Assembly (NCBI GenBank): GCA_003202005.1
Contig: QJJF01000001.1
Span: forward strand, 899,099 to 963,098
Length of the DNA stretch: 64,000 nt
From: Williamsia faeni
GTDB taxonomy: Bacteria; Actinomycetota; Actinomycetes; Mycobacteriales; Mycobacteriaceae
Reading direction: 5' to 3'
Part shown: piece by piece, positions 1-64,000 of the stretch
Position numbering within the stretch: the first letter of the stretch is position 1
Layout of the letters: each line of letters begins with the position of its first letter
The notes under the pieces: generated by a model
The model's input: the letters and a program-made list of their open reading frames with translations, nothing else
Told to the model about the DNA's origin: nothing
The model's database searches: none
Translations under genes and position numbers: made by a program

Positions 1-1621
1 GGACATGGGCGAGTTGTTCGCCCTGGTGACCGACGGCGACGACAAACTTCCGGTCCCGGTCAGCCGGGTCGAGGGCTTGTCGTGGCTCGATGAGATCAAA
101 CGTCGCGGACGAATGGCACCCCCCAGCCTCGCCGCACCCGAATCCCTCCGCGCCGAACTGCGCCCCTACCAGCACCGCGGCATGGAGTGGCTGCGACATC
201 TGAGCTCATTGCGCATCGGCGCTGTACTTGCCGACGACATGGGGCTGGGCAAGACGATTCAGGTCTTGGCGCTGATTTGTGGTGAGTTGGAGACCACCGA
301 CAGTCAGGCAAGCCCAGGCCGGACCACACTGCTGATCTGCCCGATGTCGGTGGTCGGCAACTGGGAACGTGAGATCGTCCGGTTCGCCCCGCACCTGTCG
401 GTGTTGATCCATCACGGGCCGGGCCGGCTGTCCGGGACACCGTTCACGACTGCGGCGTCAACCTCCGACATCGTCATCACCACGTTTGCCATCGCATCTC
501 GAGACCGAAAGTTGTTGAGCACCAACACCTGGGACCGCCTGGTCGTCGATGAGGCGCAGCACATCAAGAACGTTGCCACCGCACAATCCAAAGCCGTTCG
601 ATCGATGCAGGCCCGCCATCGCATCGCCCTGACCGGCACACCCGTCGAGAACCGGCTGGAGGATCTACGATCGGTGATCGACCTGGTCAACCCCGGACTA
701 TTGGGCACGGCATCGACCTTCAAGTCCCGCTATGCCGAAGCCATTGAACGCGAACGTGATCCACGGGCAGTCCAGCGCTTGAACGCGGTCACCTCCCCGT
801 TCATTCTGCGACGGGTCAAAACAGATCCGACCGTGATCTCCGACCTTCCGGAGAAGGCGGAGCTGACCGTCCGCGCCAACCTCACCATCGAGCAGGCCGG
901 ACTGTATCGCGCGGTCATCGACGATCTGATGGAGGCACTGGGCAAGGGCGAGACCAAAGAGGCCGGAAGTGAGCGTCGCAGAACGGTTTTCGCCGCATTG
1001 ACGCGGCTGAAGCAGATCTGCAACCACCCTGCGCACTACCTCGGCGACGGTTCGCCGATCATGCGGCGCAACGAACATCGTTCCGGGAAGATCGAACTGC
1101 TCGCCGATATCCTCGAGAACATCGTCGCCGACGGTGAGCGAGCCCTGGTGTTCACCCAATTCACCGCCTTCGGGACGATGTTGCAGCCCTGGCTCTCCGA
1201 TCGGATCGGTCAGCAGTTCTCGTTCCTGCACGGCGGCCTCAGTCGCCATGCGCGCGACACCATGGTGGCGGAATTCTCCGACCCCGACGGCCCGGCGATC
1301 ATGCTGGCGTCGTTGAAGGCCGGCGGCACCGGACTGAACCTGACGTCCGCCAATCATGTTGTGCATCTGGATCGTTGGTGGAATCCCGCGGTCGAGAACC
1401 AGGCCACCGACCGCGTCTACCGGATCGGCCAGCAGCGGCGGGTGGAGGTCCGCAAGTTTGTCTGTGTCGGCACACTGGAAGAACGAATCGACCAACTCAT
1501 CGCCGACAAACGTGAGCTGTCCGAACTCACCGTCTCCACCGGAGAGAGCTGGCTCGCGAACACCGCCGACGACGAACTCTACGATCTGATGCGCCTGAGC
1601 GACGAGGCGGTGGGCGAATGA
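1..1621 (+). CDS. SNF2-family DNA helicase/ATPase, 5' truncated by window edge
   Basis: This is the C-terminal part of a SWI2/SNF2 ATPase that moves along double-stranded DNA. Counting from the ATG at position 5, it shows RPYQHRGMEWL (motif Q region), Walker A DDMGLGKT (77-84), a DEAQ box (182-185), TGTPVENRLEDL, CNHP, and in the second RecA lobe GGTGLNL and RIGQ. The reading frame is open at base 1, and family members of this kind run to about 900-1000 residues, so the N-terminus lies upstream and the ATG at 5 is internal. The stop overlaps the start of the SWIM-domain gene by ATGA. This helicase plus SWIM pairing is common in actinobacteria, and the two products probably work together. The biological role is not established. 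Confidence 0.93.
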   Translation, partial: DMGELFALVTDGDDKLPVPVSRVEGLSWLDEIKRRGRMAPPSLAAPESLRAELRPYQHRGMEWLRHLSSLRIGAVLADDMGLGKTIQVLALICGELETTDSQASPGRTTLLICPMSVVGNWEREIVRFAPHLSVLIHHGPGRLSGTPFTTAASTSDIVITTFAIASRDRKLLSTNTWDRLVVDEAQHIKNVATAQSKAVRSMQARHRIALTGTPVENRLEDLRSVIDLVNPGLLGTASTFKSRYAEAIERERDPRAVQRLNAVTSPFILRRVKTDPTVISDLPEKAELTVRANLTIEQAGLYRAVIDDLMEALGKGETKEAGSERRRTVFAALTRLKQICNHPAHYLGDGSPIMRRNEHRSGKIELLADILENIVADGERALVFTQFTAFGTMLQPWLSDRIGQQFSFLHGGLSRHARDTMVAEFSDPDGPAIMLASLKAGGTGLNLTSANHVVHLDRWWNPAVENQATDRVYRIGQQRRVEVRKFVCVGTLEERIDQLIADKRELSELTVSTGESWLANTADDELYDLMRLSDEAVGE

Positions 1622-2364
1622 GCCGAAAACCCAAGCCACCCCAGCGTGGGTATGGACTGACGCCGTGGTCCAAGGCTTTCCTGCTGGCCGTGGAATCAAC
1701 CGCCGAGGCACGGAAGATCACCAAGGCCCGCAGCTACTTTCGCGACCGTGTCGTCATCGACCTGGTCGTGCGGTCCGGGCAGGTGAAAGCCCTGGTTCAG
1801 GGCAGCCAGCTCGATCCGTTCGAGGTGACGATCACCACCGGGCCCGCTGATCCCGCCACGGTCTTATCGCTGCTGCGCCGCCAAGGCAAGACCGATGACC
1901 TGGTGGCTGTCACCCGCGGGCGCCAACCCGAAACCCTCGGATCGCTGGTGATCCCGGCCGAGTCCTCCGACATCCGCGTCGACTGCAATTGCCCGGACGA
2001 CTCCGACCGCTGCATTCACCTGCTCGCCGTCAGCTACGAACTCGCAGCCGCCATCGACAAAGAACCTTCGACGCTGCTCACCATCATGGGCGCCGATCTG
2101 TCACTGCTGCTCGCACATCTGCGCGACGCCGACGCCGACGCGGAGAGCGAGGCCACCGCACCGGCACCACAGATGTCCGAGGTCGACTTCTACGGCGACG
2201 GCCGCCAGATGCCCGCCCTTCCCCATCCACCCCAGCTGGACGTCCTGTCCGAACTCGACACCACCGAACTGTCGGCGGCATTGCGGCGATCGGGGGCCGC
2301 AGCGATGGATGTGGCTCAGGCCGTCGACGAACTCGCCGAGTTGTACGCGCGCATCACCCGCTGA
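1618..2364 (+). CDS. SWIM zinc-finger domain protein, partner of SNF2 helicase
   Basis: 248-residue protein with a SWIM zinc finger near the middle (CNC followed by CIH in DCNCPDDSDRCIH, matching CxCx(n)CxH). SWIM fingers bind DNA or protein partners. The N-terminal half looks like a conserved scaffold (GYGLTPWSKAF). The C-terminal third is acidic and low in complexity, with a patch rich in Asp and Ala. The start ATG overlaps the helicase stop by four bases, which implies translational coupling and a shared complex. No catalytic domain is visible. The family assignment is firm; the exact role, perhaps DNA repair or chromosome handling, is inferred only from the helicase partner. Confidence 0.9.
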   Translation: MSRKPKPPQRGYGLTPWSKAFLLAVESTAEARKITKARSYFRDRVVIDLVVRSGQVKALVQGSQLDPFEVTITTGPADPATVLSLLRRQGKTDDLVAVTRGRQPETLGSLVIPAESSDIRVDCNCPDDSDRCIHLLAVSYELAAAIDKEPSTLLTIMGADLSLLLAHLRDADADAESEATAPAPQMSEVDFYGDGRQMPALPHPPQLDVLSELDTTELSAALRRSGAAAMDVAQAVDELAELYARITR

Positions 2365-2368
2365 TCGG

Positions 2369-3013
2369 CTATCGCCGCCAGAAGAAGTGGTGGGTCACTC
2401 CGCTTGCACTGGGGACCGATTCGATGACGAACCGGTCTTCGAGGTCCTGCGGGGTGTCCCACAGACGCAGGCCTTTCCCGATCGTGATCGGTGAGACCGC
2501 GATGTGCATCGCGTCGATGAGATCGGCGTCGAGGAACTGACGGACGGTGGCGACACCGCCCCCGATGCGGACATCTTTGCCGTCGGCAGCTGCTTTGGCC
2601 TCGGCCAGGGCCTCGGCCGGCGAGGCATCGATGAAGTGAAAAGTGGTGTCGCCGAGTGTGAACGACGGGCGTTCATGATGGGTGAGCACGAATACCGGTG
2701 TGTGGAAGGGCGGGTTGTCACCCCACCAGCCCTGCCATTCCTCGTCCTGCCACGCCCCTCGAATCGGCCCGAACTTGTTGCGGCCCATGATCTCGGCGCC
2801 GATGTTGTAGTCATAGTCGTGCATCAGGTAGTCGTCGAGGCCGCGGCTACCCTCGAGCGCGTTTCCTGGCCAACTGGCGGTGGCAAAGCGCCACGCGTGC
2901 AGGTCAGCCGGATCGACACCCTCTCCGAATGGCTGATCCAACGTCTGGTTCTCACCTGCTCCGACGCCGTCTTGCGACACACCGAAACTCTGTACCCTGG
3001 CCAGCTGCGACAT
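2369..3013 (-). CDS. dihydrofolate reductase family protein (RibD C-terminal type)
   Basis: 214-residue protein of the RibD_C/DHFR-like fold, which binds NADPH and reduces a pterin-like or unknown substrate. Visible family features are the MGRNKFGP turn, the TFHFID strand, the IGGGVATVRQFL nucleotide-binding loop and the late SPITIGKGLRLW segment. Stand-alone members of this family in actinobacteria are mostly uncharacterised and are not true folate enzymes. It is convergent with the SWIM gene (4 bp gap) and lies downstream of the NmrA gene on the same strand with a 69-bp gap, so it may be a separate unit. No signal peptide is present, so it should be cytoplasmic. Confidence 0.85.
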   Translation of the reverse strand: MSQLARVQSFGVSQDGVGAGENQTLDQPFGEGVDPADLHAWRFATASWPGNALEGSRGLDDYLMHDYDYNIGAEIMGRNKFGPIRGAWQDEEWQGWWGDNPPFHTPVFVLTHHERPSFTLGDTTFHFIDASPAEALAEAKAAADGKDVRIGGGVATVRQFLDADLIDAMHIAVSPITIGKGLRLWDTPQDLEDRFVIESVPSASGVTHHFFWRR

Positions 3014-3082
3014 GATCGTCCACCTTCGTCTATGGGAAGCGTTTGCAGTACAGACTGCGGACGCCGAACGAACTCATCGACA

Positions 3083-3952
3083 CTATCCAAGCGCGGGCTT
3101 GATCGCGTCCGCGACGGGCGTAGACGGTCGTCCGATCAGCTTCTGCAGGTCACCGGAATCGGTGTCGAGTTCACCTCGGGCGATGCCCGCATCCGAGGTG
3201 GAGAGCATCGTTGAGAACACCTCGGGCAAGCCGGCGGCGGACAGCACTGCGGCGTACTCGGCCTCGGGAAGATCCTGGTATTCGACGGGCTCTCCCGACG
3301 CGGAGCTGATCACCTGGGCGAACTCCGCGTAGGTGATGCGGTCACTGCCGCCGAGTTCGTAGACCTTCCCACCGTGATCTTCGGTGGTCAGGACAACGGC
3401 CGCAGCCGCCGCGAAGTCGGCGCGCGTCGCGGCCGCGATCCGGCCTTCTCCTGCTGCACCGAAGAGTTTGCCGGACTCGATGGCCTGCGGAATCGCTGCA
3501 AAATAGTTCTCCCAGTACCAACCGTTGCGCAGAAACACCGCCGGGATCGACGATGCGGTCAACCGCAGTTCGGTGGCGAGGTGCTCGGGAGCAACCGAGA
3601 GTCCGCTGGTATCGGCCTTGAGAACGCTCGTGTAGGCGATCAGCTTCACGTCGGCGAGTTCGGCTGCCTCGATCACATTCGTGTGCTGGTCGATCCGCCG
3701 GCCGAGGTCGTTTCCGGAAATCAGCAACAGCTTGTCCACGCCGGCGAGTGCGGCCCGAAGGGCGGCGGGATCGGAGTAGTCGGCGACCCGCACCTGCACC
3801 CCCTGTGCCGCGAGGTCGGCGGCCTTGTCGGGGTCGCGCACCACTGCGACGATCTCGGTCGGTGCCACACCACGCCACAGGAGTTCGGCGATCACGTGGG
3901 CACCCAATTGTCCCGTTGCTCCGGTCACCGCTGTTGTCATGTTCTGCTCCAT
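3083..3952 (-). CDS. NmrA-like NAD(P)-binding quinone oxidoreductase (QorB/YtfG type)
   Basis: 289 residues. The N-terminal Rossmann motif TGATGQLG, the later YTSVLKAD strand and the FLRNGWYWENY segment are typical of the atypical SDR subgroup that includes E. coli YtfG/QorB, an NADPH:quinone reductase. The start used is ATG 3952; ATG 3940 (MTTAVTG) is equally possible. The gene is divergent from an HxlR regulator with a palindrome in between, the same arrangement as ytfG/ytfH and other HxlR-controlled electrophile-response pairs. A role in detoxifying quinones or reactive carbonyls is inferred from that context. Confidence 0.88.
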   Translation of the reverse strand: MEQNMTTAVTGATGQLGAHVIAELLWRGVAPTEIVAVVRDPDKAADLAAQGVQVRVADYSDPAALRAALAGVDKLLLISGNDLGRRIDQHTNVIEAAELADVKLIAYTSVLKADTSGLSVAPEHLATELRLTASSIPAVFLRNGWYWENYFAAIPQAIESGKLFGAAGEGRIAAATRADFAAAAAVVLTTEDHGGKVYELGGSDRITYAEFAQVISSASGEPVEYQDLPEAEYAAVLSAAGLPEVFSTMLSTSDAGIARGELDTDSGDLQKLIGRPSTPVADAIKPALG

Positions 3953-3984
3953 CTCGTTGGCGGATCACCCTTCCCAGACAGTAT

Positions 3985-4005
3985 GCACTAACTATTGGTT
4001 AGTGC
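3985..4005. promoter_or_regulatory. palindromic operator between qorB-like gene and hxlR gene
   Basis: GCACTAAC, a 5-bp spacer, then GTTAGTGC: perfect 8-bp arms in the 100-bp divergent intergenic region. HxlR-family proteins are winged-helix dimers that normally bind such palindromes and control the neighbouring oxidoreductase and themselves. The site is seen directly; its binding protein is inferred. Confidence 0.72.
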
Positions 4006-4052
4006 AATAGGAACGGTAAGCATCGAGGTCAATCCTGGGTTATCGTGAAGGC

Positions 4053-4430
4053 GTGACTGAAATCAGCAACCACTCTCTCGAGGCGGACGTGTTCGCGCGC
4101 GACTGCAGCTCGCGCGGGACCCTGCAGACCGTCACCGGACGCTGGGGCAGCCTGGTGCTGATCGCGCTCGGCGAGAGCAACTACCGATTCAACGCGCTAC
4201 GCCGACGGGTCGATGGCGTCAGCGAAAAGATGCTGTCGCAGACACTCCAAAACCTCGAGCGCGACGGGATGATCATCCGCACCGTCCTCGAGGCGATCCC
4301 GCCCAAGGTCGAGTACAACCTAACGCCGCTCGGACGCAAGGTTGCCGACCAGCTACAAGGCCTGATCGAGCTCGTCGAGACGAACATGCCGGCAGTCCGA
4401 CAAGCGCAAGCAGAGTACGACCAACGCTGA
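4053..4430 (+). CDS. HxlR-family winged-helix transcriptional regulator
   Basis: 125-residue HxlR/DUF24 regulator. It shows the expected Cys near the N-terminus (FARDCSSRG), which in redox-sensing members reacts with electrophiles, then the winged-helix segment with RFNALRRRVDGVSEKMLSQTL and the wing PPKVEYNLTPLG. The start is a GTG. The gene faces the NmrA-type reductase and probably represses both genes through the palindrome at 3985-4005, releasing on thiol modification by quinones or aldehydes. The Cys is the only obvious sensor residue. The family call is secure; the ligand is unknown. Confidence 0.92.
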   Translation: MTEISNHSLEADVFARDCSSRGTLQTVTGRWGSLVLIALGESNYRFNALRRRVDGVSEKMLSQTLQNLERDGMIIRTVLEAIPPKVEYNLTPLGRKVADQLQGLIELVETNMPAVRQAQAEYDQR

Positions 4431-4544
4431 ACGAAATCGATCTGGTAACAATGCGTTGTCAGATGTTGCATACGCGCGCCCACAAGCTGACTTACGGCTA
4501 CTTTTCATCCATCAGCTGTCAGTCGAATGAACGGCAGGTCGGGG

Positions 4545-5501
4545 ATGCAACAGGTACGCGTGATCGGGGCACTGATCGTTGCCCTGATGTTCGGCCTGGT
4601 CACGACGCTGGGCGTGGGACCTGCCGCCGCCGATCCGCTGCCGGTGTCGTACAACTTCTTCGCCGGCATTCCGGGCGAACTCTCGAACCCCGGTGGATCG
4701 CTGCCCGGTAGCAACGACTGGAACTGCAAACCCTCACCCGAACATCCACGGCCCGTCGTCCTGGTCCACGGCACCGGCGGCGGCGCGCAGACAAACTGGG
4801 GCACGTATGTGCCGTTGCTCGTCAACAACGGCTACTGCGTTTACGCGCTCAACTATGGCACCCTGCCGGGCGTGCCGTGGCCGCTCAGCGCGATCGGAGG
4901 ACTGGGCCGCATCGAGAACAGTGCCGGCGAGCTGGCCACCTTTGTCGACCGTGTCTTGACGTCCACCGGCGCCGAGAAGATCGACATCGTCAGCCATTCG
5001 CAGGGCACCCTGATGCCGACGTATTGGATCAAGTACCTCGGCGGAGCCGGCAAGGTCGACAAGTACATTTCACTGGCACCGCTGTGGAACGGCACCAACG
5101 TCGCCGCCGCAAGCGAGTTGGCCGCGTATTCAAAAGCGATGGGACTCAACGAACTTCAGGAACAGGTCGTCGGTTCACTCTGTGGCGCCTGCCTACAGAT
5201 GTCCAAGGGTTCGGACATGATTCGCATGCTCCAGTCCGATGGCATCCTCGACCCCGACATCACCTACACCAACATCATGACCCGGTTCGACGAACTGATC
5301 GTGCCGTACACCAGCGGCAAATTGATTGCCGCCAACTCCACCAACATCGTTGTCCAGGACGGATGTTCACAGGACTTCAGCGAACACGCCGGACTGGCCG
5401 GGTCACGCCGCGCAGCGACCTTTGTCCTCAACGCCCTCGACCCCGCACACCAAAAGCCCGTCGGCTGCTGGTTCGCCGCACCCTTCACCGGCGCCTCCTA
5501 G
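4545..5501 (+). CDS. secreted lipase/esterase (Lipase class 2, alpha/beta hydrolase)
   Basis: About 318 residues. A Sec signal peptide (hydrophobic IGALIVALMFGLVTTLG, then AAADP cleavage region) is followed by an alpha/beta-hydrolase domain. VLVHGTGGG forms the oxyanion region and SHSQG carries the nucleophile Ser. Paired Cys residues late in the domain (CGAC) suggest disulfides, as expected outside the cell. The family hydrolyses triacylglycerol or other esters; the substrate here is unknown. ATG 4545 is preferred because AGG lies about 6 bases upstream; ATG 4527 would add six residues. A tandem-repeat array begins 5 bp after the stop. Confidence 0.88.
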   Translation: MQQVRVIGALIVALMFGLVTTLGVGPAAADPLPVSYNFFAGIPGELSNPGGSLPGSNDWNCKPSPEHPRPVVLVHGTGGGAQTNWGTYVPLLVNNGYCVYALNYGTLPGVPWPLSAIGGLGRIENSAGELATFVDRVLTSTGAEKIDIVSHSQGTLMPTYWIKYLGGAGKVDKYISLAPLWNGTNVAAASELAAYSKAMGLNELQEQVVGSLCGACLQMSKGSDMIRMLQSDGILDPDITYTNIMTRFDELIVPYTSGKLIAANSTNIVVQDGCSQDFSEHAGLAGSRRAATFVLNALDPAHQKPVGCWFAAPFTGAS

Positions 5502-5506
5502 CCCCA

Positions 5507-5604
5507 CCGTCGATCGTGCCGATCGAACCGCCGACCGTGCCCCAATCACCGTCGAGCGTGCCCAACGCGCCGCCGACCGTGCCCAACGGGCCGTCGACCG
5601 TGCC
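5507..5604. repeat. array A: 21-bp tandem repeat, about 4.7 units
   Basis: Five copies start at 5507, 5528, 5549, 5570 and 5591, exactly 21 bp apart. Each begins CCGTCGA or CCGCCGA alternately, continues with a CGTGCC block and ends with seven variable bases. The array starts 5 bp after the lipase stop codon and reads CCGTCGA...CGTGCC in the direction of lipase transcription. Three related arrays occur in the window. Confidence 0.9.
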
Positions 5605-5701
5605 GTAACTGCACCGCTGAACAGGGCTTTCACGTTCTCCGATGAGTTTTTTCGCCGCTCGTGGTCTCTCTTCACAACACCACCAAATCGCGGAGGACAT
5701 C

Positions 5702-6136
5702 ATGAGCAGCAACACCACACATCAAGTTTCCACATCGTCAGACGTTCGATCCATCAGCCGCCGTGCGGAAATCGCCGGTTGGGTCGTCACCGGGCTCGTC
5801 ACGGTCCTTTTGCTCTTCGACGCCATCTCACACCTCGCTTTGCCCGAGAGTGTCAAAGACGCGTCGTACGACCTCGGCCTGACCGACGGAGATATCATCA
5901 CAACCGGCCTTGTCATGCTCGGATGCCTTGCGCTGTATCTGATTCCACGGACCGCTATCCTGGGAGCGGTCCTACTGACCGGATATCTGGGCGGCGCCGT
6001 CACCACACTGATCATTTCAGAAGACGAGTTTGCCGCCGGGGCATGGTTCCCAATCGCAGTCGGCGTAGCCGTATGGGCGGGACTCTGGTTGCGCAACAGC
6101 ACCGTTCGCTCGATCATGCCCCTCACCACCGGGTGA
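5702..6136 (+). CDS. DoxX-like family membrane protein
   Basis: 144 residues with four predicted transmembrane segments: GWVVTGLVTVLLLFDAISHL, ITTGLVMLGCLALYLI, AILGAVLLTGYLGGAVTTLI and FPIAVGVAVWAGLWL. The GYLGGAVTT segment and overall length fit the DoxX-like group (PF13564), often annotated as a small membrane protein linked to redox or quinone chemistry; the function is unknown. ATG 5702 is chosen because GGAGG lies at 5691-5695; the longer frame from 5642 lacks such a site. The gene sits between arrays A and B and is convergent with citA. Confidence 0.85.
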   Translation: MSSNTTHQVSTSSDVRSISRRAEIAGWVVTGLVTVLLLFDAISHLALPESVKDASYDLGLTDGDIITTGLVMLGCLALYLIPRTAILGAVLLTGYLGGAVTTLIISEDEFAAGAWFPIAVGVAVWAGLWLRNSTVRSIMPLTTG

Positions 6137-6200
6137 TCACCGAATAACAACACCCGACTATCGCATCGCCGGCCAACGGTGTTGCGATATCGGCATTTTC

Positions 6201-6320
6201 GGCACGCTCGACGGTGATATAGGCACGCTCGGCGGCGCGTTGGGCACGCTCGACGGCCCGTTGGGCACGCTCGACGGTGATATACGCACGCTCGGCGGCC
6301 CGTTGGGCACGCTCGACGGA
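6201..6320. repeat. array B: 21-bp tandem repeat, six units
   Basis: Copies start at 6201, 6222, 6243, 6264, 6285 and 6306. Each has GGCACGCTCGACGG or GGCACGCTCGGCGG plus seven variable bases. On this strand the array is the reverse complement of array A, so it reads CCGTCGAGCGTGCC in the direction of citA transcription. Its last unit abuts the citA stop codon (6321-6323). Confidence 0.9.
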
Positions 6321-7445
6321 TCAGGCGACGGGCGGGCCGACGTAGCGGGCTATCGGCCTGATGATCTTCCGATCTTCGGCCTGTTCAAGGATATTCGCAC
6401 ACCAGCCGACGACCCTGCTGACGGCGAATGTCGGGGTGAACATCTGCCGTGGGACACCGCAGCGGTCCATGACCACGCCGGCATAGAACTCCACATTGGC
6501 GTAGAGGTTCCGGTCGGGGTAGGCCTCCGCCAAGACCGCAACCACCTCCTTCTCCACCTGTACCGCGAAGTCGACGAGTGGTCCACCGAGAGACAATGCG
6601 ATGTCGCGCAACATTTCTGACCGGGGATCCGAGGTCCGATAGACAGCATGCCCGAAACCCATGATGCGACTGCGTTGCGCGAGTTGCGCTCGGGCCCAGT
6701 CTGTTGCGTTGCCCATCTCGCGGATTTCGTCCAGCGCATCGAGGGCGCGGTCCGGAGCCCCACCGTGCAGTGGCCCGGAGAAGGCACCGATGGCACCACA
6801 CACCGCCGAGACGACATCAGCTCCGGTGGATGCGATCACCCGTCCGGTGAAGGTCGACGCATTGAAGCCGTGGTCGATGGTGGCGATCATGTACTGCTCC
6901 ACCGCCCGGGCCGACTCCGGCGTCGGCTCGACCCCCGTCAGGCTGTACAACCAATTCTCTGCCACCGAGAGATCGTCACGCGGATCCACCGGGTCCTCAC
7001 CAGCTCGTATTCGGTACAACGCCGACAGAATCGTGGGCGTCACCGCCGCCACCACCAGCGAATCCGCGATGCGTTGTTCCGGGCCGCTGTCCCACATCGG
7101 CGCAATCTGATGTGTTGCCGCGAACGCCGACAGCACGGTCCGTAGGCCTGCCAGCATTTGTCGCTCGGTACCGGCCAGTGCCACGGTTCGCAGCAGTGAT
7201 CCCAGTTCGTCCGGAATCTTTCGCAGCGATCGGGTGAGCGTCACGAAGTCTGCGAGTTCCGACGAATCAGGAAGTTTACCGTGGACAAAGAGGTACCAGA
7301 CCTCCTCGAACGACATCGTACGAGCGAGTTCGATCGCCGAATACTGCCGGTACTGGTAGAAACCCTCGTCACCCCGGACGTCACCGACCCGGGTATCGGT
7401 CACAACGACGTTACTCAATCCTGGTGGCGCAACAATGACAGACAT
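6321..7445 (-). CDS. citA: citrate synthase 2 (CitA-type)
   Basis: 374 residues, matching the usual CitA length. Citrate synthase condenses oxaloacetate with acetyl-CoA. The catalytic residues line up as His227 (GPLHGGAP), His266 (MGFGHAVY) and Glu319 (NVEFYAG). Many citrate synthases have Asp at the third position; Glu is what mycobacterial CitA proteins carry, so this is a branch feature and not a defect. The start is set at ATG 7445 (MSVIVAPPG); a longer open frame upstream would run through the shared promoter. The gene is divergent from an HTH-citrate synthase fusion gene, which probably regulates it. The 3' end touches repeat array B. Confidence 0.9.
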   Translation of the reverse strand: MSVIVAPPGLSNVVVTDTRVGDVRGDEGFYQYRQYSAIELARTMSFEEVWYLFVHGKLPDSSELADFVTLTRSLRKIPDELGSLLRTVALAGTERQMLAGLRTVLSAFAATHQIAPMWDSGPEQRIADSLVVAAVTPTILSALYRIRAGEDPVDPRDDLSVAENWLYSLTGVEPTPESARAVEQYMIATIDHGFNASTFTGRVIASTGADVVSAVCGAIGAFSGPLHGGAPDRALDALDEIREMGNATDWARAQLAQRSRIMGFGHAVYRTSDPRSEMLRDIALSLGGPLVDFAVQVEKEVVAVLAEAYPDRNLYANVEFYAGVVMDRCGVPRQMFTPTFAVSRVVGWCANILEQAEDRKIIRPIARYVGPPVA

Positions 7446-7495
7446 CGATGTCTCCGATCTTCTATTGTGTTCTTCTGGTACAGCTACATTCGGCG

Positions 7496-7531
7496 CAACA
7501 TTGATCGGTGTCAATGTTGATCGAATCAACA
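7496..7531. promoter_or_regulatory. overlapping palindromes in citA / HTH-citrate synthase promoter region
   Basis: CAACATTGA (7496-7504) is a perfect inverted repeat of TCAATGTTG (7511-7519). TGTTGAT (7515-7521) is in turn a perfect inverted repeat of ATCAACA (7525-7531). Three half-sites of the same ATCAACA-like element therefore lie in the 100-bp divergent region. The most likely binder is the HTH protein encoded to the right. The site is seen directly; the binding is inferred. Confidence 0.68.
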
Positions 7532-7545
7532 TGGAGGTGCCTGAG

Positions 7546-8790
7546 ATGACAACCGAGATCCGCCGCGGTGGCCATAGGCGACGATGGCCCACCCCACTGC
7601 GTCATGACGGTCGCGACTACCTGACCACCGCGCAGGTAGCCAGGGTTCTGGGTGTCAAAACACAGACGGTCTACGCCTACGCCAGTCGCGGAACCCTCAC
7701 CAGCGCACGCATCGACGGCGTCAGTGGGAGCCTGTTCGCCGTCGATGAGGTGGACGCGGTTGCACGTCGGTCGTCATCACGTCCACCCGCCGGCGTCGTC
7801 GAGCGAATACGTACGCAGATAACACTTCTCGAGAACGACCACCTGTACTACCGCGGCCACGACGCCACCGTCCTGGCCGGCGACACCCGATTCGAGACCG
7901 TCGCCGAACTGTTGTGGGACCACAGCACGACCTGGGACGTAAAGTTACTGCCCGCCAGAGTCTTCCGGCAGATCTCCGCCTTGCAGCCACCGACCGGGCG
8001 GGGTGTGGACACCATCAAGATGGTCATCGACGTCCTGGGTTCACGCGATGCCTCACGCCACCAGCGCTCACCGGACGCGATCTGCGCACGCGCCGCGGGC
8101 ATCCTCGCCAACAGTGTCGAAGCCCTTCCGTTGCTGTCCGACAAGCCCGCGCTCGACACCTCACTGGCAGCGCGGCTCTGGCCTCGGCTATCCACCATAA
8201 CCCCGACTCGACAACGGATTCGGTTGCTGAACATGGCATTGGTGTTGCTGGCCGACCACGACCTCACCTCCGGCACGGTGGCCGCTCGGGTTGCCGCCAG
8301 TTCTCGTGGCAGCATCTATTCGGTGGTCACCTCGGGGCTCGGAGCGCTCGACGGTTCGCTCCACGGCGGTGCCTCCACCCTCGCCTACCGCTTCCTTCGC
8401 GAGGCCACGACCAACCCGACTGCAGCCATCTCGATGGAGCTGGAGGCTTCCGGATCCATTCCGGGTTGCGGCCACGTGGTCTACACCGATCACGATCCGC
8501 GCAGCGACACCCTGCTCACCGCGCTCGCCGATGCATCCGGCGGCAATCGCAAGGTCATGCCGACGATCGCCGGCCTTCGACCACTACTGGACCAGGCGGG
8601 CGCCGGGTTCATGAACTCCGACATGGCGCTTGCCGCGCTGGCTTTGCGCTACGACATGGCCCCGGATGCAGCCGAGACCATCTTCGCCTTGTCCCGGATT
8701 GCCGGCTGGGTGGCACATGCCATCGAGGAGTACAACGAACCGCAGCTACGGTTTCGGCCGGAAGGCGTGTACGTGGGAATCCGGCCGTGA
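7546..8790 (+). CDS. fusion of excisionase/MerR-type HTH with citrate synthase domain
   Basis: 414 residues. Residues about 26-75 form a helix-turn-helix of the excisionase/MerR type (YLTTAQVARVLGVKTQTVYAY, then a wing-like SLFAVDEVDA segment). Residues about 85-410 are a citrate-synthase domain. The three catalytic positions are kept: His273 (GSLHGGAS), His310 (PGCGHVVYT) and Asp359 (NSDMAL). Start ATG 7546 follows GGAGGTG; upstream in-frame starts overlap citA and were rejected. The gene is divergent from citA with palindromes between. A metabolite-responsive regulator that uses its enzyme domain as a sensor, or a genuine bifunctional enzyme, are both possible. The retained triad does not decide between them. 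Confidence 0.88.
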   Translation: MTTEIRRGGHRRRWPTPLRHDGRDYLTTAQVARVLGVKTQTVYAYASRGTLTSARIDGVSGSLFAVDEVDAVARRSSSRPPAGVVERIRTQITLLENDHLYYRGHDATVLAGDTRFETVAELLWDHSTTWDVKLLPARVFRQISALQPPTGRGVDTIKMVIDVLGSRDASRHQRSPDAICARAAGILANSVEALPLLSDKPALDTSLAARLWPRLSTITPTRQRIRLLNMALVLLADHDLTSGTVAARVAASSRGSIYSVVTSGLGALDGSLHGGASTLAYRFLREATTNPTAAISMELEASGSIPGCGHVVYTDHDPRSDTLLTALADASGGNRKVMPTIAGLRPLLDQAGAGFMNSDMALAALALRYDMAPDAAETIFALSRIAGWVAHAIEEYNEPQLRFRPEGVYVGIRP

Positions 8791-8848
8791 CAGGCCCGCA
8801 TGGCAGGATTGGCGGCGCCATATCTCGTTCGATCTCGCAAGGAGCACC

Positions 8849-9250
8849 ATGACCACCCCCGATGCCAACGAAGGCTCCCGGTTCGAACCCGGAATGCAGA
8901 TCCGCCGGGACGTGATGGGTGACGAGTTCGTCGACCGCGCCCTCGGCCGGACCCAGGGCACCGAATCCGAGGCGATCCAGACAGCGATCACCGACCTGGT
9001 CTGGGGCGGAATCTGGTCGCGGCCGGGTCTCGAACGCCGGGACCGGAGCCTGCTGAACATCGGCCTGCTGACCGCGCTGCGAGCACACGGCGAGCTTGCC
9101 GGCCATGTCCGCGGAGCACTGAAGAACGGTTTGTCCCGCACCGAGATCACCGAGGCCGTGATCCATTGCAGCGGATACTGCGGGGCGCCGGCCGCGTTGT
9201 CTGCCATGGCCGTGGTGCAAGAGGTCTTCGACGCCACGCCCACCGACTGA
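8849..9250 (+). CDS. carboxymuconolactone decarboxylase family protein (PcaC-like)
   Basis: 133 residues, the normal length of single-domain CMD proteins. The helical core includes ERRDRSLLNIGLLTALRAHGEL and the active-site-like segment IHCSGYCGAPAA. PcaC decarboxylates 4-carboxymuconolactone in the protocatechuate branch of the beta-ketoadipate pathway, but no other pca gene is nearby, so the substrate is uncertain; the family also includes peroxidase-like members. AAGGAG precedes ATG 8849 by about five bases. The gap to the next gene (DUF429) is 6 bp, so the two are probably co-transcribed. Confidence 0.85.
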   Translation: MTTPDANEGSRFEPGMQIRRDVMGDEFVDRALGRTQGTESEAIQTAITDLVWGGIWSRPGLERRDRSLLNIGLLTALRAHGELAGHVRGALKNGLSRTEITEAVIHCSGYCGAPAALSAMAVVQEVFDATPTD

Positions 9251-9256
9251 CCGGCG

Positions 9257-10009
9257 ATGCGGACACTGGGGATCGACCTTGCGTCACAACCGAATCGGAC
9301 GGCGATGGCGACGCTCGAGTGGTCTGCCACCGGCGCGGTGGTCTGCGACGTGCAGACGGTTGTCACCGACGCGGACATCCTCGCCGCCGCACCCGGCGCC
9401 GACAAAGTGGGTATCGATGCCCCGTTCGGCTGGCCGGATGCGTTTGTCGACGTGGTGTCCGCACATCACATCGGCGATGTCCCCCTAGAGCAAACACTGT
9501 TCACAGATACCGGGGTGACCCGCTTTGTCGCACGTCGTACCGATGAATGGGTCCGTGCGACCACCGGATTGATCCCGCTGAGCGTCTCGGCGGATCGCAT
9601 CGCCTACGTGGCACTTCGAGCGATCCGATTGCTCGCACACCTCGACGGACCCGACTTCGACACCGGCCGGGTCAATGGAACCGCTGTCGAGGCGTATCCC
9701 GCTGCCGCACTGAAGATCTGGGGATTTCGCCACAAGAGGTACAAGGGCCGGCCACAGCAGGTAACACTCGCCGAACTCGTCGGCGAACTGGAAATACAGG
9801 CTCCCTGGCTCGACTTCGGCTCGGCCCGAACGGTCTGCACCACCAGCGACGACGCGTTCGACGCGGTGATCACCGCGCTCATCGCGCGGGCTGCCGCACT
9901 GAACCTGACCGTGTTGCCCGACGCAGAGCACGCCGCCATCGCCCAGCGCGAGGGCTGGATTCACATACCGGGCGCACCTCTGGATGCGCTGGTCACTCAG
10001 TTGTCCTGA
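9257..10009 (+). CDS. DUF429 domain-containing protein (RNase H-like fold)
   Basis: 250 residues. The opening MRTLGIDLASQP, KVGIDAPFGWPD and late SDDAFDAVITALIARAA carry spaced acidic residues in the pattern of the predicted RNase H-like nuclease fold of DUF429. The start at 9257 lies 6 bp after the preceding CMD-family stop. The last 13 bp overlap the 3' end of the convergent PPOX gene. No member of this group has a settled function; nuclease activity is a fold-based prediction. Confidence 0.82.
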   Translation: MRTLGIDLASQPNRTAMATLEWSATGAVVCDVQTVVTDADILAAAPGADKVGIDAPFGWPDAFVDVVSAHHIGDVPLEQTLFTDTGVTRFVARRTDEWVRATTGLIPLSVSADRIAYVALRAIRLLAHLDGPDFDTGRVNGTAVEAYPAAALKIWGFRHKRYKGRPQQVTLAELVGELEIQAPWLDFGSARTVCTTSDDAFDAVITALIARAAALNLTVLPDAEHAAIAQREGWIHIPGAPLDALVTQLS

Positions 10010-10482
10010 GCGTCCAGTCGGGCTGCGATGTCGGCGGGGAATCCACCGGTGGCGAGCGGACCCCAGCGAGTGGGAGTGATGCGGATGAGGGACTTGTTCT
10101 GCAACTTCATCGCGGCGCGGTACTCATCCCAGTCGGAATGCTCACCGGCGATACTCCGGAAGTAGTCGACCAGCGCGTCCTCGGCCTCGGGCATGTCCAG
10201 CACTTCGGCCGTACCGTCCACCTGCACCCACGCGGCATTCCACTCATCCGACAGCACACAGACACTCACCGCGGGATTCCGTTTGATGTTGATGGTCTTC
10301 GCTCGTCCCGGGTACGTCGCGATCACGATGCGGCCCTGCTCATCGACACCGCCGCTGACCGGAGACAGCTGCGGCGTCCCGTCAGCGCGGACCGCGCTGA
10401 GCAGCATTTTGTGCCGCGGACGAACGAAGTCCAGGAGTGCGGCGAGATCAACTTCGGTGTTGGTTGCGACTGTGCGTGCCAT
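9997..10482 (-). CDS. PPOX-class (F420- or FMN-dependent) oxidoreductase
   Basis: 161 residues with the split-barrel flavin fold: KMLLSAVRADGTPQLSPV, then VIATYPGRAKTINIKRNP and VSVCVLSDEWNAAWVQVDGTAEVLD. This matches the PPOX/FDOR group, which in mycobacteria and relatives often uses cofactor F420. The start is ATG 10482 (MARTVATN); an upstream extension is possible but adds an unconserved tail. The C-terminus ends in a basic-acidic tail typical of the longer FDOR-B members. The substrate is unknown. Confidence 0.85.
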   Translation of the reverse strand: MARTVATNTEVDLAALLDFVRPRHKMLLSAVRADGTPQLSPVSGGVDEQGRIVIATYPGRAKTINIKRNPAVSVCVLSDEWNAAWVQVDGTAEVLDMPEAEDALVDYFRSIAGEHSDWDEYRAAMKLQNKSLIRITPTRWGPLATGGFPADIAARLDAQDN

Positions 10483-10529
10483 CTGGCCAGCGTACGGAGT
10501 ATTGCAATCGGAGATACATGACAGGTGGT

Positions 10530-11480
10530 TCACCCGTCATTTCGAAGGTGTCGGGGTAGGCCTTCGCTTTCCGGCTCGCTGGTTGTCGCGCCACTGTCCG
10601 ATGATGAAGCACCGCGCCTCCACATCAGAACGAACGATAGAACGACCACAATGCCGACGGTGTTGAGGATCGTGATCGACACCGTGACCAGCGGATCGGC
10701 TCTAAAGGGAAAAATCATCATCAGGAGCATCGGAGCGATATTGCGTACTGCCGTGGTCGCCTCGGCCGCATGCCTGACTCCCACGTCTTTGACTCGAAGA
10801 GTGGAAACGAGAATGTATCCGCACCCGAGGCCGATGAATGGGCCGGCAAGGGCCGCGATGTAGCTCTCGGTGCCCCAGGTGTCGACGAACAGACTCCAAT
10901 ATGCGACCAGCGTGAAGTTGAGATTGAAGAGCAGGCACAGAATTGCAACTCGGACAGTCCACTGTGCCAGCGGTGGCGTCAGGTCGGGCCACCAGACCCT
11001 GAAGGCGCACCCGAGAGCCAGCGGAATGAGCAAAAAGAGCAGCACCGGCCACGCAATATCCCAGACAGAAGCTTTGAGTGGCGCGTCAACCGCATCGATG
11101 GCGAGGGGCAGTCCGATCGGGAGGGCGATGACCGTCGCGACAGTCAAAACCACTATCAGCGTGGTGGCTATGCTCACATCCGCCTTGGCCAACCGGGCGA
11201 GGAGCGGAGCGAAAGGCATACCTGCACACAGAGCCGCGACACAGAACCCGACCTTGATCTCTCCGGGAATGGACGAGGCTATCGTGAGCAAATAGCCGAT
11301 GAACAGCAGTGGGATGATGACGAAATTGATCACCAATGCCAACGCGGCGATCTTCCAATGGCTTATGGCCTGCGCCAACAGCTTGCCGATCTGAAGCCTC
11401 AGACCCAAACCGAACGAGTTCAAAATCACGAAGAGCACCCCAAACCCGTTGATCAGGACGCTCTGACTGGAGTGGGTCAT
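10530..11480 (-). CDS. bile acid:sodium symporter (SBF/BASS) family transporter
   Basis: 316 residues with about nine to ten hydrophobic helices, including NGFGVLFVILNSFGLGLRL, the crossover-like AALCAGMPFAPLLARLAKAD and EATTAVRNIAPMLLM. Those two conserved segments match the two unwound-helix motifs of SBF transporters. The C-terminal tail after the last helix is hydrophilic and Ser/Glu-rich. Bacterial members carry organic anions such as pantoate or keto acids with sodium; the cargo here is not predictable. It stands alone between PPOX and FadD genes, all on the minus strand but with gaps of 47 and 175 bp. Confidence 0.82.
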   Translation of the reverse strand: MTHSSQSVLINGFGVLFVILNSFGLGLRLQIGKLLAQAISHWKIAALALVINFVIIPLLFIGYLLTIASSIPGEIKVGFCVAALCAGMPFAPLLARLAKADVSIATTLIVVLTVATVIALPIGLPLAIDAVDAPLKASVWDIAWPVLLFLLIPLALGCAFRVWWPDLTPPLAQWTVRVAILCLLFNLNFTLVAYWSLFVDTWGTESYIAALAGPFIGLGCGYILVSTLRVKDVGVRHAAEATTAVRNIAPMLLMMIFPFRADPLVTVSITILNTVGIVVVLSFVLMWRRGASSSDSGATTSEPESEGLPRHLRNDG

Positions 11481-11655
11481 ATCGCTCCGTTCTCGCTCCC
11501 GAGCACTGCGAATGGCCAGTTTGGTGTCCCCACTGGTGGCCAGGTAAAAGTATCCACCCTATGCGGGACATTCGCCCCCGGATGGGCAAGTTTGCAGCAG
11601 CATGACGGGTCGAGGGCCTGGCGCAGAAGTACAGGATCCGACGAATCAGCGTCGG

Positions 11656-13179
11656 CTACAGATCCGCCCGCAACTCGCGTTTGAGGAGTTTGCCGCTCTG
11701 GTTGCGCGGCAATTCATCAACGAACACAACGCGTTTCGGTACCTTGAACGGCGCGATCTGTTCCTTCACATGGGCGATCAAGGTCTCCGATGCAACGTCG
11801 CCGGCGTCGGGACGCAGCACCACCACCGCGGTGATCGCCTCGATCCACTTCTCGTCGGGGGTACCGATCACGGCGACCTCGGCGACGCCGGGATGGGTGT
11901 AGATCGCGTCCTCGACCTCGCGCGACGCCACCAGGATCCCACCGGTGTTGATGACGTCTTTGATGCGGTCGACCACCGTGAGGAAGCCGTGCTCGTCCCG
12001 GGTGACCAGATCACCGGAGTGGAACCAGCCACCACTGAATGCCTCTTCGGTGGCATCGGGGTTTTCCCAATACCCTTGGCACAGTTGGGGTGAACGGTAG
12101 AGAACCTCACCGGCCGTGCCGTCGGGAACGTCGTTGCCCTCGGTGTCGACCACGCGAGTCTCGACGAAGAACACCGCCTTGCCGCAGGAGGCGGGCCGGT
12201 CGGCATGGTCCTCGGGACCCAGAACCGCGGCCAGAGGCCCGATCTCGGACTGTCCAAAACAGTTGTAGAACTTGATGTCCGGGTAACGCTCACGCAAACG
12301 GTTCAGCACGGTGACCGGCATGATCGACGCCCCGTACTGGGCCTTGCGCAGCGACGACAGGTCGCGGGCGTCGAGATCGGGATGACCGGCCAGCGGTACC
12401 CAGACGGTCGGCGCGAGGAACAGCGATCCGATCTTCTCGGATTCGATGCGGCGCAATATCTCCGGGATGTCCGGCGTCTCGATCAGACTGATGGTCGCGC
12501 CGACCGACAAATACGGAAGCATGAACACGTGCATTCCGGCCGAGTGATACAGCGGCATGGCGATGAGCGGGTTGTCGCTCTGATCGAGATCGAGTGCGAT
12601 CACCGAAGACACGTACTCGTGCACCATCGCGGTGTGGGTCATCATGGCGCCCTTGGGCTTTGATGTTGTCCCGGATGTGTAGAGAAGCTGCACGAGATCG
12701 GTGTCGGCGACCTCCCAATCGATCTCGGAGACGTCCCCGGAACCGGCCAGGTCAACCAGTGATCCGTCCTCGTCACGCAGGCTGATGACCTGTCCGATGT
12801 CGAGTGCGTCGGCAACGGGCGCAAGATTCGCGCGTAAGTTCGGGTCCACCAGGACCGCGCGGCTACCCGATTGGCCGATGAGGTACGACAACTCGCCTTC
12901 CTTGAGCGCGTAGTTCACCGGCACATGAATCAATCCGCCGCGGGCGCACGCCAGGAAGCCGATCGCGTAGGCGTCTGAGTTGGTGCCGTAGGCCGCCACC
13001 CGATCGCCGCTGTTCAGTCCGAGTGAACGCAGGTAGCCCGCAGCCCTGGTCACCGCTTGGTCCAGCTCGGCGTACGTCCAGGCGCGATCGGCGAATCGCA
13101 GCGCGGTCCGTTCGGGGAACCGCGCTGCGCTCCGGCGCAGAACTCCATCGACGGTACTGAAACGGGGGTTGGCGATCAT
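11656..13179 (-). CDS. long/medium-chain acyl-CoA synthetase (FadD-type AMP ligase)
   Basis: 507 residues. ANL-superfamily motifs appear in order: P-loop YTSGTTSKPKG, YNCFGQSEIGP, GEVLYRSPQLCQGYW, the hinge VDRIKDVINTGG and the catalytic Lys in NQSGKLLKREL. The enzyme activates a carboxylic acid as acyl-AMP and transfers it to CoA. The substrate is probably a fatty or aromatic acid. Divergent from an amidohydrolase; the short intergenic region holds an 8-bp GGACGTCC palindrome that could be an operator. Genes of this kind are abundant in mycolata and are hard to tell apart by sequence. Confidence 0.88.
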   Translation of the reverse strand: MIANPRFSTVDGVLRRSAARFPERTALRFADRAWTYAELDQAVTRAAGYLRSLGLNSGDRVAAYGTNSDAYAIGFLACARGGLIHVPVNYALKEGELSYLIGQSGSRAVLVDPNLRANLAPVADALDIGQVISLRDEDGSLVDLAGSGDVSEIDWEVADTDLVQLLYTSGTTSKPKGAMMTHTAMVHEYVSSVIALDLDQSDNPLIAMPLYHSAGMHVFMLPYLSVGATISLIETPDIPEILRRIESEKIGSLFLAPTVWVPLAGHPDLDARDLSSLRKAQYGASIMPVTVLNRLRERYPDIKFYNCFGQSEIGPLAAVLGPEDHADRPASCGKAVFFVETRVVDTEGNDVPDGTAGEVLYRSPQLCQGYWENPDATEEAFSGGWFHSGDLVTRDEHGFLTVVDRIKDVINTGGILVASREVEDAIYTHPGVAEVAVIGTPDEKWIEAITAVVVLRPDAGDVASETLIAHVKEQIAPFKVPKRVVFVDELPRNQSGKLLKRELRADL

Positions 13180-13279
13180 GCCCCAACTTTATAGGACGTC
13201 CAAGTATTGGATACCCCAGAATGGGGCATAGGGTCCGCCCGCATTGCGCCGCGGACCCGCCTACTGGAAAGTGAGGACC

Positions 13280-14800
13280 GTGGCCTCTTCGACCTTCATC
13301 CGGCGCGCACGATTGGTGCCGGTGCGCACGCCGGTAGCGTCCGATGCACCCGTGGACATCAGGATCGCCGATGGTGTCGTCACGGAGGTTGCACCCCGGT
13401 TGCAGCCCGGTCCCGACGACCTGGTTGTCGACGCCGACGGTCGATGGGCGATTCCGGGCCTGTGGGATCAGCACGTGCACATGTCGTTGTGGGCTCAGAC
13501 GAGAGCGCGGATCGATGTCTCGGCAGCCACCTGCACGGCCGACGTGACCCGGATCATTTCGGACCACGTCCAGGCACTACCCCGACCCTGGCAAGGCGGA
13601 GCCCTCCTCGGTTTCGGCTTCCGGACCGCGACTTGGCCCACCCAGCCCACCGTCGCCGAACTCGATGCGGTGAGTGGACATCACCCGGTCATACTCTCCA
13701 GCGGCGACGTCCACACCGGCTGGCTCAACAGCAAAGCACTTGCGCTGCTGGGCATTCCACCCCGCGACACGCAGGTGCGTGAAGCGGAATGGTTCGACCT
13801 GCAACCGGCGATCACGCAATTGTCGGCCGCCTCGCAGGACACCGACTCGCTGGTACGCGTCGCGGTCGAGGAGGCCGCGGCGATGGGCGTGGTGGGCATC
13901 GTCGACTTCGAGATGGCGCCCGGACATCGTGAATGGCCACAACGTTTCGACGCCGGGATCGATCGGCTCCGGGTGCGGCCGGTCACCTATGCGACCGCCC
14001 TCGACGAGGTCGTCGCCGCCGGACTATGGACCGGAAGACAGTTGACGGAGAGCACCGACCTGCTGACCATGGGTCCGCTGAAGATCTTCTCCGACGGCTC
14101 CCTCAACACCCGCACCGCTCATTGCTGCCAGCCGTACGCGGACGCGCACGATCTGGAATATCCACGGGGGCAACAGATCTACGATCGCGCAGAGTTGACC
14201 GACCTGGTTTCCCGAGGAGCAGCTGCCGGCCTGCACATCGCCCTGCACGCCATCGGCGATGCCGCGGTGGATCAGGCCCTGAGCGCCTTCGAGGCCACCC
14301 ATGCCCGCGGCAGCATCGAGCACGCCCAGCTGATCCGCTTCGAAGACATCACCAGGATGAATGCGTTGGGCATCCGGGCGAGTGTTCAACCGGCCCATCT
14401 CCTCGACGACCGCGAGGTGACCATCAAGTGTTGGCCGGACCGCACCGACCGCTGCTTTGCCCTGCGGTCGATGCTCGACGGTGGCGTTCAGCTCGTCCTG
14501 GGGTCTGACGCCCCGGTGTCGGTGCTCGATCCCCGGCTGGCGATGGCCGCGGCGGTCCACCGTGGCCGCGACGGGGACGACCCGTGGAATCCGGCCGAAT
14601 CCCTCACACCTGCAGAGGCCCTGGCAGCCAGTACCGACGGGCAGCCGACCATCCGGGTCGGGAATCGGGGTGATGTGGTCCTGCTCGACGAAGATCCGCT
14701 GCAGCGGACCGACACCACCGCAGAGGCTGCGCGAACACTGCGCAACCTCGGTGTCGCCGCGACAATCACCGCAGGCCGCATCACTCATCTGGCGTTGTGA
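13280..14800 (+). CDS. amidohydrolase family protein (YtcJ-like, metal dependent)
   Basis: About 506 residues of the amidohydrolase-3/YtcJ group, TIM-barrel metal hydrolases. Visible metal and active-site segments are GLWDQHVHM (HxH), the DVHTGWLNSKAL region, FSDGSLNTRTA, LHAIGDAAV, GSIEHAQLI and GSDAPVSVLDP. GTG 13280 is preferred since AGTGAGGA lies just upstream; ATG-like starts at 13244 would lengthen it by 12 residues. No signal peptide is clear. The substrate, an amide, urea or similar C-N bond, is unknown. Divergent from fadD. Confidence 0.86.
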   Translation: MASSTFIRRARLVPVRTPVASDAPVDIRIADGVVTEVAPRLQPGPDDLVVDADGRWAIPGLWDQHVHMSLWAQTRARIDVSAATCTADVTRIISDHVQALPRPWQGGALLGFGFRTATWPTQPTVAELDAVSGHHPVILSSGDVHTGWLNSKALALLGIPPRDTQVREAEWFDLQPAITQLSAASQDTDSLVRVAVEEAAAMGVVGIVDFEMAPGHREWPQRFDAGIDRLRVRPVTYATALDEVVAAGLWTGRQLTESTDLLTMGPLKIFSDGSLNTRTAHCCQPYADAHDLEYPRGQQIYDRAELTDLVSRGAAAGLHIALHAIGDAAVDQALSAFEATHARGSIEHAQLIRFEDITRMNALGIRASVQPAHLLDDREVTIKCWPDRTDRCFALRSMLDGGVQLVLGSDAPVSVLDPRLAMAAAVHRGRDGDDPWNPAESLTPAEALAASTDGQPTIRVGNRGDVVLLDEDPLQRTDTTAEAARTLRNLGVAATITAGRITHLAL

Positions 14801-14806
14801 GTTCCA

Positions 14807-14826
14807 TCGGATGCTGGGTCATCCGA
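14807..14826. terminator. hairpin after the amidohydrolase gene
   Basis: TCGGATG and CATCCGA form a 7-bp stem with a 6-base loop (CTGGGT), starting 7 bases after the stop. There is no U tract, so it could be a weak actinobacterial I-shaped terminator. Confidence 0.4.
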
Positions 14827-14949
14827 GTTGGCAGCCCGTGGGTCCGGTGGGTAGGTTCCTACAGTCCGACGGCTGTGACCTCGGGTAATAAACCCGCAAA
14901 GTCCGATCAATTGCCCCGCACTCCCCGCCGTAGGACCAGAAAGTGAATC

Positions 14950-16473
14950 GTGCCCAGCGCAGAGCAAACTGTCCATTCGCAGACACCGCCGACCACGGTC
15001 CGCTCACTGCTCCGGACCCCGGTCCAGCTGCGCAAAGAGATTCTTGCCGGCCTCGTGGTCGCGCTCGCGCTGATTCCGGAGGCGATTTCGTTCTCGATCA
15101 TCGCCGGCGTCGATCCGCGGGTTGGTCTCTTTGCGTCATTCACGATGGCCGTGACCATCGCGGTGGTCGGCGGACGCCCGGCGATGATCTCGGCGGCCAC
15201 CGGCGCGGTGGCTCTGGTGGTGGCACCGCTGGTCGACGAATACGGCCTCGACTACCTCTTGGCCACGGTCATCCTCGCGGGTCTGCTGCAGATCGTTCTG
15301 AGCGTGGCCGGTATCGCCAAGCTGATGCGGTTCATCCCGCGCAGCGTCATGACGGGCTTCGTCAATGCGCTCGCCATCCTGATCTTCAGTGCCCAATTGC
15401 CACAACTGTTCGGCGACGACATCCCCTGGCTGGTCTATCCACTTGTTGCCGCCGGCCTCGCCATCATCATCTTCCTGCCACGCCTGTCCTCGGTTGTCCC
15501 GTCGCCGTTGGTCGCGATCGTGGTGTTGACCGTCCTTGTGACGTCGGTCGGCTGGAACGTGCCCACAGTCGAAGATGAAGGCGCCCTGCCTGATTCACTG
15601 CCATCACTACTGCTGCCCGACGTGCCGTGGACATGGCACACTTTGTCGGTCATCGCGCCCTACGCACTGGCCATGGCCTTGGTCGGTTTGATGGAGTCCT
15701 TGATGACCGCCAAACTCGTCGACGACATCACCGACACCCACTCCGACAAGACCCGGGAGAGCTGGGGTCAGGGTGTGGCAAACATCGTCACCGGATTCTT
15801 CGGCGGCATGGGCGGTTGCGCGATGATCGGCCAGACGATGATCAGCGTGAAACAGTCAGGCGCCCGCACCCGGCTGTCGACGTTCCTCGCCGGTGTCTTC
15901 CTACTGATCCTCGTGGTGGTCCTCGGCGACATCGTCGGTGTCATCCCGATGGCGGCGCTGGTCGCCGTGATGATCATGGTGTCGGTCGGCACGTTCGACT
16001 GGCACAGCATCCACCCGCGCACGCTGCGATTGATGCCGTTCCCGGAAACACTGGTGATGCTGGTGACCGTGGCCGCCACCGTCGCGACTCGGAACCTCGC
16101 GATCGGTGTGGTCCTTGGTGTTCTGACCGCGATGGTGCTCTTCGCACGCCGGGTTGCCCACCTGACCGAAGTCGAGGTGACCACGGAGACCACCGCAGAC
16201 AACGTGGAGATCCGGCGCTATCGCGTCACAGGTCAATTGTTCTTTGCGTCCAGCAACGACCTGGTCTACCGGTTCGACTACGCCGGTGATCCCGACACCG
16301 TGGTCATCGACCTCACCGGGGCGGACATCTGGGACGCATCGACGGTCGCCTCCCTGGACGCGATCACGCGGAAATACCGCGACCGCGGAAAGGAAGCAAC
16401 CGTCATCGGACTCACCGGGGCGAGTCTGGAGCGGCTCGAACGTCTTTCCGGACAACTCGGCGCCGCCCAATGA
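14950..16473 (+). CDS. SulP family anion transporter with C-terminal STAS domain
   Basis: 507 residues. About 11-14 hydrophobic helices start with LAGLVVALALIPEAISFSIIAGVDPRVGL, the characteristic first helix pair of SLC26/SulP carriers, followed by a short cytoplasmic STAS domain (VIDLTGADIWDASTVASLDAI). SulP proteins carry sulfate, bicarbonate or C4-dicarboxylates. This compact 507-residue form is typical of actinobacteria, and its substrate cannot be read from the sequence. The start is GTG 14950. It is convergent with the dodecin gene. Confidence 0.9.
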   Translation: MPSAEQTVHSQTPPTTVRSLLRTPVQLRKEILAGLVVALALIPEAISFSIIAGVDPRVGLFASFTMAVTIAVVGGRPAMISAATGAVALVVAPLVDEYGLDYLLATVILAGLLQIVLSVAGIAKLMRFIPRSVMTGFVNALAILIFSAQLPQLFGDDIPWLVYPLVAAGLAIIIFLPRLSSVVPSPLVAIVVLTVLVTSVGWNVPTVEDEGALPDSLPSLLLPDVPWTWHTLSVIAPYALAMALVGLMESLMTAKLVDDITDTHSDKTRESWGQGVANIVTGFFGGMGGCAMIGQTMISVKQSGARTRLSTFLAGVFLLILVVVLGDIVGVIPMAALVAVMIMVSVGTFDWHSIHPRTLRLMPFPETLVMLVTVAATVATRNLAIGVVLGVLTAMVLFARRVAHLTEVEVTTETTADNVEIRRYRVTGQLFFASSNDLVYRFDYAGDPDTVVIDLTGADIWDASTVASLDAITRKYRDRGKEATVIGLTGASLERLERLSGQLGAAQ

Positions 16474-16500
16474 CGCCGAGTTCTCAGTACTCGGACGAGG

Positions 16501-16710
16501 TCAGTCCTCGATTTTGAACCCGATTTTCAGAGTCACCTGAAAATGAGCGATCTCACCGTTCTCGACATGCCCGCGGGTATCGACCACCTCGAACCAATCG
16601 ATGTGGCGCAGCGATTGGTTGGCACGCGCGACGGCTTTCTTGATGGCGTCGTCGGAACTGGTCAGCGACGTTCCCACGATCTCAGTGACTCGATAGACGT
16701 TCTCACTCAT
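16501..16710 (-). CDS. dodecin
   Basis: 69 residues, the full length of dodecin, a dodecameric flavin-binding storage and buffering protein. Matching features: VYRVTEIVGTS start, the RANQSLRHIDWFEV helix and strand with the conserved Trp that stacks on flavin, and the HFQVTLKIGF C-terminal strand. ATG 16710 gives the canonical N-terminus. Cytoplasmic. It is convergent with the SulP gene with a 27-bp gap. Confidence 0.95.
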   Translation of the reverse strand: MSENVYRVTEIVGTSLTSSDDAIKKAVARANQSLRHIDWFEVVDTRGHVENGEIAHFQVTLKIGFKIED

Positions 16711-16866
16711 TCCGGTCCTCGATTTCAGATTGTCGGGAGATGACGGAAGGCTTCAATCATCCGCACTGCCAACGGTACTGATCGGGCCTCGTCGCGGAGG
16801 CGTTCACGCAACATCCGCCGCAATCGGGTTTCGCGCGGAGGTACCGCATCCGGCTAGGATTCTGAA

Positions 16867-19026
16867 ATGGACATGCCCGTCCGCCGGTTCCTGACGACGT
16901 TCGTCGACGCAGTGGGCAGACGAGATCCCGGATTCGACGCAATGCGGCGTGCGATCCGACCGGCGATCGTGATTCCGGCGGCTGCGGCCGTCGCCATCGG
17001 AATCGGCGGTTTCCAGACTCCGCTGTTCGCGATCTTCGGGTCGGTCGCTCTCCTCGTCTTCGCTGATTTCCCGGGTGGTCGACGCCGGCGAGCAGTCAGC
17101 TACCTCGGCATGGCGATGGTGGGCTACGCCTTCATCGCCGCCGCCACGCTGCTGGCCGAACCCGGCTGGCTCGCGGCACTGTCGATGCTGGTGGTGGGTG
17201 TGGTGGTGACGTACGCCGCGATTCTCAGTTCCAGCTTCTCCGCCGCCCAGCGAGCCGCACTCCTCCTCTTCGTCCTGCCTGTTTCCTCCCCCGCGGGCCC
17301 GTTGCCGGACCGGTTGGTCGGCTGGACCATTGCCCTGGTCTTCAGCGTCCCGGCTGCGCTGTTCCTGCTGCCACCGCGACACCACAGCGAACTCCGCGAC
17401 CGGGCTCGCGCCGTATTCGGTGGGCTGGCAGCGTGCGTGGAATCAGACGGCGACGGAGCGACCACGCCGTCCACAGGCGACATCGCTGCACTGATGGATC
17501 GGCTGCGCGAGACCTACCTCGGCTCCGATACCCGCCCCTCCGGACTCAGCGCCGGCAGTCGGGCAATCATCCGGGTCGTCGACGACCTCGACTGGCTGAC
17601 ATCTCAGGTGAGCCGGCCCGGTGTGCAAATTCCCGGTGACCTACGCGCGCCCTCCGTCCTCGTACTCCAACTCGCGGCCGATGTACTCGCGGCCGACAAC
17701 ACCGAGCAACAGTCGGCGGATCGCCGTGCATTGGTTGACGCTGTTGCCGATCTGACGTTGTTGATGCACCCCCGTTTCGGCACAAACCTCGATGCCATCC
17801 TCACCGATCCGAGTGATATCGACGCCGAGACCGACGGCATGAGAATTCTTGAATACCGGACGATCTGTATCACCATCGCGCTCGTCGGCCGAACCGTGGC
17901 ATGGGCGTCGGCCGCCGATGCGCGTCCCGTGTTACAGAAGATCCTCGGTCGTCAGTTGGCTCCCACCGGCGTTGCAGATCTGGTACTGCCGGAGTACGCG
18001 GCGACACGGATGTCGGTGTCTTCGACGGTGATTCGAAACTCGGTGATCACACGCAATGCGTTGCGCACCGGCGTCGGCCTGGCTGCCGCGGTCGCCCTGA
18101 TACAAGTTGTGCCCGTGCAACACGGCTTCTGGGTGGTGCTGGGAGCCATGTCGGTCCTTCGCACCAGCGCTCTGACAACGGGATCGAACGTGATGCGCGC
18201 GGTGCTCGGTACCGTCGCCGGATTTGTTGTGGGTGCACTCATCATCGCTGTCCTGGGCACCGACGACACCGCGCTGTGGATCGTGCTGCCAATAGCTACA
18301 TTCGGGGCCGCCTACATCCCCGCAGTGATCTCTTTTGCCGCAGGCCAAGCGGCATTCACCGTTCTGGTGGTGACCCTCTTCAACGTGCTGGGTCCCGCCG
18401 GTTGGAAGATCGGGCTGATCCGAGTAGAGGACGTCGCGATCGGATGCGCCGTCGCAGTGGTTGTGGCAATCGTGATGTGGCCACACGGTGTCGCGGCAAC
18501 GACCCACGCCGCGATCAACTACGCCATCGCGGTCCATGCGCGCTACCTGAGAGCCGCCACAACGAGGCTGACCACCGGCTCGACAACCGACACCGAAGCC
18601 GATCTCGCCGAGCTGCGCATCGAAAGCCTGCGCGCGCACCGCGCATCTGATGATGCAGCACGCCAATATCTTTCAGAAGCAGGAGTCGCCGTGGATCGCC
18701 GCACGCCTGTGGTGAGAGCAATCGGGCGATCGAGTCGGCTACGCATCGTCGCCGAGCTGATCGCCGATCTGACACCCACGCCGGCTCCGGCCACCACCGG
18801 GCCGAATCTGTGCACGGTGATAGACATCCACGCGGCCCGGGTCGCGGTCGATTCCGTCGACGGACACGCCACCCACCATCCGACCAGAATCTCGGCCGCC
18901 ACGGTCGCCGCACTCCGCACGGACTACGCGGAGAACGGACTCGGAATCGACGAGGCGCGTCCGCTCGTCTCCGCCGCGGCCTACCTCGGCGCACTCGAGC
19001 TGATGCTCGCGGCGCGACCGCAATAA
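16867..19026 (+). CDS. FUSC-family membrane protein (fusaric acid/aromatic acid exporter type)
   Basis: 719 residues. Two blocks of transmembrane helices, about residues 30-160 and 400-540 (e.g. AIVIPAAAAVAIGIGGF and ALRTGVGLAAAVALIQVVPV), are separated by a long cytoplasmic region, as in the FUSC/YccS/ArAE families. The second block contains HGFWVVLGAMSVLR, close to the FUSC signature. Such proteins are proposed efflux pumps for aromatic acids or other amphipathic compounds; no periplasmic partner gene is nearby. AGGA precedes ATG 16867. Confidence 0.85.
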   Translation: MDMPVRRFLTTFVDAVGRRDPGFDAMRRAIRPAIVIPAAAAVAIGIGGFQTPLFAIFGSVALLVFADFPGGRRRRAVSYLGMAMVGYAFIAAATLLAEPGWLAALSMLVVGVVVTYAAILSSSFSAAQRAALLLFVLPVSSPAGPLPDRLVGWTIALVFSVPAALFLLPPRHHSELRDRARAVFGGLAACVESDGDGATTPSTGDIAALMDRLRETYLGSDTRPSGLSAGSRAIIRVVDDLDWLTSQVSRPGVQIPGDLRAPSVLVLQLAADVLAADNTEQQSADRRALVDAVADLTLLMHPRFGTNLDAILTDPSDIDAETDGMRILEYRTICITIALVGRTVAWASAADARPVLQKILGRQLAPTGVADLVLPEYAATRMSVSSTVIRNSVITRNALRTGVGLAAAVALIQVVPVQHGFWVVLGAMSVLRTSALTTGSNVMRAVLGTVAGFVVGALIIAVLGTDDTALWIVLPIATFGAAYIPAVISFAAGQAAFTVLVVTLFNVLGPAGWKIGLIRVEDVAIGCAVAVVVAIVMWPHGVAATTHAAINYAIAVHARYLRAATTRLTTGSTTDTEADLAELRIESLRAHRASDDAARQYLSEAGVAVDRRTPVVRAIGRSSRLRIVAELIADLTPTPAPATTGPNLCTVIDIHAARVAVDSVDGHATHHPTRISAATVAALRTDYAENGLGIDEARPLVSAAAYLGALELMLAARPQ

Positions 19027-19031
19027 ATCAG

Positions 19032-19057
19032 TTGCCGCGGCGCCCCGATCCCGGCAA
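19032..19057. terminator. possible hairpin after FUSC gene
   Basis: TTGCCG (19032-19037) pairs with CGGCAA (19052-19057), with a GC-rich 14-base loop, six bases after the stop. No U run follows. Confidence 0.35.
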
Positions 19058-19094
19058 CACTGTCCTGACCTGCACAGTCTCCCACTGAGCGGCC

Positions 19095-19144
19095 CTTGGC
19101 AGAAATTTTGCCAAGGCTGTCAAATCTGCCACTGTTGGCAGAAA
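19095..19144. promoter_or_regulatory. TTGGCA palindrome and direct repeat upstream of a small gene
   Basis: CTTGGCA (19095-19101) and TGCCAAG (19109-19115) form a perfect 7-bp inverted repeat with a 7-bp spacer. TTGGCAGAAA occurs at 19096 and again at 19135. This looks like a dimer-binding operator with an extra half-site in front of the small gene at 19169. The regulator is unknown and no regulator gene is adjacent. Confidence 0.5.
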
Positions 19145-19168
19145 GTTTTTGAACGGATAGTTACTGCC

Positions 19169-19342
19169 ATGGAACTTTTAGTGATCTTAGGACCGGCCCT
19201 GGTGGTCGGCTTGATTGCGGCGTACCAGAACCACACCTCGCCGTACGCGCCTCGTGATGCCGTTCGCCGGCCGACGTCCACCCGCACCCGGATCGAACTC
19301 GAGATGCTCACCCGTCGCGGGGACCAACCAGTCAACGCTTGA
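19169..19342 (+). CDS. small single-pass membrane protein, 57 residues
   Basis: A short ATG-TGA frame not matching any family I recognise. The N-terminus MELLVILGPALVVGLIAAY is one strong hydrophobic helix, followed by an Arg-rich cytoplasmic-type tail (RDAVRRPTSTRTRIELEM), so the protein would sit N-out, C-in by the positive-inside rule. The frame shows the usual high-GC third positions after the first few codons. It has an unusually well-formed palindromic promoter region but no clear ribosome-binding site. It lies 73 bp before the UBP zinc-finger gene. Moderately likely to be real. Confidence 0.5.
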   Translation: MELLVILGPALVVGLIAAYQNHTSPYAPRDAVRRPTSTRTRIELEMLTRRGDQPVNA

Positions 19343-19415
19343 TCAAAGCTGTTATCTGGCAGCTGATCTCGGCGCACGGCGTGCACTCTCGGTGAAGCTG
19401 GTCTTGGATGGGAAC

Positions 19416-19772
19416 ATGACGACCCCACCCATCGACCCTGCGGTGCCGCCGAGCGGTCCGGGTTGCCTCGACTGCGACAATACCGGTGGCTGGTGGTTTC
19501 ACCTGCGCCGATGCGCGGCGTGCGGACACATCGGATGCTGCGACGACTCGCTGTCACGTCATGCATCCGCACACGCCGCGCAGTCCGGGCATCCGATCAT
19601 CCAGTCCTACGAACCGGGCGAAAACTGGTTCTGGGACTACTCCGCCAACGATTACTACAACGGACCCGACCTGGCGCCCCCGCACTCGCGTCCCGACGAC
19701 CAGTCGACACCCGGCCCGGCCGACCGGGTCCCCGCAGACTGGGTCGAGCAACTTCGCAACCGCACCGACTGA
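19416..19772 (+). CDS. UBP-type zinc finger protein
   Basis: 118 residues. The Cys/His-rich block CLDCDNTGGWWFHLRRCAAC, then GHIGCCDDSLSRHASAH and HPIIQSYEP, is a ZnF-UBP (PF02148), the fold that in eukaryotes binds ubiquitin C-termini. The W/Y-rich stretch GENWFWDYSANDYY follows. Bacterial versions are widespread in actinobacteria although true ubiquitin is absent; the ligand is unknown. Start ATG 19416 follows GATGGGA. No other domain is present. Confidence 0.87.
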   Translation: MTTPPIDPAVPPSGPGCLDCDNTGGWWFHLRRCAACGHIGCCDDSLSRHASAHAAQSGHPIIQSYEPGENWFWDYSANDYYNGPDLAPPHSRPDDQSTPGPADRVPADWVEQLRNRTD

Positions 19773-19863
19773 CGCACCGTTCAATTCGGACCGCGCGAAA
19801 GGGCTCTGTTGTCGCGGTCCGGTCCGTAGTCTTCTGTGCAGATCAGACCAGAAGAGGACAACG

Positions 19864-20751
19864 ATGCCCACTGAGTTCGACTTGCTGCCCGAGAACGCCG
19901 AAGAACTTGGCCTGGAACCCGATCCGCTCCCGTCGGTGACCCGGATCGACACTGTCGTCGACGGCCGGACGGTCAGTGCCCTGCGGTGGACCACCGAGTC
20001 GCCACGGGTGGTGTTCCTCCATGGCGGCGGCCAGAACGCCCACACGTGGGACAGCGTTCTCCTGTCGCTCGGGGTGCCCGCGCTCGCCATCGACCTTCCG
20101 GGTCATGGTCATTCGCAGTGGCGTGAAGACGGCGACTACCGGCCCCACCTCAACGCCGAAGCGGTTGCACCGGTGATTCGTGACCTCGCCCCGGACGCCG
20201 AACTGGTGGTCGGGATGTCACTCGGCGGCCTCACCACCATCTCCGCCGCCGCCCGGTATCCGGGGCTGATCAAGCGCGCAATCCTCGTCGACGTCAGCCC
20301 GGAATCACCCAAACGGGTCGAGAACCTCAGCAAGAAGGACCGCGGCACCGTCGCCCTGGTCAGTGGTCCGGACACCTTCGACGACCTCGACGAACTGATC
20401 GAACTCACCGCCGCTGCGGCGCCGAACCGTCCCAAGTCGTCGATCAGGCGGGGTGTCATCCACAACACCCGCCAGACCGACGACGGTCGCTGGCGATGGC
20501 GTTACGACCGGTTCCGCAAATCCATCGAACCTGAGCCGCTGTGGAAAGACCTGTCCGACAGCGACACTCCGTTCACCCTGATCCGCGGTGGCCTCTCCCA
20601 GTTCGTCGCCGACGAGGACATCGACACCTTGCACCGGTATCGGCCCGGACTCGTCGTCTTCACCGTCGACGGGGCCGGACACTCGGTGCAAAGCGATGCG
20701 CCGTCGGAGCTGGCACGGATCGTCGGGGACACCCTGCGCTCAGACCGATAG
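19864..20751 (+). CDS. alpha/beta hydrolase
   Basis: 295 residues with HGGGQNAHTWD (oxyanion loop), nucleophile elbow VGMSLGG and final His in GAGHSVQSD, the standard catalytic set. It lacks a signal peptide, so it should act in the cytoplasm. Start ATG 19864 is preceded by AGAGGA. The family is too broad to name a substrate; esters or epoxides are possible. Convergent with zwf, 33 bp apart. Confidence 0.86.
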   Translation: MPTEFDLLPENAEELGLEPDPLPSVTRIDTVVDGRTVSALRWTTESPRVVFLHGGGQNAHTWDSVLLSLGVPALAIDLPGHGHSQWREDGDYRPHLNAEAVAPVIRDLAPDAELVVGMSLGGLTTISAAARYPGLIKRAILVDVSPESPKRVENLSKKDRGTVALVSGPDTFDDLDELIELTAAAAPNRPKSSIRRGVIHNTRQTDDGRWRWRYDRFRKSIEPEPLWKDLSDSDTPFTLIRGGLSQFVADEDIDTLHRYRPGLVVFTVDGAGHSVQSDAPSELARIVGDTLRSDR

Positions 20752-20784
20752 ACCGGGCGTCGCGGTTGATTCCCGATACTGTCC

Positions 20785-22260
20785 TCAGCTCTCCGACTTC
20801 TTGTTTCGCCAGATCCGTTCGAATGGCAGCCGCCAAGCATGCGGTGCGATGAGTTGATGGATCGCGTTGGGTCCCCATGATCCCTGGGTGTAACTGCGTA
20901 CCGGCGGCGGATCGTCCAACAGCGGCGCCGAGACATCCCACAGCCGTTCGATGCCCTCGGCCGTGGTGAACAGCGTGTGGTCGTTCTTCATCGCGTCGAG
21001 GATCAGCCGCTCGTAGGCCTCCAACACCAACCCGGCCTGATCGGTCTCCTGCATGGCGAACTGCAGACTCAGTTTGTCCAGCTTCATGCCCGGCCCCGGT
21101 CGTTTGCCGTAGAACGAGAGCGACACCTTGAACTCGTCGGCGAGGTCGAAGGTCAGATGATCCGGACCCTGTTGTCCCACACCGGATCCTTCGGGGAACA
21201 TGCTCTTCGGCGGCTCATGGAATGCGATCGAGATGATGCGCTGTCCGTCGGCCAGTCCCTTACCGGTCCGGAGATAGAACGGGACTCCCGCCCAGCGCCA
21301 GTTGTCGATCTCGGCCTTGAGCGCCACAAAGGTCTCGGTTTGCGATTCGGGCGCCACACCGGGTTCGTCGCGATATCCCAGGTATTGTCCACGCACCACG
21401 TTGCGGGGGTCGAGCGGCCGCATCGACCGGAAGACCTTGTTCTTCTCTTCACCAATCGGGCCGGGCGCCAACGCGGTCGGCGGTTCCATCGCAACGAAGG
21501 CGAGGATCTGAAAAAGGTGGGTCACCACCATGTCCCGGAACGCGCCGGTGGATTCGTAGAAATGCGATCGGCCTTCGAGCGCCAGCTTCTCGGGTACATC
21601 GATCTGGATGTAGTTGATGAAGTTCCGGTTCCAGATCGGCTCGAACAACCCGTTGGCGAACCGGAACGCGAGAATGTTCTGGGCCGCTTCCTTGCCGAGA
21701 AAATGATCGATACGGAATATCTGCTCTTCCTTGAACCACCGGTGGATGGAGGCATTCAGAGCGACCGCGCTGTCGTGGTCGGTGCCGAACGGCTTCTCCA
21801 TGATCACGCGGGACTTCTTCACCAGATCCGCTTCGTGCAGCATCTCGAGCACGGCCATCGCTGCCATCGGCGGGACGCTGAGGTAATGGAGCATATGGGC
21901 TTCGGTGCCCAGCACGGCCAGTTCTTGTCGCACCTGCGCGGCCAGTGCTTCTGCGCCGGCCCCTTGCGGCACGTAACTCACGGTTTCGGCAAACTCCGCC
22001 GCCGCCTCGGGGGTGAAGACCCGGCTCGAGAACTCGCTGCAGGCCTTGACCGCAACCGCGCGGAACTCCTCGGTGTCGAGGTCATCGAGCGACGTACCGA
22101 CGATCCGCATCGGCGGCGCCAGCTTCGACATGAAGAGATGGAACAAGCCGGGCAACAGTTTTCGGCGCGCCAGATCACCGGTGGCACCGAACAACACCAC
22201 GACGTGTGGCGGCAGCTTCTTGACGTCTTTGACCCCGCGGGCCGCTTCGAGTCCGGTCAC
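20785..22260 (-). CDS. zwf: glucose-6-phosphate dehydrogenase
   Basis: 491 residues, full length. The N-terminal dinucleotide motif GATGDLARRKL, EKPFGTD and the substrate-binding signature RIDHFLGKEAAQN are all present, the last with Phe in place of the common Tyr. The enzyme oxidises glucose 6-phosphate to 6-phosphogluconolactone and makes NADPH for the pentose phosphate pathway. It is not next to tal, tkt, opcA or pgl, so this is a stand-alone copy. Many mycolata have a second G6PDH in the tkt-tal-zwf-opcA cluster elsewhere; whether this is the main or an auxiliary copy cannot be decided here. Confidence 0.94.
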   Translation of the reverse strand: MTGLEAARGVKDVKKLPPHVVVLFGATGDLARRKLLPGLFHLFMSKLAPPMRIVGTSLDDLDTEEFRAVAVKACSEFSSRVFTPEAAAEFAETVSYVPQGAGAEALAAQVRQELAVLGTEAHMLHYLSVPPMAAMAVLEMLHEADLVKKSRVIMEKPFGTDHDSAVALNASIHRWFKEEQIFRIDHFLGKEAAQNILAFRFANGLFEPIWNRNFINYIQIDVPEKLALEGRSHFYESTGAFRDMVVTHLFQILAFVAMEPPTALAPGPIGEEKNKVFRSMRPLDPRNVVRGQYLGYRDEPGVAPESQTETFVALKAEIDNWRWAGVPFYLRTGKGLADGQRIISIAFHEPPKSMFPEGSGVGQQGPDHLTFDLADEFKVSLSFYGKRPGPGMKLDKLSLQFAMQETDQAGLVLEAYERLILDAMKNDHTLFTTAEGIERLWDVSAPLLDDPPPVRSYTQGSWGPNAIHQLIAPHAWRLPFERIWRNKKSES

Positions 22261-22367
22261 ATAGTCGATCGTCCCACCTGCGAGCCAACTGGGCAGCGCA
22301 ACCGGAGATCCCCAGGATCATCCCCCTGGTTCACTCTCGAGTGGGGCAGATTGCCCTCGGCACCCTG

Positions 22368-22961
22368 CTACGGGGTCGAAACCGGGACCGACCGGACCGA
22401 ACCGGTGACCGTCGACAGCGAGGCGAAGACGGCGGCGTAGTCGGCAGCCGCCTGTGCGATGAAGCTGTCGAGTTCAGGCAGGTTGTCGATGACGAAGTAC
22501 AGGCCGCGGCCCGGAATCGCGGCTCCCAGCTCGAGGAGCAGCGGCGCCAGGGTGGTCTGCGGTGCCAGCGAATGTGTCAGATCTCCGCCGGTGAACACCG
22601 GGATCGCCACCACGCCCTTGAGACCATCTGTCCCGTACTGATCGAGGAACGCCTTGAGCAGGCCGGTGTACGACGCCTTGTAGGTGGGTGTCGCGAAGAT
22701 GACCAGGTCGCTGGAAGCGACCGAAGTCTTTGCTGCCGTGACCTTTTCCGAACCCCATTCGAAGAGCTCAGCCGCGAGGTCGGCCAGTTCGATGACCTCG
22801 ACGTCGTACGATCCCGCCTCCAGCAATGCCGGTACCAAGGCCTCGGCGACCGTCCGGGTCCTCGAATGCGGCTTGGGGTTTCCGATGACAACCGAGACCT
22901 TCAACGTTCCAGCTTCAGACAAGGGGCTGCGCTCCATTAATTCATCGTGACGGGTGTTCAC
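22368..22961 (-). CDS. NAD(P)H-dependent FMN reductase
   Basis: 197 residues of flavodoxin-like fold: VSVVIGNPKPHSRT binds the FMN phosphate and FATPTYKASYTGLLKAFLD is the family's central motif (SsuE/MsuE/FMN-red group). It supplies reduced FMN to partner oxygenases or reduces quinones. Start GTG 22961 has GAGG about 11 bases upstream; ATG 22937 is the alternative. It is divergent from a stand-alone riboflavin kinase, which is a sensible pairing for FMN supply and use. Confidence 0.87.
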   Translation of the reverse strand: MNTRHDELMERSPLSEAGTLKVSVVIGNPKPHSRTRTVAEALVPALLEAGSYDVEVIELADLAAELFEWGSEKVTAAKTSVASSDLVIFATPTYKASYTGLLKAFLDQYGTDGLKGVVAIPVFTGGDLTHSLAPQTTLAPLLLELGAAIPGRGLYFVIDNLPELDSFIAQAAADYAAVFASLSTVTGSVRSVPVSTP

Positions 22962-23186
22962 CGGCCGAGAACCTCATCCTGCGACCGTCGGTCAGGTTAC
23001 GTCACCACAGCACCCTTGCCACGGGTTTGAATCGGTGAGGGTTTTGGGCTTCTCCCGGGGGCCGGCCAACCGAAGCCGGCAGATCCGGGTGCACCCACCG
23101 ACCCGGCTACGCTCGAAGGCAGCATGTGGTCGCCGCGCCGTGCGGCATCCGACCCGCCATTTGTGAACCCACGAAGGGATTGTGCA

Positions 23187-23633
23187 GTGACCAGCAACTC
23201 CGACGGACTGCTCGGCTACGCCGCAGGCGAGATCGTGCGCGGCGAAGGACGCGGTGCGCCGATGGGCTTCCCGACCGCAAACATCCACGCCGTGGACGAG
23301 AGCCGGATTCCCGACGACGGCGTCTACTTCGGCTGGTTCGGTTTGGCCGAGGGTGATCCGCCGCGTGGTCGACTGAGCGCCGGTACCTGGCTGCCCGCCC
23401 TGATCTCGGTGGGGAACAATCCCACCTTCGACGGCCGCACCCGCACCGTCGAGGCCTACCTCATGGACTTCGACGAAGATCTGTACGGCGCGCACGCGAT
23501 CGCGGAACTGACCACACTGGTGCGACGAATGGAGAACTTCAACTCCATCGACGAGCTGGTGGTCGCCATGGAAGGCGACAAACAGGCCGCCCGCGACCTC
23601 TTGGCAAAGCACCCGACCCGGCCGGAGATTTAG
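23187..23633 (+). CDS. stand-alone riboflavin kinase domain protein
   Basis: 148 residues consisting only of the riboflavin kinase fold: GEIVRGEGRGAPMGFPTANI (ATP/flavin loop with the PTAN metal-binding signature), GVYFGWF, SVGNNPTF and EAYLMDFDEDLYG. Riboflavin kinase makes FMN from riboflavin. Most bacteria use the bifunctional RibF with an N-terminal FAD synthetase half; that half is absent here, and the length fits an intact single-domain enzyme. Start GTG 23187 follows GAAGGG. Probably a second kinase, with full RibF elsewhere. Confidence 0.85.
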   Translation: MTSNSDGLLGYAAGEIVRGEGRGAPMGFPTANIHAVDESRIPDDGVYFGWFGLAEGDPPRGRLSAGTWLPALISVGNNPTFDGRTRTVEAYLMDFDEDLYGAHAIAELTTLVRRMENFNSIDELVVAMEGDKQAARDLLAKHPTRPEI

Positions 23634-23654
23634 CCCCTACTCTGGTTGACTGCG

Positions 23655-24431
23655 TCAAAGATCAAGTGCAACAGCAGTATCGAGGGCGACCTCGATACTG
23701 CGCATCCAGCCGTCCTTGAGTGCTGCCTTCTGATCTCCGTAGACACTGACACCATCGACGAGATTGCTGGAACAGGCACACACCATACCGGCTTTCAGAC
23801 CCCGTAGCTTCGCGACGACGTACAGCGCGGAACTCTCCATCTCGACGTTGAGTATCCCCATACCGGACAACTGTGAGATCCACTCCGGCCCTTCCGCATA
23901 GAAGGCATCGTCGGTCGCATTGATACCCGAATACACACTGAATCCGCCACGCTCGGCGGCCATCGCCTCGGCCACCCGCCGCAATTCGGCGGCAATCGAA
24001 ATATCCGGTACCGCAGGGAATCCCGGGTGCACATAGGCGGCGGTGGTGCCATCGTTGCGCAGTGAGCCCTCACTCACCAGGAGATCTCCGGGCGCGATGC
24101 CGGGCTGCAGTCCGGCCGAACTGCCCACGCGGATGAGTGAGGTCACGCCAACCCTGGCCAGCTCCTCCACCGCGATGGCCGTTGACGGACAACCCATTCC
24201 GGTCGATGTCGCGGTGATCAGCTTGCCCTTGTAGAACCCCGTCATCGTTCTGTGTTCGCGATTGTGGGCGATGTCCTTGACGTCGGTCAGGAACTCGGCG
24301 ACAAAGGGCACGCGGAACGGATCGCCTGGCAGCAACGCCACCGTTCCGACCTCACCGGGCGCCACCCCGATGTGGTACTGCCGCACGTCGCGACCGGCGG
24401 CGTTCTTGTCGACGACCATCTTCTCTGGCAC
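23655..24431 (-). CDS. uridine/purine nucleoside phosphorylase (PNP_UDP family)
   Basis: 258 residues. LLPGDPFRV is the phosphate-binding start, STGMGCPSTAIAVEEL is the uridine-phosphorylase-type signature and LNVEMESSALY gives the ribose and base contacts. The enzyme splits nucleosides with phosphate into base and ribose 1-phosphate. The sequence favours uridine phosphorylase over DeoD, though substrate preference is not certain. It is convergent with the riboflavin kinase gene. Confidence 0.88.
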   Translation of the reverse strand: MPEKMVVDKNAAGRDVRQYHIGVAPGEVGTVALLPGDPFRVPFVAEFLTDVKDIAHNREHRTMTGFYKGKLITATSTGMGCPSTAIAVEELARVGVTSLIRVGSSAGLQPGIAPGDLLVSEGSLRNDGTTAAYVHPGFPAVPDISIAAELRRVAEAMAAERGGFSVYSGINATDDAFYAEGPEWISQLSGMGILNVEMESSALYVVAKLRGLKAGMVCACSSNLVDGVSVYGDQKAALKDGWMRSIEVALDTAVALDL

Positions 24432-24568
24432 GTGGGGTACTCCGGCTCTCGTGGGGGTGGTTGCCTGTGCAAACTATCGCGCTGTCGGCACATCCGCCTG
24501 TCGAGTCCCGAAGAGTAGCTTGGGAAGTAGCCGGCACCGATGACTTCGATCAGATCCGAGGTGGCATC

Positions 24569-24865
24569 GTGACCAACGACGTCGAGAAGCGCTGGAACGA
24601 CCCCCGTGCATTCCACACCGCCGCCAAGTATGTCGTCTGGGTGGTTGTCCTGGCCGGCCTCTGGTTGATCGCCTACCTCCTGATCAACCCGTCCAGCATC
24701 CTGTGGGCCATGGGTGTCACGGCGATCCTGATGTGCGGCGGTATCGGCGCTTTTGTCGAGGCCTACCGCGTCTACACCCGGGGCGGCACCTGGCCGATCT
24801 GGCAAGGCGCCGGCTGGTTTCTGTTCATGCTGATGCTGGCCACCATGGGTGTGGTGGCGGTCTGA
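24569..24865 (+). CDS. small membrane protein, three predicted helices
   Basis: 98 residues, conserved-looking but not a family I can name. Hydrophobic helices: YVVWVVVLAGLWLIAYLLI, ILWAMGVTAILMCGGIGAFV and WQGAGWFLFMLMLATMGVVAV. The N-terminal part (TNDVEKRWNDPRAFHTAA) is cytoplasmic by charge. Start GTG 24569 has GAGGTGG upstream. Convergent with ndh, 21 bp apart. Function unknown. Confidence 0.72.
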   Translation: MTNDVEKRWNDPRAFHTAAKYVVWVVVLAGLWLIAYLLINPSSILWAMGVTAILMCGGIGAFVEAYRVYTRGGTWPIWQGAGWFLFMLMLATMGVVAV

Positions 24866-24886
24866 ACCAGACCGTCCCGACCTCGG

Positions 24887-26230
24887 CTAGCTCGCATTCT
24901 TCCTGGCGTTGGTGAAGTACGTGTTGCGCGCGATTCGGGAGTCGCCGAATGTGATGGCCCGCTCACGCCGCGAACCCAGGAACAGCGTTGCCGCCCAATT
25001 CAGCACCGTACCAACGCGATTGCGACCCCCCGCCAGGAATGCGATGTGGATGACACCCCAGAAGATCCAGCCCAACCGACCCGAAAGGTGCAGCGGTCCG
25101 GCCTGAATCAGCGCGTGGCCCCGCGCGACGTAGGCCGCACTACCCAGATCGCGGTACTTGAACGGCGCCCGCGTGGCGTTGCCATCCGATTCGACCTCGG
25201 CGGCGATCAGCTTGCCGACGTACCATCCACCCTGCATCGCAACCTCGGCCACCCCGGGCAGGTTGTCGCGGGCCATCATGTCACCGATCACCCAGATGTT
25301 CGGATGTCCGGGAACCGTCAGATCCGGTTCGACCGCAATGCGTCCGGACCGGTCCTGCGAGGCGCCCAGCGCAGCGGCGAGTTCCTTGGCGAACGGCACC
25401 GCCTCCACGCCACACGTCCAGACGATGGTGTGGGCGCCGTACCGGGTCGTCGTTTTCGGCTCGGCCTTCGTGGTCGTCTCGACGTGGTCCGGGCCGACGT
25501 CGGTGACGTGAACTCCCAGATGCGTCTCGACACCGACCTTGTCCAGCGTGCGCTGGGCATTTCTCGACAACTTCTCGCCGAAAGACGGCAGTACCCGGTC
25601 ACCACCGTGCAGCAACAGCACCCTGGCCTCCCGCGGATCGATGGACCGGAACTCGTTCGTCAGAGCGTGTAGCGCCAATTCGCGGATCTGACCGGCGATT
25701 TCCACCCCGGTGGGACCCCCTCCGGCAACGACAAACGTGAGCCAGGGGCGCCTTTCCTCGGCCGTCGGCAATGACTCGGCCATCTCGAACGCGGTGATCA
25801 ATGTGCGGCGAATGGTCAAGGCGTCGTCGAGCGTTTTCATGCCCGGCGCCCAGTCGATGTATTCGTCATGTCCGTGATAGGCCTGCTGCATACCCGCGGC
25901 GACCACGAGGTGGTCGAACGGCAGATCGAACGTCGAACCGTCGGACCGGCAGGCGGTGAGTGTCCGGGTCTCCACGTCGATTGCCGTCGCCTCCCCCAGC
26001 GCCACGTGCGCGTTCTTCTGCCGGCGCAACAGATGTCGCAGCGGACTGGCTATCGAGCCCTCGGACAGCAGGCCTGTCGCGCACTGGTAGAGCAGCGGCT
26101 GGAAGACATGACTGGTTCCCCGGGACAGCAGGGTGACATCGACGTCTGCATTCCGCAGTTTCCGCGCCGCATTGAGGCCACCGAATCCGCCGCCGACAAT
26201 GAGTACATGTGGTCGCTCAGATGCAGTCAT
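24887..26230 (-). CDS. ndh: type II NADH dehydrogenase (NDH-2)
   Basis: 447 residues. FAD-binding HVLIVGGGFGGLNAA, the second Rossmann motif FVVAGGGPTGVEIAG for NADH, WTCGVEAVPFAKEL, the WVIGDMMA FAD-ribityl motif and the C-terminal hydrophobic membrane-anchor segment WIFWGVIHIAFL. The non-pumping dehydrogenase feeds electrons from NADH to menaquinone, the main entry point of the respiratory chain in mycolata. Start ATG 26230. Divergent from an MFS gene across an AT-rich 219-bp promoter region. Confidence 0.92.
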   Translation of the reverse strand: MTASERPHVLIVGGGFGGLNAARKLRNADVDVTLLSRGTSHVFQPLLYQCATGLLSEGSIASPLRHLLRRQKNAHVALGEATAIDVETRTLTACRSDGSTFDLPFDHLVVAAGMQQAYHGHDEYIDWAPGMKTLDDALTIRRTLITAFEMAESLPTAEERRPWLTFVVAGGGPTGVEIAGQIRELALHALTNEFRSIDPREARVLLLHGGDRVLPSFGEKLSRNAQRTLDKVGVETHLGVHVTDVGPDHVETTTKAEPKTTTRYGAHTIVWTCGVEAVPFAKELAAALGASQDRSGRIAVEPDLTVPGHPNIWVIGDMMARDNLPGVAEVAMQGGWYVGKLIAAEVESDGNATRAPFKYRDLGSAAYVARGHALIQAGPLHLSGRLGWIFWGVIHIAFLAGGRNRVGTVLNWAATLFLGSRRERAITFGDSRIARNTYFTNARKNAS

Positions 26231-26449
26231 ATTCTCTTTCGATCTCCAATTGCCACAGAACAAAGGCCTGGGTACGAAACTATCGATCGCCGTCTCGATT
26301 ACTGCGAAAGTCTATCCTCGCCGGTGTGTGGCGAATCACGCCGAGACAATTTGACCACCTGAGTCATTTGCTTTAATTTGGGTAAGTCGGCTGATTTAGA
26401 TTTCTGGCGACCGACGACCCGATCCTGAATCCCCCGGAGGCGCACACCT

Positions 26450-27922
26450 ATGCCCATTCTCGAAGCCGACGGAACCACCAGGACTCGGTCACCCGGCCCG
26501 ATCGTGGCCATCCTGGCGTTTTCCGGCGTGGTCGCCGCGCTGATGCAGACCGTGTTGATCCCGATCATCCCGGAATTGCCCAGGCTGCTCGACGCCTCTT
26601 CGTCCGACACCGCCTGGGCCGTCACAGCCACCCTGCTGACCGGCACCGTCGCCGTGCCCGTCATGGGCCGCCTCGGAGATATGTTCGGCAAGCGCCGCAT
26701 CCTGCTCCTTAGCATGATGTTCCTGATCATCGGATCCACGGTCGTGGCGTTGAGCAGCAGTCTTGGACCGCTTCTCGTCGGACGGGTACTGCAGGGCCTG
26801 GCGGGCGCGGTGATTCCGTTGGGGATCAGCTTGATGCGCGACGCTCTCCCCAAAGAGAAGCTGGCGAGTTCGGTGGCGATGATGAGCGCCTCACTGGGTA
26901 TCGGTGGCGCGCTCGGTCTTCCCATCTCGGCCCTGATCGCGGAGTACGCGAACTGGCACTTCCTCTTTTGGATCTCCGCGGCGCTCGCGGCGGTCGCCGC
27001 TGTCCTGATCCTCACGTTCGTTCCCGAATCGCCCATCCGGAGCGGTGGAACCTTCGACTACGTCGGCGCCACATCGCTGTCGGCCGCACTGATCGCGTTG
27101 CTCCTCACCATCACCAAGGGCGCCGACTGGGGCTGGACCAGTAGCACCACCCTGACGCTGGTGGCCATTGCCGCGATCGCATTCGCGGTCTGGGGTTGGT
27201 GGGAACTCCGCACCAAACTCCCGCTGGTCGATCTTCGGGTCACCACCGGCCGCCAGGTCCTCTTCACAAACCTGGCCTCGGCTGCACTCGGCTTTGCGAT
27301 GTTCGCCATGACGCTCGTGCTGACGCAGGTCCTCCAGCTGCCCGAGACCACCGGATACGGGATGGGCAAGTCGATGCTCGCCACCGGCCTGGTCATGGCT
27401 CCCTTTGGTGTGGTGATGATGCTGGCCGCTCCGGTGTCTGCCCGGATCACCAACTCCCGGGGCCCGAAGACAACGCTGATGACCGGCGCGGTTGTTGTCG
27501 CCGTGGGTTACCTGGTCGGCGCGTTCGCACTCAGCACCGTCTGGCAGATCACCCTCGTCGGAATCATCATCGGCGCCGGTACCGGCCTGGCCTACGGCGC
27601 CATGCCGGCACTGATCATGGGCGCAGTCCCGATGTCGCAGACGAGCGCGGCCAACAGCTTCAACACCCTGATGCGCTCACTCGGAACGTCCCTTGCCAGC
27701 GCCATCGTGGGCGTGATCCTGGCCCAGATGACGATGTCGTCCGGCGGGTTCGACGTCCCGACCGCAGATGCGTTCAAGGTGACGATGCTGGTTGCCGCCG
27801 GCGCATCGATCCTCGCATTCTCACTGGCCGCCTTCATCCCGCGGTTCAAGGCAACCCCGCCTTCGGTCCAGCTGCCCGACACCATCGCCGGGGTCGAGGA
27901 GTCCACAACCGTTACTCGCTGA
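26450..27922 (+). CDS. MFS drug efflux transporter (DHA2-type)
   Basis: 490 residues. About 14 hydrophobic helices; GRLGDMFGKRR between helices 2 and 3 is the MFS A motif, and RVLQGLAGAVIPLGISLMRD fits motif B with Gln-Gly-Leu. The 14-helix layout matches DHA2 drug:proton antiporters. GGAGG at 26436-26440 sets ATG 26450. The AT-rich promoter shared with ndh ends in AATTTGGGTAAGT-like sequence. The substrate is not predictable. Confidence 0.9.
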   Translation: MPILEADGTTRTRSPGPIVAILAFSGVVAALMQTVLIPIIPELPRLLDASSSDTAWAVTATLLTGTVAVPVMGRLGDMFGKRRILLLSMMFLIIGSTVVALSSSLGPLLVGRVLQGLAGAVIPLGISLMRDALPKEKLASSVAMMSASLGIGGALGLPISALIAEYANWHFLFWISAALAAVAAVLILTFVPESPIRSGGTFDYVGATSLSAALIALLLTITKGADWGWTSSTTLTLVAIAAIAFAVWGWWELRTKLPLVDLRVTTGRQVLFTNLASAALGFAMFAMTLVLTQVLQLPETTGYGMGKSMLATGLVMAPFGVVMMLAAPVSARITNSRGPKTTLMTGAVVVAVGYLVGAFALSTVWQITLVGIIIGAGTGLAYGAMPALIMGAVPMSQTSAANSFNTLMRSLGTSLASAIVGVILAQMTMSSGGFDVPTADAFKVTMLVAAGASILAFSLAAFIPRFKATPPSVQLPDTIAGVEESTTVTR

Positions 27923-27997
27923 GCCTTACGCAGATACGCTCCATGCCACAGTGCATGGGGCGTTTTTGCATGTGGAGGAAATTCGGGAGGTGACCGG

Positions 27998-29107
27998 GTG
28001 GAGCAGGTCGATTGTGTGGTGATCGGCGCCGGAGTCATCGGCCTGGCCACTGCCCGGCAGCTGGCGCGCAGCGGACGTGACGTTCTGATCGTCGAGCGCG
28101 CAGAGCTGATCGGGTCCGAAACCAGTTCACGCAATTCCGAAGTCATCCACGCCGGTATCTACTATCCCGCCGGTAGTGCCAAGGCGCGGCTTTGCACGTC
28201 CGGCCGCGACAAGCTCTACGCATACTGCGTCGACCACGGCGTCGACCACCAACGGATCGGCAAGCTGATCGTGGCGACCGACACCGACCAGGTGGACCGT
28301 CTGTCGGGTATCGCTGCTGCCGCAGAGGTCAACGGCGTCACGGATCTTCGGCTGATCGACTCTGACGAACTCGCCGAACTCGAACCGGATCTGCATGCCG
28401 AGCAGGCACTGCTGTCACCGTCCACCGGCATCATCGACAGCCACGGTCTGATGTCCGCACTGCGCCGCGACGCCGAAGAAGCCGGCGCGACCACGGCGCT
28501 GCGGAGTTCGGTGACAGGTGGGGCCGTGACCGGCAGGACGGGACCGCAAACCTCGATCGTCCTGGTCATCGACGACACCGAGATCGCCTGCGACACAGTG
28601 ATCAACTGTGCCGGGTTGAGCAGCTGGGATGTGGCCGCGCAACTCGACGGATTTCCGGCGACCAGCCTTCCGCCTCGGCACTATGCCAAGGGCAACTACT
28701 ACACTCCGGCCGGCGTCAAAGTGCCGTTCTCCCGGCTCATCTACCCGATCCCCGTCGACGGAGGACTGGGCGTGCATCTCACCCTCGACCTCGGTGGCCA
28801 GGCACGCTTCGGCCCGGACGTCGAATGGGTGGATAGTGTTGATTACCAGGTGGATCCGAGTCGGGCCGACGCCTTCTACTCCGAGATCCGCCGGTATTGG
28901 CCCGGGTTGCCCGACAACACCCTGACTCCCGCCTACTGCGGCATCCGCCCCAAACTCTCCGGTCCGGGCGAACCAGCTGCCGACTTCCTGATCCAGGGTC
29001 CCGCCGACCACGGCATTCCCGGACTCGTCAATCTTTTCGGCATCGAATCCCCCGGACTGACTTCATGTTTCGCCATCGCAGAAACCGTCGCCACCCACCT
29101 CGCCTGA
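27998..29107 (+). CDS. FAD-dependent oxidoreductase, L-2-hydroxyglutarate oxidase-like
   Basis: 369 residues, DAO/LhgO family. The N-terminal FAD motif [17 protein letters not shown] is followed by [14 protein letters not shown], the hallmark of LhgO/L2HGDH, and by PHLRPKLSG-type [11 protein letters not shown] near the end. The enzyme would oxidise L-2-hydroxyglutarate to 2-oxoglutarate and pass electrons to the membrane, clearing a by-product of the TCA cycle. Start GTG 27998 has GGGAGG 7 bases upstream. A 21-bp repeat array starts 13 bp after the stop. Confidence 0.84.
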
Positions 29108-29120
29108 CCCCGCCACCACC

Positions 29121-29218
29121 CCGTCGAGCGTGCCGAACGAACCGCCGAGCGTGCCCTCGTTACCGTCGAGCGTGCCGAACGAACCGCCGAGCGTGCCCTC
29201 GTTACCGTCGAGCGTGCC
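29121..29218. repeat. array C1: 21-bp tandem repeat in 42-bp dimers
   Basis: Units at 29121, 29142, 29163, 29184 and a partial one at 29205. Unit 1 equals unit 3 and unit 2 equals unit 4, so the array is built of two identical 42-bp dimers (CCGTCGAGCGTGCC then CCGCCGAGCGTGCC) plus one more copy. It reads CCGTCGAGCGTGCC in the direction of the upstream LhgO-like gene. Confidence 0.92.
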
Positions 29219-29235
29219 GAAACTGCCAGCGTTTC
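29219..29235. terminator. small hairpin at the centre of the C1/C2 inverted arrays
   Basis: GAAAC and GTTTC pair around a 7-base loop (TGCCAGC), between array C1 and its inverse C2. The flanking blocks GTCGAGCGTGCCGAA and TTTGGCACGGTCGAC extend the stem with two mismatches. This is the centre of a large fold between two convergent genes and may be a bidirectional terminator. Confidence 0.45.
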
Positions 29236-29244
29236 AGCATCTTT

Positions 29245-29343
29245 GGCACGGTCGACGGTCGGATGGGCACGGTCGACGGTCGGATGGGCACGGTCGACGG
29301 TCGGATGGGCACGGTCGACGGTCGGATGGGCACGGTCGACGGG
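29245..29343. repeat. array C2: 21-bp tandem repeat, 4.7 units, inverted to C1
   Basis: Four identical units start at 29245, 29266, 29287 and 29308 (GGCACGGTCGACGG plus TCGGATG), then a partial fifth at 29329. On the minus strand it reads CCGTCGACCGTGCC, in the direction of the symporter gene that ends at 29418, 75 bp away. Confidence 0.92.
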
Positions 29344-29417
29344 GTGAACGAAGTCCGGCCCCACCTCGATTGAGAGGTGGGGCCGCCCCCGACTTCACGG
29401 CTTGGCCGTTGGTCAGA

Positions 29418-31052
29418 TCAGTGAGAGACAGCCTTCTCGACGCCGACACCGGTCAGCGAGCGGACCTCCATCTCGGACTGCTTCGCGGGATTCTCCAGCT
29501 TGCGGCGTCCGATGTGGGTACCGATCACGGCCAGCAGGAAGGCGGCAGGGATCGAGACGATTCCGGGGTTCGACAGCGGGAAGAGGGCGAAGTCGGCGTC
29601 CGGGAACATCGAGGTCGGCTTACCGGAGACCGCAGGAGAGACCACGATCAGGCCGATGCAGATGAGCAGACCACCATAGATGCTGAACAGGGCGCCAGTG
29701 GTGTTGAACTTCTTCCAGAACAGCGAGAACAGCAGCGTCGGAAGGTTTGCCGACGCGGCGACCGCGAAGGCCAGGGCCACCAGGAAGGCGATGTTCTGGC
29801 CCATGGCCAAGATGCCCAGCACAATCGCCACGAGTCCGATGACCACCACCGTGATCCGCGAGACCCGAACCTGCTGCTCTTCAGAGGCGTTGCCGCGCTT
29901 GATGACACTGGCGTAGATGTCGTGAGCGAACGATGCCGATGCGGTGATCGCCAGTCCGGCCACCACAGCAAGAATGGTTGCGAAGGCAACCGCCGAGATG
30001 ATTGCCAGGAAGATCGTTCCGCCGAGCTCGAAGGCCAGCAGTGGCGCCGCGGAGTTCTCCTTGCCGGGTGCGGCCAGGATCTTGTCCGGCCCAACCATTT
30101 TCGCCGCACCGTAGCCGAGTCCCAGGGTGAACAGGTAGAAGGCACCGATGAGTCCGATCGCCCAGGTCACCGAGCGGCGCGCCTCTTTCGAGGTGGGCAC
30201 CGTGTAGAAGCGCATCAGCACGTGCGGCAGACCGGCGGTGCCGAGAACCAGCGCGATACCGAGCGAGATGAAGTCGAGCTGAGACATGTTGCTGATGCCG
30301 TACTTGGCACCAGGAGCGAGGATGTCGCGTCCGGCCACCGCGTCGTTCGTCGACTGGTTGACCGAGTCCTGAGCTTGGGCGAGCAGGGTCGAGAAGTTGC
30401 CCTTCACCGCGAACAGCACAAGGAAGAACATGATGGCGGCGCCGGCGATGAGCAGAACCGCCTTGACCATCTGCACGTATGTGGTGCCCTTCATGCCGCC
30501 GATGAGGACGTAGGCGATCATCAGCAAGCCGACCACGGCCACCACGATGGACTGGCCGGTCTTGCCATCGATATTGAGCAGAAGTGCGACAAGTCCGCCG
30601 GCACCAGCCATTTGGGCCAGCAGGTAGAACAGCGAGACGGTCAGCGTCGACAGCGCCGCTGCCATCCGCACCGGTCGCTCCTTCAAGCGGAAGCTGAGGA
30701 CGTCGGCCATCGTGAACCGGCCGGTGTTGCGGAGGAGCTCGGCGACCAGGAGCAGAGCGACGAGCCAGGCAACAAGGAAGCCGACCGAGTACAGGAAGCC
30801 GTCGTAGCCGTAAACAGCGATGGCACCGGCAATTCCGAGGAACGATGCGGCCGAGAGGTAGTCGCCGGCGATCGCAAAGCCGTTCTGCGGTCCGGAGAAC
30901 TGACCGCCGCCGGTGTAGAAGTCGGAAGCCTTCTTCGTGGTCTTGCTGGCCTTGATCACGATACCCATCGTGATGACCACAAACGCCACGAAGATGGCGA
31001 TGTTGAGGGTGGGGTTGCCTACCGAGGCGGCGTCTGCAGCGAGGGTTTTCAT
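29418..31052 (-). CDS. sodium:solute symporter, cation/acetate (monocarboxylate) type
   Basis: 544 residues, SSS family, about 13 helices. The start has the N-terminal anchor NIAIFVAFVVITMGIVI, then DFYTGGGQFSGPQNGFAIAGDYLSAASFLG, the ActP/MctC signature. Such proteins import acetate, pyruvate or propionate with a cation. Its stop-start junction with the upstream DUF485 gene is ATGA, as in E. coli yjcH-actP. Transcribed as the last gene of a minus-strand cluster with a second symporter and a LytTR regulator. GGAAGG precedes ATG 31052. Confidence 0.9.
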   Translation of the reverse strand: MKTLAADAASVGNPTLNIAIFVAFVVITMGIVIKASKTTKKASDFYTGGGQFSGPQNGFAIAGDYLSAASFLGIAGAIAVYGYDGFLYSVGFLVAWLVALLLVAELLRNTGRFTMADVLSFRLKERPVRMAAALSTLTVSLFYLLAQMAGAGGLVALLLNIDGKTGQSIVVAVVGLLMIAYVLIGGMKGTTYVQMVKAVLLIAGAAIMFFLVLFAVKGNFSTLLAQAQDSVNQSTNDAVAGRDILAPGAKYGISNMSQLDFISLGIALVLGTAGLPHVLMRFYTVPTSKEARRSVTWAIGLIGAFYLFTLGLGYGAAKMVGPDKILAAPGKENSAAPLLAFELGGTIFLAIISAVAFATILAVVAGLAITASASFAHDIYASVIKRGNASEEQQVRVSRITVVVIGLVAIVLGILAMGQNIAFLVALAFAVAASANLPTLLFSLFWKKFNTTGALFSIYGGLLICIGLIVVSPAVSGKPTSMFPDADFALFPLSNPGIVSIPAAFLLAVIGTHIGRRKLENPAKQSEMEVRSLTGVGVEKAVSH

Positions 31053-31411
31053 TTGGCCGGTCCTTCCAGCTCTTCGCGGATCGCTGCGGCGCGCGGATCG
31101 AGCTCACGGTTCGCGAATCGCACATAGACCGCGGTGATCACGAATGTCGAGACGAATTGCGCGAGCCCGAGGATGAGGCCGAGGTTGATATTGCCCAGGA
31201 CCTTGGTGGCCATGAAGTCCGTGGCATACGTGGCGAGGAGAACGTACAGCGCGTACCAGGACAGGAAGAACGCGGTCAGCGGAAACACAAACGTCCGTAG
31301 TCGACGTCGCAGGTCCTGGAACTCCGGACTTGCCTGCATATCGATGAACGCCTGTGCGTCCGGAGCCGGTCGCGGCTGCGACAGCTCCGGGCTCAGGTCT
31401 GATGTGGTCAC
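31049..31411 (-). CDS. DUF485 membrane protein, symporter partner
   Basis: 120 residues. The segment SPEFQDLRRRLRTFVFPLTA followed by two helices (FFLSWYALYVLLATYA and ILGLAQFVSTFVITAVYVRFA) is the DUF485 architecture, the small partner of ActP-type symporters (YjcH). GTG 31411 is the start that gives the family N-terminus. Overlaps the symporter start by four bases. A CRP-like site lies about 75 bp upstream. Confidence 0.88.
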   Translation of the reverse strand: MTTSDLSPELSQPRPAPDAQAFIDMQASPEFQDLRRRLRTFVFPLTAFFLSWYALYVLLATYATDFMATKVLGNINLGLILGLAQFVSTFVITAVYVRFANRELDPRAAAIREELEGPAK

Positions 31412-31484
31412 TGTGGACTCCTGACATGACGGGTGAGGGTAACTGTCACGAAACGTTAGTGAGGTCCAGGTCACATCGACATGG

Positions 31485-31500
31485 TGTGGTCGCAGTCACA
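31485..31500. promoter_or_regulatory. CRP/GlxR-like site upstream of the acetate symporter operon
   Basis: TGTGG-N6-TCACA, one mismatch from the actinobacterial CRP/GlxR consensus TGTGA-N6-TCACA, within the 140-bp gap upstream of the DUF485 gene. Corynebacterial monocarboxylate uptake is under cAMP-receptor control, which fits. Binding is inferred. Confidence 0.42.
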
Positions 31501-31551
31501 CGGCGAGCTGTCGAACTGTGCGACGAACGGTCGATTCAGAGCGACAAGCGG

Positions 31552-33366
31552 TCAGCTGGCGTTCCCGAAATCGGGTGAGTCGCGGTCCTGGCGGCGACCC
31601 TCGACGGTCCCCAAATTGATCTCGCGATCGCGCCCGACCCCCAGCCTTTCCGGGGCGTGCAGCCGGGTGAGCAGTCGTCCGACATCCGCCGGGACCTGGT
31701 CGGCGGTGAACTTGCTGACCAGCACCATCGTGGCAAATGCCAGCGGCACACTCACTGCCGCCGGATAACCGACCAGAACAGCGGGCCACCCGTTCAGAAC
31801 GTCATCGTCGAAGCCCACGACCGAGGTGGCGAATGCGGCTCCGCCGGCGACCACACCACCGACGATCAGCCCCGCGGCCGCACCGACCGCAGTCAGCCCG
31901 CGCCACCAGATGCCCAGGACCAGCAGTGGGCACAGCGTGGACGCGGCGACGGCGAACACCAGTCCCACCGTTCGGGAGAGGTCGATGGACGTGACCCCCA
32001 CGGCCAGCAGCAGCGGCACGAGGCCGGCCACGACGGAGGCGAGCCGGAAGTCGCGGACCCGACCATGCAACACATCGGTACTGATGACACCGGCGACACT
32101 GACAAGCAGTCCCGACGAGGTCGCGAGGAAGGCTGCGAAGGCACCGGCCGCCACCAGTGCGGCAAGCAATTGGCCACCTATGCCCGACAACACCGAGCCC
32201 GGGAGCAACAGCACCGCGGCGTCGGATGCCCCGGTGATGAGGAGCTGCGGTACCCACAATCGGGCGAACGCGCCGAGCAGAGTGGGGAACAGATAGAAGA
32301 GGCTGAGCAGTCCGACCACCGCCAGCGAGGTCGCGCGAGCCGCTCTGCCATCGGGATTCGTGTAGAAGCGGACGAGCACGTGCGGCAGCCCCATGGTGCC
32401 GAGGAAGATCCCGATGATCAGCGAGAACACCTGGAACATCGGGTGCTCACCGCCGAAGCCCCATCCCGGGGTGTCCCACTCGCCGTGGGTTGCCGGTGCC
32501 CCGGAAACAACGGGTACGGCAGAGCCGGCGGAGAGTTCCAGCTCGGTTCCCTCGCTCAATGTGTGCTCACCAGGCCCCAACACCAAAGGTCCGGACACCG
32601 CGGTTCCATCGACCTCCCCTACCGCGCTCACCTGCAGCGGCTGTGCCACGGTGACAACGACGTCCGTGGTGATGTCGACAGTTGTCGACGTCGAGACCGT
32701 CGGCGGCGCATCGGAACCCCGATCATCGTCGCCCGCACCATAGAAGTGAATGGCCAGCACTATTGCCGGCACCGCGATCGCGGTCAGTTTGAGCCAGTAC
32801 TGAAATGCTTGGACAAAGGTGATCGACCGCATCCCGCCACCGACAACGTTGGCGATGACGATCACGGCGACAACGACCGCGCCCACCCAGGTCGGGACAC
32901 CCAGCAGGATGTTGAGTGTCAGTCCGGCTCCCTGGAACTGCGGCACCAGATAGAGGATGCAGATCAGGACCACGACGCCCGTCGCCAGCTTGCGTAATCG
33001 CTTGGACTGCAGCCTGAATTCGGCGAAGTCGGGGACGGTGTAAGCACCTGACCGGCGCAGCGGCGCCGCCACGAACAGCAGCAGGCCGACGTATCCGGCG
33101 GTGAAGCCGATCGGATACCACAGCGCGTCAGCGCCGTATTTGGCGATCAGTCCCGCGACTCCGAGAAATGATGCGGCCGAGAGATATTCACCGGAGATCG
33201 CCGCCGCGTTCCACCTGGGCCCGACGCTACGTGAGGCGACCAGGAAGTCGGACGTGGTGCGGGCCAGGCGAACTCCATAGGCGCCGATGGCGACGGTCGC
33301 CACTGCTGCGGCAACCAATGCGATGAGTGTCGGGACCGGCACCGACTGTCCGTAAATCGTCTGCAT
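31552..33366 (-). CDS. second sodium:solute symporter with extra exterior domain
   Basis: 604 residues of the SSS family with YLSAASFLGVAGLIAKYGADALWYP, close to the acetate permeases. Compared with its neighbour it has a hydrophilic insert of about 95 residues (210-305) after TM6, rich in Thr, Val and Gly (e.g. STSTTVDITTDVVVTV), which would face outside the cell. ATG 33366 (MQTIYGQSV) is the natural start. The gene follows a small membrane protein (10 bp gap) and a LytTR regulator on the same strand, so it is likely the main target of that regulator. Substrate probably a short organic acid. Confidence 0.87.
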   Translation of the reverse strand: MQTIYGQSVPVPTLIALVAAAVATVAIGAYGVRLARTTSDFLVASRSVGPRWNAAAISGEYLSAASFLGVAGLIAKYGADALWYPIGFTAGYVGLLLFVAAPLRRSGAYTVPDFAEFRLQSKRLRKLATGVVVLICILYLVPQFQGAGLTLNILLGVPTWVGAVVVAVIVIANVVGGGMRSITFVQAFQYWLKLTAIAVPAIVLAIHFYGAGDDDRGSDAPPTVSTSTTVDITTDVVVTVAQPLQVSAVGEVDGTAVSGPLVLGPGEHTLSEGTELELSAGSAVPVVSGAPATHGEWDTPGWGFGGEHPMFQVFSLIIGIFLGTMGLPHVLVRFYTNPDGRAARATSLAVVGLLSLFYLFPTLLGAFARLWVPQLLITGASDAAVLLLPGSVLSGIGGQLLAALVAAGAFAAFLATSSGLLVSVAGVISTDVLHGRVRDFRLASVVAGLVPLLLAVGVTSIDLSRTVGLVFAVAASTLCPLLVLGIWWRGLTAVGAAAGLIVGGVVAGGAAFATSVVGFDDDVLNGWPAVLVGYPAAVSVPLAFATMVLVSKFTADQVPADVGRLLTRLHAPERLGVGRDREINLGTVEGRRQDRDSPDFGNAS

Positions 33367-33376
33367 CTGCGCGGTT

Positions 33377-33754
33377 TCAGTCGTCGACCAAGTCGCCGAA
33401 CTCTTGTTCGTTTCGATCGGCGCGACGGTTGTAGACCCAGCACACGGCCAGCAGCAGCGGATACACCGCAAACCCAAGGATCCACCAGGGCAACAGGATC
33501 CCGAAGATCGTCACCTCGGTGAGTCCCGGAAAGATCTTCATCACCACCGGTATCGAACACAACACCAGCAAGGTCAGCGCGGCCAGCCGCAATGCCAACC
33601 CGAGTTGGGCGCGCATCAACCCGCGGATGAGTGCGTCACCGACGTCTGTGTGTTCCTGGACCTCCACCCGGGTTCGGACCGTCCGCGCCCCGCGGCGCGA
33701 CGCGAGCACCACCCGCTCCCGAGGGCGGGGTGCCTGATCTCCGGGTGTTGTCAC
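33377..33754 (-). CDS. small membrane protein, partner of the second symporter
   Basis: 125 residues. A basic N-terminus (PRERVVLASRRGARTVRTRVEVQ) precedes two helices: LALRLAALTLLVLCSIPVVM and FGILLPWWILGFAVYPLLLAVCWVYN. The position directly before an SSS gene and the two-helix layout resemble DUF485/DUF4212-type partners, though it is more divergent than the gene at 31049. GTG 33754 overlaps the stop of the LytTR gene by four bases (GTGA), so regulator, partner and symporter are one operon. Confidence 0.8.
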   Translation of the reverse strand: MTTPGDQAPRPRERVVLASRRGARTVRTRVEVQEHTDVGDALIRGLMRAQLGLALRLAALTLLVLCSIPVVMKIFPGLTEVTIFGILLPWWILGFAVYPLLLAVCWVYNRRADRNEQEFGDLVDD

Positions 33755-34575
33755 CGGGTGGTCCGTTCCTGCTTGGGACTGCGGACGAGTCGGTCCTTGA
33801 GTTCTCTGGTGTGCCGCCGGCTGACCGGTAACTCCACCACCGCCGCGTTCGGCTCGGGCCGGAGCTGGACAACCATGCCGGACCCGACCGTGCGGATACC
33901 GGTGACCAGCGCCAACGACACCAGGTACGAACGGTGAACCCGCAGGAATCCGGCTTGTGCCCAACGGCTTTCGAGTGCCGAAATCGGGATACGGACCAGA
34001 TGCGAACCGGTCGGGGTGTGCAGCCTGGTGTAGTCGCCTTCGGCTTCCACCCAGGACACATCCGAGCGATTGACCAGGGTGGTCGCCCCGCTCATCTCGA
34101 CCGGGATCACCTCATCGGTACCCGTGACGCCGCCGACTTCCGCAGTGACCTCCACCTCGGGCGTCTCCCGCTGCTCGACGACCCGACGGACCGCCTCGGC
34201 AAGACGTTGCGCGCGTAGCGGTTTGAGAAGATAGTCGACCGCCCCGAGATCGAACGCGGCGACGGCCCGATCGTCATGGGCGGTCACGAAGACCACGGCC
34301 GGTGGATTGGCGAAGGCCGCGAGCACCCCGGCGAGTTCGAGTCCGTCGAGACCCGGCATGTTGATGTCGAGGAACACCGCGTCGATGGAGTCCGGACGAT
34401 CCTTGATCAATCGCAGCGCGCTGGTTGCATCCCCCGCGGTCAGGACCTCCGCCACCGCGTCCTCGGCACGCAACAGATAGGCGAGTTCGTCGAGCGCCGG
34501 CCATTCGTCATCGACGGCCAGCACTGTCAGTGCCGGCCGTCTCGTCGGGGCGGAGTCCTTGGTGGTCTGTGTCAC
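33751..34575 (-). CDS. LytTR-family response regulator
   Basis: About 274 residues. A receiver domain has acidic Asp22-Asp23, phospho-acceptor Asp70 (AVFLDINMPG), and the conserved Lys in YLLKPL. A LytTR DNA-binding domain covers the C-terminal third (VSWVEAEGDYTRLHT, then FLRVHRSYLVSL). A GTG at 34611 falls inside a hairpin, so GTG 34575 is preferred. The next genes encode a membrane partner and a symporter with overlapping ends. LytS/LytTR systems such as BtsSR and YpdAB control pyruvate or other organic-acid uptake; that function is inferred here from the neighbours. The kinase is at 37668. Confidence 0.88.
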   Translation of the reverse strand: MTQTTKDSAPTRRPALTVLAVDDEWPALDELAYLLRAEDAVAEVLTAGDATSALRLIKDRPDSIDAVFLDINMPGLDGLELAGVLAAFANPPAVVFVTAHDDRAVAAFDLGAVDYLLKPLRAQRLAEAVRRVVEQRETPEVEVTAEVGGVTGTDEVIPVEMSGATTLVNRSDVSWVEAEGDYTRLHTPTGSHLVRIPISALESRWAQAGFLRVHRSYLVSLALVTGIRTVGSGMVVQLRPEPNAAVVELPVSRRHTRELKDRLVRSPKQERTTR

Positions 34576-34588
34576 AACAGGGTCTATC

Positions 34589-34611
34589 GTGCCACGGACT
34601 GTCCGTGGCAC
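34589..34611. terminator. perfect hairpin between mycofactocin-SDR gene and LytTR gene
   Basis: GTGCCACGGA and TCCGTGGCAC form a perfect 10-bp stem with a 3-base loop. It lies 3 bp past the SDR stop (minus strand). No U run follows. It separates the SDR unit from the LytTR operon. Confidence 0.6.
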
Positions 34612-34614
34612 GGA

Positions 34615-35436
34615 CTACATGGCGACACAACCGGCGTCCACCGGCAACGCGACGCCGGTGATGAATTTTGCTTTGTCGCTCACCAGCCACATGACCGCGT
34701 TCGAGACGTCTTCGGGCTCGACCCAGGGAACCGGGAGCAGGTTGCCCGCCATCGCGGTCGAGAGCCTGCCTTCGGCGTGCATTTTTGCCATGTTCTCATT
34801 CAAGATCATCGGCGTGGCGACCCCGGTGGGATGCACGGTGTTCACCCGGATGTTGTTTTCCGCGTACGCGTTTGCTGCCGACTTCATCAGCCCGACCAGG
34901 CCGTGTTTCGACGCGGCGTATGCGAAGACGGCCGCACTGCCGTCGCCACCGCGTCCGATCAAACCCTGCACCGAGCTCGTCAGGACGATCGATCCGCCGA
35001 CACCTTTGCGGATGATCGACGGCACGGTGGCCGCGATCGTGTTCCAGGCCCCGAACAGATTGGTCTCGACGATGTCGCGGTAGACCTGCTCGTTCCTCGG
35101 ATCGGTGACGCCGAGCGCGACCACACCGGCATTCGCGACAACGATGTCGATCTCGCCCAACTGCCCGATTCCGTCGGTGACAGCCGCCTCGAGGTCGGCC
35201 AGTTGCCGGACGTCAGCGGCGAACGTCGAGATCCGGCGCCCCTTTTCGGCGACCAGGCGTGCGGTCTCGGCGAGATCTTCCTTGGATGCCAACGGATATG
35301 GAATCGAGTCGATGTCGGCGCAGATGTCGATCGCGATGATGTCGGCTCCGGCTTCGGCCAAAGCGACGCAGTGACTTCGGCCCTGACCTCGTGCCGCACC
35401 CGTGACGAGCGCGACCTTGTTGTCGAGTTCACCCAT
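34615..35436 (-). CDS. mycofactocin-coupled SDR family oxidoreductase
   Basis: 273 residues, SDR with TGAARGQGRSHC, catalytic YAASK (Tyr-x-x-x-Lys) and the insertion IDICADIDSIPYPLAS, which marks the mycofactocin-coupled subfamily (TIGR03971). These enzymes hold NAD(H) tightly and pass electrons to the redox cofactor mycofactocin, usually oxidising alcohols. ATG 35436 is the family start; it overlaps the end of the NTF2-type gene by 8 bases. No mycofactocin biosynthesis genes are in the window, so they must be elsewhere. Confidence 0.9.
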   Translation of the reverse strand: MGELDNKVALVTGAARGQGRSHCVALAEAGADIIAIDICADIDSIPYPLASKEDLAETARLVAEKGRRISTFAADVRQLADLEAAVTDGIGQLGEIDIVVANAGVVALGVTDPRNEQVYRDIVETNLFGAWNTIAATVPSIIRKGVGGSIVLTSSVQGLIGRGGDGSAAVFAYAASKHGLVGLMKSAANAYAENNIRVNTVHPTGVATPMILNENMAKMHAEGRLSTAMAGNLLPVPWVEPEDVSNAVMWLVSDKAKFITGVALPVDAGCVAM

Positions 35437-35902
35437 GATGATCTGACTTCTCCTCGCGCGCGGCACGATCTGCGTCCGCGCCCTTCTTCATCGCTGCGCT
35501 GAACCAGACGTCTTCTTCCTGGAAATCGTTGGTGCGCCATCCTTCTGACGTCCGTACCAGCTTGTGGCGGTACCAGCCGCCGCAGTCACTCTTCTCGGTA
35601 TTCCCGGGCAGGATCATCGGGTTGTAGAACATCGCGCGGACCTCGGCGGTATCACCGGTGATCGCGTAGTCGATGTTGGTGATGAAATGCTGCTTCATCG
35701 GCAGCAGTTTCATCGACGCCTCCAGCCATGCCGAGATCTCCACCCGATTGCCCGTCGGACCACCCACGGCGGAGTAGTCGATGCGCGCGTCTTCGGTGTA
35801 GAGCGAACGCCACAGATCCCAGTCCTCGGAGTCGACCGCTTTGGCGTAGTTGGTCAGATGCTGCTCGATCTCCAGCCTGTCGATGACCTCTTGAATTTCC
35901 AC
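35429..35902 (-). CDS. SnoaL/NTF2-like protein
   Basis: 157 residues, cone-shaped NTF2 fold. Features: RLEIEQHLTNYAKAVDSEDWDLW (helix bundle), YTEDARIDYSAVGG and the FITNIDYAITGDTAEVRAMFYNPM sheet. Such proteins are small ligand-binding enzymes (isomerases, dehydratases, steroid or polyketide tailoring). It is translationally coupled to the mycofactocin SDR and shares the divergent promoter with the AMP ligase, so the three likely act on one hydrophobic substrate. Confidence 0.83.
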   Translation of the reverse strand: MEIQEVIDRLEIEQHLTNYAKAVDSEDWDLWRSLYTEDARIDYSAVGGPTGNRVEISAWLEASMKLLPMKQHFITNIDYAITGDTAEVRAMFYNPMILPGNTEKSDCGGWYRHKLVRTSEGWRTNDFQEEDVWFSAAMKKGADADRAAREEKSDHHG

Positions 35903-35985
35903 CCTGACAACTCCTCACCACGACGCACAGCGGATGACGGAAGGAAGGTTGCGGCCATCAGATACCGCAGACAGCGACCATCACT

Positions 35986-36001
35986 TCAATCACTTGATTG
36001 A
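35986..36001. promoter_or_regulatory. palindromic operator in the divergent promoter of the SDR/NTF2 and AMP-ligase genes
   Basis: TCAATCA-CT-TGATTGA, perfect 7-bp arms with a 2-bp spacer, in the 185-bp divergent region. It resembles a TetR-type operator. No TetR gene lies in the module, so the regulator must act from elsewhere. Confidence 0.62.
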
Positions 36002-36087
36002 TTGATAGGTATGATCTAGGACATAATTCGGCTCTGTCAAGATATGGGTCACAAGACGAGCAACAATCGGGTCGGGAGCAGCATTCG

Positions 36088-37653
36088 ATGAGACAAATCC
36101 CCAGCGAGCTGGCACAACGGTACAAGGACAACGGATGGTGGACCGATGAAACCGTCGGCGAACTGATCGGTCGCGGTCTGGCCGACCGCGGCGACCTCGC
36201 GTTCGAAGTCCATTCCGCGACGCACCCGTATACGGGAACCTTCGCCGACGTCGAGCAGGTCGCGCGCCGGCTCGCGGCCGGCCTCGCCGACCGCGGTGTC
36301 GGCGAGGGGGACGTGGTCGTCTCCCAGTTGCCAAACTGGATGGAAGCAGCCGCGACGTTCTGGGCGACCTCGCTCCTCGGCGCGGTCATCGTGCCCGTCG
36401 TCCATTTCTACGGCCCCAAAGAGATGTCGCACATCATCGCCACCACCAAGCCCAAGGTGGTGATCACCGCCACGGGATTCGGGAAATTGTCGTTCGACCC
36501 CGACCTCTACCGCGACGTCCCGATCGTCGGAGTCGTGGGCCAGAACTTCGACGAGCTACTCGCCGACGAACCGATGACCGGCATCATCAAGGCCGACCCG
36601 GCCGCCCGCGCGCTGATCGCCTTCACCTCCGGGACCACCAGCAAGGCCAAAGGTGTCATCCACAGCCACCAGACCCTGGTCTGCGAGACCCGGCAGCTCG
36701 CCATGCGCTGGCCGCACGACGGGCAACCGCAGATCACCGGTGCACCCACCGGTCACTTCATCGGCATGGTGAGCGCGTTCCTGATCCCGATCCTCGAGGG
36801 TTACCCGATCCATTTGATCGACGTCTGGGATCCGGCCGTGGTGCTCCGTCTGATGACCGAACGAGGGCTGAAAGTTGGTGGTGGCGCACCATATTTCGTG
36901 ACCAGCGTGCTCGATCATCCCGACTTCACCCCTGCGCATCTGGAGTTCATGCCCTATGCCGGACTGGGTGGCGCCTCGGTGCCGTTGACATTCACGCGGA
37001 AACTCACCGACCTCGGCGTCATCGCCTACCGCTCGTACGGCAGCACCGAACATCCCTCCATCACCGGATCGAAGCCGAGCGATTCGGTCATCAAACGCAC
37101 ACAGACCGACGGCAGCGCACTCGAAGGTGTGGAACTGAAGATCGCTCCCGATGGAGAAATCCTTTCCCGCGGCCCCGACCTCTGCCTCGGATATACCGAT
37201 GACACGTTGACGGCCAAGGCTTTTGACTCCGACGGCTGGTACCACACCGGCGATATCGGAATCCTCGACGACACCGGCAGCCTGACGATCACTGATCGCA
37301 AGAACGACGTCATAATCCGTGGTGGCGAGAACATCAGCGCACAGGAAGTCGAAGAGGAGCTACTCGGTCTACCGGGTGTTGCCGAAGCAGCCGCTGTCTC
37401 AGCACCCGATGCCCGTCTCGGTGAACGCACAGCCGCGGTGTTGCGACTCCATCCGGGGGCAGCGATGCCCACGCTCGACGAATTACGGGCGCACTTCGCC
37501 ACCTCCGGTCTGGCAAAACAGAAGTGGCCCGAAGAACTTCATCAACTCGACGAATTCCCCCGGACGCCCAGCGGCAAGATCCAGAAAGCGGTCATCAGGA
37601 AGATGGTGGCCGAACTGAGCACGGTGGACGAATCAGCCACTGCAGCAACCTGA
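36088..37653 (+). CDS. AMP-dependent acyl/aryl-CoA synthetase
   Basis: 521 residues, ANL superfamily: P-loop FTSGTTSKAKG, YGSTEHPSITG, DRKNDVIIRGGENIS hinge and terminal PSGKIQKAVIRK with the catalytic Lys. Activates an organic acid to its CoA ester. GGGAG precedes ATG 36088. Divergent from the NTF2/mycofactocin-SDR pair with a shared palindrome. Together they suggest an alcohol to aldehyde to acid to acyl-CoA route. Convergent with the histidine kinase gene, only 14 bp apart. Confidence 0.88.
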   Translation: MRQIPSELAQRYKDNGWWTDETVGELIGRGLADRGDLAFEVHSATHPYTGTFADVEQVARRLAAGLADRGVGEGDVVVSQLPNWMEAAATFWATSLLGAVIVPVVHFYGPKEMSHIIATTKPKVVITATGFGKLSFDPDLYRDVPIVGVVGQNFDELLADEPMTGIIKADPAARALIAFTSGTTSKAKGVIHSHQTLVCETRQLAMRWPHDGQPQITGAPTGHFIGMVSAFLIPILEGYPIHLIDVWDPAVVLRLMTERGLKVGGGAPYFVTSVLDHPDFTPAHLEFMPYAGLGGASVPLTFTRKLTDLGVIAYRSYGSTEHPSITGSKPSDSVIKRTQTDGSALEGVELKIAPDGEILSRGPDLCLGYTDDTLTAKAFDSDGWYHTGDIGILDDTGSLTITDRKNDVIIRGGENISAQEVEEELLGLPGVAEAAAVSAPDARLGERTAAVLRLHPGAAMPTLDELRAHFATSGLAKQKWPEELHQLDEFPRTPSGKIQKAVIRKMVAELSTVDESATAAT

Positions 37654-37667
37654 TTCGAATTCGACTC

Positions 37668-38873
37668 TCACACCGAGACACCCGGCCGGAACTTGGGTAC
37701 GCGCATGCTGACCTTGGTTCCGGCGCCGGGCGCGGTTTCGACCACCAGTCCGTAGTCGTTGCCGAATGCGGCCCGTAACCGATCATCGACGTTGGCCAGA
37801 CCGACATGAGCGCTCTCGGTGGCGCTAGGTCCGCCGGCACCGGTGACGATCGCGTCGAGATCACCGGATCGCAGGAGTTCCGGATCCATCCCGACGCCGT
37901 CGTCCTCGACACTGATCACACAGTCCGTACCCTCGTCGGCCGCGATGATGGTGACCGTCCCACCCTCGGGCTTGCTCGAAATACCGTGGCGCACCGCATT
38001 TTCCACCAGCGGCTGCAACGCCAGGAACGGCAGGACCACGTTGAGGACCTCGGGTGCGACCTGCAGTTTGACCGCCAGTGAGCCGCCGAAGCGGGCCCGT
38101 TCCAGGGTCAGGTATCGGTCGATGTTGCGCAGTTCATCTGCCAGCAGCGTGTATTCGCCGGCCGCCCGGAAGGAGTAGCGGGTGAAGTCGGCGAACTCGA
38201 GGATGAGCTCACGGGCCTGATCGGGGTCGGTCCGCACAAACGACGCCACGGTTCCCAGGGCGTTGTAGATGAAGTGCGGACTGATCTGGGCCCGCAGCGC
38301 ACGGACCTCGGCACGGTCCAGTCGGGCCCGGGATGCGTCGAGTTCGGCCAGCTCGATCTGGCTGCCCGCGTAATTGGCCACCTCGGTGATCGCAGACAAC
38401 ATGCCCGGGCCCGGCCTGGTCCTGGTGACCACACCGATCACACCCACCGACCCGGCGCCGTCCACCAGCATCGGCTGCACGATCAGCGCCCGGATACCCG
38501 GTTCATCGAGATCAGCGGCTTTGATGAGGATCCGGCGACCCTCCTCCGACGCCCGGACCGCCGCGTCCGCGAACCTGGTGGCAAGCCGTCCATACGATCC
38601 GGTCCATGCCAGGATCTCGCCGTCGGCGTCGGCTATCCCCAGCGCGTCGGCCGAGGTCAGGCTCCGCAGATGCGGGGCCGCCTCAGCTGCCGAGCCGGCG
38701 TCGAGACCACGCCGCAGCGGACGGGCAGCGAGTGACGCGGTGTGCAGCGTCGCGTGGACCACCCGCTCGGCCGGTGTTGTCAGGGTCGGACGCGTCCGAA
38801 CCCGCAGTGCCACAACCGCAATCACCACCACCAGCACAGCGACGACAACAAGTGTGATCGCGATGCCCGACAT
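37668..38873 (-). CDS. LytS-type sensor histidine kinase
   Basis: 401 residues. One N-terminal helix (AITLVVVAVLVVVIAVVAL), a GAF-like sensor region at about 60-150 and a HisKA_7TM-class catalytic half: phospho-acceptor His200 in AQISPHFIYNAL, N box FLALQPLVENAVRHGI and G box DDGVGMD. This is the kinase class that partners LytTR regulators. The LytTR gene lies 3 kb downstream on the same strand, separated by the AMP-ligase/NTF2/SDR module; no other response regulator is present, so they are presumed partners. Confidence 0.88.
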   Translation of the reverse strand: MSGIAITLVVVAVLVVVIAVVALRVRTRPTLTTPAERVVHATLHTASLAARPLRRGLDAGSAAEAAPHLRSLTSADALGIADADGEILAWTGSYGRLATRFADAAVRASEEGRRILIKAADLDEPGIRALIVQPMLVDGAGSVGVIGVVTRTRPGPGMLSAITEVANYAGSQIELAELDASRARLDRAEVRALRAQISPHFIYNALGTVASFVRTDPDQARELILEFADFTRYSFRAAGEYTLLADELRNIDRYLTLERARFGGSLAVKLQVAPEVLNVVLPFLALQPLVENAVRHGISSKPEGGTVTIIAADEGTDCVISVEDDGVGMDPELLRSGDLDAIVTGAGGPSATESAHVGLANVDDRLRAAFGNDYGLVVETAPGAGTKVSMRVPKFRPGVSV

Positions 38874-38903
38874 CAGCGGCTCATCACGTCGTAGTGCTAC
38901 CGC

Positions 38904-39200
38904 TCAGCGATCGGCGGCGGCGTAGGTCGCCCCCGCGGCGGCCGCGGTCACGGCGATGACCGACGGCCACGCGCCGATCTTCTTGGCCAGCGGATGCGAC
39001 GCACCAAATGCGACGAGGTACCCACCCAGCAGCGATCCGGCCACCAGCGGTCCTTTGGTCCGGTACCACTGGGTGGCGCACCAGCCGCCCGCCGCAGCGA
39101 GCACGACGCCGCCGAGTTCACGCCGCCCGCTGTATCGGGCGGTGGCATATCCGCCGACGAGTCCGGCGGCAACAACAGGTGCTGTCAATGGGGTACTCAC
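38904..39200 (-). CDS. small membrane protein, unknown
   Basis: 98 residues with four Ala/Gly-rich hydrophobic segments (LTAPVVAAGLVGGYATARY, LGGVVLAAAGGW, LVAGSLLGGYLVAFGA, SVIAVTAAAAGATYA). GTG 39200 begins the hydrophobic part. It lies 30 bp upstream of the histidine kinase on the same strand and could be co-transcribed. Not a family I recognise. Confidence 0.65.
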   Translation of the reverse strand: MSTPLTAPVVAAGLVGGYATARYSGRRELGGVVLAAAGGWCATQWYRTKGPLVAGSLLGGYLVAFGASHPLAKKIGAWPSVIAVTAAAAGATYAAADR

Positions 39201-39255
39201 CCAGCCGACTCTACCGCCGTCACATTCACCGGACTCATGGCCGGCGACGCACTCA

Positions 39256-39840
39256 TCACCGGCGTCGCCACGAAGGGTCTCGGCCGGAGAGTCCCAGCAG
39301 CCGCTCGAGGTCCGAAGCATTCTCGGTCGTCGGAACCCGCGGGGCGAAAGGCTTACCCGGACCTTGGTAGTCGGGGGTCAGCATGGTCGGAGCGAAGGTC
39401 GCCGACGCTGCCGCTGCCTCGGGCGCGGGATTCCACTCCTGCCCCGTTGCCACCGCGAGATCCCATCCGTGGACGATGTACTCCCACAGGATCATCGACA
39501 TCGCCATGTCACCCGGCATCGGATTCTCGCCGAGATACAGCGGACGCTGGTCCGCACCAGAACGCACGGCCGAATCGAGTTGGTCTGCCGCCGCACGGAT
39601 CACCTCTGCGGCTTGTTCCGCCACTTGCGGAACCTGGGCTCCGCTCGCGCTTGCCCGGCCTCCGGGATCAGCGAATCCGGCAGCGAACGTGCTGAGCCAG
39701 CCGGCAACGTGGTTGCGCAGCGCAGCAACATCGAGTTCGGTGCACGGGGTGGGGGCGGTCTCGTGGCCGTCGGTATCGGCGACCACGACCGCGAGGTCGG
39801 CCAGGACTGGTTTGAGCAGATCGACAGTTGTGGTGGTCAT
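39256..39840 (-). CDS. TIGR03086-family mycothiol-dependent-like metal-binding protein
   Basis: 194 residues related to the DinB/maleylpyruvate isomerase N-terminal fold. The pattern PTPCTELDVAALRNHVAGWL, then ILWEYIVHGWDLAVATGQ with its His, matches TIGR03086 proteins, thought to bind a metal through His residues and to use mycothiol. ATG 39840 is chosen as it gives the family start (MTTTTVDLL). The exact reaction is unknown. Confidence 0.8.
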   Translation of the reverse strand: MTTTTVDLLKPVLADLAVVVADTDGHETAPTPCTELDVAALRNHVAGWLSTFAAGFADPGGRASASGAQVPQVAEQAAEVIRAAADQLDSAVRSGADQRPLYLGENPMPGDMAMSMILWEYIVHGWDLAVATGQEWNPAPEAAAASATFAPTMLTPDYQGPGKPFAPRVPTTENASDLERLLGLSGRDPSWRRR

Positions 39841-39911
39841 GCCATCGAGTGTTCTCCCGATCATCGGCCGCGTCTTGAAAAAACGCGACAACTCGGGTCG
39901 ATGAGTACCCT

Positions 39912-40475
39912 TCAGCGCCACTCCAGGTCGTCAGTGCCACGATGCCCCTGCGCATCGCTCTCGGATGACACACCCTTAGAACCTCGATGCAACCGGAGTA
40001 GGCCGCCGCGGTTCTGTACTGGCGGGATACGCGCGGACCGTCCTGCAGCGGCGCCACGGCCGAAAATCACAGCGATCGCGATCATGCAGACGCCTGCAGC
40101 GAAATGCATCCAGTCGTCGGCTGAATTGACAGGGATGAAGTTGGCACCGGACTGGTTGTCGACAACCAGCCCGTGCACCCACAACACGAGACAGATCGAG
40201 CCGCCGGCAAGCAAATACAGTCGCGCTCCGGTCGCGGTTCTGGAAAGTACGATGCCGACGACACCCAAGATCAAGTGGACGACGTTGTTCAGGCATGACA
40301 CCTGGAAGACGCCCACCAGCTCCGCGCTTGAGTAATGCCCTGCGAAATAGAGGGTCTCGTAGTTGGTCGTGATCCCGGGGACGAACCCGAGGCAACCGAC
40401 AACAACGAAGGCCACGGCTACGACCAACGCGGCGATCTGTACCTCGGTGCGAGTTGTCCTTCGGGAAATGATCAT
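39912..40475 (-). CDS. DUF4383 membrane protein
   Basis: 187 residues, four helices: IAALVVAVAFVVVGCLGFV, FQVSCLNNVVHLILGVVGIVL, LYLLAGGSICLVLWVHGLVV and DDWMHFAAGVCMIAIAVIFG. The NNVVHLILGVVGI and DDWMHF segments are typical of DUF4383. The C-terminal tail is hydrophilic. Possibly stress-related; function unknown. Confidence 0.82.
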   Translation of the reverse strand: MIISRRTTRTEVQIAALVVAVAFVVVGCLGFVPGITTNYETLYFAGHYSSAELVGVFQVSCLNNVVHLILGVVGIVLSRTATGARLYLLAGGSICLVLWVHGLVVDNQSGANFIPVNSADDWMHFAAGVCMIAIAVIFGRGAAAGRSARIPPVQNRGGLLRLHRGSKGVSSESDAQGHRGTDDLEWR

Positions 40476-40681
40476 GAACAGACCTTCCAGAAACGCGAGG
40501 ACTGGCGACCCCGACCGCCGCCGGGTGCTGGCGATGGAGTCCCCATTTGCGGACAGTTCAAACCCGCTAACTCCGGCGCTTCACATGCGCCTTTTGCCTG
40601 GTTACACCGGTGTCGCCAGGGCCGTTCTTCGTCGTGTTAGTTTGTCGAGGCCCAATCCATCGAACCGAAGGCGAGAGCTTC

Positions 40682-42157
40682 ATGAGTGGTCTTGGTCCGG
40701 TATTGGTACCCGATGAAACGTGCTGGAAGATCGCGCAGGCCGATCGACTCGCGGTCATCGTCGACGCGGCCGACTACTTCCGGCATGCCAAGGCCGCAAT
40801 GCTGCAAGCGCGGAGTCGGATCATCCTGATCGGCTGGGATTTCGACACCAGGATCAAGTTCGAACCGGAAGGCGAGACCCTGGACGGTCCCAACGACCTC
40901 GGGACCTTCTTGAAGTGGCTGCCCGAGAACCGTCCGGGACTCGAGATCAACCTGCTCAAATGGAGTCTGGGCGCGTTTGCCGCGATCGCCCGCGGCATGG
41001 CACCGGTGTTCATCCAGAATTGGTTCAACGCCAAGGAACTGCACTTCGAGATCGATCTGGCGCATCCCGTTGGTGCCGCACATCATCAGAAGATCATTGT
41101 CATCGATGATCAGATCGCCTTCTGCGGCGGCATCGACATGACCGTCGACCGGTGGGACACCTCCGACCATGCTGACCGAAACACCTACCGCACCAAGCCC
41201 AACGGCAATTCCTACGGTCCCTGGCATGACGCCACCACTGCGGTCGACGGAGCCGCTGCGCGTGCGGTCGGACAGATTGCCCGCGCCCGGTGGCACGCCG
41301 CGACCGGACAGGAACTCGCCCCGGTCACCGACATCTCCGAGCACTACTGGCCGCCGGGATTGGAACCGACGATGCAGGCGGTGGATGTGGCGGTCGCCCG
41401 CACCCTGCCCGAGATACCCGGCCGCGAAGAGGTACGAGAGATCGAATCCCTCTATCTCGCAGCGATAGCCGCTGCACAGCGCTACCTGTACATCGAGAGC
41501 CAGTACCTGGCGGCCCGCACGATCGCCGACGCACTGGCGAAACGACTCGGCGAACCCGACGGACCCGAAATCGTGCTCGTCTTGCCCCGTCACGCCGACG
41601 GATGGCTGGAGATGCAGGCGATGGACGGAGCCCGCCACAGCCTGCTCCAATTCTTATGGAAGGCCGACACCCACAACCGTTTCCGGGCCTACCACCCGGT
41701 AACTGCCAGTGGTGAACCGATTTACGTACACGCCAAGGTCCTGGTCATGGACGACCGGCTGCTGCGGGTCGGATCGTCCAATCTCAACAACCGGTCGATG
41801 GGCTTCGACAGCGAGTGCGACCTCGCCGTCGAGATCGCCGCCGACCTTCCTGTGACCGATGACCATCGCACCGCGATCCGTGGTGTCCGGAATCGTCTGC
41901 TGAGTGAACATCTCGACGTCGGGATCGATGACCTCCAAGCAGCGATCGACGAACACTCCTCGCTCACCGCCGCCATCGACACCCTGAACGACAAGGGCAA
42001 AACCCTCGTCGAGTTCGATCGAGACATCATCGACGGGGAGGACAGTCCCCTCGCCGAGAACGAACTCATGGATCCCGAACAGGTCCGGACTTCGTTGCTG
42101 GAGAAGTCATATCGGAGGGTCGCCGGCCGGAGGCAGCTCCGGCCGGCAGTCCGCTGA
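40682..42157 (+). CDS. phospholipase D-like protein (two HKD motifs)
   Basis: 491 residues. Two complete HxK(x)4D motifs: HQKIIVID (first lobe) and HAKVLVMD (second), each followed by GG/SSN segments (FCGGID, VGSSNLNNRSMG). The family hydrolyses or transfers phosphatidyl groups (phospholipase D, cardiolipin synthase). No transmembrane helix is clear, unlike cardiolipin synthases, so a cytoplasmic or peripheral phospholipase D is favoured. ATG 40682 is the start. Confidence 0.88.
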   Translation: MSGLGPVLVPDETCWKIAQADRLAVIVDAADYFRHAKAAMLQARSRIILIGWDFDTRIKFEPEGETLDGPNDLGTFLKWLPENRPGLEINLLKWSLGAFAAIARGMAPVFIQNWFNAKELHFEIDLAHPVGAAHHQKIIVIDDQIAFCGGIDMTVDRWDTSDHADRNTYRTKPNGNSYGPWHDATTAVDGAAARAVGQIARARWHAATGQELAPVTDISEHYWPPGLEPTMQAVDVAVARTLPEIPGREEVREIESLYLAAIAAAQRYLYIESQYLAARTIADALAKRLGEPDGPEIVLVLPRHADGWLEMQAMDGARHSLLQFLWKADTHNRFRAYHPVTASGEPIYVHAKVLVMDDRLLRVGSSNLNNRSMGFDSECDLAVEIAADLPVTDDHRTAIRGVRNRLLSEHLDVGIDDLQAAIDEHSSLTAAIDTLNDKGKTLVEFDRDIIDGEDSPLAENELMDPEQVRTSLLEKSYRRVAGRRQLRPAVR

Positions 42158-42203
42158 AACCCTTCGCCAGGACTACGTGATCGCTGATGCGACGGCGCGT
42201 GGG

Positions 42204-43442
42204 CTATGGTTTCTTCGCGGTGTCAGGAGTCGACACCCGGATGGCCCCACGGACCTCGAGCTCGGCAATTGTGCTCTCGCTCAGGCCTAGGCAATCGGAC
42301 AGCACGGAAGCCGTGTCATCCCCGTTGGCGGGAGCGGGCCGCGCCACCGGATAGCGGCCATCGATCGACATCGGCGTGGTCGGCGCAAGATACGAGCCGA
42401 TTCGCGGCTGGTCGACCTGCTGGAACATCGGGTTGTCGGTGACGCGTGGGTCAACCGCGATCTGAGCGAAGGTCCGATAGCGCTCGTAGACAACGGCTGT
42501 CGCGCTCAACTCCTTCTCCACCTGATCAATCGTCCGGTCACGGAACCAGATCGAGAACAAGCCGCTCAGGACGTCACGGTGGCGGAAACGGTCGCCGTCG
42601 TCCCGAAAGTCCACGCCCAGTGCAGTTTCCAGCGCGGCGATGGCATCGGCGGTGCCGGTGACCTCGGCCAGGTCGCGGAAATGTCGCGGGGTGACCGCAA
42701 CAACCATGATCGTCTCGCCGTCGGCGGTACGGAAATCACTGCCGTAGGTGCCGTATACGAAATTGCCGACCCGAGGGCGCTCCGGGCCGCCGAGTTGCAC
42801 CTCGGCCAGGTACCCGAGGTGGCCGATCGTCGCCAGCGCGACATCTTCGAGGGGCAACACGATCCGCGCGCCTTCCCCCGTGGTCGCCCGTCTGTGCACC
42901 GCGGCGGTCACCGATAGCGCCGCGTACAGACCGCAGGCCACATCCCATGCCGGCAACACGTGGTTGACCGGTGTTCCGAGTGCGGTCGGGCCGGTGACGA
43001 GCGGAAAGCCCATCGCGGCATTGACCGTGTAATCGAGCGCACCGCGCCCATCCGCCCGGCCGAGCACCTGGACGTGAATCAGGTCGGGCCGGGATTGCGC
43101 CAGCTTGTCGTAGTCGAGCCAGTCCCGCCCGGCGGCGTTGGTGACCACGATCCCGGCCTCGAGGATGAGGTCGCGGATCAGGGCAGTGGCCTCGGGATCA
43201 CGAAAGTTGGCGGCCAGGGACCGTTTTCCCTGGTTGAGATTCGCCCAGTAGATCGATTCACCGCCCTCGGTGATCGGCCAGCGATGATAATCGGCGGCAC
43301 CACCGATCGGGTCGACACGGATCACCTCCGCGCCAAGCGATCCCAACGTCATGCCGGCGAGGGGTGCCGCGACGAAACTGGATACCTCTATGATTCGCAG
43401 CCCGGCCAAGGGGAGGGCCTGCGGTTCGTGCTCTGTGCTCAT
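42204..43442 (-). CDS. CaiB/BaiF-family CoA transferase
   Basis: 412 residues of the family III CoA transferases: PLAGLRIIEVSSFVAAPLAG, the EVIRVDPIGG loop, ANLNQGKRSLAANFRD and a GALDYTVNA segment with the likely catalytic Asp. It moves CoA between acids. Divergent from a thiolase across 129 bp; both fit a fatty-acid or steroid degradation route. The acceptor cannot be named. Confidence 0.88.
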   Translation of the reverse strand: MSTEHEPQALPLAGLRIIEVSSFVAAPLAGMTLGSLGAEVIRVDPIGGAADYHRWPITEGGESIYWANLNQGKRSLAANFRDPEATALIRDLILEAGIVVTNAAGRDWLDYDKLAQSRPDLIHVQVLGRADGRGALDYTVNAAMGFPLVTGPTALGTPVNHVLPAWDVACGLYAALSVTAAVHRRATTGEGARIVLPLEDVALATIGHLGYLAEVQLGGPERPRVGNFVYGTYGSDFRTADGETIMVVAVTPRHFRDLAEVTGTADAIAALETALGVDFRDDGDRFRHRDVLSGLFSIWFRDRTIDQVEKELSATAVVYERYRTFAQIAVDPRVTDNPMFQQVDQPRIGSYLAPTTPMSIDGRYPVARPAPANGDDTASVLSDCLGLSESTIAELEVRGAIRVSTPDTAKKP

Positions 43443-43571
43443 CGAGTGGCCGATGCGGTGCAGAAGGTCATGGGTCTACCCTGCATTGTCGAGACCGGAT
43501 CGTCTATATTGGGGTCCCATACTGTTGGCGTTTCAGTTCACGGGTGGGCGAGCGACAGAAATGAGGCACTG

Positions 43572-44780
43572 ATGCGCGACGTGGTGATCTGCGAGCCGGT
43601 TCGGACTCCGATCGGCCGGTATGGCGGGATGTTCCAGTCACTCACCGCGGTCGATCTCGGCGTGGCCGCCATGAAGGGGCTGCTGGAGCGGACCGGCATC
43701 GCACCGGACGAGATCAACGACCTCATCCTCGGGCACTGCAACGGCAACAGCGAGGCACCGGCGATCGGCCGCGTAGTGGCACTCGATGCGGGCCTGCCGG
43801 TGACGGTCCCCGGCATGCACATCGATCGCCGTTGCGGATCCGGCCTGCAAGCAGTCATCCAGGCCGCATTCCAGGTCGGCAACGGCGACAGCGAGCTCGT
43901 GGTGGCAGGCGGCACCGAGTCGATGAGCAATGCCTCGTTCTACTCCGTCGACATGCGCTGGGGCGGCGCCCGCTCCGGCGTCCAGATGCACGACAGCCTG
44001 GTCCGCGCCCGATCGACCGCCGGCGGCCGCTTCTATCCGGTGCCTGGCGGCATGATCGAGACCGCCGAGAACCTGCGGCGCGAGTACGGCATCAGCCGGC
44101 TCGAGCAGGATGAACTCGCCGTCGCTTCGCACACCCGGGCCGTGGCCGCTCAGCAGGCCGGGATCCTGGCCGAGGAGATCGTGCCGGTCTCCGTGCCGAA
44201 CCGCTCCGGTGACCAGGTCATCGACACCGACGAACACCCCCGCGCCGACACCACCGTCGAATCACTGTCCAAGCTGCGCCCGATCATGGGCAAGCAGGAT
44301 CCCGACGCCACCGTGACCGCCGGCAATGCCAGTGGTCAGAACGATGCCGCGTCGCTGTGCATCGTGACCACCCTCGAGAAGGCGGCCGAACTCGGGCTGA
44401 CCCCGCTCGTCAAGCTGGTGTCGTGGGGTGTTGCCGGCGTCGAGCCCAAGGTGATGGGCATCGGGCCGGTCCCGGCCACCGATAAAGCGCTCACCAGGGC
44501 CGGACTCACGCTCTCCGACATCGATCTCATCGAACTCAACGAGGCGTTCGCCGCACAGGCCCTCGCCGTGATGCGCGAATGGAAATTCACCGCAGACGAT
44601 CACCAGCGCACCAACGTCCACGGTTCGGGCATCTCGCTCGGCCACCCCGTCGGTGCGACCGGTGGCCGGATGCTGGCGACCCTGGCCCGCGAGATGCAAC
44701 GCCGCGACGCCCGGTATGGCCTCGAGACCATGTGCATCGGCGGTGGTCAGGGCCTCGCCGCAATCTTCGAGAAGGTCTGA
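43572..44780 (+). CDS. acetyl-CoA acetyltransferase (thiolase)
   Basis: 402 residues. The nucleophile Cys88 in DRRCGSGLQAV, the GHPVGATGGRML His motif and the MCIGGGQGLA Cys motif are present, the standard thiolase triad. Degradative thiolases cleave 3-ketoacyl-CoA; biosynthetic ones condense acetyl-CoA. The preference is not decided by sequence alone. ATG 43572 has GAGG 5 bases before; a long in-frame upstream extension is not coding. The partner CoA-transferase is divergent. Confidence 0.92.
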   Translation: MRDVVICEPVRTPIGRYGGMFQSLTAVDLGVAAMKGLLERTGIAPDEINDLILGHCNGNSEAPAIGRVVALDAGLPVTVPGMHIDRRCGSGLQAVIQAAFQVGNGDSELVVAGGTESMSNASFYSVDMRWGGARSGVQMHDSLVRARSTAGGRFYPVPGGMIETAENLRREYGISRLEQDELAVASHTRAVAAQQAGILAEEIVPVSVPNRSGDQVIDTDEHPRADTTVESLSKLRPIMGKQDPDATVTAGNASGQNDAASLCIVTTLEKAAELGLTPLVKLVSWGVAGVEPKVMGIGPVPATDKALTRAGLTLSDIDLIELNEAFAAQALAVMREWKFTADDHQRTNVHGSGISLGHPVGATGGRMLATLAREMQRRDARYGLETMCIGGGQGLAAIFEKV

Positions 44781-44806
44781 ACCGGCCTGATCACCTGATC
44801 CCGCTG

Positions 44807-45565
44807 TCACTGACTCCCATCGGTGGCGGCGGTGGGTCCTGGGGAGGTGCCATCGGTGGGTTTACCGGCGACCAAGTCTTCGATGCCCAACCCCCACTGC
44901 CCGAAACGGCGGTCGAACTTCTCGGCGCGCTGCCGGGCACGTTCGATCTTGTCGGGTCCGTAGTGCTTACGCGCCCAGCGTGATTGTGGGCGCCCGATAC
45001 GCAGCGCGGCAATCCAGGCAAGCGGTGGGATGAAGGCGCCAACCGCTGCCGTGGAGTACTTGCCCTTCGCGACACATAGCAACAGAACAACGATGTGGAT
45101 CGCGCCGAACACCAGCAGCACCAGATGACCCGGTCTGAAGCCACTTTCTCCGGTGAGCGGATTGAGTCCGAGCAGACACAGTCCGAGCACGGCCCCGGTC
45201 ATCATCACCACCTGGACCGAAAGCTGGCCCTGCTCAGACCAATAGACGTCTTGCAGGTGCAGGATCAACGCGAACTCGTCGAGCACGAGCGAGGCACCGA
45301 TCCCGATCATCACCGCGCTGATCTCCGCGCCCGGCGACTGCCCGTCGACGCCCACAGAAGTGAATGCGCCGGCGATGGTCAGCACGATTCCGGGGATGGC
45401 GTGGTGGATGTGGACACCACCGGACACGTTGTCGCGGAACGGCCCCCGGCCCGCGCGGATCATCCGCGTGATCACCCGGGTGACGATGAAGGTCAGGAGA
45501 AATCCCACAAACGCCAATGTCAGCGGCAGCTTTCCGGTCGAGACCAGGCTATCGAGCAGCGACAT
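44807..45565 (-). CDS. integral membrane protein, unknown
   Basis: 252 residues, about six helices (e.g. LPLTLAFVGFLLTFIVTRVI and LVLLVFGAIHIVVLLLCVA). The periplasm-side loop motif GGVHIHHAIPGIVL, with three His in five residues, and a later VLDEFALILHLQDVYW are striking and look conserved, perhaps a metal or heme site. The soluble C-terminal tail has KHYGPDKIERARQRAEKF. Family and role unknown. Confidence 0.72.
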   Translation of the reverse strand: MSLLDSLVSTGKLPLTLAFVGFLLTFIVTRVITRMIRAGRGPFRDNVSGGVHIHHAIPGIVLTIAGAFTSVGVDGQSPGAEISAVMIGIGASLVLDEFALILHLQDVYWSEQGQLSVQVVMMTGAVLGLCLLGLNPLTGESGFRPGHLVLLVFGAIHIVVLLLCVAKGKYSTAAVGAFIPPLAWIAALRIGRPQSRWARKHYGPDKIERARQRAEKFDRRFGQWGLGIEDLVAGKPTDGTSPGPTAATDGSQ

Positions 45566-45692
45566 AGGGCAAAGCTACTCCCGTCGTTGGTCCGCCCGAT
45601 TTAGCGCGATTCAGGCGCAGTCACCGTCCGACCTGACCTAGTGTCGCACCAGAAGAACCGATGGGTGCAAACCAGATGTGAGGAGTGTCGGC

Positions 45693-46328
45693 ATGCGACG
45701 GACGGTGGCGGCAGTGTTTGCGGCTGGGCTCGCGGTCGGCCTATTGGCGGGTTGTTCCGACGACTCCGACGACTCGTCGACCCCGAGTCCGGCCGCATCG
45801 TCTGTGACGGACTCGACGTCACCGGCTCCGAAATCTGGGGAGGCAACTTCGAAACCCGCGGGCGGCACCAACCTTCGTGCCGACTGCGCGGGACTGTCCT
45901 CTGACGACCTGACAGAGATCTTCGACGTCGCCTTCGGTAGACCCGAACCGGCGACCGGATCCGTGAACACCTTCGACAACGTCAACTACAAGACCGTCGG
46001 ATGCAGCTTTGAGACAACCGACCTGGCAACCACCGAAAACAACTCGATCGAAGTCGATCTGAACCTGTCGTTTGCCGAACAGTTCAACGACAACACCGTT
46101 CATTGCATCGAGCCGTCCGACAACGTCCACCCGGTCACACCCGTCGAGGGTGTCGGCAACCAGGCATGGTGGCAGTCCGGAGATTTCGAGAACTCGCCCG
46201 ATGCCGAAGGCGAACTCACTGTGTGTGTCGACGAGGCTCTGATCGGCATCCAGATCGCGGGTCCGGCGGAACTCCGGGCGACGATGCAGGACCAGGCCGT
46301 CGAGATCGCCCGGATCGTTGTCGGCTGA
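45693..46328 (+). CDS. DUF3558-like lipoprotein
   Basis: 211 residues. A lipoprotein signal ends in the lipobox LLAGC, then a Ser/Thr/Pro linker (about 40 residues) leads to a domain with Cys pairs at NLRADCAGL and KTVGCSFE, as in DUF3558 lipoproteins of mycolata. Start ATG 45693, preceded by GAGGAG; GTG 45678 is in frame but less likely. Anchored to the outer face of the membrane, function unknown. Confidence 0.8.
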   Translation: MRRTVAAVFAAGLAVGLLAGCSDDSDDSSTPSPAASSVTDSTSPAPKSGEATSKPAGGTNLRADCAGLSSDDLTEIFDVAFGRPEPATGSVNTFDNVNYKTVGCSFETTDLATTENNSIEVDLNLSFAEQFNDNTVHCIEPSDNVHPVTPVEGVGNQAWWQSGDFENSPDAEGELTVCVDEALIGIQIAGPAELRATMQDQAVEIARIVVG

Positions 46329-46348
46329 GGTGGCCGAGGCGTCCTGAC

Positions 46349-47197
46349 TCAGGCGTCGATGTAGAAGTCCAGGTCGAGGGGTTCGCTGCCACCGTATGTG
46401 GAGAGGTCGGTGACACCGGCTCCGGTGAGAACCTCGGCATCGATCAGAACCTCACCGGTGGCCGACGACGGCCGCGCCAGGATCAGGGTGGCGGCATCTG
46501 CCATCACCTCTGGCTCGCGGGCATGCATCGCTGCCTCGGGATCCGGCTGCAGATTCTTCACCGCGGCCGTCGCGATGGTCGTCTCGGGCCACAGGCAGTT
46601 GCTGGCGATGTTCTGCTCGGCGAACTCCGCGGCGAATCCGAGGGCCAGGACGGTCATGCCGTACTTCGAGAGCGTGTACGCGGGGAACTTGCCCAGCCAA
46701 TACGGCGACATGTTGAGCGGCGGTGCGATGGAAAGGATCTGCGCGTTGGGCGACTTGGCCAGATGCGGCAGAGCGGCCTGGGTGAGGGAGAACATTCCAC
46801 GGACGTTCACACCCTGCATGAGGTCGTAGCGCTTCAGTGGCAGGTCAGCGGTGCCGGCCTCGTTGATGACGCTGGCGTTGTGGATGAGGATGTCGATGCC
46901 GCCGAAGGTCTCGACGGCGGTGGCGACCGCACGCTGGACGTCCTCGTCGACACGTACGTCACCGACCACACCGACGACCTTTCCACCGGCGGCCTTGATC
47001 TCCTCGACCGCGGTGTGGATGGTGCCCGGCAACTTGGGATGGGGCACGTCGGTCTTGGCAAGGAGCACGATGTTGGCACCACGCTTGGCGAGCGCGAGCA
47101 GGATGGCCAGCCCGATACCGCGGCTACCGCCTGACATGAGCACGGTGCGGTTCTCGAAGGCATTGGAAGCCAACGACTCAAGCTGATTGTCCGACAT
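46349..47197 (-). CDS. SDR family oxidoreductase (HSDL2-like)
   Basis: 282 residues. SGGSRGIGLAI is the NAD(P) motif, HNASVINEAG and the catalytic YTLSKYG (Tyr-x-x-x-Lys) follow. The order and length resemble the HSDL2/peroxisomal-type SDRs, often linked to lipid metabolism. ATG 47197 (MSDNQ) is the start; a TTG nine bases upstream is in frame. Divergent from a LysM gene. Confidence 0.85.
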   Translation of the reverse strand: MSDNQLESLASNAFENRTVLMSGGSRGIGLAILLALAKRGANIVLLAKTDVPHPKLPGTIHTAVEEIKAAGGKVVGVVGDVRVDEDVQRAVATAVETFGGIDILIHNASVINEAGTADLPLKRYDLMQGVNVRGMFSLTQAALPHLAKSPNAQILSIAPPLNMSPYWLGKFPAYTLSKYGMTVLALGFAAEFAEQNIASNCLWPETTIATAAVKNLQPDPEAAMHAREPEVMADAATLILARPSSATGEVLIDAEVLTGAGVTDLSTYGGSEPLDLDFYIDA

Positions 47198-47247
47198 TGT
47201 TCGCAAGGCCCTTCGACGTTGTGATGCGTGATTAGCTGCAGGCTATC

Positions 47248-47260
47248 AGAATGCCATTCT
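47248..47260. promoter_or_regulatory. palindrome AGAATG-C-CATTCT between SDR and LysM genes
   Basis: Perfect 6-bp arms with a single central base in the 211-bp divergent region. It looks somewhat like Fur/Zur-type operators (GAATG...CATTC), but too short to assign. Confidence 0.35.
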
Positions 47261-47408
47261 CATTTGCGAGAGGAGTCCTCTACTGGACCCGGCTTCGGCA
47301 GACTGCCAGAATTCAGATAGTCCGTAACGCGTGTTCACCGCGATGCCCAGCCCGAGTGCGGTTCCCACGCCCACCTGGACTGACAACACGCCTACGAGCG
47401 AGGTAACG

Positions 47409-48056
47409 ATGAAGACCTACAACGTTCAGTCCGGTGACACCCTCTTTTCCATCGCGCAGCATGAGTACGGCGACGGCAACCTCTATCCTGTGATCGCACG
47501 ACAGAATCACCTGGCCGATCCCAATGTCATCAATATCGGGCAGCCCCTCGAATTGCCCTACGTGACATTTCGCCACCATTTCTCGACACCCGATTCTCCT
47601 GCCACCCGGCAGGCGATCACTCAGCAGTATTACGGAACCGCAGACCCCGGCAAACAATTGATCTGGGAGATCATCAACGGGGTCGCTCAGCGTCCGATTC
47701 ACGAAGGATCTTGGCTACACATTCCCGACCTGTTGAATCCTGGTCACCACACGGTGGTTACCGGCGACAACCTGCACGAACTCGCCTTCCGCTGGTACGG
47801 CGACGACCACCTTCGGCTCATGCTCGCACACGCGAACAATCTGCCGCACAACGCAACACTCGCCCTCGGGCAGGTCCTGATAAGACCCGGACTGAATCGA
47901 TTTGCCCGAACGGCCGGCGACACCCTTCGATCCTTGTGCGAGGCCGAATACGGCAGTGCGAATCTGGACACGTGGATCGGCGTGGTCGCGGCGGCGAACT
48001 TCATTTCCGCCCCGGATTCATTGTTTGCCAATCAGGTTGTCTATTTCCCGAGGTGA
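47409..48056 (+). CDS. LysM-repeat protein without signal peptide
   Basis: 215 residues with four LysM-like units: about 1-52 (YNVQSGDTLFSIAQHEYGDG), 62-108 (ITQQYYGTADPGKQLIWEIINGV), 111-156 (HTVVTGDNLHELAFRWYGDD) and 158-215 (ARTAGDTLRSLCEAEYGS). LysM binds N-acetylglucosamine polymers and normally sits outside the cell; here no signal peptide or membrane helix is present. RBS GAGG precedes ATG 47409. It could be intracellular, as some phage baseplate or spore-type LysM proteins, or exported by another route. Confidence 0.82.
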   Translation: MKTYNVQSGDTLFSIAQHEYGDGNLYPVIARQNHLADPNVINIGQPLELPYVTFRHHFSTPDSPATRQAITQQYYGTADPGKQLIWEIINGVAQRPIHEGSWLHIPDLLNPGHHTVVTGDNLHELAFRWYGDDHLRLMLAHANNLPHNATLALGQVLIRPGLNRFARTAGDTLRSLCEAEYGSANLDTWIGVVAAANFISAPDSLFANQVVYFPR

Positions 48057-48138
48057 GTTGTCGGATTGTCGCCGCCGTAACACGCCAGTACCGTCCTTTC
48101 GATAAGTCAGACAAAGCCGACAATCGAGAGGTCAAACC

Positions 48139-48639
48139 ATGCGCTTCGCCAAACGACTATCCGTAGTGCTGGGGTCAGCACTCGCCGCCGCAGCATTGAC
48201 GATTGCCGGCGCTCCGGCAGCATCGGCCGCACCCGGTGGACCCACCCTCACCTCCGCCCCGGTGTCCGTCTACCAGATCCCCGCAATCGGCGTCCAGATC
48301 AGCGGATTGGTGGTCCCGGGACCACTACTGCTGTCGGTGAACGCATGGTCGCCGTCACCCGGCCACACCGCCTTCTCTGCACCTGCCAGCCGGGAAACCT
48401 GTTCATCCAGCGCGGCCGGATCGCTCGTCCGGGTCAACTATGTGAATGTGGGCACGGGTATCGGGGGCACCGCCACGGTGAAACCGTGCCCCTACTTCCT
48501 CGACCCGACCCCCACATACACGTCCGTCTACACCGGCTCGGGTCCGATTGTGATCACTGTTTCCATCATCGGTTCCTGGGCATATCCCAACGCCGGACAA
48601 CCTTCCCTTCCCGGTCTCGGGGGTTTCATAGCGCCCTGA
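48139..48639 (+). CDS. secreted protein, unknown
   Basis: 166 residues. A Sec signal peptide (LSVVLGSALAAAALTIAGAP then ASAAP) is followed by a hydrophilic Ser/Thr/Gly-rich mature domain with a single Cys pair (ETCSSS, KPCPY). No family is recognised. A ribosome site GAGG precedes ATG 48139 by about 5 bases. Probably in the envelope or culture fluid. Confidence 0.72.
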   Translation: MRFAKRLSVVLGSALAAAALTIAGAPAASAAPGGPTLTSAPVSVYQIPAIGVQISGLVVPGPLLLSVNAWSPSPGHTAFSAPASRETCSSSAAGSLVRVNYVNVGTGIGGTATVKPCPYFLDPTPTYTSVYTGSGPIVITVSIIGSWAYPNAGQPSLPGLGGFIAP

Positions 48640-48647
48640 CCCGGTAG

Positions 48648-49124
48648 TCAGCGATTGCGCCGCCAGATCGCGCCGGAGAGCATCGTCGCAAAGCCACACC
48701 ATCCGGCGTAAGGCAGCAACGCGGCGGACGCGGTTGCCGATGCCGGCACGGCACGTCGGACCAGATCGGCACTGCTGGCGGTGAGCGCCGCTGCCAGCAC
48801 TGTCGCCGCTCCGGTGCGGTGTGCTTTGAAGAACACCCAGGTCCAAGCACCGTTCAAGATCAGATTCACGGCCAGCGCCTTCTCGAAGGCCGCCGCGTCG
48901 ATGTGTCGTATGTCGTCGTTCAGGGCATCGATCGTGGCCGCGGAGCTGATCGCGACATCGGCGTACAGCGCCGTCCACACGATCGGGAACAACCTTGCGG
49001 GCGGTTGAAAGGGCGGCTTCGACAATCGGCGGTACCAGAACGAGTTTCTTGCGTCCTGCGCCGCAATCGAACCGACCACGGCCGTAATGGCGACCGCCCC
49101 AGAAGTTTTGACAATCGAACGCAT
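48648..49124 (-). CDS. TspO/MBR family protein
   Basis: 158 residues, five helices. FPIVWTALYADVAI is the conserved WTxLY segment, and NGAWTWVFFK and PYAGWCGFATMLSGAIWRRN are the typical Trp-rich helix ends of TspO. The protein binds porphyrins or sterols and is linked to oxidative or light stress responses. GAAGGAG precedes ATG 49124. Confidence 0.85.
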   Translation of the reverse strand: MRSIVKTSGAVAITAVVGSIAAQDARNSFWYRRLSKPPFQPPARLFPIVWTALYADVAISSAATIDALNDDIRHIDAAAFEKALAVNLILNGAWTWVFFKAHRTGAATVLAAALTASSADLVRRAVPASATASAALLPYAGWCGFATMLSGAIWRRNR

Positions 49125-49200
49125 TGCGGGCACTCCTTCGGCGTCGAATGGTCCCACCGCCCAACGTACCCGCAGACAAGACCGCGCACTACGAGATGAC

Positions 49201-50055
49201 CTACACCAGGGGGCGGCCTAGGCGACAACGCAGTCGAACATCCCAGAGCAGCACGCGAAATATCAACTGCGACAACCACAATGGCTTGCGTCGTTCGGCG
49301 GCAACGAGGCCATCGACGTACCCGTCGAACCACTTCTGATCGGCGGCCGTCCACGGAACTCGCATTGCTTCGCGAAAGGGCGGCGGTAGATATCCGATGG
49401 TGCGCCGGTATTTGACCGGGCCATAACGCTTTTTGATCGCCGGATGCGCGTAGTCGAAGTTCGCGATACCGATGAGGAACTCACGAACCTCGTCGGAGAT
49501 GGAGATCTCGGCCACCTGACGGTCCCAGTACTCCCCGAATGCCTCGCGGTTTGGTGGCCACATCTGCGCCGGCATCTGCAGCGTTGTGCCACACACTTTG
49601 CCCTGTTGGTAGAACGTGTCCCGATCTGCACCTGTCAGGGGTCCATGGACGCGCTCGTAGATGTCCTCCCAGCCGTAATACAGACAGGCCGCGACCCACA
49701 GTTGGAGGTCGACGTTCATGGCGTCGTATTCGACAGGACTGGTCTCATCCGATCGGACCTGCACGTGCTGACGGTTGACCGCTTGCCGAAAGCGCTTGCG
49801 GTCGTTGGCATTGCCGAATACCGCCACTGCCAGATACGACCCAGTGGTGCGCGCCCGCTTGATCGGATGCCGGTCGAGCCGCCCGTTCTCGACCTTGCTG
49901 CGCGCAACGCCGTAACCGACTGCCGGATTGGCCAATTGCATGATCACATTGGCCGTGCTCATCGTCTGCCCCATCGACAACAGTGACTTCGCAAAGAAGC
50001 TGCTGTCGATGGCGTCCATCTCGTCACGAGACATATGCCGTTCACTCGTACCCAT
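49201..50055 (-). CDS. MpaB-type oxygenase (DUF2236 / Lcp rubber-oxygenase fold)
   Basis: 284 residues. The core is the DUF2236 fold with VNRQHVQVRSDE and YDAMNVDLQLWVAACLYYGWEDIYERVHGPL, which carry the His and acidic residues of the heme-binding ER-bound oxygenase/Lcp superfamily. Such enzymes oxidatively split double bonds or oxidise other small molecules; members in mycolata are numerous and mostly uncharacterised. It is the neighbour of a TetR gene on the same strand, 74 bp downstream of it. Confidence 0.85.
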   Translation of the reverse strand: MGTSERHMSRDEMDAIDSSFFAKSLLSMGQTMSTANVIMQLANPAVGYGVARSKVENGRLDRHPIKRARTTGSYLAVAVFGNANDRKRFRQAVNRQHVQVRSDETSPVEYDAMNVDLQLWVAACLYYGWEDIYERVHGPLTGADRDTFYQQGKVCGTTLQMPAQMWPPNREAFGEYWDRQVAEISISDEVREFLIGIANFDYAHPAIKKRYGPVKYRRTIGYLPPPFREAMRVPWTAADQKWFDGYVDGLVAAERRKPLWLSQLIFRVLLWDVRLRCRLGRPLV

Positions 50056-50129
50056 GCACCCTCCTTATCTGACTACGGATGTTATCAGAATAGCGAGTTG
50101 ACCGGGATCCGCGTGAAAAGGAGGCGGGA

Positions 50130-50822
50130 TCAAGCGCGAGGTGGATCGGGTTCCAATCGGCGCTCGAGACCCGCGATGATCACAGCCAGGTCGAACTCGA
50201 GTTGACCGTCGTCCGGGCCGGCACTCTGCTGTGCATCGACCAGGTCGCGCAGCACGGGGAAGTCATCCTCCGGCGCGCCCATCAACGTGCGGGCCACGTC
50301 GGGAACGTCGGGATGGACACCGGTGTCGTCCGCGTGGAAGGTGTCCCGGCCGGTCGAGTAGGCCACCTCCGTCAGCAATAGGAGGATCCGGCCGGATTCT
50401 TCGACGCCGAACCCGGCATCGACCAGGGCTTTCAGTACCCGCTCGATCGGCTCGAGTGTTCGCACCCCGCCGGCGCCGGGCAGGCGAATGTGCATCGCTA
50501 GCGCGCCCACTGTGACCACGGCGTCGCGGGTGGCGCGGGTATACAGGCGGATGACCTCACGCCAGTCTCCCCCCGTGGGTAATTCGACCCGACCCACTTC
50601 GGATTCGAACACATCGAACGCAACCAACTCCCGCAAGCCTCTGAGATCGCTGACGTGATAGCTGAGGGCTTTCCTGTCGACGCCCAGAACATCCGCCACG
50701 GCCTGCATCGTCAGAGTGTCCAGCGGCAAAGTCCGGGCAGCTTTGACGATGCCCTCGCGGTTGATCCGCGGTGGACGTCCCCGGCGTGCAACACCGGCGA
50801 CCTCATTCCCCGAGTCAGACAT
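50130..50822 (-). CDS. TetR/AcrR family transcriptional regulator
   Basis: 230 residues. The HTH lies at about 25-70 (IVKAARTLPLDTLTMQAVAD then VDRKALSYHVSD). The C-terminal ligand domain (about 90-215) has a TetR_C-like helix bundle. The gene precedes the MpaB oxygenase gene and probably regulates it, with an imperfect palindrome in the intervening gap. Ligand unknown. Confidence 0.88.
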   Translation of the reverse strand: MSDSGNEVAGVARRGRPPRINREGIVKAARTLPLDTLTMQAVADVLGVDRKALSYHVSDLRGLRELVAFDVFESEVGRVELPTGGDWREVIRLYTRATRDAVVTVGALAMHIRLPGAGGVRTLEPIERVLKALVDAGFGVEESGRILLLLTEVAYSTGRDTFHADDTGVHPDVPDVARTLMGAPEDDFPVLRDLVDAQQSAGPDDGQLEFDLAVIIAGLERRLEPDPPRA

Positions 50823-50915
50823 TGCGGACCTCCCTGGGCTTGTTAGCAGCCTAGTTCAGCAACCGACGCAACAGTTCCACCAGACAGACCACCCAGGGGT
50901 CGGCACAATGAGTCC

Positions 50916-51581
50916 ATGACCGAAAACTGGGCCGCAGCCGACAAATACGTGAGTGACCTCTTGATCGGAGGCGACCCCGCACTGGACGCCGCCATCGCAG
51001 CCAACGCAGCGGCGGAGTTGCCGCCGATAGATGTCGCGCCCGTCCAGGGCAAGTTCCTGCACCTGCTCGCACGAGCGATCGGCGCCCGGCGTGTTCTCGA
51101 GATCGGAACGCTCGGCGGGTACAGCACCATCTGGCTGGCGCGTGCCGTCGGTGAGGGTGGCAAGGTCATCACCCTCGAGTTCGAACCGCACCACGCAGAA
51201 GTGGCCCGTGCCAACCTCGACCGCGCGACTGTGGGCGACCGCGTCGAGATCAAGGTCGGTGCCGCATTGGACACTCTGCCGACTCTGCCCGCAGATGCTC
51301 CGTTCGACCTCGTGTTCATCGACGCCGACAAGCCGAACAACAGCAACTACGTCCTGGCCGCGCTGCGAGTGTCCCGGCCGGGCACCGTGATCGTGGTGGA
51401 CAACGTCGTCCGCAACGGCGGGATCGCCGACCCCACCGACGATGACGAAATGGTGAAGGCCAGTCGTGCAGTGCTCGAACTCCTGGGCACCGACTCGCGA
51501 TTCGATGCCACCGCCCTGCAAACAGTGGGAATCAAGGGCTGGGACGGTTTTGCCCTTGCTCTGGTCCAGGACGTCGCCTGA
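50916..51581 (+). CDS. SAM-dependent O-methyltransferase (catechol-type)
   Basis: 221 residues of the class I O-methyltransferase-3 (COMT-like) fold: RRVLEIGTLGGYSTIWLARAV is SAM motif I, FDLVFIDADKPNNSNY is motif IV, and VVDNVVRNG follows with metal-binding Asp and Asn. Methylates a catechol or similar acceptor. ATG 50916. No obvious operon partner; upstream is the divergent TetR gene, about 93 bp away. Confidence 0.9.
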   Translation: MTENWAAADKYVSDLLIGGDPALDAAIAANAAAELPPIDVAPVQGKFLHLLARAIGARRVLEIGTLGGYSTIWLARAVGEGGKVITLEFEPHHAEVARANLDRATVGDRVEIKVGAALDTLPTLPADAPFDLVFIDADKPNNSNYVLAALRVSRPGTVIVVDNVVRNGGIADPTDDDEMVKASRAVLELLGTDSRFDATALQTVGIKGWDGFALALVQDVA

Positions 51582-51696
51582 CGCCCGGCCGCAGTTGGTA
51601 GATGGACGTCCCACCGATGTCGGACCCCCTGCATATCGTTTCCCGGTATTCACGCGGAACGGGCCGCGATTACCAGCGAGCGGGGGGACTCATCAC

Positions 51697-53040
51697 ATGA
51701 GCCGCAAAAGTCAGCAGCACCGTGCGACACGGAAACGGAAAGAGCAGGAACGTCGGGCACGTACCTCGCGACGGACACCTGGCGAGAACACGACCGAGCG
51801 AGATACCGAACACAGCGCCTACGACCTGATCCGAGCCGGTATCGAGTTCGCCTTCGGACCGTCGAAGGATCCGATCGCACTGCGGGATGTCTTGAACCGG
51901 CTTGCACGTCTCGACGCGAACGGGCGCACGGCCCAGCACGTTTCCGATGCGGCGTTGTTCGTCGACCATTCAATGGATCGAGCTTTCAAGATCGGGTGGC
52001 AACCTGCCGAGTTGGTCCACGCCGTACGCAGAGAATTGGGCCTCGGTGTCGCGCGACTGGCGATCGCCATGATCGGCGCCCACGCGAGCCGAACGTCGGC
52101 GCGCGAGAAGGCGCCCCCGGCATGGATCGATCAGCTGCATGATCTCGGCATCTCTGCCGCCAAGCAAGACTCCACCAGTGGAGCGCTGGTTGCGTGGCGC
52201 GAAGGCGAGAGATCGAGTATTGACGAAGTATGGTTCGGGCCGCTGGCGCTGCTGGGTTACATCAGCTACTTGGCGCCGATGAAGCCTCTGATACCCGTCC
52301 CCTCCGGATGGGGGTCGGCGACCACTCCGAGCACAAGAACCGCTCACCAGCCTGAATCCAAGGCATTGCGGACGATTCGCGGTCTGCTGGCCAAAGCCGA
52401 GGCCACGTCGTTTGCCGCCGAAGCGGAAGCCTTATCCGCCAAAGCGCAGGATCTGATGACGCGCTATGCCATCGACAGTGCAGTCCTCGACGCCCGGACG
52501 CAGGCTTCTCTTGCAGATCAAGTCGCGACCCGTCGGATACTCATCGACAATCCCTATCCCGAAGCCAAAGTCGCTCTGCTGCAATCGGTTTCTCAAACGA
52601 ACAGCGTGCGTGTGCTCTGGCACCAGCAGTACGGGATTGTCAGCATCGTCGGCATGCCGGTTGATCTCGACTTGTGCGACCTGCTGTTCACCTCGTTGCT
52701 GGTACAAAGCCTGCACGCGTTGACGGAGGCAGGCCGAGATCGCGATAGTCGCTCGGCGAGTTTCCGGCGCTCGTTCTTGCTCGCATACGCCGCCGGAATC
52801 GGAGAACGCCTCGCAGCAGCACGCGAACGCGCGGCCGAAGCCGCCGCGAGCCAGTACGGGAAAGAACTCGTTCCGATCATCGCCGAACGTGCCGAAGCAG
52901 TGGGAACGGTGTTCGACGAACAGTTCCCGTCCACAACACCAGTGGCCCAATCCATCACGAACAGTCGGGGTTGGACCGCCGGGCGAGTCGCCGCTGACAA
53001 AGCGGACATCACCGGAGGACGCGAGAGGATCGATCGGTGA
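51697..53040 (+). CDS. DUF2786 domain protein
   Basis: 447 residues. A basic, low-complexity N-terminus (KSQQHRATRKRKEQERRART) precedes an alpha-helical region and a DUF2786-type segment at about 225-265 (RTIRGLLAKAEATSFAAEAE, then KAQDLMTRYAID). DUF2786 proteins in actinobacteria are uncharacterised; some are phage- or defence-linked. Start ATG 51697. The next gene is the Phd-type antitoxin, 62 bp after the stop. Confidence 0.82.
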   Translation: MSRKSQQHRATRKRKEQERRARTSRRTPGENTTERDTEHSAYDLIRAGIEFAFGPSKDPIALRDVLNRLARLDANGRTAQHVSDAALFVDHSMDRAFKIGWQPAELVHAVRRELGLGVARLAIAMIGAHASRTSAREKAPPAWIDQLHDLGISAAKQDSTSGALVAWREGERSSIDEVWFGPLALLGYISYLAPMKPLIPVPSGWGSATTPSTRTAHQPESKALRTIRGLLAKAEATSFAAEAEALSAKAQDLMTRYAIDSAVLDARTQASLADQVATRRILIDNPYPEAKVALLQSVSQTNSVRVLWHQQYGIVSIVGMPVDLDLCDLLFTSLLVQSLHALTEAGRDRDSRSASFRRSFLLAYAAGIGERLAAARERAAEAAASQYGKELVPIIAERAEAVGTVFDEQFPSTTPVAQSITNSRGWTAGRVAADKADITGGRERIDR

Positions 53041-53063
53041 AGCGGCACGAGGGTCGAAAATAA

Positions 53064-53080
53064 GACTATTCGCACTAGTC
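53064..53080. promoter_or_regulatory. palindrome GACTA-N7-TAGTC upstream of the toxin-antitoxin pair
   Basis: Perfect 5-bp arms in an AT-rich stretch 22 bp before the antitoxin start. Phd/YefM antitoxins autoregulate through palindromes of this kind. Sequence seen; binding inferred. Confidence 0.5.
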
Positions 53081-53102
53081 GTATTGGTGTATTTTGGATG
53101 AC

Positions 53103-53336
53103 ATGAAGACGATCACCAGTACCGAGGCCAAGACGCGCCTCAATGCTGTGCTGGCTGAGGTCGAAAAATCTGGCATCTCGGTGACGATCACGAATCACGG
53201 CCGGCCAGTAGCTGTGCTCTCCCCCGTTCAGAGCACGCCACGAACGTTCGGGCAGCTCCCACATCTGGTCATTCCGGAGTCGTTTGACGAACCGCTGCCC
53301 GAGTCCGAACTCTCGGCCTGGGACTCCAGGTTGTGA
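53103..53336 (+). CDS. Phd/YefM-type antitoxin
   Basis: 77 residues. N-terminal DNA-binding half SSTEAKTRLNAVLAEVE-like (TSTEAKTRLNAVLAEVEKSG) with the ITNHGRPVAVLSPV strand, then a disordered toxin-neutralising tail (SFDEPLPESELSAWDSRL). The start ATG 53103 is favoured; TTG 53094 is in frame. The stop overlaps the toxin start by GTGA. Partner: PIN-domain toxin. Confidence 0.85.
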   Translation: MKTITSTEAKTRLNAVLAEVEKSGISVTITNHGRPVAVLSPVQSTPRTFGQLPHLVIPESFDEPLPESELSAWDSRL

Positions 53337-53737
53337 CGTCGATTCTGCTCGACACCAACGCGCTCTTGTGGCTGGTCACAGCGCCGGACAGACTGCCTTC
53401 GCAGGCCCGCGAGGTCTTGTCTGACCGATCCAACGAGCTCTTCGTGTCGGCGGCGTCGGCGTGGGAGATCGCGATCAAGACCCGGATCGGCCGCTTTGAT
53501 GGCGACGCACTGCTGTCGGTGTGGAACGACACCCTGGACGCCATGAGTGCCACCGATCTTCCAATCGATTCAGCGGATGCAGTCACCGCCGGTCGCCTCA
53601 ATTGGGACCACAAGGATCCATTTGACCGAATGATCGTCGCGCAGGCCGCACGCCGTGGATTCACGATCGCGACCAGTGACCACCTGGTGTTCGAAGGGGC
53701 ACTGGGCCCCGTGATCAACACTCGGTCGTCCACCTAG
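53333..53737 (+). CDS. VapC-type PIN-domain ribonuclease toxin
   Basis: 134 residues. PIN acidic residues: Asp in LLDTNALLWL, Glu in SAASAWEIAIK, Asp in DPFDRMIVAQA and the terminal SDHLVF. Such toxins cut tRNA or rRNA unless bound by the antitoxin. The GTG start overlaps the antitoxin stop by four bases, so the pair is translationally coupled. The antitoxin is Phd-like rather than classical VapB. Confidence 0.87.
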   Translation: MTSILLDTNALLWLVTAPDRLPSQAREVLSDRSNELFVSAASAWEIAIKTRIGRFDGDALLSVWNDTLDAMSATDLPIDSADAVTAGRLNWDHKDPFDRMIVAQAARRGFTIATSDHLVFEGALGPVINTRSST

Positions 53738-53749
53738 TTCAGGGGTTAA

Positions 53750-56700
53750 TTACATAGCGGCAGAATGTAATTGGGGCTCCGGGGCGATGCTGTCGATCGC
53801 GTTCGCAGAGGAAGCTACCCGCCCCGCTCGTGGCGGGACGTCGATCTTTGACTTGGCCGCCGGTGGTGGTGATTCCCCGAAGCCGCGATCACGAGCTGGA
53901 AGGCATCCGACAGTCAGTGCCAGGAAGACAATCCAGATTCCCGCGGGCAAGAGGTCCCAGATCGCCCAGTCCTTGGACCATTCGAACCTGTTGTCCAACA
54001 CATGTTGTGCGCCGGCTGCGAGTAGGCCACAGACGGCGATCACCAAGGTCGCCCACCAGCGTGCGACCCATCCCCACACCGACAGACCGGCGAGAACGGC
54101 ACCTGCAGCTGCCGCGACGAACAGGTTGTTGTCGACGGACTCGAATCGCCAGCTGTCCGGTAGATGCTCCTTGCCGGTCAGATAATTGGCTGCGACCGCT
54201 ACACCGAATGCAGCCGCGACCGCCAGGTAGCCCGCGAGACGGCGGTATCCGAAGCCAAAGCAGTTGCTCAACCCACGAGACGGCGGAGACGCCGTCGGCG
54301 GACGCAGTCGGTATACCCGCTGCTTCAGCCAGTACTGCCCGGCCACGATCGCAACCATGACGACCGTGAAAGTTTCCAGGCTCGTCTGAATACCGAAGTC
54401 AGGTACCGAGGGCACATACGACCCGATCAACAGGTAGGTCGCGACAGCGGAGAGGACGAATCCGATCCCGGACGACAGCAGCGCCAGCGGCCGTTGGTCG
54501 GCACATCTCGCCAGCCTTTTGAAGGTGGTGACATTGCCGTCTTCCGAGTCAGGGATGTCCTCCAACGTCTTTCGCAGACGTGTCCACCTCCGATACGCGA
54601 CCACGGACCCTCCGCACATGAACGCCCCGGCGAGAATGATGATTCCGTAGAAGCCCGTCTGAACACCACGTGACGTGGTACCTGCTCCCATGAGCGTGGC
54701 GGCGGCCAGGATGGTCACCATCGCCCACACCAGGCGAAGCGGGTCAGCCACGAGCACGAGTGCGATGCCGACGAGTCTGGCGATGATCAATCCGATCCGG
54801 GTAGCGACTCCGCCGACCGACCACCGCGATTCCTTTCCGGGGAGACATGCGCGTATCGCAAGCGGTAACACCCTGGAGGCCAGTGCAAATCGGTAGCGCG
54901 GGCTGATCGCCGCGAGCGTATCGGCGCCCACTGTCGTCACGATCGAGCGTCCTGGTCCGGGTGGTGGCGCAGCGATCAGCGAGTCCTTCAGAATCGACGA
55001 CTGCAGATCTGAGATCGGTTCGGAACGCGGGTCACTCCCCGATTCCGGCGTCTCGCCGGCCCGCAGGTCCTTTCGGGTGTTGTCCAGAACCTTGACGATG
55101 CCGGACGCAGCATCGAGACGGCCCCACTGCCAATCATTTTCGCGCCAGGTCCATTTGAAGAAACCCCCGAACCGCGACAGCGCGTTGCCGGCAAGTTTTG
55201 TGTCGGCGTTCATCAGACCTGCCTTGTCGGCGATGATGCCTTCCATCACCGATTTCTCCGGCAGCGTCCTCAGCCACTTGCCGAGATGTGTCGCGCACGC
55301 GGCCTCGTAGAGTTCGGGAACCTCGATCATCGGGGTCTCGTTGCTCGTGATCTCGTCGTAAGCAATGATCGATGCCGTCGACGGAATACCGGTCACTGCG
55401 AAAATCTTTCCGATTTCAACGATGCCCACGTCGAGCGGTCCGCCCGCGTATAGGTGAGGGAACACCGACTCGGTCCAAGCCTGCTTGGCCTCGCTGCTGA
55501 CCGATGTGTTCCCAAGGATTGCGATCGTTGCAGCAGCGGTATCGCGTTGGATCGACTCCCGTGTGCCCTCCAGCAGATCCCACATCGCAGTCCGGAGTTC
55601 AACCTGCGGAATGCGCGGCTCCTCGGTCGCCGAATGGGTCTCGTACCACGCATCGAGCGCCACAAAGAAGTCGGCGGAAGCGCCCGAACAGACCTTTTCC
55701 AGCAGGCTCGAGGGCACGGTGAGCGTGTCCTGCGCGCTCCAGCTGCTCTTGAGTTTCGCATCCAGGCAATACCCTGCCGGATTTCGATGGGACACCCAGC
55801 GGTGCTCGATCCCAGTCGCATAAGACTCGGGCGCAATAGCGAGCACTTCGTCGACTGTTCGCAGCCGCGCCTCATTCGTCACTGCGATACAGCGATACAG
55901 AGCGCTTTTACGCTTCTTCAGGCATGGACCCAACACATCGGCCGCCGGCACACCAGAACTCGCAGCCGCCAACGCTTCCAGCGCGTGTACCCAGGCCAGC
56001 AGAACGCGGGCCGCGTCGAGCATCGCGTAGACGTCACGTTCCAAATAGGGTCCGGTGGCCTTGCCTTCATAGACCTCTGCAACCTTCGACTTCACTTCCA
56101 GCAGGTCTCCAGAATCAAGGACACCATAGTCAGCGGACACCCTCGGTGGACGGCACAGCTCCGAACCCGGGTCCGACAACACACGCGCAAACCGTCCGGC
56201 ATCGACTCCGATGCGACATTGCAGATATCGGGCCGACCCGACGAGCGGGTTCGCTTCGGGCACGGAGCTCAGTAGGGCCGCGAAGGCTTCCAGTCGGCTC
56301 CGCAGTTCGAGGACCGAATCATTGTGGGCGCGAATCAATGTCAATTCGTCGCCCGCTCGCTCGGAACGTTGCTTGAGCGCCATCGACTTGCGGATGACAG
56401 GGATCCACGATGCGGCGGACCGGCGGTCCGCTCGGGTCGCCGTCGGTGCGAGATCTGCTTGCCGAACCGACGGCGGTTCTGGATCCAGGTAGATCAGCCG
56501 TCGCTCGGTGGGCTGTGATGCGGGCGCGCGCTGGATGGCACGGATCGCCCGATCGATCGGAATATTGTCGAAAATTCCTCCGTCGACAACATCAAAAGCG
56601 TATTCATCGGTGTTGTTGCCCTCACCTGCAGGACGCGCGTACGGGAAGCAACGCGCCATGTTGGTTCCCGCACTTGTCCCGTCTCCGGCATACGAGTAGA

Positions 56701-57460
56701 CCGTTGCCGGTTCGAATGCGCCGGGAAAGGACGACGTCGAGCGGGCGGCCAGTGCCATTCGGTCCAGGGCGACGTCCACCTCGGTATCCCCGAATGCCGG
56801 AATCGTCGAGAATCGAGAATTCAATCCACCCGGACGTCGGGTGAACGAGAACCCGGCGGCGTTACCCCGGTCCGGCTGATGTCGGTCCTCGAGCAAGGTC
56901 GCAGCCAGTTCAACCGAAACATATTGCGCAACAGCTGGTTCAGGATTGAGCTTCACATCTTTGCGGTACCTCGGCGCGTCGGGGTCGAGCCGGCCAATCG
57001 TGAAAAGCGCCTCACTGATCACAGTGAGCAGGCGCTCGTCTCCACGAAGAATCGACTGCACGCCCCCACGACCGCGCCCTCGTAGGAGTTCCCAGATTCC
57101 GCCCTTCTCGATCCAGGTGTCGTGAACCACTGTGTCCATGACAACGCCTCGACTTTGGGCCAGCCCCAATAGGACTGCGTTGAGACCGCCGGCGCTCGCA
57201 CCCGCGAGGATGTCGATCTCGACGTTCTCGAATTGCGTCTTGCGCAACAGGTCCGCATAAATCTTGGCCCGTTCGTATTGCTCGTCGCTCTCCGCCGCGC
57301 AGACAGGGTAACCATCGATTCCCAACGGGCTGTTGCAGGCACGCCGGAACAGATCAAGCTCTGCGACCGCACCCCCGATCCAGACTGCCAGGCTGACACC
57401 GCCTCGCATCGCCAGCGCCAGTCGAAGCGTTTTGTACTGCCCCCCTGTTGGATCAGCCAT
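53750..57460 (-). CDS. patatin-like phospholipase with C-terminal membrane domain
   Basis: 1236 residues. The N-terminal patatin domain has the oxyanion RGGVSLAVW (19-27), nucleophile Ser89 in GASAG and catalytic Asp293 in VVDGGIFDN, so the dyad is intact. It matches the long patatin-related family with a DUF3376-type middle region. The C-terminal part (about 870-1180) has roughly eight hydrophobic helices. ATG 57460 is chosen because the frame upstream has no good start. It is convergent with the VapC gene, 12 bp apart. Role unknown; intact membrane-bound phospholipases of this size can act in lipid turnover or as abortive-infection effectors, and no direct evidence decides. Confidence 0.83.
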   Translation of the reverse strand: MADPTGGQYKTLRLALAMRGGVSLAVWIGGAVAELDLFRRACNSPLGIDGYPVCAAESDEQYERAKIYADLLRKTQFENVEIDILAGASAGGLNAVLLGLAQSRGVVMDTVVHDTWIEKGGIWELLRGRGRGGVQSILRGDERLLTVISEALFTIGRLDPDAPRYRKDVKLNPEPAVAQYVSVELAATLLEDRHQPDRGNAAGFSFTRRPGGLNSRFSTIPAFGDTEVDVALDRMALAARSTSSFPGAFEPATVYSYAGDGTSAGTNMARCFPYARPAGEGNNTDEYAFDVVDGGIFDNIPIDRAIRAIQRAPASQPTERRLIYLDPEPPSVRQADLAPTATRADRRSAASWIPVIRKSMALKQRSERAGDELTLIRAHNDSVLELRSRLEAFAALLSSVPEANPLVGSARYLQCRIGVDAGRFARVLSDPGSELCRPPRVSADYGVLDSGDLLEVKSKVAEVYEGKATGPYLERDVYAMLDAARVLLAWVHALEALAAASSGVPAADVLGPCLKKRKSALYRCIAVTNEARLRTVDEVLAIAPESYATGIEHRWVSHRNPAGYCLDAKLKSSWSAQDTLTVPSSLLEKVCSGASADFFVALDAWYETHSATEEPRIPQVELRTAMWDLLEGTRESIQRDTAAATIAILGNTSVSSEAKQAWTESVFPHLYAGGPLDVGIVEIGKIFAVTGIPSTASIIAYDEITSNETPMIEVPELYEAACATHLGKWLRTLPEKSVMEGIIADKAGLMNADTKLAGNALSRFGGFFKWTWRENDWQWGRLDAASGIVKVLDNTRKDLRAGETPESGSDPRSEPISDLQSSILKDSLIAAPPPGPGRSIVTTVGADTLAAISPRYRFALASRVLPLAIRACLPGKESRWSVGGVATRIGLIIARLVGIALVLVADPLRLVWAMVTILAAATLMGAGTTSRGVQTGFYGIIILAGAFMCGGSVVAYRRWTRLRKTLEDIPDSEDGNVTTFKRLARCADQRPLALLSSGIGFVLSAVATYLLIGSYVPSVPDFGIQTSLETFTVVMVAIVAGQYWLKQRVYRLRPPTASPPSRGLSNCFGFGYRRLAGYLAVAAAFGVAVAANYLTGKEHLPDSWRFESVDNNLFVAAAAGAVLAGLSVWGWVARWWATLVIAVCGLLAAGAQHVLDNRFEWSKDWAIWDLLPAGIWIVFLALTVGCLPARDRGFGESPPPAAKSKIDVPPRAGRVASSANAIDSIAPEPQLHSAAM

Positions 57461-57760
57461 CGTTCCGCTCCATCCGATCGTTGGCTCGCGAACAGCATGC
57501 AGTTTTGTCACGACCTTCCATGCAATTGAACAACACCTGATGGCCATTCCGATAGGCGACTTACAAACGTTGCCCTTTCGGGCACTACGCAGGAGCAGAT
57601 CCCTTCCCGTGCAACCAATTTGCACGATCCGTTGCCGGACACCCGAATGCGGGGAATCAAAGGTGAGTAGTCGAATACTCTATGCGGCCCGAAAACCCAC
57701 CGCGACTCTGGACGTACTGCGAATCATCGGTACAGAACACAAAGTGAAAGGGGTATCAAA
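57461..57760. other. 300-bp divergent intergenic region with palindrome
   Basis: No gene is supported here. It holds promoters for the patatin-like gene and the next gene. GTGCAA-CCAAT-TTGCAC (57609-57625) is a perfect 6-bp-arm palindrome; a weaker GAGTA...TACTC pair lies near 57662. Nothing else stands out. Confidence 0.5.
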
Positions 57761-58258
57761 ATGTCGATCGACAACGCCTCCGTCGCTACAGCACCGAGCC
57801 AAACCACATCGGGAAATGCGATCACGCTGCGCCATGCCGATCTGGATCCACATCGTCGACGCAACGCCTACGCCAGCGTCGCCGCGCTTGGCGCAGCGGT
57901 CTTCGGGCTGATCCTGGCCGCCCCGAATGACCCGGGTCACGTCCAGGCGATTACGGTCGCGCCCGGTCCGGGTCTCGGCACATCGGCTCAGCACGGATCC
58001 GGCTGCACTTACAAGGTCACGATCGCTGCGGTCCCAGGTGGTGGCCCGGTGCACTTCGAGGATAGTGCCCCGGCAACCTTCAGTCGGCTCTCGCCGGTGC
58101 CGGCCGACAGGACCATCGAGATCCTGTGGACACCACTAGGCCCCGGACCCCACCTGATAAACGTACTTCAGGCGGACCAAGCGAAGTCGCAGTCCGAAGC
58201 GATCGAAGTTGCGGTCGGCCACGATCTCGGATCCTCCTGTGTGGCAATGCCATTCTGA
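57761..58258 (+). CDS. membrane-anchored or secreted protein, unknown
   Basis: 165 residues. A 35-residue N-terminal tail precedes one hydrophobic helix (AYASVAALGAAVFGLILA), then an exterior domain rich in Val, Pro and Gly with one Cys pair (GSGCTYKV, SSCVAMPF) and an immunoglobulin-like strand pattern (TIEILWTPLGPGPHLINVLQ). Likely a type II membrane protein. AAAGGGG precedes ATG 57761. No family recognised. Confidence 0.68.
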   Translation: MSIDNASVATAPSQTTSGNAITLRHADLDPHRRRNAYASVAALGAAVFGLILAAPNDPGHVQAITVAPGPGLGTSAQHGSGCTYKVTIAAVPGGGPVHFEDSAPATFSRLSPVPADRTIEILWTPLGPGPHLINVLQADQAKSQSEAIEVAVGHDLGSSCVAMPF

Positions 58259-58301
58259 GTCAGGCGAGCACCATGTGCAGCGCCGCTGCCCCCGGTCAGT
58301 A

Positions 58302-59624
58302 TCAGATCAGATCGAGGTCGGTTCGCAGCAGCATCACGTTGTAGTCGTCCCATCGCGACGCGGTGAAGTAGAGGTAGCGACCGTTCGATTTCGGGTGCAC
58401 AAACGGGGCGTACATCCCATTGAGTTGCAGTGAACTGAACAACGTCTTGGCGTTACTCCATGGCCCCTCGGGATGTTCGGCGGTCCGGATCACGATGCGC
58501 CCCTGGAGTTCGTTGCCGTAGAGGATGATGTACCGCTGCAGGTATTCATTCCATGCCACCGACATCTCGCTGACCGGCGCTGGGACAACAGCTTTCAGAT
58601 CTCCGAACTCAGTGGACCACCTATTGGAAGCGTTGTTGGTGTAGTACTCGTACTTGGTCAGGTCGAGGATGTCGGCCGGTTTGAAGCGGGCCAGCCAGGC
58701 ATCGCCGAAACGGCCGTTGGGAGTCCCGAACTGGTAGATGTATCCGTCGTTGCCCGCCACATAAGCATTCATCTGGAACTTCGCGTTGTCGGGATTCACT
58801 TGCTCGACCCCGGGCACCGTGGCGTCGACGTTGACGCGCAGCGTGCTGACGTCGGTCGTCCAGGTCTGGCCGTTGTCGTGCGACACCGCGATCGCGGAGA
58901 AGTTGGTGACCCACTGGCCGGGGTCGCCCCACGACCGGACCGACATGTAGTTGATGTACTGAACGCCGCCGATCGAGATCGCAGTGGTGGGGATATCGGT
59001 GACCTCGACGTAGGGGACATCGAGAGCATCGATCATTTGCTGCGAATAGAAGGGCTTTGCGGCGGTCACGATCGATCCCGAGCCACTGTCACCGGGGATA
59101 GCTGTGGGCACGGTGATTCCGTCGGAAAGGTCGTTGTCATCGGACCGCAGGAGTACGTTGTTCCGCCATTCCTGATCACTTACGTTGCAGTCGCCAAATG
59201 TGTCACCGAAGGCCATCAGGGTTTGGCCAGAGCCGTTGTCCCAGCTGATCCCCAGATCGGTACCCGAGATACTGAAGCGGGCGAGGGTGTTGTTCTGACT
59301 GGCCGGCCCGGTGACCCAGGAAACGGTTTTGGTATTCCCGCCGATGATTATCGGCAGCGGACCCTGCTTTCCCTCTCGGTTGCCACCGCTGGAGCTCCCC
59401 GGACCGCTGCTACCGAAGCCGCTGCTACCAGAACTGCCGGAACTACCGGAACTGCCCTCACCGCTGCTACCAGAGCTACCGGAACTACCGGAACTACCGA
59501 GCAGGCTCGACCCGCTGCCGTTGTCGCAGGGCGCAGCGGCGGCCGGTGCGGAGACAACGACCAGTCCGGTCGCGGCCAAAGCGAGCACTGTTGCCCCGAT
59601 CGTTGCAGAACGAAAGGCGTGCAT
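58302..59624 (-). CDS. secreted DUF4185 protein with Gly-Ser repeat linker
   Basis: 440 residues. A Sec signal peptide (1-30, ending APAAAA) is followed by a 46-residue Ser-Gly-Ser linker (36-81) and a DUF4185 beta-propeller-like domain: SWDNGSGQTLMAFGDTFGDC, then VAWNEYLQRYIILYGNEL and the DDYNVMLLRTDLDL end. DUF4185 proteins resemble glycosidase-like five-bladed propellers and occur in mycobacterial envelopes; the substrate is unknown. ATG 59624. Confidence 0.84.
   Translation of the reverse strand: MHAFRSATIGATVLALAATGLVVVSAPAAAAPCDNGSGSSLLGSSGSSGSSGSSGEGSSGSSGSSGSSGFGSSGPGSSSGGNREGKQGPLPIIIGGNTKTVSWVTGPASQNNTLARFSISGTDLGISWDNGSGQTLMAFGDTFGDCNVSDQEWRNNVLLRSDDNDLSDGITVPTAIPGDSGSGSIVTAAKPFYSQQMIDALDVPYVEVTDIPTTAISIGGVQYINYMSVRSWGDPGQWVTNFSAIAVSHDNGQTWTTDVSTLRVNVDATVPGVEQVNPDNAKFQMNAYVAGNDGYIYQFGTPNGRFGDAWLARFKPADILDLTKYEYYTNNASNRWSTEFGDLKAVVPAPVSEMSVAWNEYLQRYIILYGNELQGRIVIRTAEHPEGPWSNAKTLFSSLQLNGMYAPFVHPKSNGRYLYFTASRWDDYNVMLLRTDLDLI
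59382..59519. repeat. 9-bp coding repeat encoding the Gly-Ser linker
   Basis: Imperfect short tandem repeats on the minus strand encode SGSSGSSG runs (linker residues 36-81). Such runs can vary in length by slippage. Confidence 0.7.
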
Positions 59625-59785
59625 TTGGCTCCTTCGACGAACATTCCTGTGTGACCCCTGTGGCTATTGTGACTGATGGGGCTAGGGTTCGATCGACGGT
59701 CACGTCTCGACTACACAACGATTCAGGCACCTGCCCGGGTGCTCACGCACTGAGAATTCCTACCGGAGCAAACCAGGACACCGCC

Positions 59786-60099
59786 ATGACCTTCACAGAC
59801 GAAGAAGTCGCCTACCTACGCTCGCAACCGCTGGCACGCATCGCAACCGTCGACTCCGACGGTCAACCCGACGTCGTACCAGTCGGATTCGAATACGACG
59901 GAACACACATCAACATCGGCGGCTTCGCGCCCGACAAGATCCGGCGGCACCACAACGTTCAAGATGGCCACAGCAAGATAGCGCTCGTCGCCCGTATCTG
60001 CATGTCACACCAGAAATTTCATGGACCTGGAACCTCGCCGGTGAACCACTCAGCTTCTCGGTTCCCCCAGATCCGCCACGCAAAACCGTGCACCACTGA
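59786..60099 (+). pseudogene. decayed PPOX-class F420-dependent oxidoreductase gene
   Basis: The first 70 codons encode a normal PPOX start (MTFTDEEVAYLRSQPLARIA, then DVVPVGFEYDGTHINIGGF and RRHHNVQDGHSKIALV). After base 59994 the family's C-terminus continues in another frame: YLHVTPEISWTWNLAGEPLS and DPPRKTVHH, ending with TGA at 60097. About 40 residues of the expected middle (the DPW to RIYGTAE strand region) are missing. An internal deletion plus frameshift is the simplest cause. The rest reads through into an unrelated tail to 60274, which is not conserved. Confidence 0.72.
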
Positions 60100-60378
60100 G
60101 CGGCCACAAGCATTGGGCCACAGTCACCAAAACGGCTGCAGCGGTGCTGGATCTCCCCACCCTCGTCACCTACAGCGCACCGCCCGATCCCCCAATTCCG
60201 CGACGCTCTCCAACTCGGCCACCACGAACGATCAGCCCAACGACACCCCCACAGAGAAGTCGGACCAACGCTGAGACCTTGTGATAACCGCCAGAGGCGC
60301 GCCAGCACTGAAACGAAGATACGCACTTTGTATCATTGACGCAACCTAGGTGCTTCTACCCGAGATGGATCGCAACAA
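60100..60378. other. region without supported genes
   Basis: 279 bp with high GC and several open frames on both strands, none recognisable. It lies between the decayed PPOX gene and the LLM oxidoreductase and is convergent-flanked. It may be a leftover of further decay. Confidence 0.4.
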
Positions 60379-61269
60379 CTACATGCTCGAACGTAGACTC
60401 CGCACGACGTCGGCCGCGCGCGTGAGCTGGCTGATGTCGGAGCTGGTCGGGATCAGGTGAACCTCGTCGGTGCCGGCGGCCGCAAACTTCTGAAGCACCT
60501 CGGCCAACTCGTCTTCGCTGCCCGAAAAGCCGGTGGTGGGAGCTATGGCGTCGACGAACTCGGATGGGATCCAGTTCATGTAGCGGCGAAGGTGTTCGTG
60601 GATCTGCGCGCGGGCCGGCTCCGGATCGCCGAGTGCGAACCAGAACGAGGTCGCCAGATGCGGTGGCTTCTTGCCGGCCTCGGCCCATGATGTTGTGGCG
60701 ATGTCGAACAGCTCTCGCTGCTTGCCGACGTCGAGATCGAGGGTGGTACCGGCCAATCCATCGGCCCAATGTGCTGCGCTACGAACGGTTTTGGGACCGA
60801 TGGTGCCGACCAGTAGCTCAGGCCCACCTTCCTGGACCGGCATTGGCCCGACCGGAAGTACGGAGTCACTGACGCGCTCACCGGCCCAGACGCGTTTCAT
60901 CACCGCCACCCGCTCGGCCATCCCGCGCATGGTTTGGGTCTTGGTATCGGCACCCACCGATCGATAGTCCTCGTGCCGCCCACCGACACCGATACCGACC
61001 GTCAGTCGGCCATCGCAGAGCATGTCGCCGGTCGCGAGTGCCTTTGCCAGCATCACCGGATCGTGCAACTGCGGGACGATCACGGTCGTCACCAAACGCA
61101 CTCGCTGCGTCCACGCGGCCATGGCACCGAGGAGCGTGAGGCTGTCCGGATTGTCGAAAGCTATTCGCTCGCCCCAGCAGAGTGACGAAAATGGTCCGTC
61201 ATCAATGTGTTCCGCCCAGGATCTGAGAACTGCGCTATCAAGGTCCGGTTCCATCACCGGCATCGTCAT
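60379..61269 (-). CDS. LLM-class flavin-dependent oxidoreductase
   Basis: 296 residues, luciferase-like TIM barrel: LTVGIGVGGRHEDYRSVG, DLDVGKQRELFDIATTSW and the early GMAAWTQRV-type (LGAMAAWTQRVRLVTTVI) strand. Members use F420 or FMN to oxidise or reduce small molecules. ATG 61269 (MTMPVMEP) fits the family N-terminus, with AGGTGG upstream; GTG 61275 is possible. Substrate unknown. Confidence 0.85.
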   Translation of the reverse strand: MTMPVMEPDLDSAVLRSWAEHIDDGPFSSLCWGERIAFDNPDSLTLLGAMAAWTQRVRLVTTVIVPQLHDPVMLAKALATGDMLCDGRLTVGIGVGGRHEDYRSVGADTKTQTMRGMAERVAVMKRVWAGERVSDSVLPVGPMPVQEGGPELLVGTIGPKTVRSAAHWADGLAGTTLDLDVGKQRELFDIATTSWAEAGKKPPHLATSFWFALGDPEPARAQIHEHLRRYMNWIPSEFVDAIAPTTGFSGSEDELAEVLQKFAAAGTDEVHLIPTSSDISQLTRAADVVRSLRSSM

Positions 61270-61374
61270 TCCCACCTGCACGGCTAAGATCCTGCCCCAC
61301 GGTGCCTGTCGGGGAGGACTATCGCCGAAATCGACGATTCGACGCAAGGACGGGAAGCGCTTTCCCAAGCGCCA

Positions 61375-62550
61375 TCAACAATCTAGGACCTTGTCGATCC
61401 GGCTGAGCACCGTGTCGAGGTTGTCTGGTGTGGTGGCGAAATTGAGCCTGGCGTAGGAACTGGTGTCGAGGTCAGTGAGTTGCGTAAAGTCTTCACCCGG
61501 GCTCAGCTGCACTCTGCCCTTCTCGAGGATGATCCCGGCCGGGTCGCGTCCGATGGTCGTCTCGGAGAAGTCGAGCCAACTCAGATACGTTGCTTCGGGC
61601 TCTACGTACCCGATCTCCGGGTGTGTTTGTGCCCAGTCCGTGATGCGCCGGCGATTGCGTTCCAAGACCTCCATGGTTCGCCTTTGCCAGGCCGCGCTCT
61701 CACGCCATGCTGCGACTGTGGCGAGCCTGCTCATGATGCTGGGGGTACCAAAGAAGTCCAACGGTGCCCGGTCGAGCGCATCAGCCACCGCACTGTGTCC
61801 GATATGCGCTACCGCGCAGCGGATTCCGGCGAGATTGAAAGCTTTGGTGGCCGACGTTGCCGTGATGACGAGGTCTGCCACCCCGGAATCCAGCGAAGCA
61901 AACGGAATGTGCCGGCGACCATCAAACGTGAGGTCGGCGTGAATCTCGTCGCTGAGAACCGGAACATTGTGGCTCACTGCAAGATCGGCGAGCGCTGTGA
62001 GCTCGTCGCGGCGGAAGATCTTTCCGGTTGGGTTGTGGGGATTGACGAGAATGAACAGACCCGGTCGTTCGTCCCGGAAGATCTGGCGGTGCCGCTCGAT
62101 GTCGATGGACCATCCGTTGTCGTCGCGGTCGAGTGGCAGCGGAATGATCCGTCGTCCGGCTCGTTCGATGGCCGCGAGGAACGGTGGGTAGGTGGGAACA
62201 TGCAGTGCGACCGCATCTCCCGGCTGGGTTGCGTATTCGATCACGACCTGAAGGATCTGGATCAGGTCGCTGAATACTCGGGTGTCTCCGGTTTCGGGCT
62301 CCCAGCCGTACTGGTCGCGCATCCGGTCGGAAAACGCCTGTACCACCGGATCAACTGCGCGCCAGAAGGGGTATCCGAGATCGCCGCGGCGCAGAGTGCA
62401 TTCGATCTTGTTCTTGACCTGCTCGGGGACCCCCAAGTCCATGTCGGCGACCCATGCGGGAATGACATCGTCGTCGACGGCGGTCCATTTCGCGCCGTGA
62501 CCGTCTCGTAGACGGGCGGGATCAGGGAAGGGTGTACGGGTTTCGGTCAT
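61375..62550 (-). CDS. MalY/PatB-type PLP aminotransferase (cystathionine beta-lyase-like)
   Basis: 391 residues. The fold type I PLP signature TSATKAFNLAGIRCA has the Schiff-base Lys, VLSDEIHADLTF supplies the ring-stacking Asp, and LFILVNPHNPTGK is the substrate region. MalY/PatB cleave cystathionine or cysteine conjugates, giving pyruvate, ammonia and a thiol. ATG 62550 overlaps the stop of the upstream DinB gene by ATGA, so they are co-transcribed. Confidence 0.88.
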   Translation of the reverse strand: MTETRTPFPDPARLRDGHGAKWTAVDDDVIPAWVADMDLGVPEQVKNKIECTLRRGDLGYPFWRAVDPVVQAFSDRMRDQYGWEPETGDTRVFSDLIQILQVVIEYATQPGDAVALHVPTYPPFLAAIERAGRRIIPLPLDRDDNGWSIDIERHRQIFRDERPGLFILVNPHNPTGKIFRRDELTALADLAVSHNVPVLSDEIHADLTFDGRRHIPFASLDSGVADLVITATSATKAFNLAGIRCAVAHIGHSAVADALDRAPLDFFGTPSIMSRLATVAAWRESAAWQRRTMEVLERNRRRITDWAQTHPEIGYVEPEATYLSWLDFSETTIGRDPAGIILEKGRVQLSPGEDFTQLTDLDTSSYARLNFATTPDNLDTVLSRIDKVLDC

Positions 62551-63032
62551 CGGCTCGTCGCCGGATCTGGTTGCGCGGCGGTGATCAAGACGTCACGTAG
62601 TGTCTCCATCTGACCGTGGTGTTGCGCGAGCTCCTCGAAGACGTGCTGCAGCGCAGCACCCTGGGTCAGATTCCCCGGTGGCCCGAGATACTCCCGCGGT
62701 GGTTCGCTCAGGAGTGCGGCCTCCGGTTCTGCCGCGGCAACGTCGCGGTGCAACTGTGCCTTCGCGACCCGGGTTCGTTCGATCAGTTCGTCGACGCTGC
62801 CCGTCGCGTGAAACTCTGAGTCACGGTCGCGGTCGACCGTCCTACCTCGGACGAATCCTCCTGCCCACGTTTCCATTACAGCCAAGCAGTGATGGAGCAA
62901 GGTATATGGGGTGTTCGCGCCTGGGTAGGCGCTCCGGTTGGCCCGCTCGTCACCCAACTCACCGACCACCGTCACCATCCCGGACAGGGCCCGGTCGGTG
63001 TAGAACATGAACTCTTCGCGGCTCAGCATCAT
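62547..63032 (-). CDS. DinB-family protein (mycothiol transferase-like)
   Basis: 161 residues. Four-helix DinB fold with HHCLAVMETWAGGFVRG and ELAQHHGQMETLRDVL, giving the usual three His metal ligands. Mycothiol-dependent transferases in actinobacteria have this fold, and pairing with a MalY-type C-S lyase would fit mycothiol-conjugate handling. ATG 63032 or 63029 is the start. Divergent from a CGNR gene across a palindrome. Confidence 0.82.
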   Translation of the reverse strand: MMLSREEFMFYTDRALSGMVTVVGELGDERANRSAYPGANTPYTLLHHCLAVMETWAGGFVRGRTVDRDRDSEFHATGSVDELIERTRVAKAQLHRDVAAAEPEAALLSEPPREYLGPPGNLTQGAALQHVFEELAQHHGQMETLRDVLITAAQPDPATSR

Positions 63033-63054
63033 TCTCCTCGTCGTCACTACCTTA

Positions 63055-63103
63055 ACTGGTGACGGAGTTTGCCCTATCGATGGTCACCAGTCAAGATGGT
63101 GAC
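63055..63103. promoter_or_regulatory. ACTGGTGAC operator cluster at the CGNR/DinB promoters
   Basis: ACTGGTGAC (63055-63063) is a perfect inverted repeat of GTCACCAGT (63083-63091), and GGTGAC recurs at 63098. The 11-base block AACTGGTGACG at 63054 recurs exactly at 63776, ahead of the next gene. A likely site for the CGNR regulator. Confidence 0.6.
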
Positions 63104-63649
63104 GTGGGATATGTCTTTGTCAGTGGAAACTTGGCGCTCGACCTTGCGGGCACGCGCAAGTGGCGTCGCAGCGAGCACGAGGAGCTGCTTCATAACCCCT
63201 CTGACCTGGCAGCTTGGTGTGGCGAGTCAGGTCAGCTACCGAAGCGTCTACAGGTCGACGACCGTTCGTTTCATCGTGCCCTAGAACTCCGTGAGGCGAT
63301 CTACGACCTCGCCGTGGCCAGGATGGCGGATGCGACGTTTCCGGTCGCAGACCTCGAGACAGTCAACGGGTTGGCAGCTGGACCTGCAGTGGGGGTCGAG
63401 CTGACCAGTACCGGTGTCGTGCGGGCCGGTGATATCGACAGTGCTCTCGCGGAGATTGCGCGATCGGCTGTCCTCGTGCTGTCGGATGCCGACGCTCCCA
63501 TCAAGGAGTGCGGTCGCCCCAGTTGCACCCGCATCTACCTGGACCGTTCGCGCGGCGCCCGGCGCACTTGGTGCGGCATGGACGAATGCGGAAATCGTGT
63601 CAAAGCTGCGGCCTATCGGGCGCGCAAGCGCGCGGACAAGGATTCCTGA
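63080..63649 (+). CDS. CGNR zinc-finger regulator (ABATE domain)
   Basis: 189 residues. The ABATE-type N-terminus (GYVFVSGNLALDLAGTRK) and the C-terminal zinc finger, with CGRPSCTRIYLDRS then CGMDECGNRVKAAAYRARK, mark a CGNR regulator, a family thought to bind stress-related ligands and DNA. ATG 63080 is preferred because GGAG lies 12 bases upstream; GTG 63059 is in frame but would overlap the operator half-site. Divergent from the DinB/MalY operon and followed by an MFS gene with the same operator, so it probably controls both. Confidence 0.87.
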   Translation: MVTSQDGDVGYVFVSGNLALDLAGTRKWRRSEHEELLHNPSDLAAWCGESGQLPKRLQVDDRSFHRALELREAIYDLAVARMADATFPVADLETVNGLAAGPAVGVELTSTGVVRAGDIDSALAEIARSAVLVLSDADAPIKECGRPSCTRIYLDRSRGARRTWCGMDECGNRVKAAAYRARKRADKDS

Positions 63650-63734
63650 GCCGAAATAAGCTCGGCGGCAACAGGGTTCGAGGGTGCCTATCTGGCAGGC
63701 AAGTTTTACGCTCCCGAAACATCACCCCCTTGAC

Positions 63735-63785
63735 AGGTGACGAGCCGTGTCGGACTCTCTTAGAGTCACCTACTCAACTGGTGAC
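63735..63785. promoter_or_regulatory. second GTCACC/GGTGAC operator ahead of the MFS gene
   Basis: GGTGAC at 63736, GTCACC at 63765 and AACTGGTGACG at 63776. The last two form an inverted pair (GTCACC-N9-GGTGAC, 63765-63785). The AACTGGTGACG block is identical to that at 63054. A TTGACA (63730-63735) overlaps the first site and could be a -35 element. Confidence 0.55.
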
Positions 63786-63811
63786 GATCCCTCTAATGGA
63801 AGGCGCCGGCC

Positions 63812-64000
63812 TTGGTTTCCGCCACCTCGCACAGCACATCAACTCCCTCCATCACGTCCGGGGAGGTGGCAGCACGACTCGAACGTCTACCGTGGACCCG
63901 ATATCAGCGCGGCCTGTTCCTCGTGATCGCCACCGCATGGCTATTCGATTCAATCGACCTGGGAGCGTTGACCTTTCTCCTCGCTCCGATCAGCGCGGAC
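63812..64000 (+). CDS. MFS transporter, 3' truncated by window edge
   Basis: The first 63 codons of a major-facilitator carrier run to the end of the window. After a Ser/Thr-rich tail comes ARLERLPWTRYQRGLFLVIATAWLFDSIDLGALTFLLAPI-type sequence: RLERLPWTRYQRGLF and the helix ATAWLFDSIDLGALTF, the first transmembrane helix with the Asp pattern of metabolite:proton symporters. TTG 63812 has GGAAGG 8 bases before; GTG 63866 is the alternative. Shares an operator with the CGNR gene. Confidence 0.78.
   Translation, partial: MVSATSHSTSTPSITSGEVAARLERLPWTRYQRGLFLVIATAWLFDSIDLGALTFLLAPISAD

What the first reader, a model, noticed from the sequence alone, without database searches (positions are those of the whole stretch)
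5507..29343. A family of 21-bp tandem repeats marking gene 3' ends, always in the same orientation
Four arrays (5507-5604, 6201-6320, 29121-29218, 29245-29343) share a CCGTCGASCGTGCC core and an exact 21-bp period with alternating CCGTCGA/CCGCCGA units. Array B starts at the citA stop, A lies 5 bp past the lipase stop, C1 13 bp past the LhgO-like stop, and C2 75 bp past the symporter stop. Each reads CCGTCGASCGTGCC in the direction of the upstream gene. Units within an array are near identical, which suggests recent slippage or gene conversion, while units differ between loci. This fits an element that moves or is copied into 3' regions, or a terminator/RNA-stability element. I know of no described family with these features.
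Basis: seen in the sequence. Interest (0 to 1): 0.75.

Follow-up and report, generated by a model that had tools for sequence, protein, structure and literature searches.

The report
Williamsia gene-end tandem repeat element
The four arrays belong to a large family of 21-bp tandem repeats found in the bacterial genus Williamsia, which sit just past gene ends, mostly where two genes run towards each other, and may mark where transcription stops; they resemble known intergenic repeats but are built differently.

Summary
The window's genome (5.52 Mb, genus Williamsia) has 162 adjacent 21-bp unit pairs; the reversed-pattern control has none. In 1.04 Mb taken without selection, arrays occupy 13 of 70 convergent gaps, 12 of 274 co-directional and 1 of 143 divergent. 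The basic element is two arms facing each other around a short centre; many arrays are one arm. Centre lengths cluster at 24-27 bp, the rest at 17 or 36-37 with one exception, i.e. helical-turn steps. Arms are not complementary beyond chance, and single units are less structured than shuffles. This argues against a selected RNA hairpin and for a DNA-bound protein. Convergent gaps with arrays less often have a separate hairpin terminator: 9 of 46 against 44 of 93 (samples partly chosen around arrays). Eight of nine genomes of the genus have the pattern; outside it sampled genomes are at background. No RAYT-type transposase was found. Placement resembles REP/BIME elements, but the REP features tested are not met. 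Best reading: a genus-specific REP-like element acting as a protein-bound transcription boundary. Family and geometry are shown; function is inferred.

The parts
5507..5604 (+). Array A: 5 units of 21 bp (14-bp core CCGYCGASCGTGCC + 7-bp spacer), 5 bp after the stop of a lipase-like gene; single arm
6201..6319 (-). Array B: 6 units, 1 bp past the stop of the citrate-synthase-like gene; single arm in a convergent gap
29121..29218 (+). Array C1: left arm of a facing pair, 5 units, 13 bp after the stop of the LhgO-like gene; 42-bp higher-order repeat
29219..29244 (.). 26-bp centre between the arms (gaaactgccagcgtttcagcatcttt), the commonest centre length
29245..29342 (-). Array C2: right arm, 5 units with identical spacers, 75 bp past the stop of the symporter gene
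29356..29385 (-). Separate GC-rich hairpin (12-bp stem) between the symporter stop and C2; an ordinary terminator candidate, not part of the element
4545..5501 (+). Lipase-like gene upstream of A
6321..7445 (-). Citrate-synthase-like gene (citA) upstream of B
27998..29107 (+). LhgO-like gene upstream of C1
29418..31052 (-). Symporter-like gene upstream of C2

Best explanation
A dispersed, genus-specific intergenic element. SHOWN: it consists of arms of 14-bp cores at 21-bp steps; two arms often face each other around a centre of mostly 24-27 bp, otherwise 17 or 36-37 bp; elements lie just past stop codons, mostly between convergent genes; unit number differs between species at one locus; whole elements are duplicated locally, and related copies sit at unlinked loci. 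INFERRED: a DNA-binding protein occupies the cores, which lie on one face of the helix (21 bp = two turns), in two opposed rows. The bound row is a barrier that stops RNA polymerase arriving from either gene, so the element does the work of a bidirectional terminator where a hairpin terminator is often missing. The protein is not identified. The mover, if there is one, is not a RAYT.
For: Same-strand steps between neighbouring unit hits in the 1.40-Mb sample: 240 are exactly 21 bp, none 20 or 22, 18 other. Centre length: of 48 own-genome elements, 38 lie at 24-27 bp and 9 at 17 or 36-37; all 9 are in helical phase with the main class, chance 1.9e-6 if independent (one further element, L178, has 4 bp once a decayed unit is counted), although centre sequences have diverged. 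Placement: convergent 13 of 70 against divergent 1 of 143, p=2e-6, and against co-directional 12 of 274, p=2e-4. The nearer gene end is the 3' end in 15 of 17 co-directional gaps. Hairpin terminators are rarer in convergent gaps with arrays: own 5 of 27 vs 33 of 74, p=0.020, length-matched 25 of 57, p=0.029; relatives 4 of 19 vs 11 of 19, p=0.045, not length-matched. Cores are conserved while spacers and centres vary. Monomers are less structured than shuffles.
Against: No binding protein, transcript end or termination assay is available. The 18 irregular same-strand steps are not clearly phased (p=0.06 at 10.5 bp). Out-of-phase facing pairs exist: one locus with a 21-bp centre shared by G001 and G007, and L178 with 4 bp. 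The 36-37-bp centres may share an ancestor, which would weaken the phasing statistic. Hairpin depletion is modest, absent in co-directional gaps (3 of 17 vs 59 of 325) and not significant on the unselected 1.04 Mb alone. Most gene ends have no array; one genome of the genus (G008) has no relaxed pair and G002 one; sixteen 20-kb stretches of eight relatives around the B and C2 genes have no array. Some elements sit behind an ordinary hairpin (C2).
Confidence: 0.42

Rival explanations
1. A selfish or neutral REP-like repeat that spreads by copying and slippage and survives only where it does least harm, past stop codons and away from promoters. It has no role for the host.
For: Copy number varies from 0 to 280 relaxed pairs within one genus; no array at the A and B sites in the relatives compared (5 and 6 genomes); near-identical elements at unlinked loci; placement like REPs (PMC3733652); nearly absent from divergent gaps.
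Against: Does not predict helical quantisation of centre lengths, 21-bp steps kept while spacers differ, core conservation in an element shared between species (C1:567636 and L122, read by eye), or fewer hairpin terminators. No transposase candidate found (only RAYT was sought).
Confidence: 0.4
2. An RNA element: facing arms form a long stem in read-through transcripts that terminates transcription or protects mRNA ends.
For: C1+C2 as RNA folds at -165.5 kcal/mol, z -11.9; located in 3' flanks. Innermost core position 11 agrees between arms slightly more than chance (0.875 vs 0.825).
Against: Arms do not co-vary. Spacer complementarity 0.340 against 0.404 for arms of different loci; centre arms 0.536 vs 0.587; innermost core position 8 0.312 vs 0.442, position 4 0.375 vs 0.475, i.e. 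no more than chance and somewhat less. The four single arms of the window have z from -1.32 to +0.45, and many arrays have one arm only.
Confidence: 0.09
3. A Rho-loading region: an unstructured C>G stretch right after the stop codon.
For: In this genome array-bearing 3' flanks have C-G skew +0.21 against +0.05; leaders between stop and first unit are 50% C, 16% G against 35% and 28% just after arrayless stops; monomers are unstructured.
Against: The C-rich leader is not seen in the relatives (38% C vs 37%); units are 30% G; does not explain facing arms or centre phasing.
Confidence: 0.08

Closest known systems
REP / BIME elements (GTAG- and CGTC-tagged families; PMC3733652: abstract, passages and section 14 read)
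   Same: Intergenic, mostly between convergent and co-directional genes, close to stop codons, often in facing dimers, with mismatched partners (heterodimers) common and copy number varying between species.
   Different: REP monomers are 20-40-bp palindromes with an unpaired GTAG or CGTC tag; here the monomer is not a hairpin, arms are long tandem arrays at a 21-bp step, and no RAYT gene is found.
MIRU/VNTR loci of mycobacteria (recalled; my search, listed one paper on another subject)
   Same: Tandem repeats in intergenic regions of actinobacteria, oriented with neighbouring genes, length-variable, some overlapping stop codons (recalled).
   Different: MIRU units are much longer (recalled) and are not known to me as facing arms around a length-quantised centre.
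Iteron arrays of plasmid origins (recalled)
   Same: Direct repeats near 21-22 bp on one helix face, read by a protein.
   Different: Those are single origin loci; these are dispersed at gene ends and often inverted.
Tandem terminator boxes read by TTF-I at rDNA 3' ends (recalled; one search listing seen)
   Same: Working principle proposed here: repeated, oriented protein sites past a gene end block the polymerase.
   Different: Eukaryotic, one locus type, unrelated sequence; a bacterial protein is not known.
TAACTGA heptamer repeats of Beggiatoaceae (PMC4679880, abstract read)
   Same: Short direct repeats in many intergenic sets.
   Different: Most lie just before start codons in that paper's main genome; these follow stop codons.

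Membership tests
REP (GTAG/CGTC) | Monomer is a palindrome forming a stem-loop (8-9 bp stem for CGTC) | tested here: not met
   348 21-mers: mean MFE -1.80 against -3.42 for shuffles
REP (GTAG/CGTC) | Unpaired GTAG or CGTC tag at one end of a stem | tested here: not met
   CGTC occurs inside the core only when position 4 is T (55%), and the monomer has no stem for it to tag
REP with RAYT (GTAG) | Y1 transposase (RAYT) in the genome | tested here: not met
   PF01797: 0 of 13 genomes, own included; 5 of 14 control genomes ring
REP / BIME | Extragenic, enriched near gene 3' ends and in convergent gaps, depleted in divergent gaps | tested here: met
   13 of 70, 12 of 274, 1 of 143 gaps of 50 bp or more
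REP / BIME | Facing (inverted) dimers common | tested here: met
   17 of 27 convergent array gaps hold both strands with + before -, 1 reads '--+', 9 hold one strand only; non-convergent two-strand gaps 11 of 12 with + first
Intrinsic terminator | Base-paired stem kept by compensatory change | tested here: not met
   Arm complementarity not above permuted pairs, except core position 11
Known RNA family (Rfam 15) | Match at gathering score | tested here: not met
   0 matches in the 64-kb window
Protein-read array (iteron-like) | A protein that binds the unit | not testable with these tools
   No binding data; only spacing evidence
MIRU | Unit length and sequence | not tested
   Recalled only

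The most novel reading that the evidence does not exclude
Williamsia uses a dedicated DNA-binding protein, not a hairpin, to end transcription between convergent genes: two opposed rows of 14-bp sites, locked to the same helix face, form a bidirectional roadblock terminator that has been multiplied over the genome and can be lengthened by 21-bp slippage. This would be a bacterial counterpart of tandem protein-read terminators.
Probability: 0.25. Interest if true: 0.82.

Novelty: new variant of a known kind. Interest (0 to 1): 0.56.

Why it matters
How actinobacteria end transcription between convergent genes is, to my knowledge, poorly settled. A repeat family with a helix-phased geometry, arms that do not pair, and fewer hairpin terminators beside it makes a protein-based gene-end boundary directly testable. 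If it is only a selfish repeat, it is still a REP-like element without the hairpin monomer and without the RAYT, which bears on how such repeats spread. Unit number also differs between species at the same locus (3 against 5 units at L102/L116), so arrays could serve as typing markers, and gene finders may call false genes on them, as mine did.

Tried and rejected
Hairpin or RNA-stem selection: tested by permuting arms between loci; not above chance. RAYT-driven REP: PF01797 absent in 13 of 13 genomes. Coding repeat: my gene caller placed 8 of 113 exact units in called genes; three called ORFs on C1 were mostly array and were dropped, after which all 52 arrays lay in gaps. Rho-loading by a C-rich leader: seen only in this genome, not in the relatives. 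Phage or plasmid origin: no match of the C1-C2 stretch in 50,697 phage and 72,556 plasmid records; one viral contig matched a pattern, but there the repeats lie in long open frames at steps mostly of 12, 21 and 24 bp, so I treat it as a coding repeat. Junctions at empty sites: intergenic DNA is too diverged between species to show exact insertion points. My first hairpin finder demanded unbroken stems and missed obvious terminators; the second allows two mismatches. On C1 alone neither gave a significant depletion.

Rows dropped before counts: three array-ORFs, 2 of 54 relaxed facing pairs without a neighbouring unit (L127 and L192), one relative's pair (L193) and 3 local duplicates, leaving 48; related neighbours in L185 and L191 were kept, both in the main length class. 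In one search, 2 of 51 lay at contig edges. For centre lengths, 10 of the 48 (47, 48 or 57 bp) were counted as 26, 27 or 36 bp plus one decayed inner unit, after I read their sequences. L178 was counted at 25 bp; its sequence shows a decayed unit that leaves 4 bp, so I take it out of the main class here. Five more facing pairs found only by the weight matrix have 26, 26, 26, 27 and 47 bp; single-hit pairs at 49, 50 and 67 bp (start-to-start 63, 64, 81) were not resolved further, except that the 49 is the dropped L127.
Full report
WHAT IS THERE. The four arrays are real and placed as stated. The unit is a 14-bp core, CCG[C/T]CGA[G/C]CGTGCC, plus a 7-bp spacer. Genome-wide, two adjacent cores with a 7-bp spacer occur 162 times (73 forward, 89 reverse), and the reversed pattern never. 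To avoid selection I took C1:1-1,040,000 in adjoining stretches, called genes with a codon-usage caller of my own, and scanned with a weight matrix: 305 single hits against 50 in reversed DNA; 52 arrays with 192 units against 0 chained pairs in reversed DNA.

PLACEMENT. After three called ORFs made mostly of array were dropped, all 52 arrays lie in intergenic gaps: 13 of 70 convergent gaps of 50 bp or more, 4 of 100 and 8 of 174 co-directional, 1 of 143 divergent (convergent against divergent p=2e-6). In a larger sample of 1.40 Mb, partly chosen around arrays, 104 arrays were found, 1 of them in a called gene, in 27 convergent, 17 co-directional and 4 divergent gaps. Of 49 facing pairs that could be placed, 34 are in convergent gaps, 14 co-directional, 1 divergent. 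In co-directional gaps the array is nearer the 3' end in 15 of 17; the median distance to a stop is 15 bp there and 16 bp in convergent gaps. In two cases that I read, the first unit (CCGTTGA, CCGCTGA) supplies the gene's own stop codon (C1:141401; L117).

ANATOMY. Two arms facing each other are the commonest layout, and C1 and C2 are such a pair. In convergent gaps of this genome 17 of 27 hold both strands with + first, 1 reads '--+' and 9 hold one strand only; of two-strand non-convergent gaps 11 of 12 have + first (p=0.006). So the orientation rule is largely the rule of the pair. Single-strand arrays in co-directional gaps are the real test of gene direction: 6 of 7 in this genome and 6 of 8 in the relatives follow the gene, 12 of 15 in all (p=0.018; 11 of 14 and p=0.029 without one orthologous repeat). 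A weak second arm can be missed at these thresholds (L110 has a lone opposite core). Exceptions exist, e.g. C1:896795, and C1:981087 in a divergent gap.

GEOMETRY. Same-strand steps are exactly 21 bp in 240 cases, never 20 or 22, and 18 others. A whole-genome search for facing cores 10-40 bp apart (44 per strand, control 0), with the stretches fetched, gives 48 own elements after removal of 3 local duplicates. Counting a decayed inner unit as a unit, one search gives centres of 17 (2), 24 (1), 25 (2), 26 (30), 27 (6), 36 (2) and 37 (5) bp; none at 18-23 or 28-35. One of the two 25s (L178) is really 4 bp beside a decayed unit, so 38 are at 24-27, 9 at 17 or 36-37, and 1 at 4 bp. All 9 are in helical phase with the main class (p=1.9e-6 if independent; two of the 37-bp centres are alike and others may share an ancestor, so this is an upper claim). 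Relatives show 16, 18, 26, 36 and 48 bp, which fit to within 2 bp, and one locus shared by G001 and G007 with 21 bp, which does not. Of the other sites listed, three have no neighbouring unit (L194, L197, L198; L198 lies in a gene), L192 has none either, and L196 is not a clean facing pair. Centre sequences differ much more than their lengths (consensus GAAanTGctnGCGCgCnaGCAnTTTC; median edit distance 12, against 16 for shuffled centres). The 18 irregular same-strand steps are not clearly phased (p=0.06 at 10.5 bp, p=0.016 at 10 bp with another phase).

NO SIGN OF PAIRING. The C1-C2 pair folds strongly as RNA (-165.5 kcal/mol, z -11.9), as any inverted pair must. But across loci the arms do not co-vary: spacers 0.340 against 0.404 for arms of different loci, centre ends 0.536 against 0.587, innermost core position 8 0.312 against 0.442, position 4 0.375 against 0.475, position 5 0.562 against 0.609. 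These lie at or slightly below chance; position 11 lies slightly above it (0.875 vs 0.825). The window's single arms are not structured (z -1.32, -1.25, +0.45, -0.04), and monomers are less structured than shuffles (-1.80 vs -3.42, n=348). Avoidance of perfect pairing agrees with the suggestion in PMC3733652 (section 14) that mismatched REP pairs escape removal.

TERMINATORS. In convergent gaps with arrays a separate strong hairpin is rarer: 5 of 27 against 33 of 74 gaps of 60 bp or more without arrays (p=0.020; 25 of 57 length-matched, p=0.029, on the 1.40-Mb sample); in the relatives 4 of 19 against 11 of 19 (p=0.045; free length 131 against 208 bp, so not matched); together 9 of 46 against 44 of 93 (p=0.0016). 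There is no difference in co-directional gaps (3 of 17 vs 59 of 325), and on the unselected C1 alone none is significant (1 of 13 vs 17 of 69, p=0.28; 3 of 13 vs 22 of 53, p=0.34). C2 itself has an ordinary hairpin between it and the gene (29356-29385). A C-rich leader exists in this genome but not in the relatives.

DISTRIBUTION AND SPREAD. I infer the genus Williamsia: G006 of the same genus carries a contig of the same length as one of Williamsia sp. 1135, which a scan of a collection of 84,980 species (own genome left out) found with a facing-pair pattern; the only other hit lies near the end of a MAG contig labelled Methyloligella. Relaxed pairs: own 280, the eight others 18, 1, 58, 32, 90, 61, 17 and 0, control 0. 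Of 248 other sampled genomes of the order 10 have 1-2. A facing-pair search over 301 genomes of the family hit own, G004, G006 and one genome of another genus, G121, once. Arrays in the 30 relatives' stretches, chosen around pairs, are intergenic, with one small ORF called over an array in L107 and one in L118. Sixteen 20-kb stretches of the eight relatives around the citA and symporter orthologues hold none. In 93 orthologous gap comparisons 3 have arrays in both genomes, 12 only here, 78 in neither. The 12 come from three own loci (A in 5 genomes, B in 6, C1:334736 in 1), and the 3 shared ones from stretches chosen because the relative has an array, so these are no rates. The gap at C1:567636 shows, by eye, the same double facing layout in G006. 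Near-identical centres occur at C1:567690, C2:205311 and C7:108930 with unrelated flanks, so elements are copied between loci; others are doubled locally. No RAYT-type transposase was found.

READING. What is shown is a genus-specific REP-like element with its own build. The length clustering, the constant cores with free spacers, and the missing co-variation point to a protein that reads DNA; the scarcer hairpins and the position past stops point to a transcription boundary. A tolerated selfish repeat is almost as likely. The checks added exceptions but did not move my odds. In print: the listings (titles and starts of abstracts; one search listed 20 of 40 papers, one of them a Williamsia genome report that I did not read) showed no description of this family, and of six forms of the core string one was found once in one paper, a phage study (listing only). 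The library holds open-licence papers only.

Noticed in passing
6159-6189: Imperfect hairpin (TATCGCATCG...TGTTGCGATA) just inside array B, between B and the small + gene; it may be the centre-side remnant of a lost arm or an ordinary terminator.
   Followed up: partly
29356-29385: Strong GC hairpin between the symporter stop and C2, so here the array lies beyond a terminator candidate.
   Followed up: partly
L090, L124, L126, L185, L191 and C1:998025-998526: Gaps with two related facing elements one after another, some of them near-identical, so whole elements are also duplicated in place.
   Followed up: partly
L173:2893-3332: A viral contig holds many core-like units in one direction, at steps mostly of 12, 21 and 24 bp, inside long open frames rich in Ala, Asp, Ser and Thr; probably a coding repeat that resembles the core by codon choice.
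   Followed up: partly
L197:3036-3073: Near-perfect hairpin (CCGGCGAACGCGCCGG...TGGCGCGTTCGTCGG) between convergent genes of G005, caught by the facing-core pattern but without array units; looks like an ordinary terminator.
   Followed up: partly
59425-59499: A 9-bp tandem repeat (CTACCGGAA, 8.7 copies), of another sequence than this family.
   Followed up: no
C1:142483-142683, 215075-215419, 653948-654121: ORFs called over arrays by my caller look like genes by codon usage (21 bp is a multiple of 3); such ORFs may be misannotated as proteins in Williamsia genomes.
   Followed up: partly
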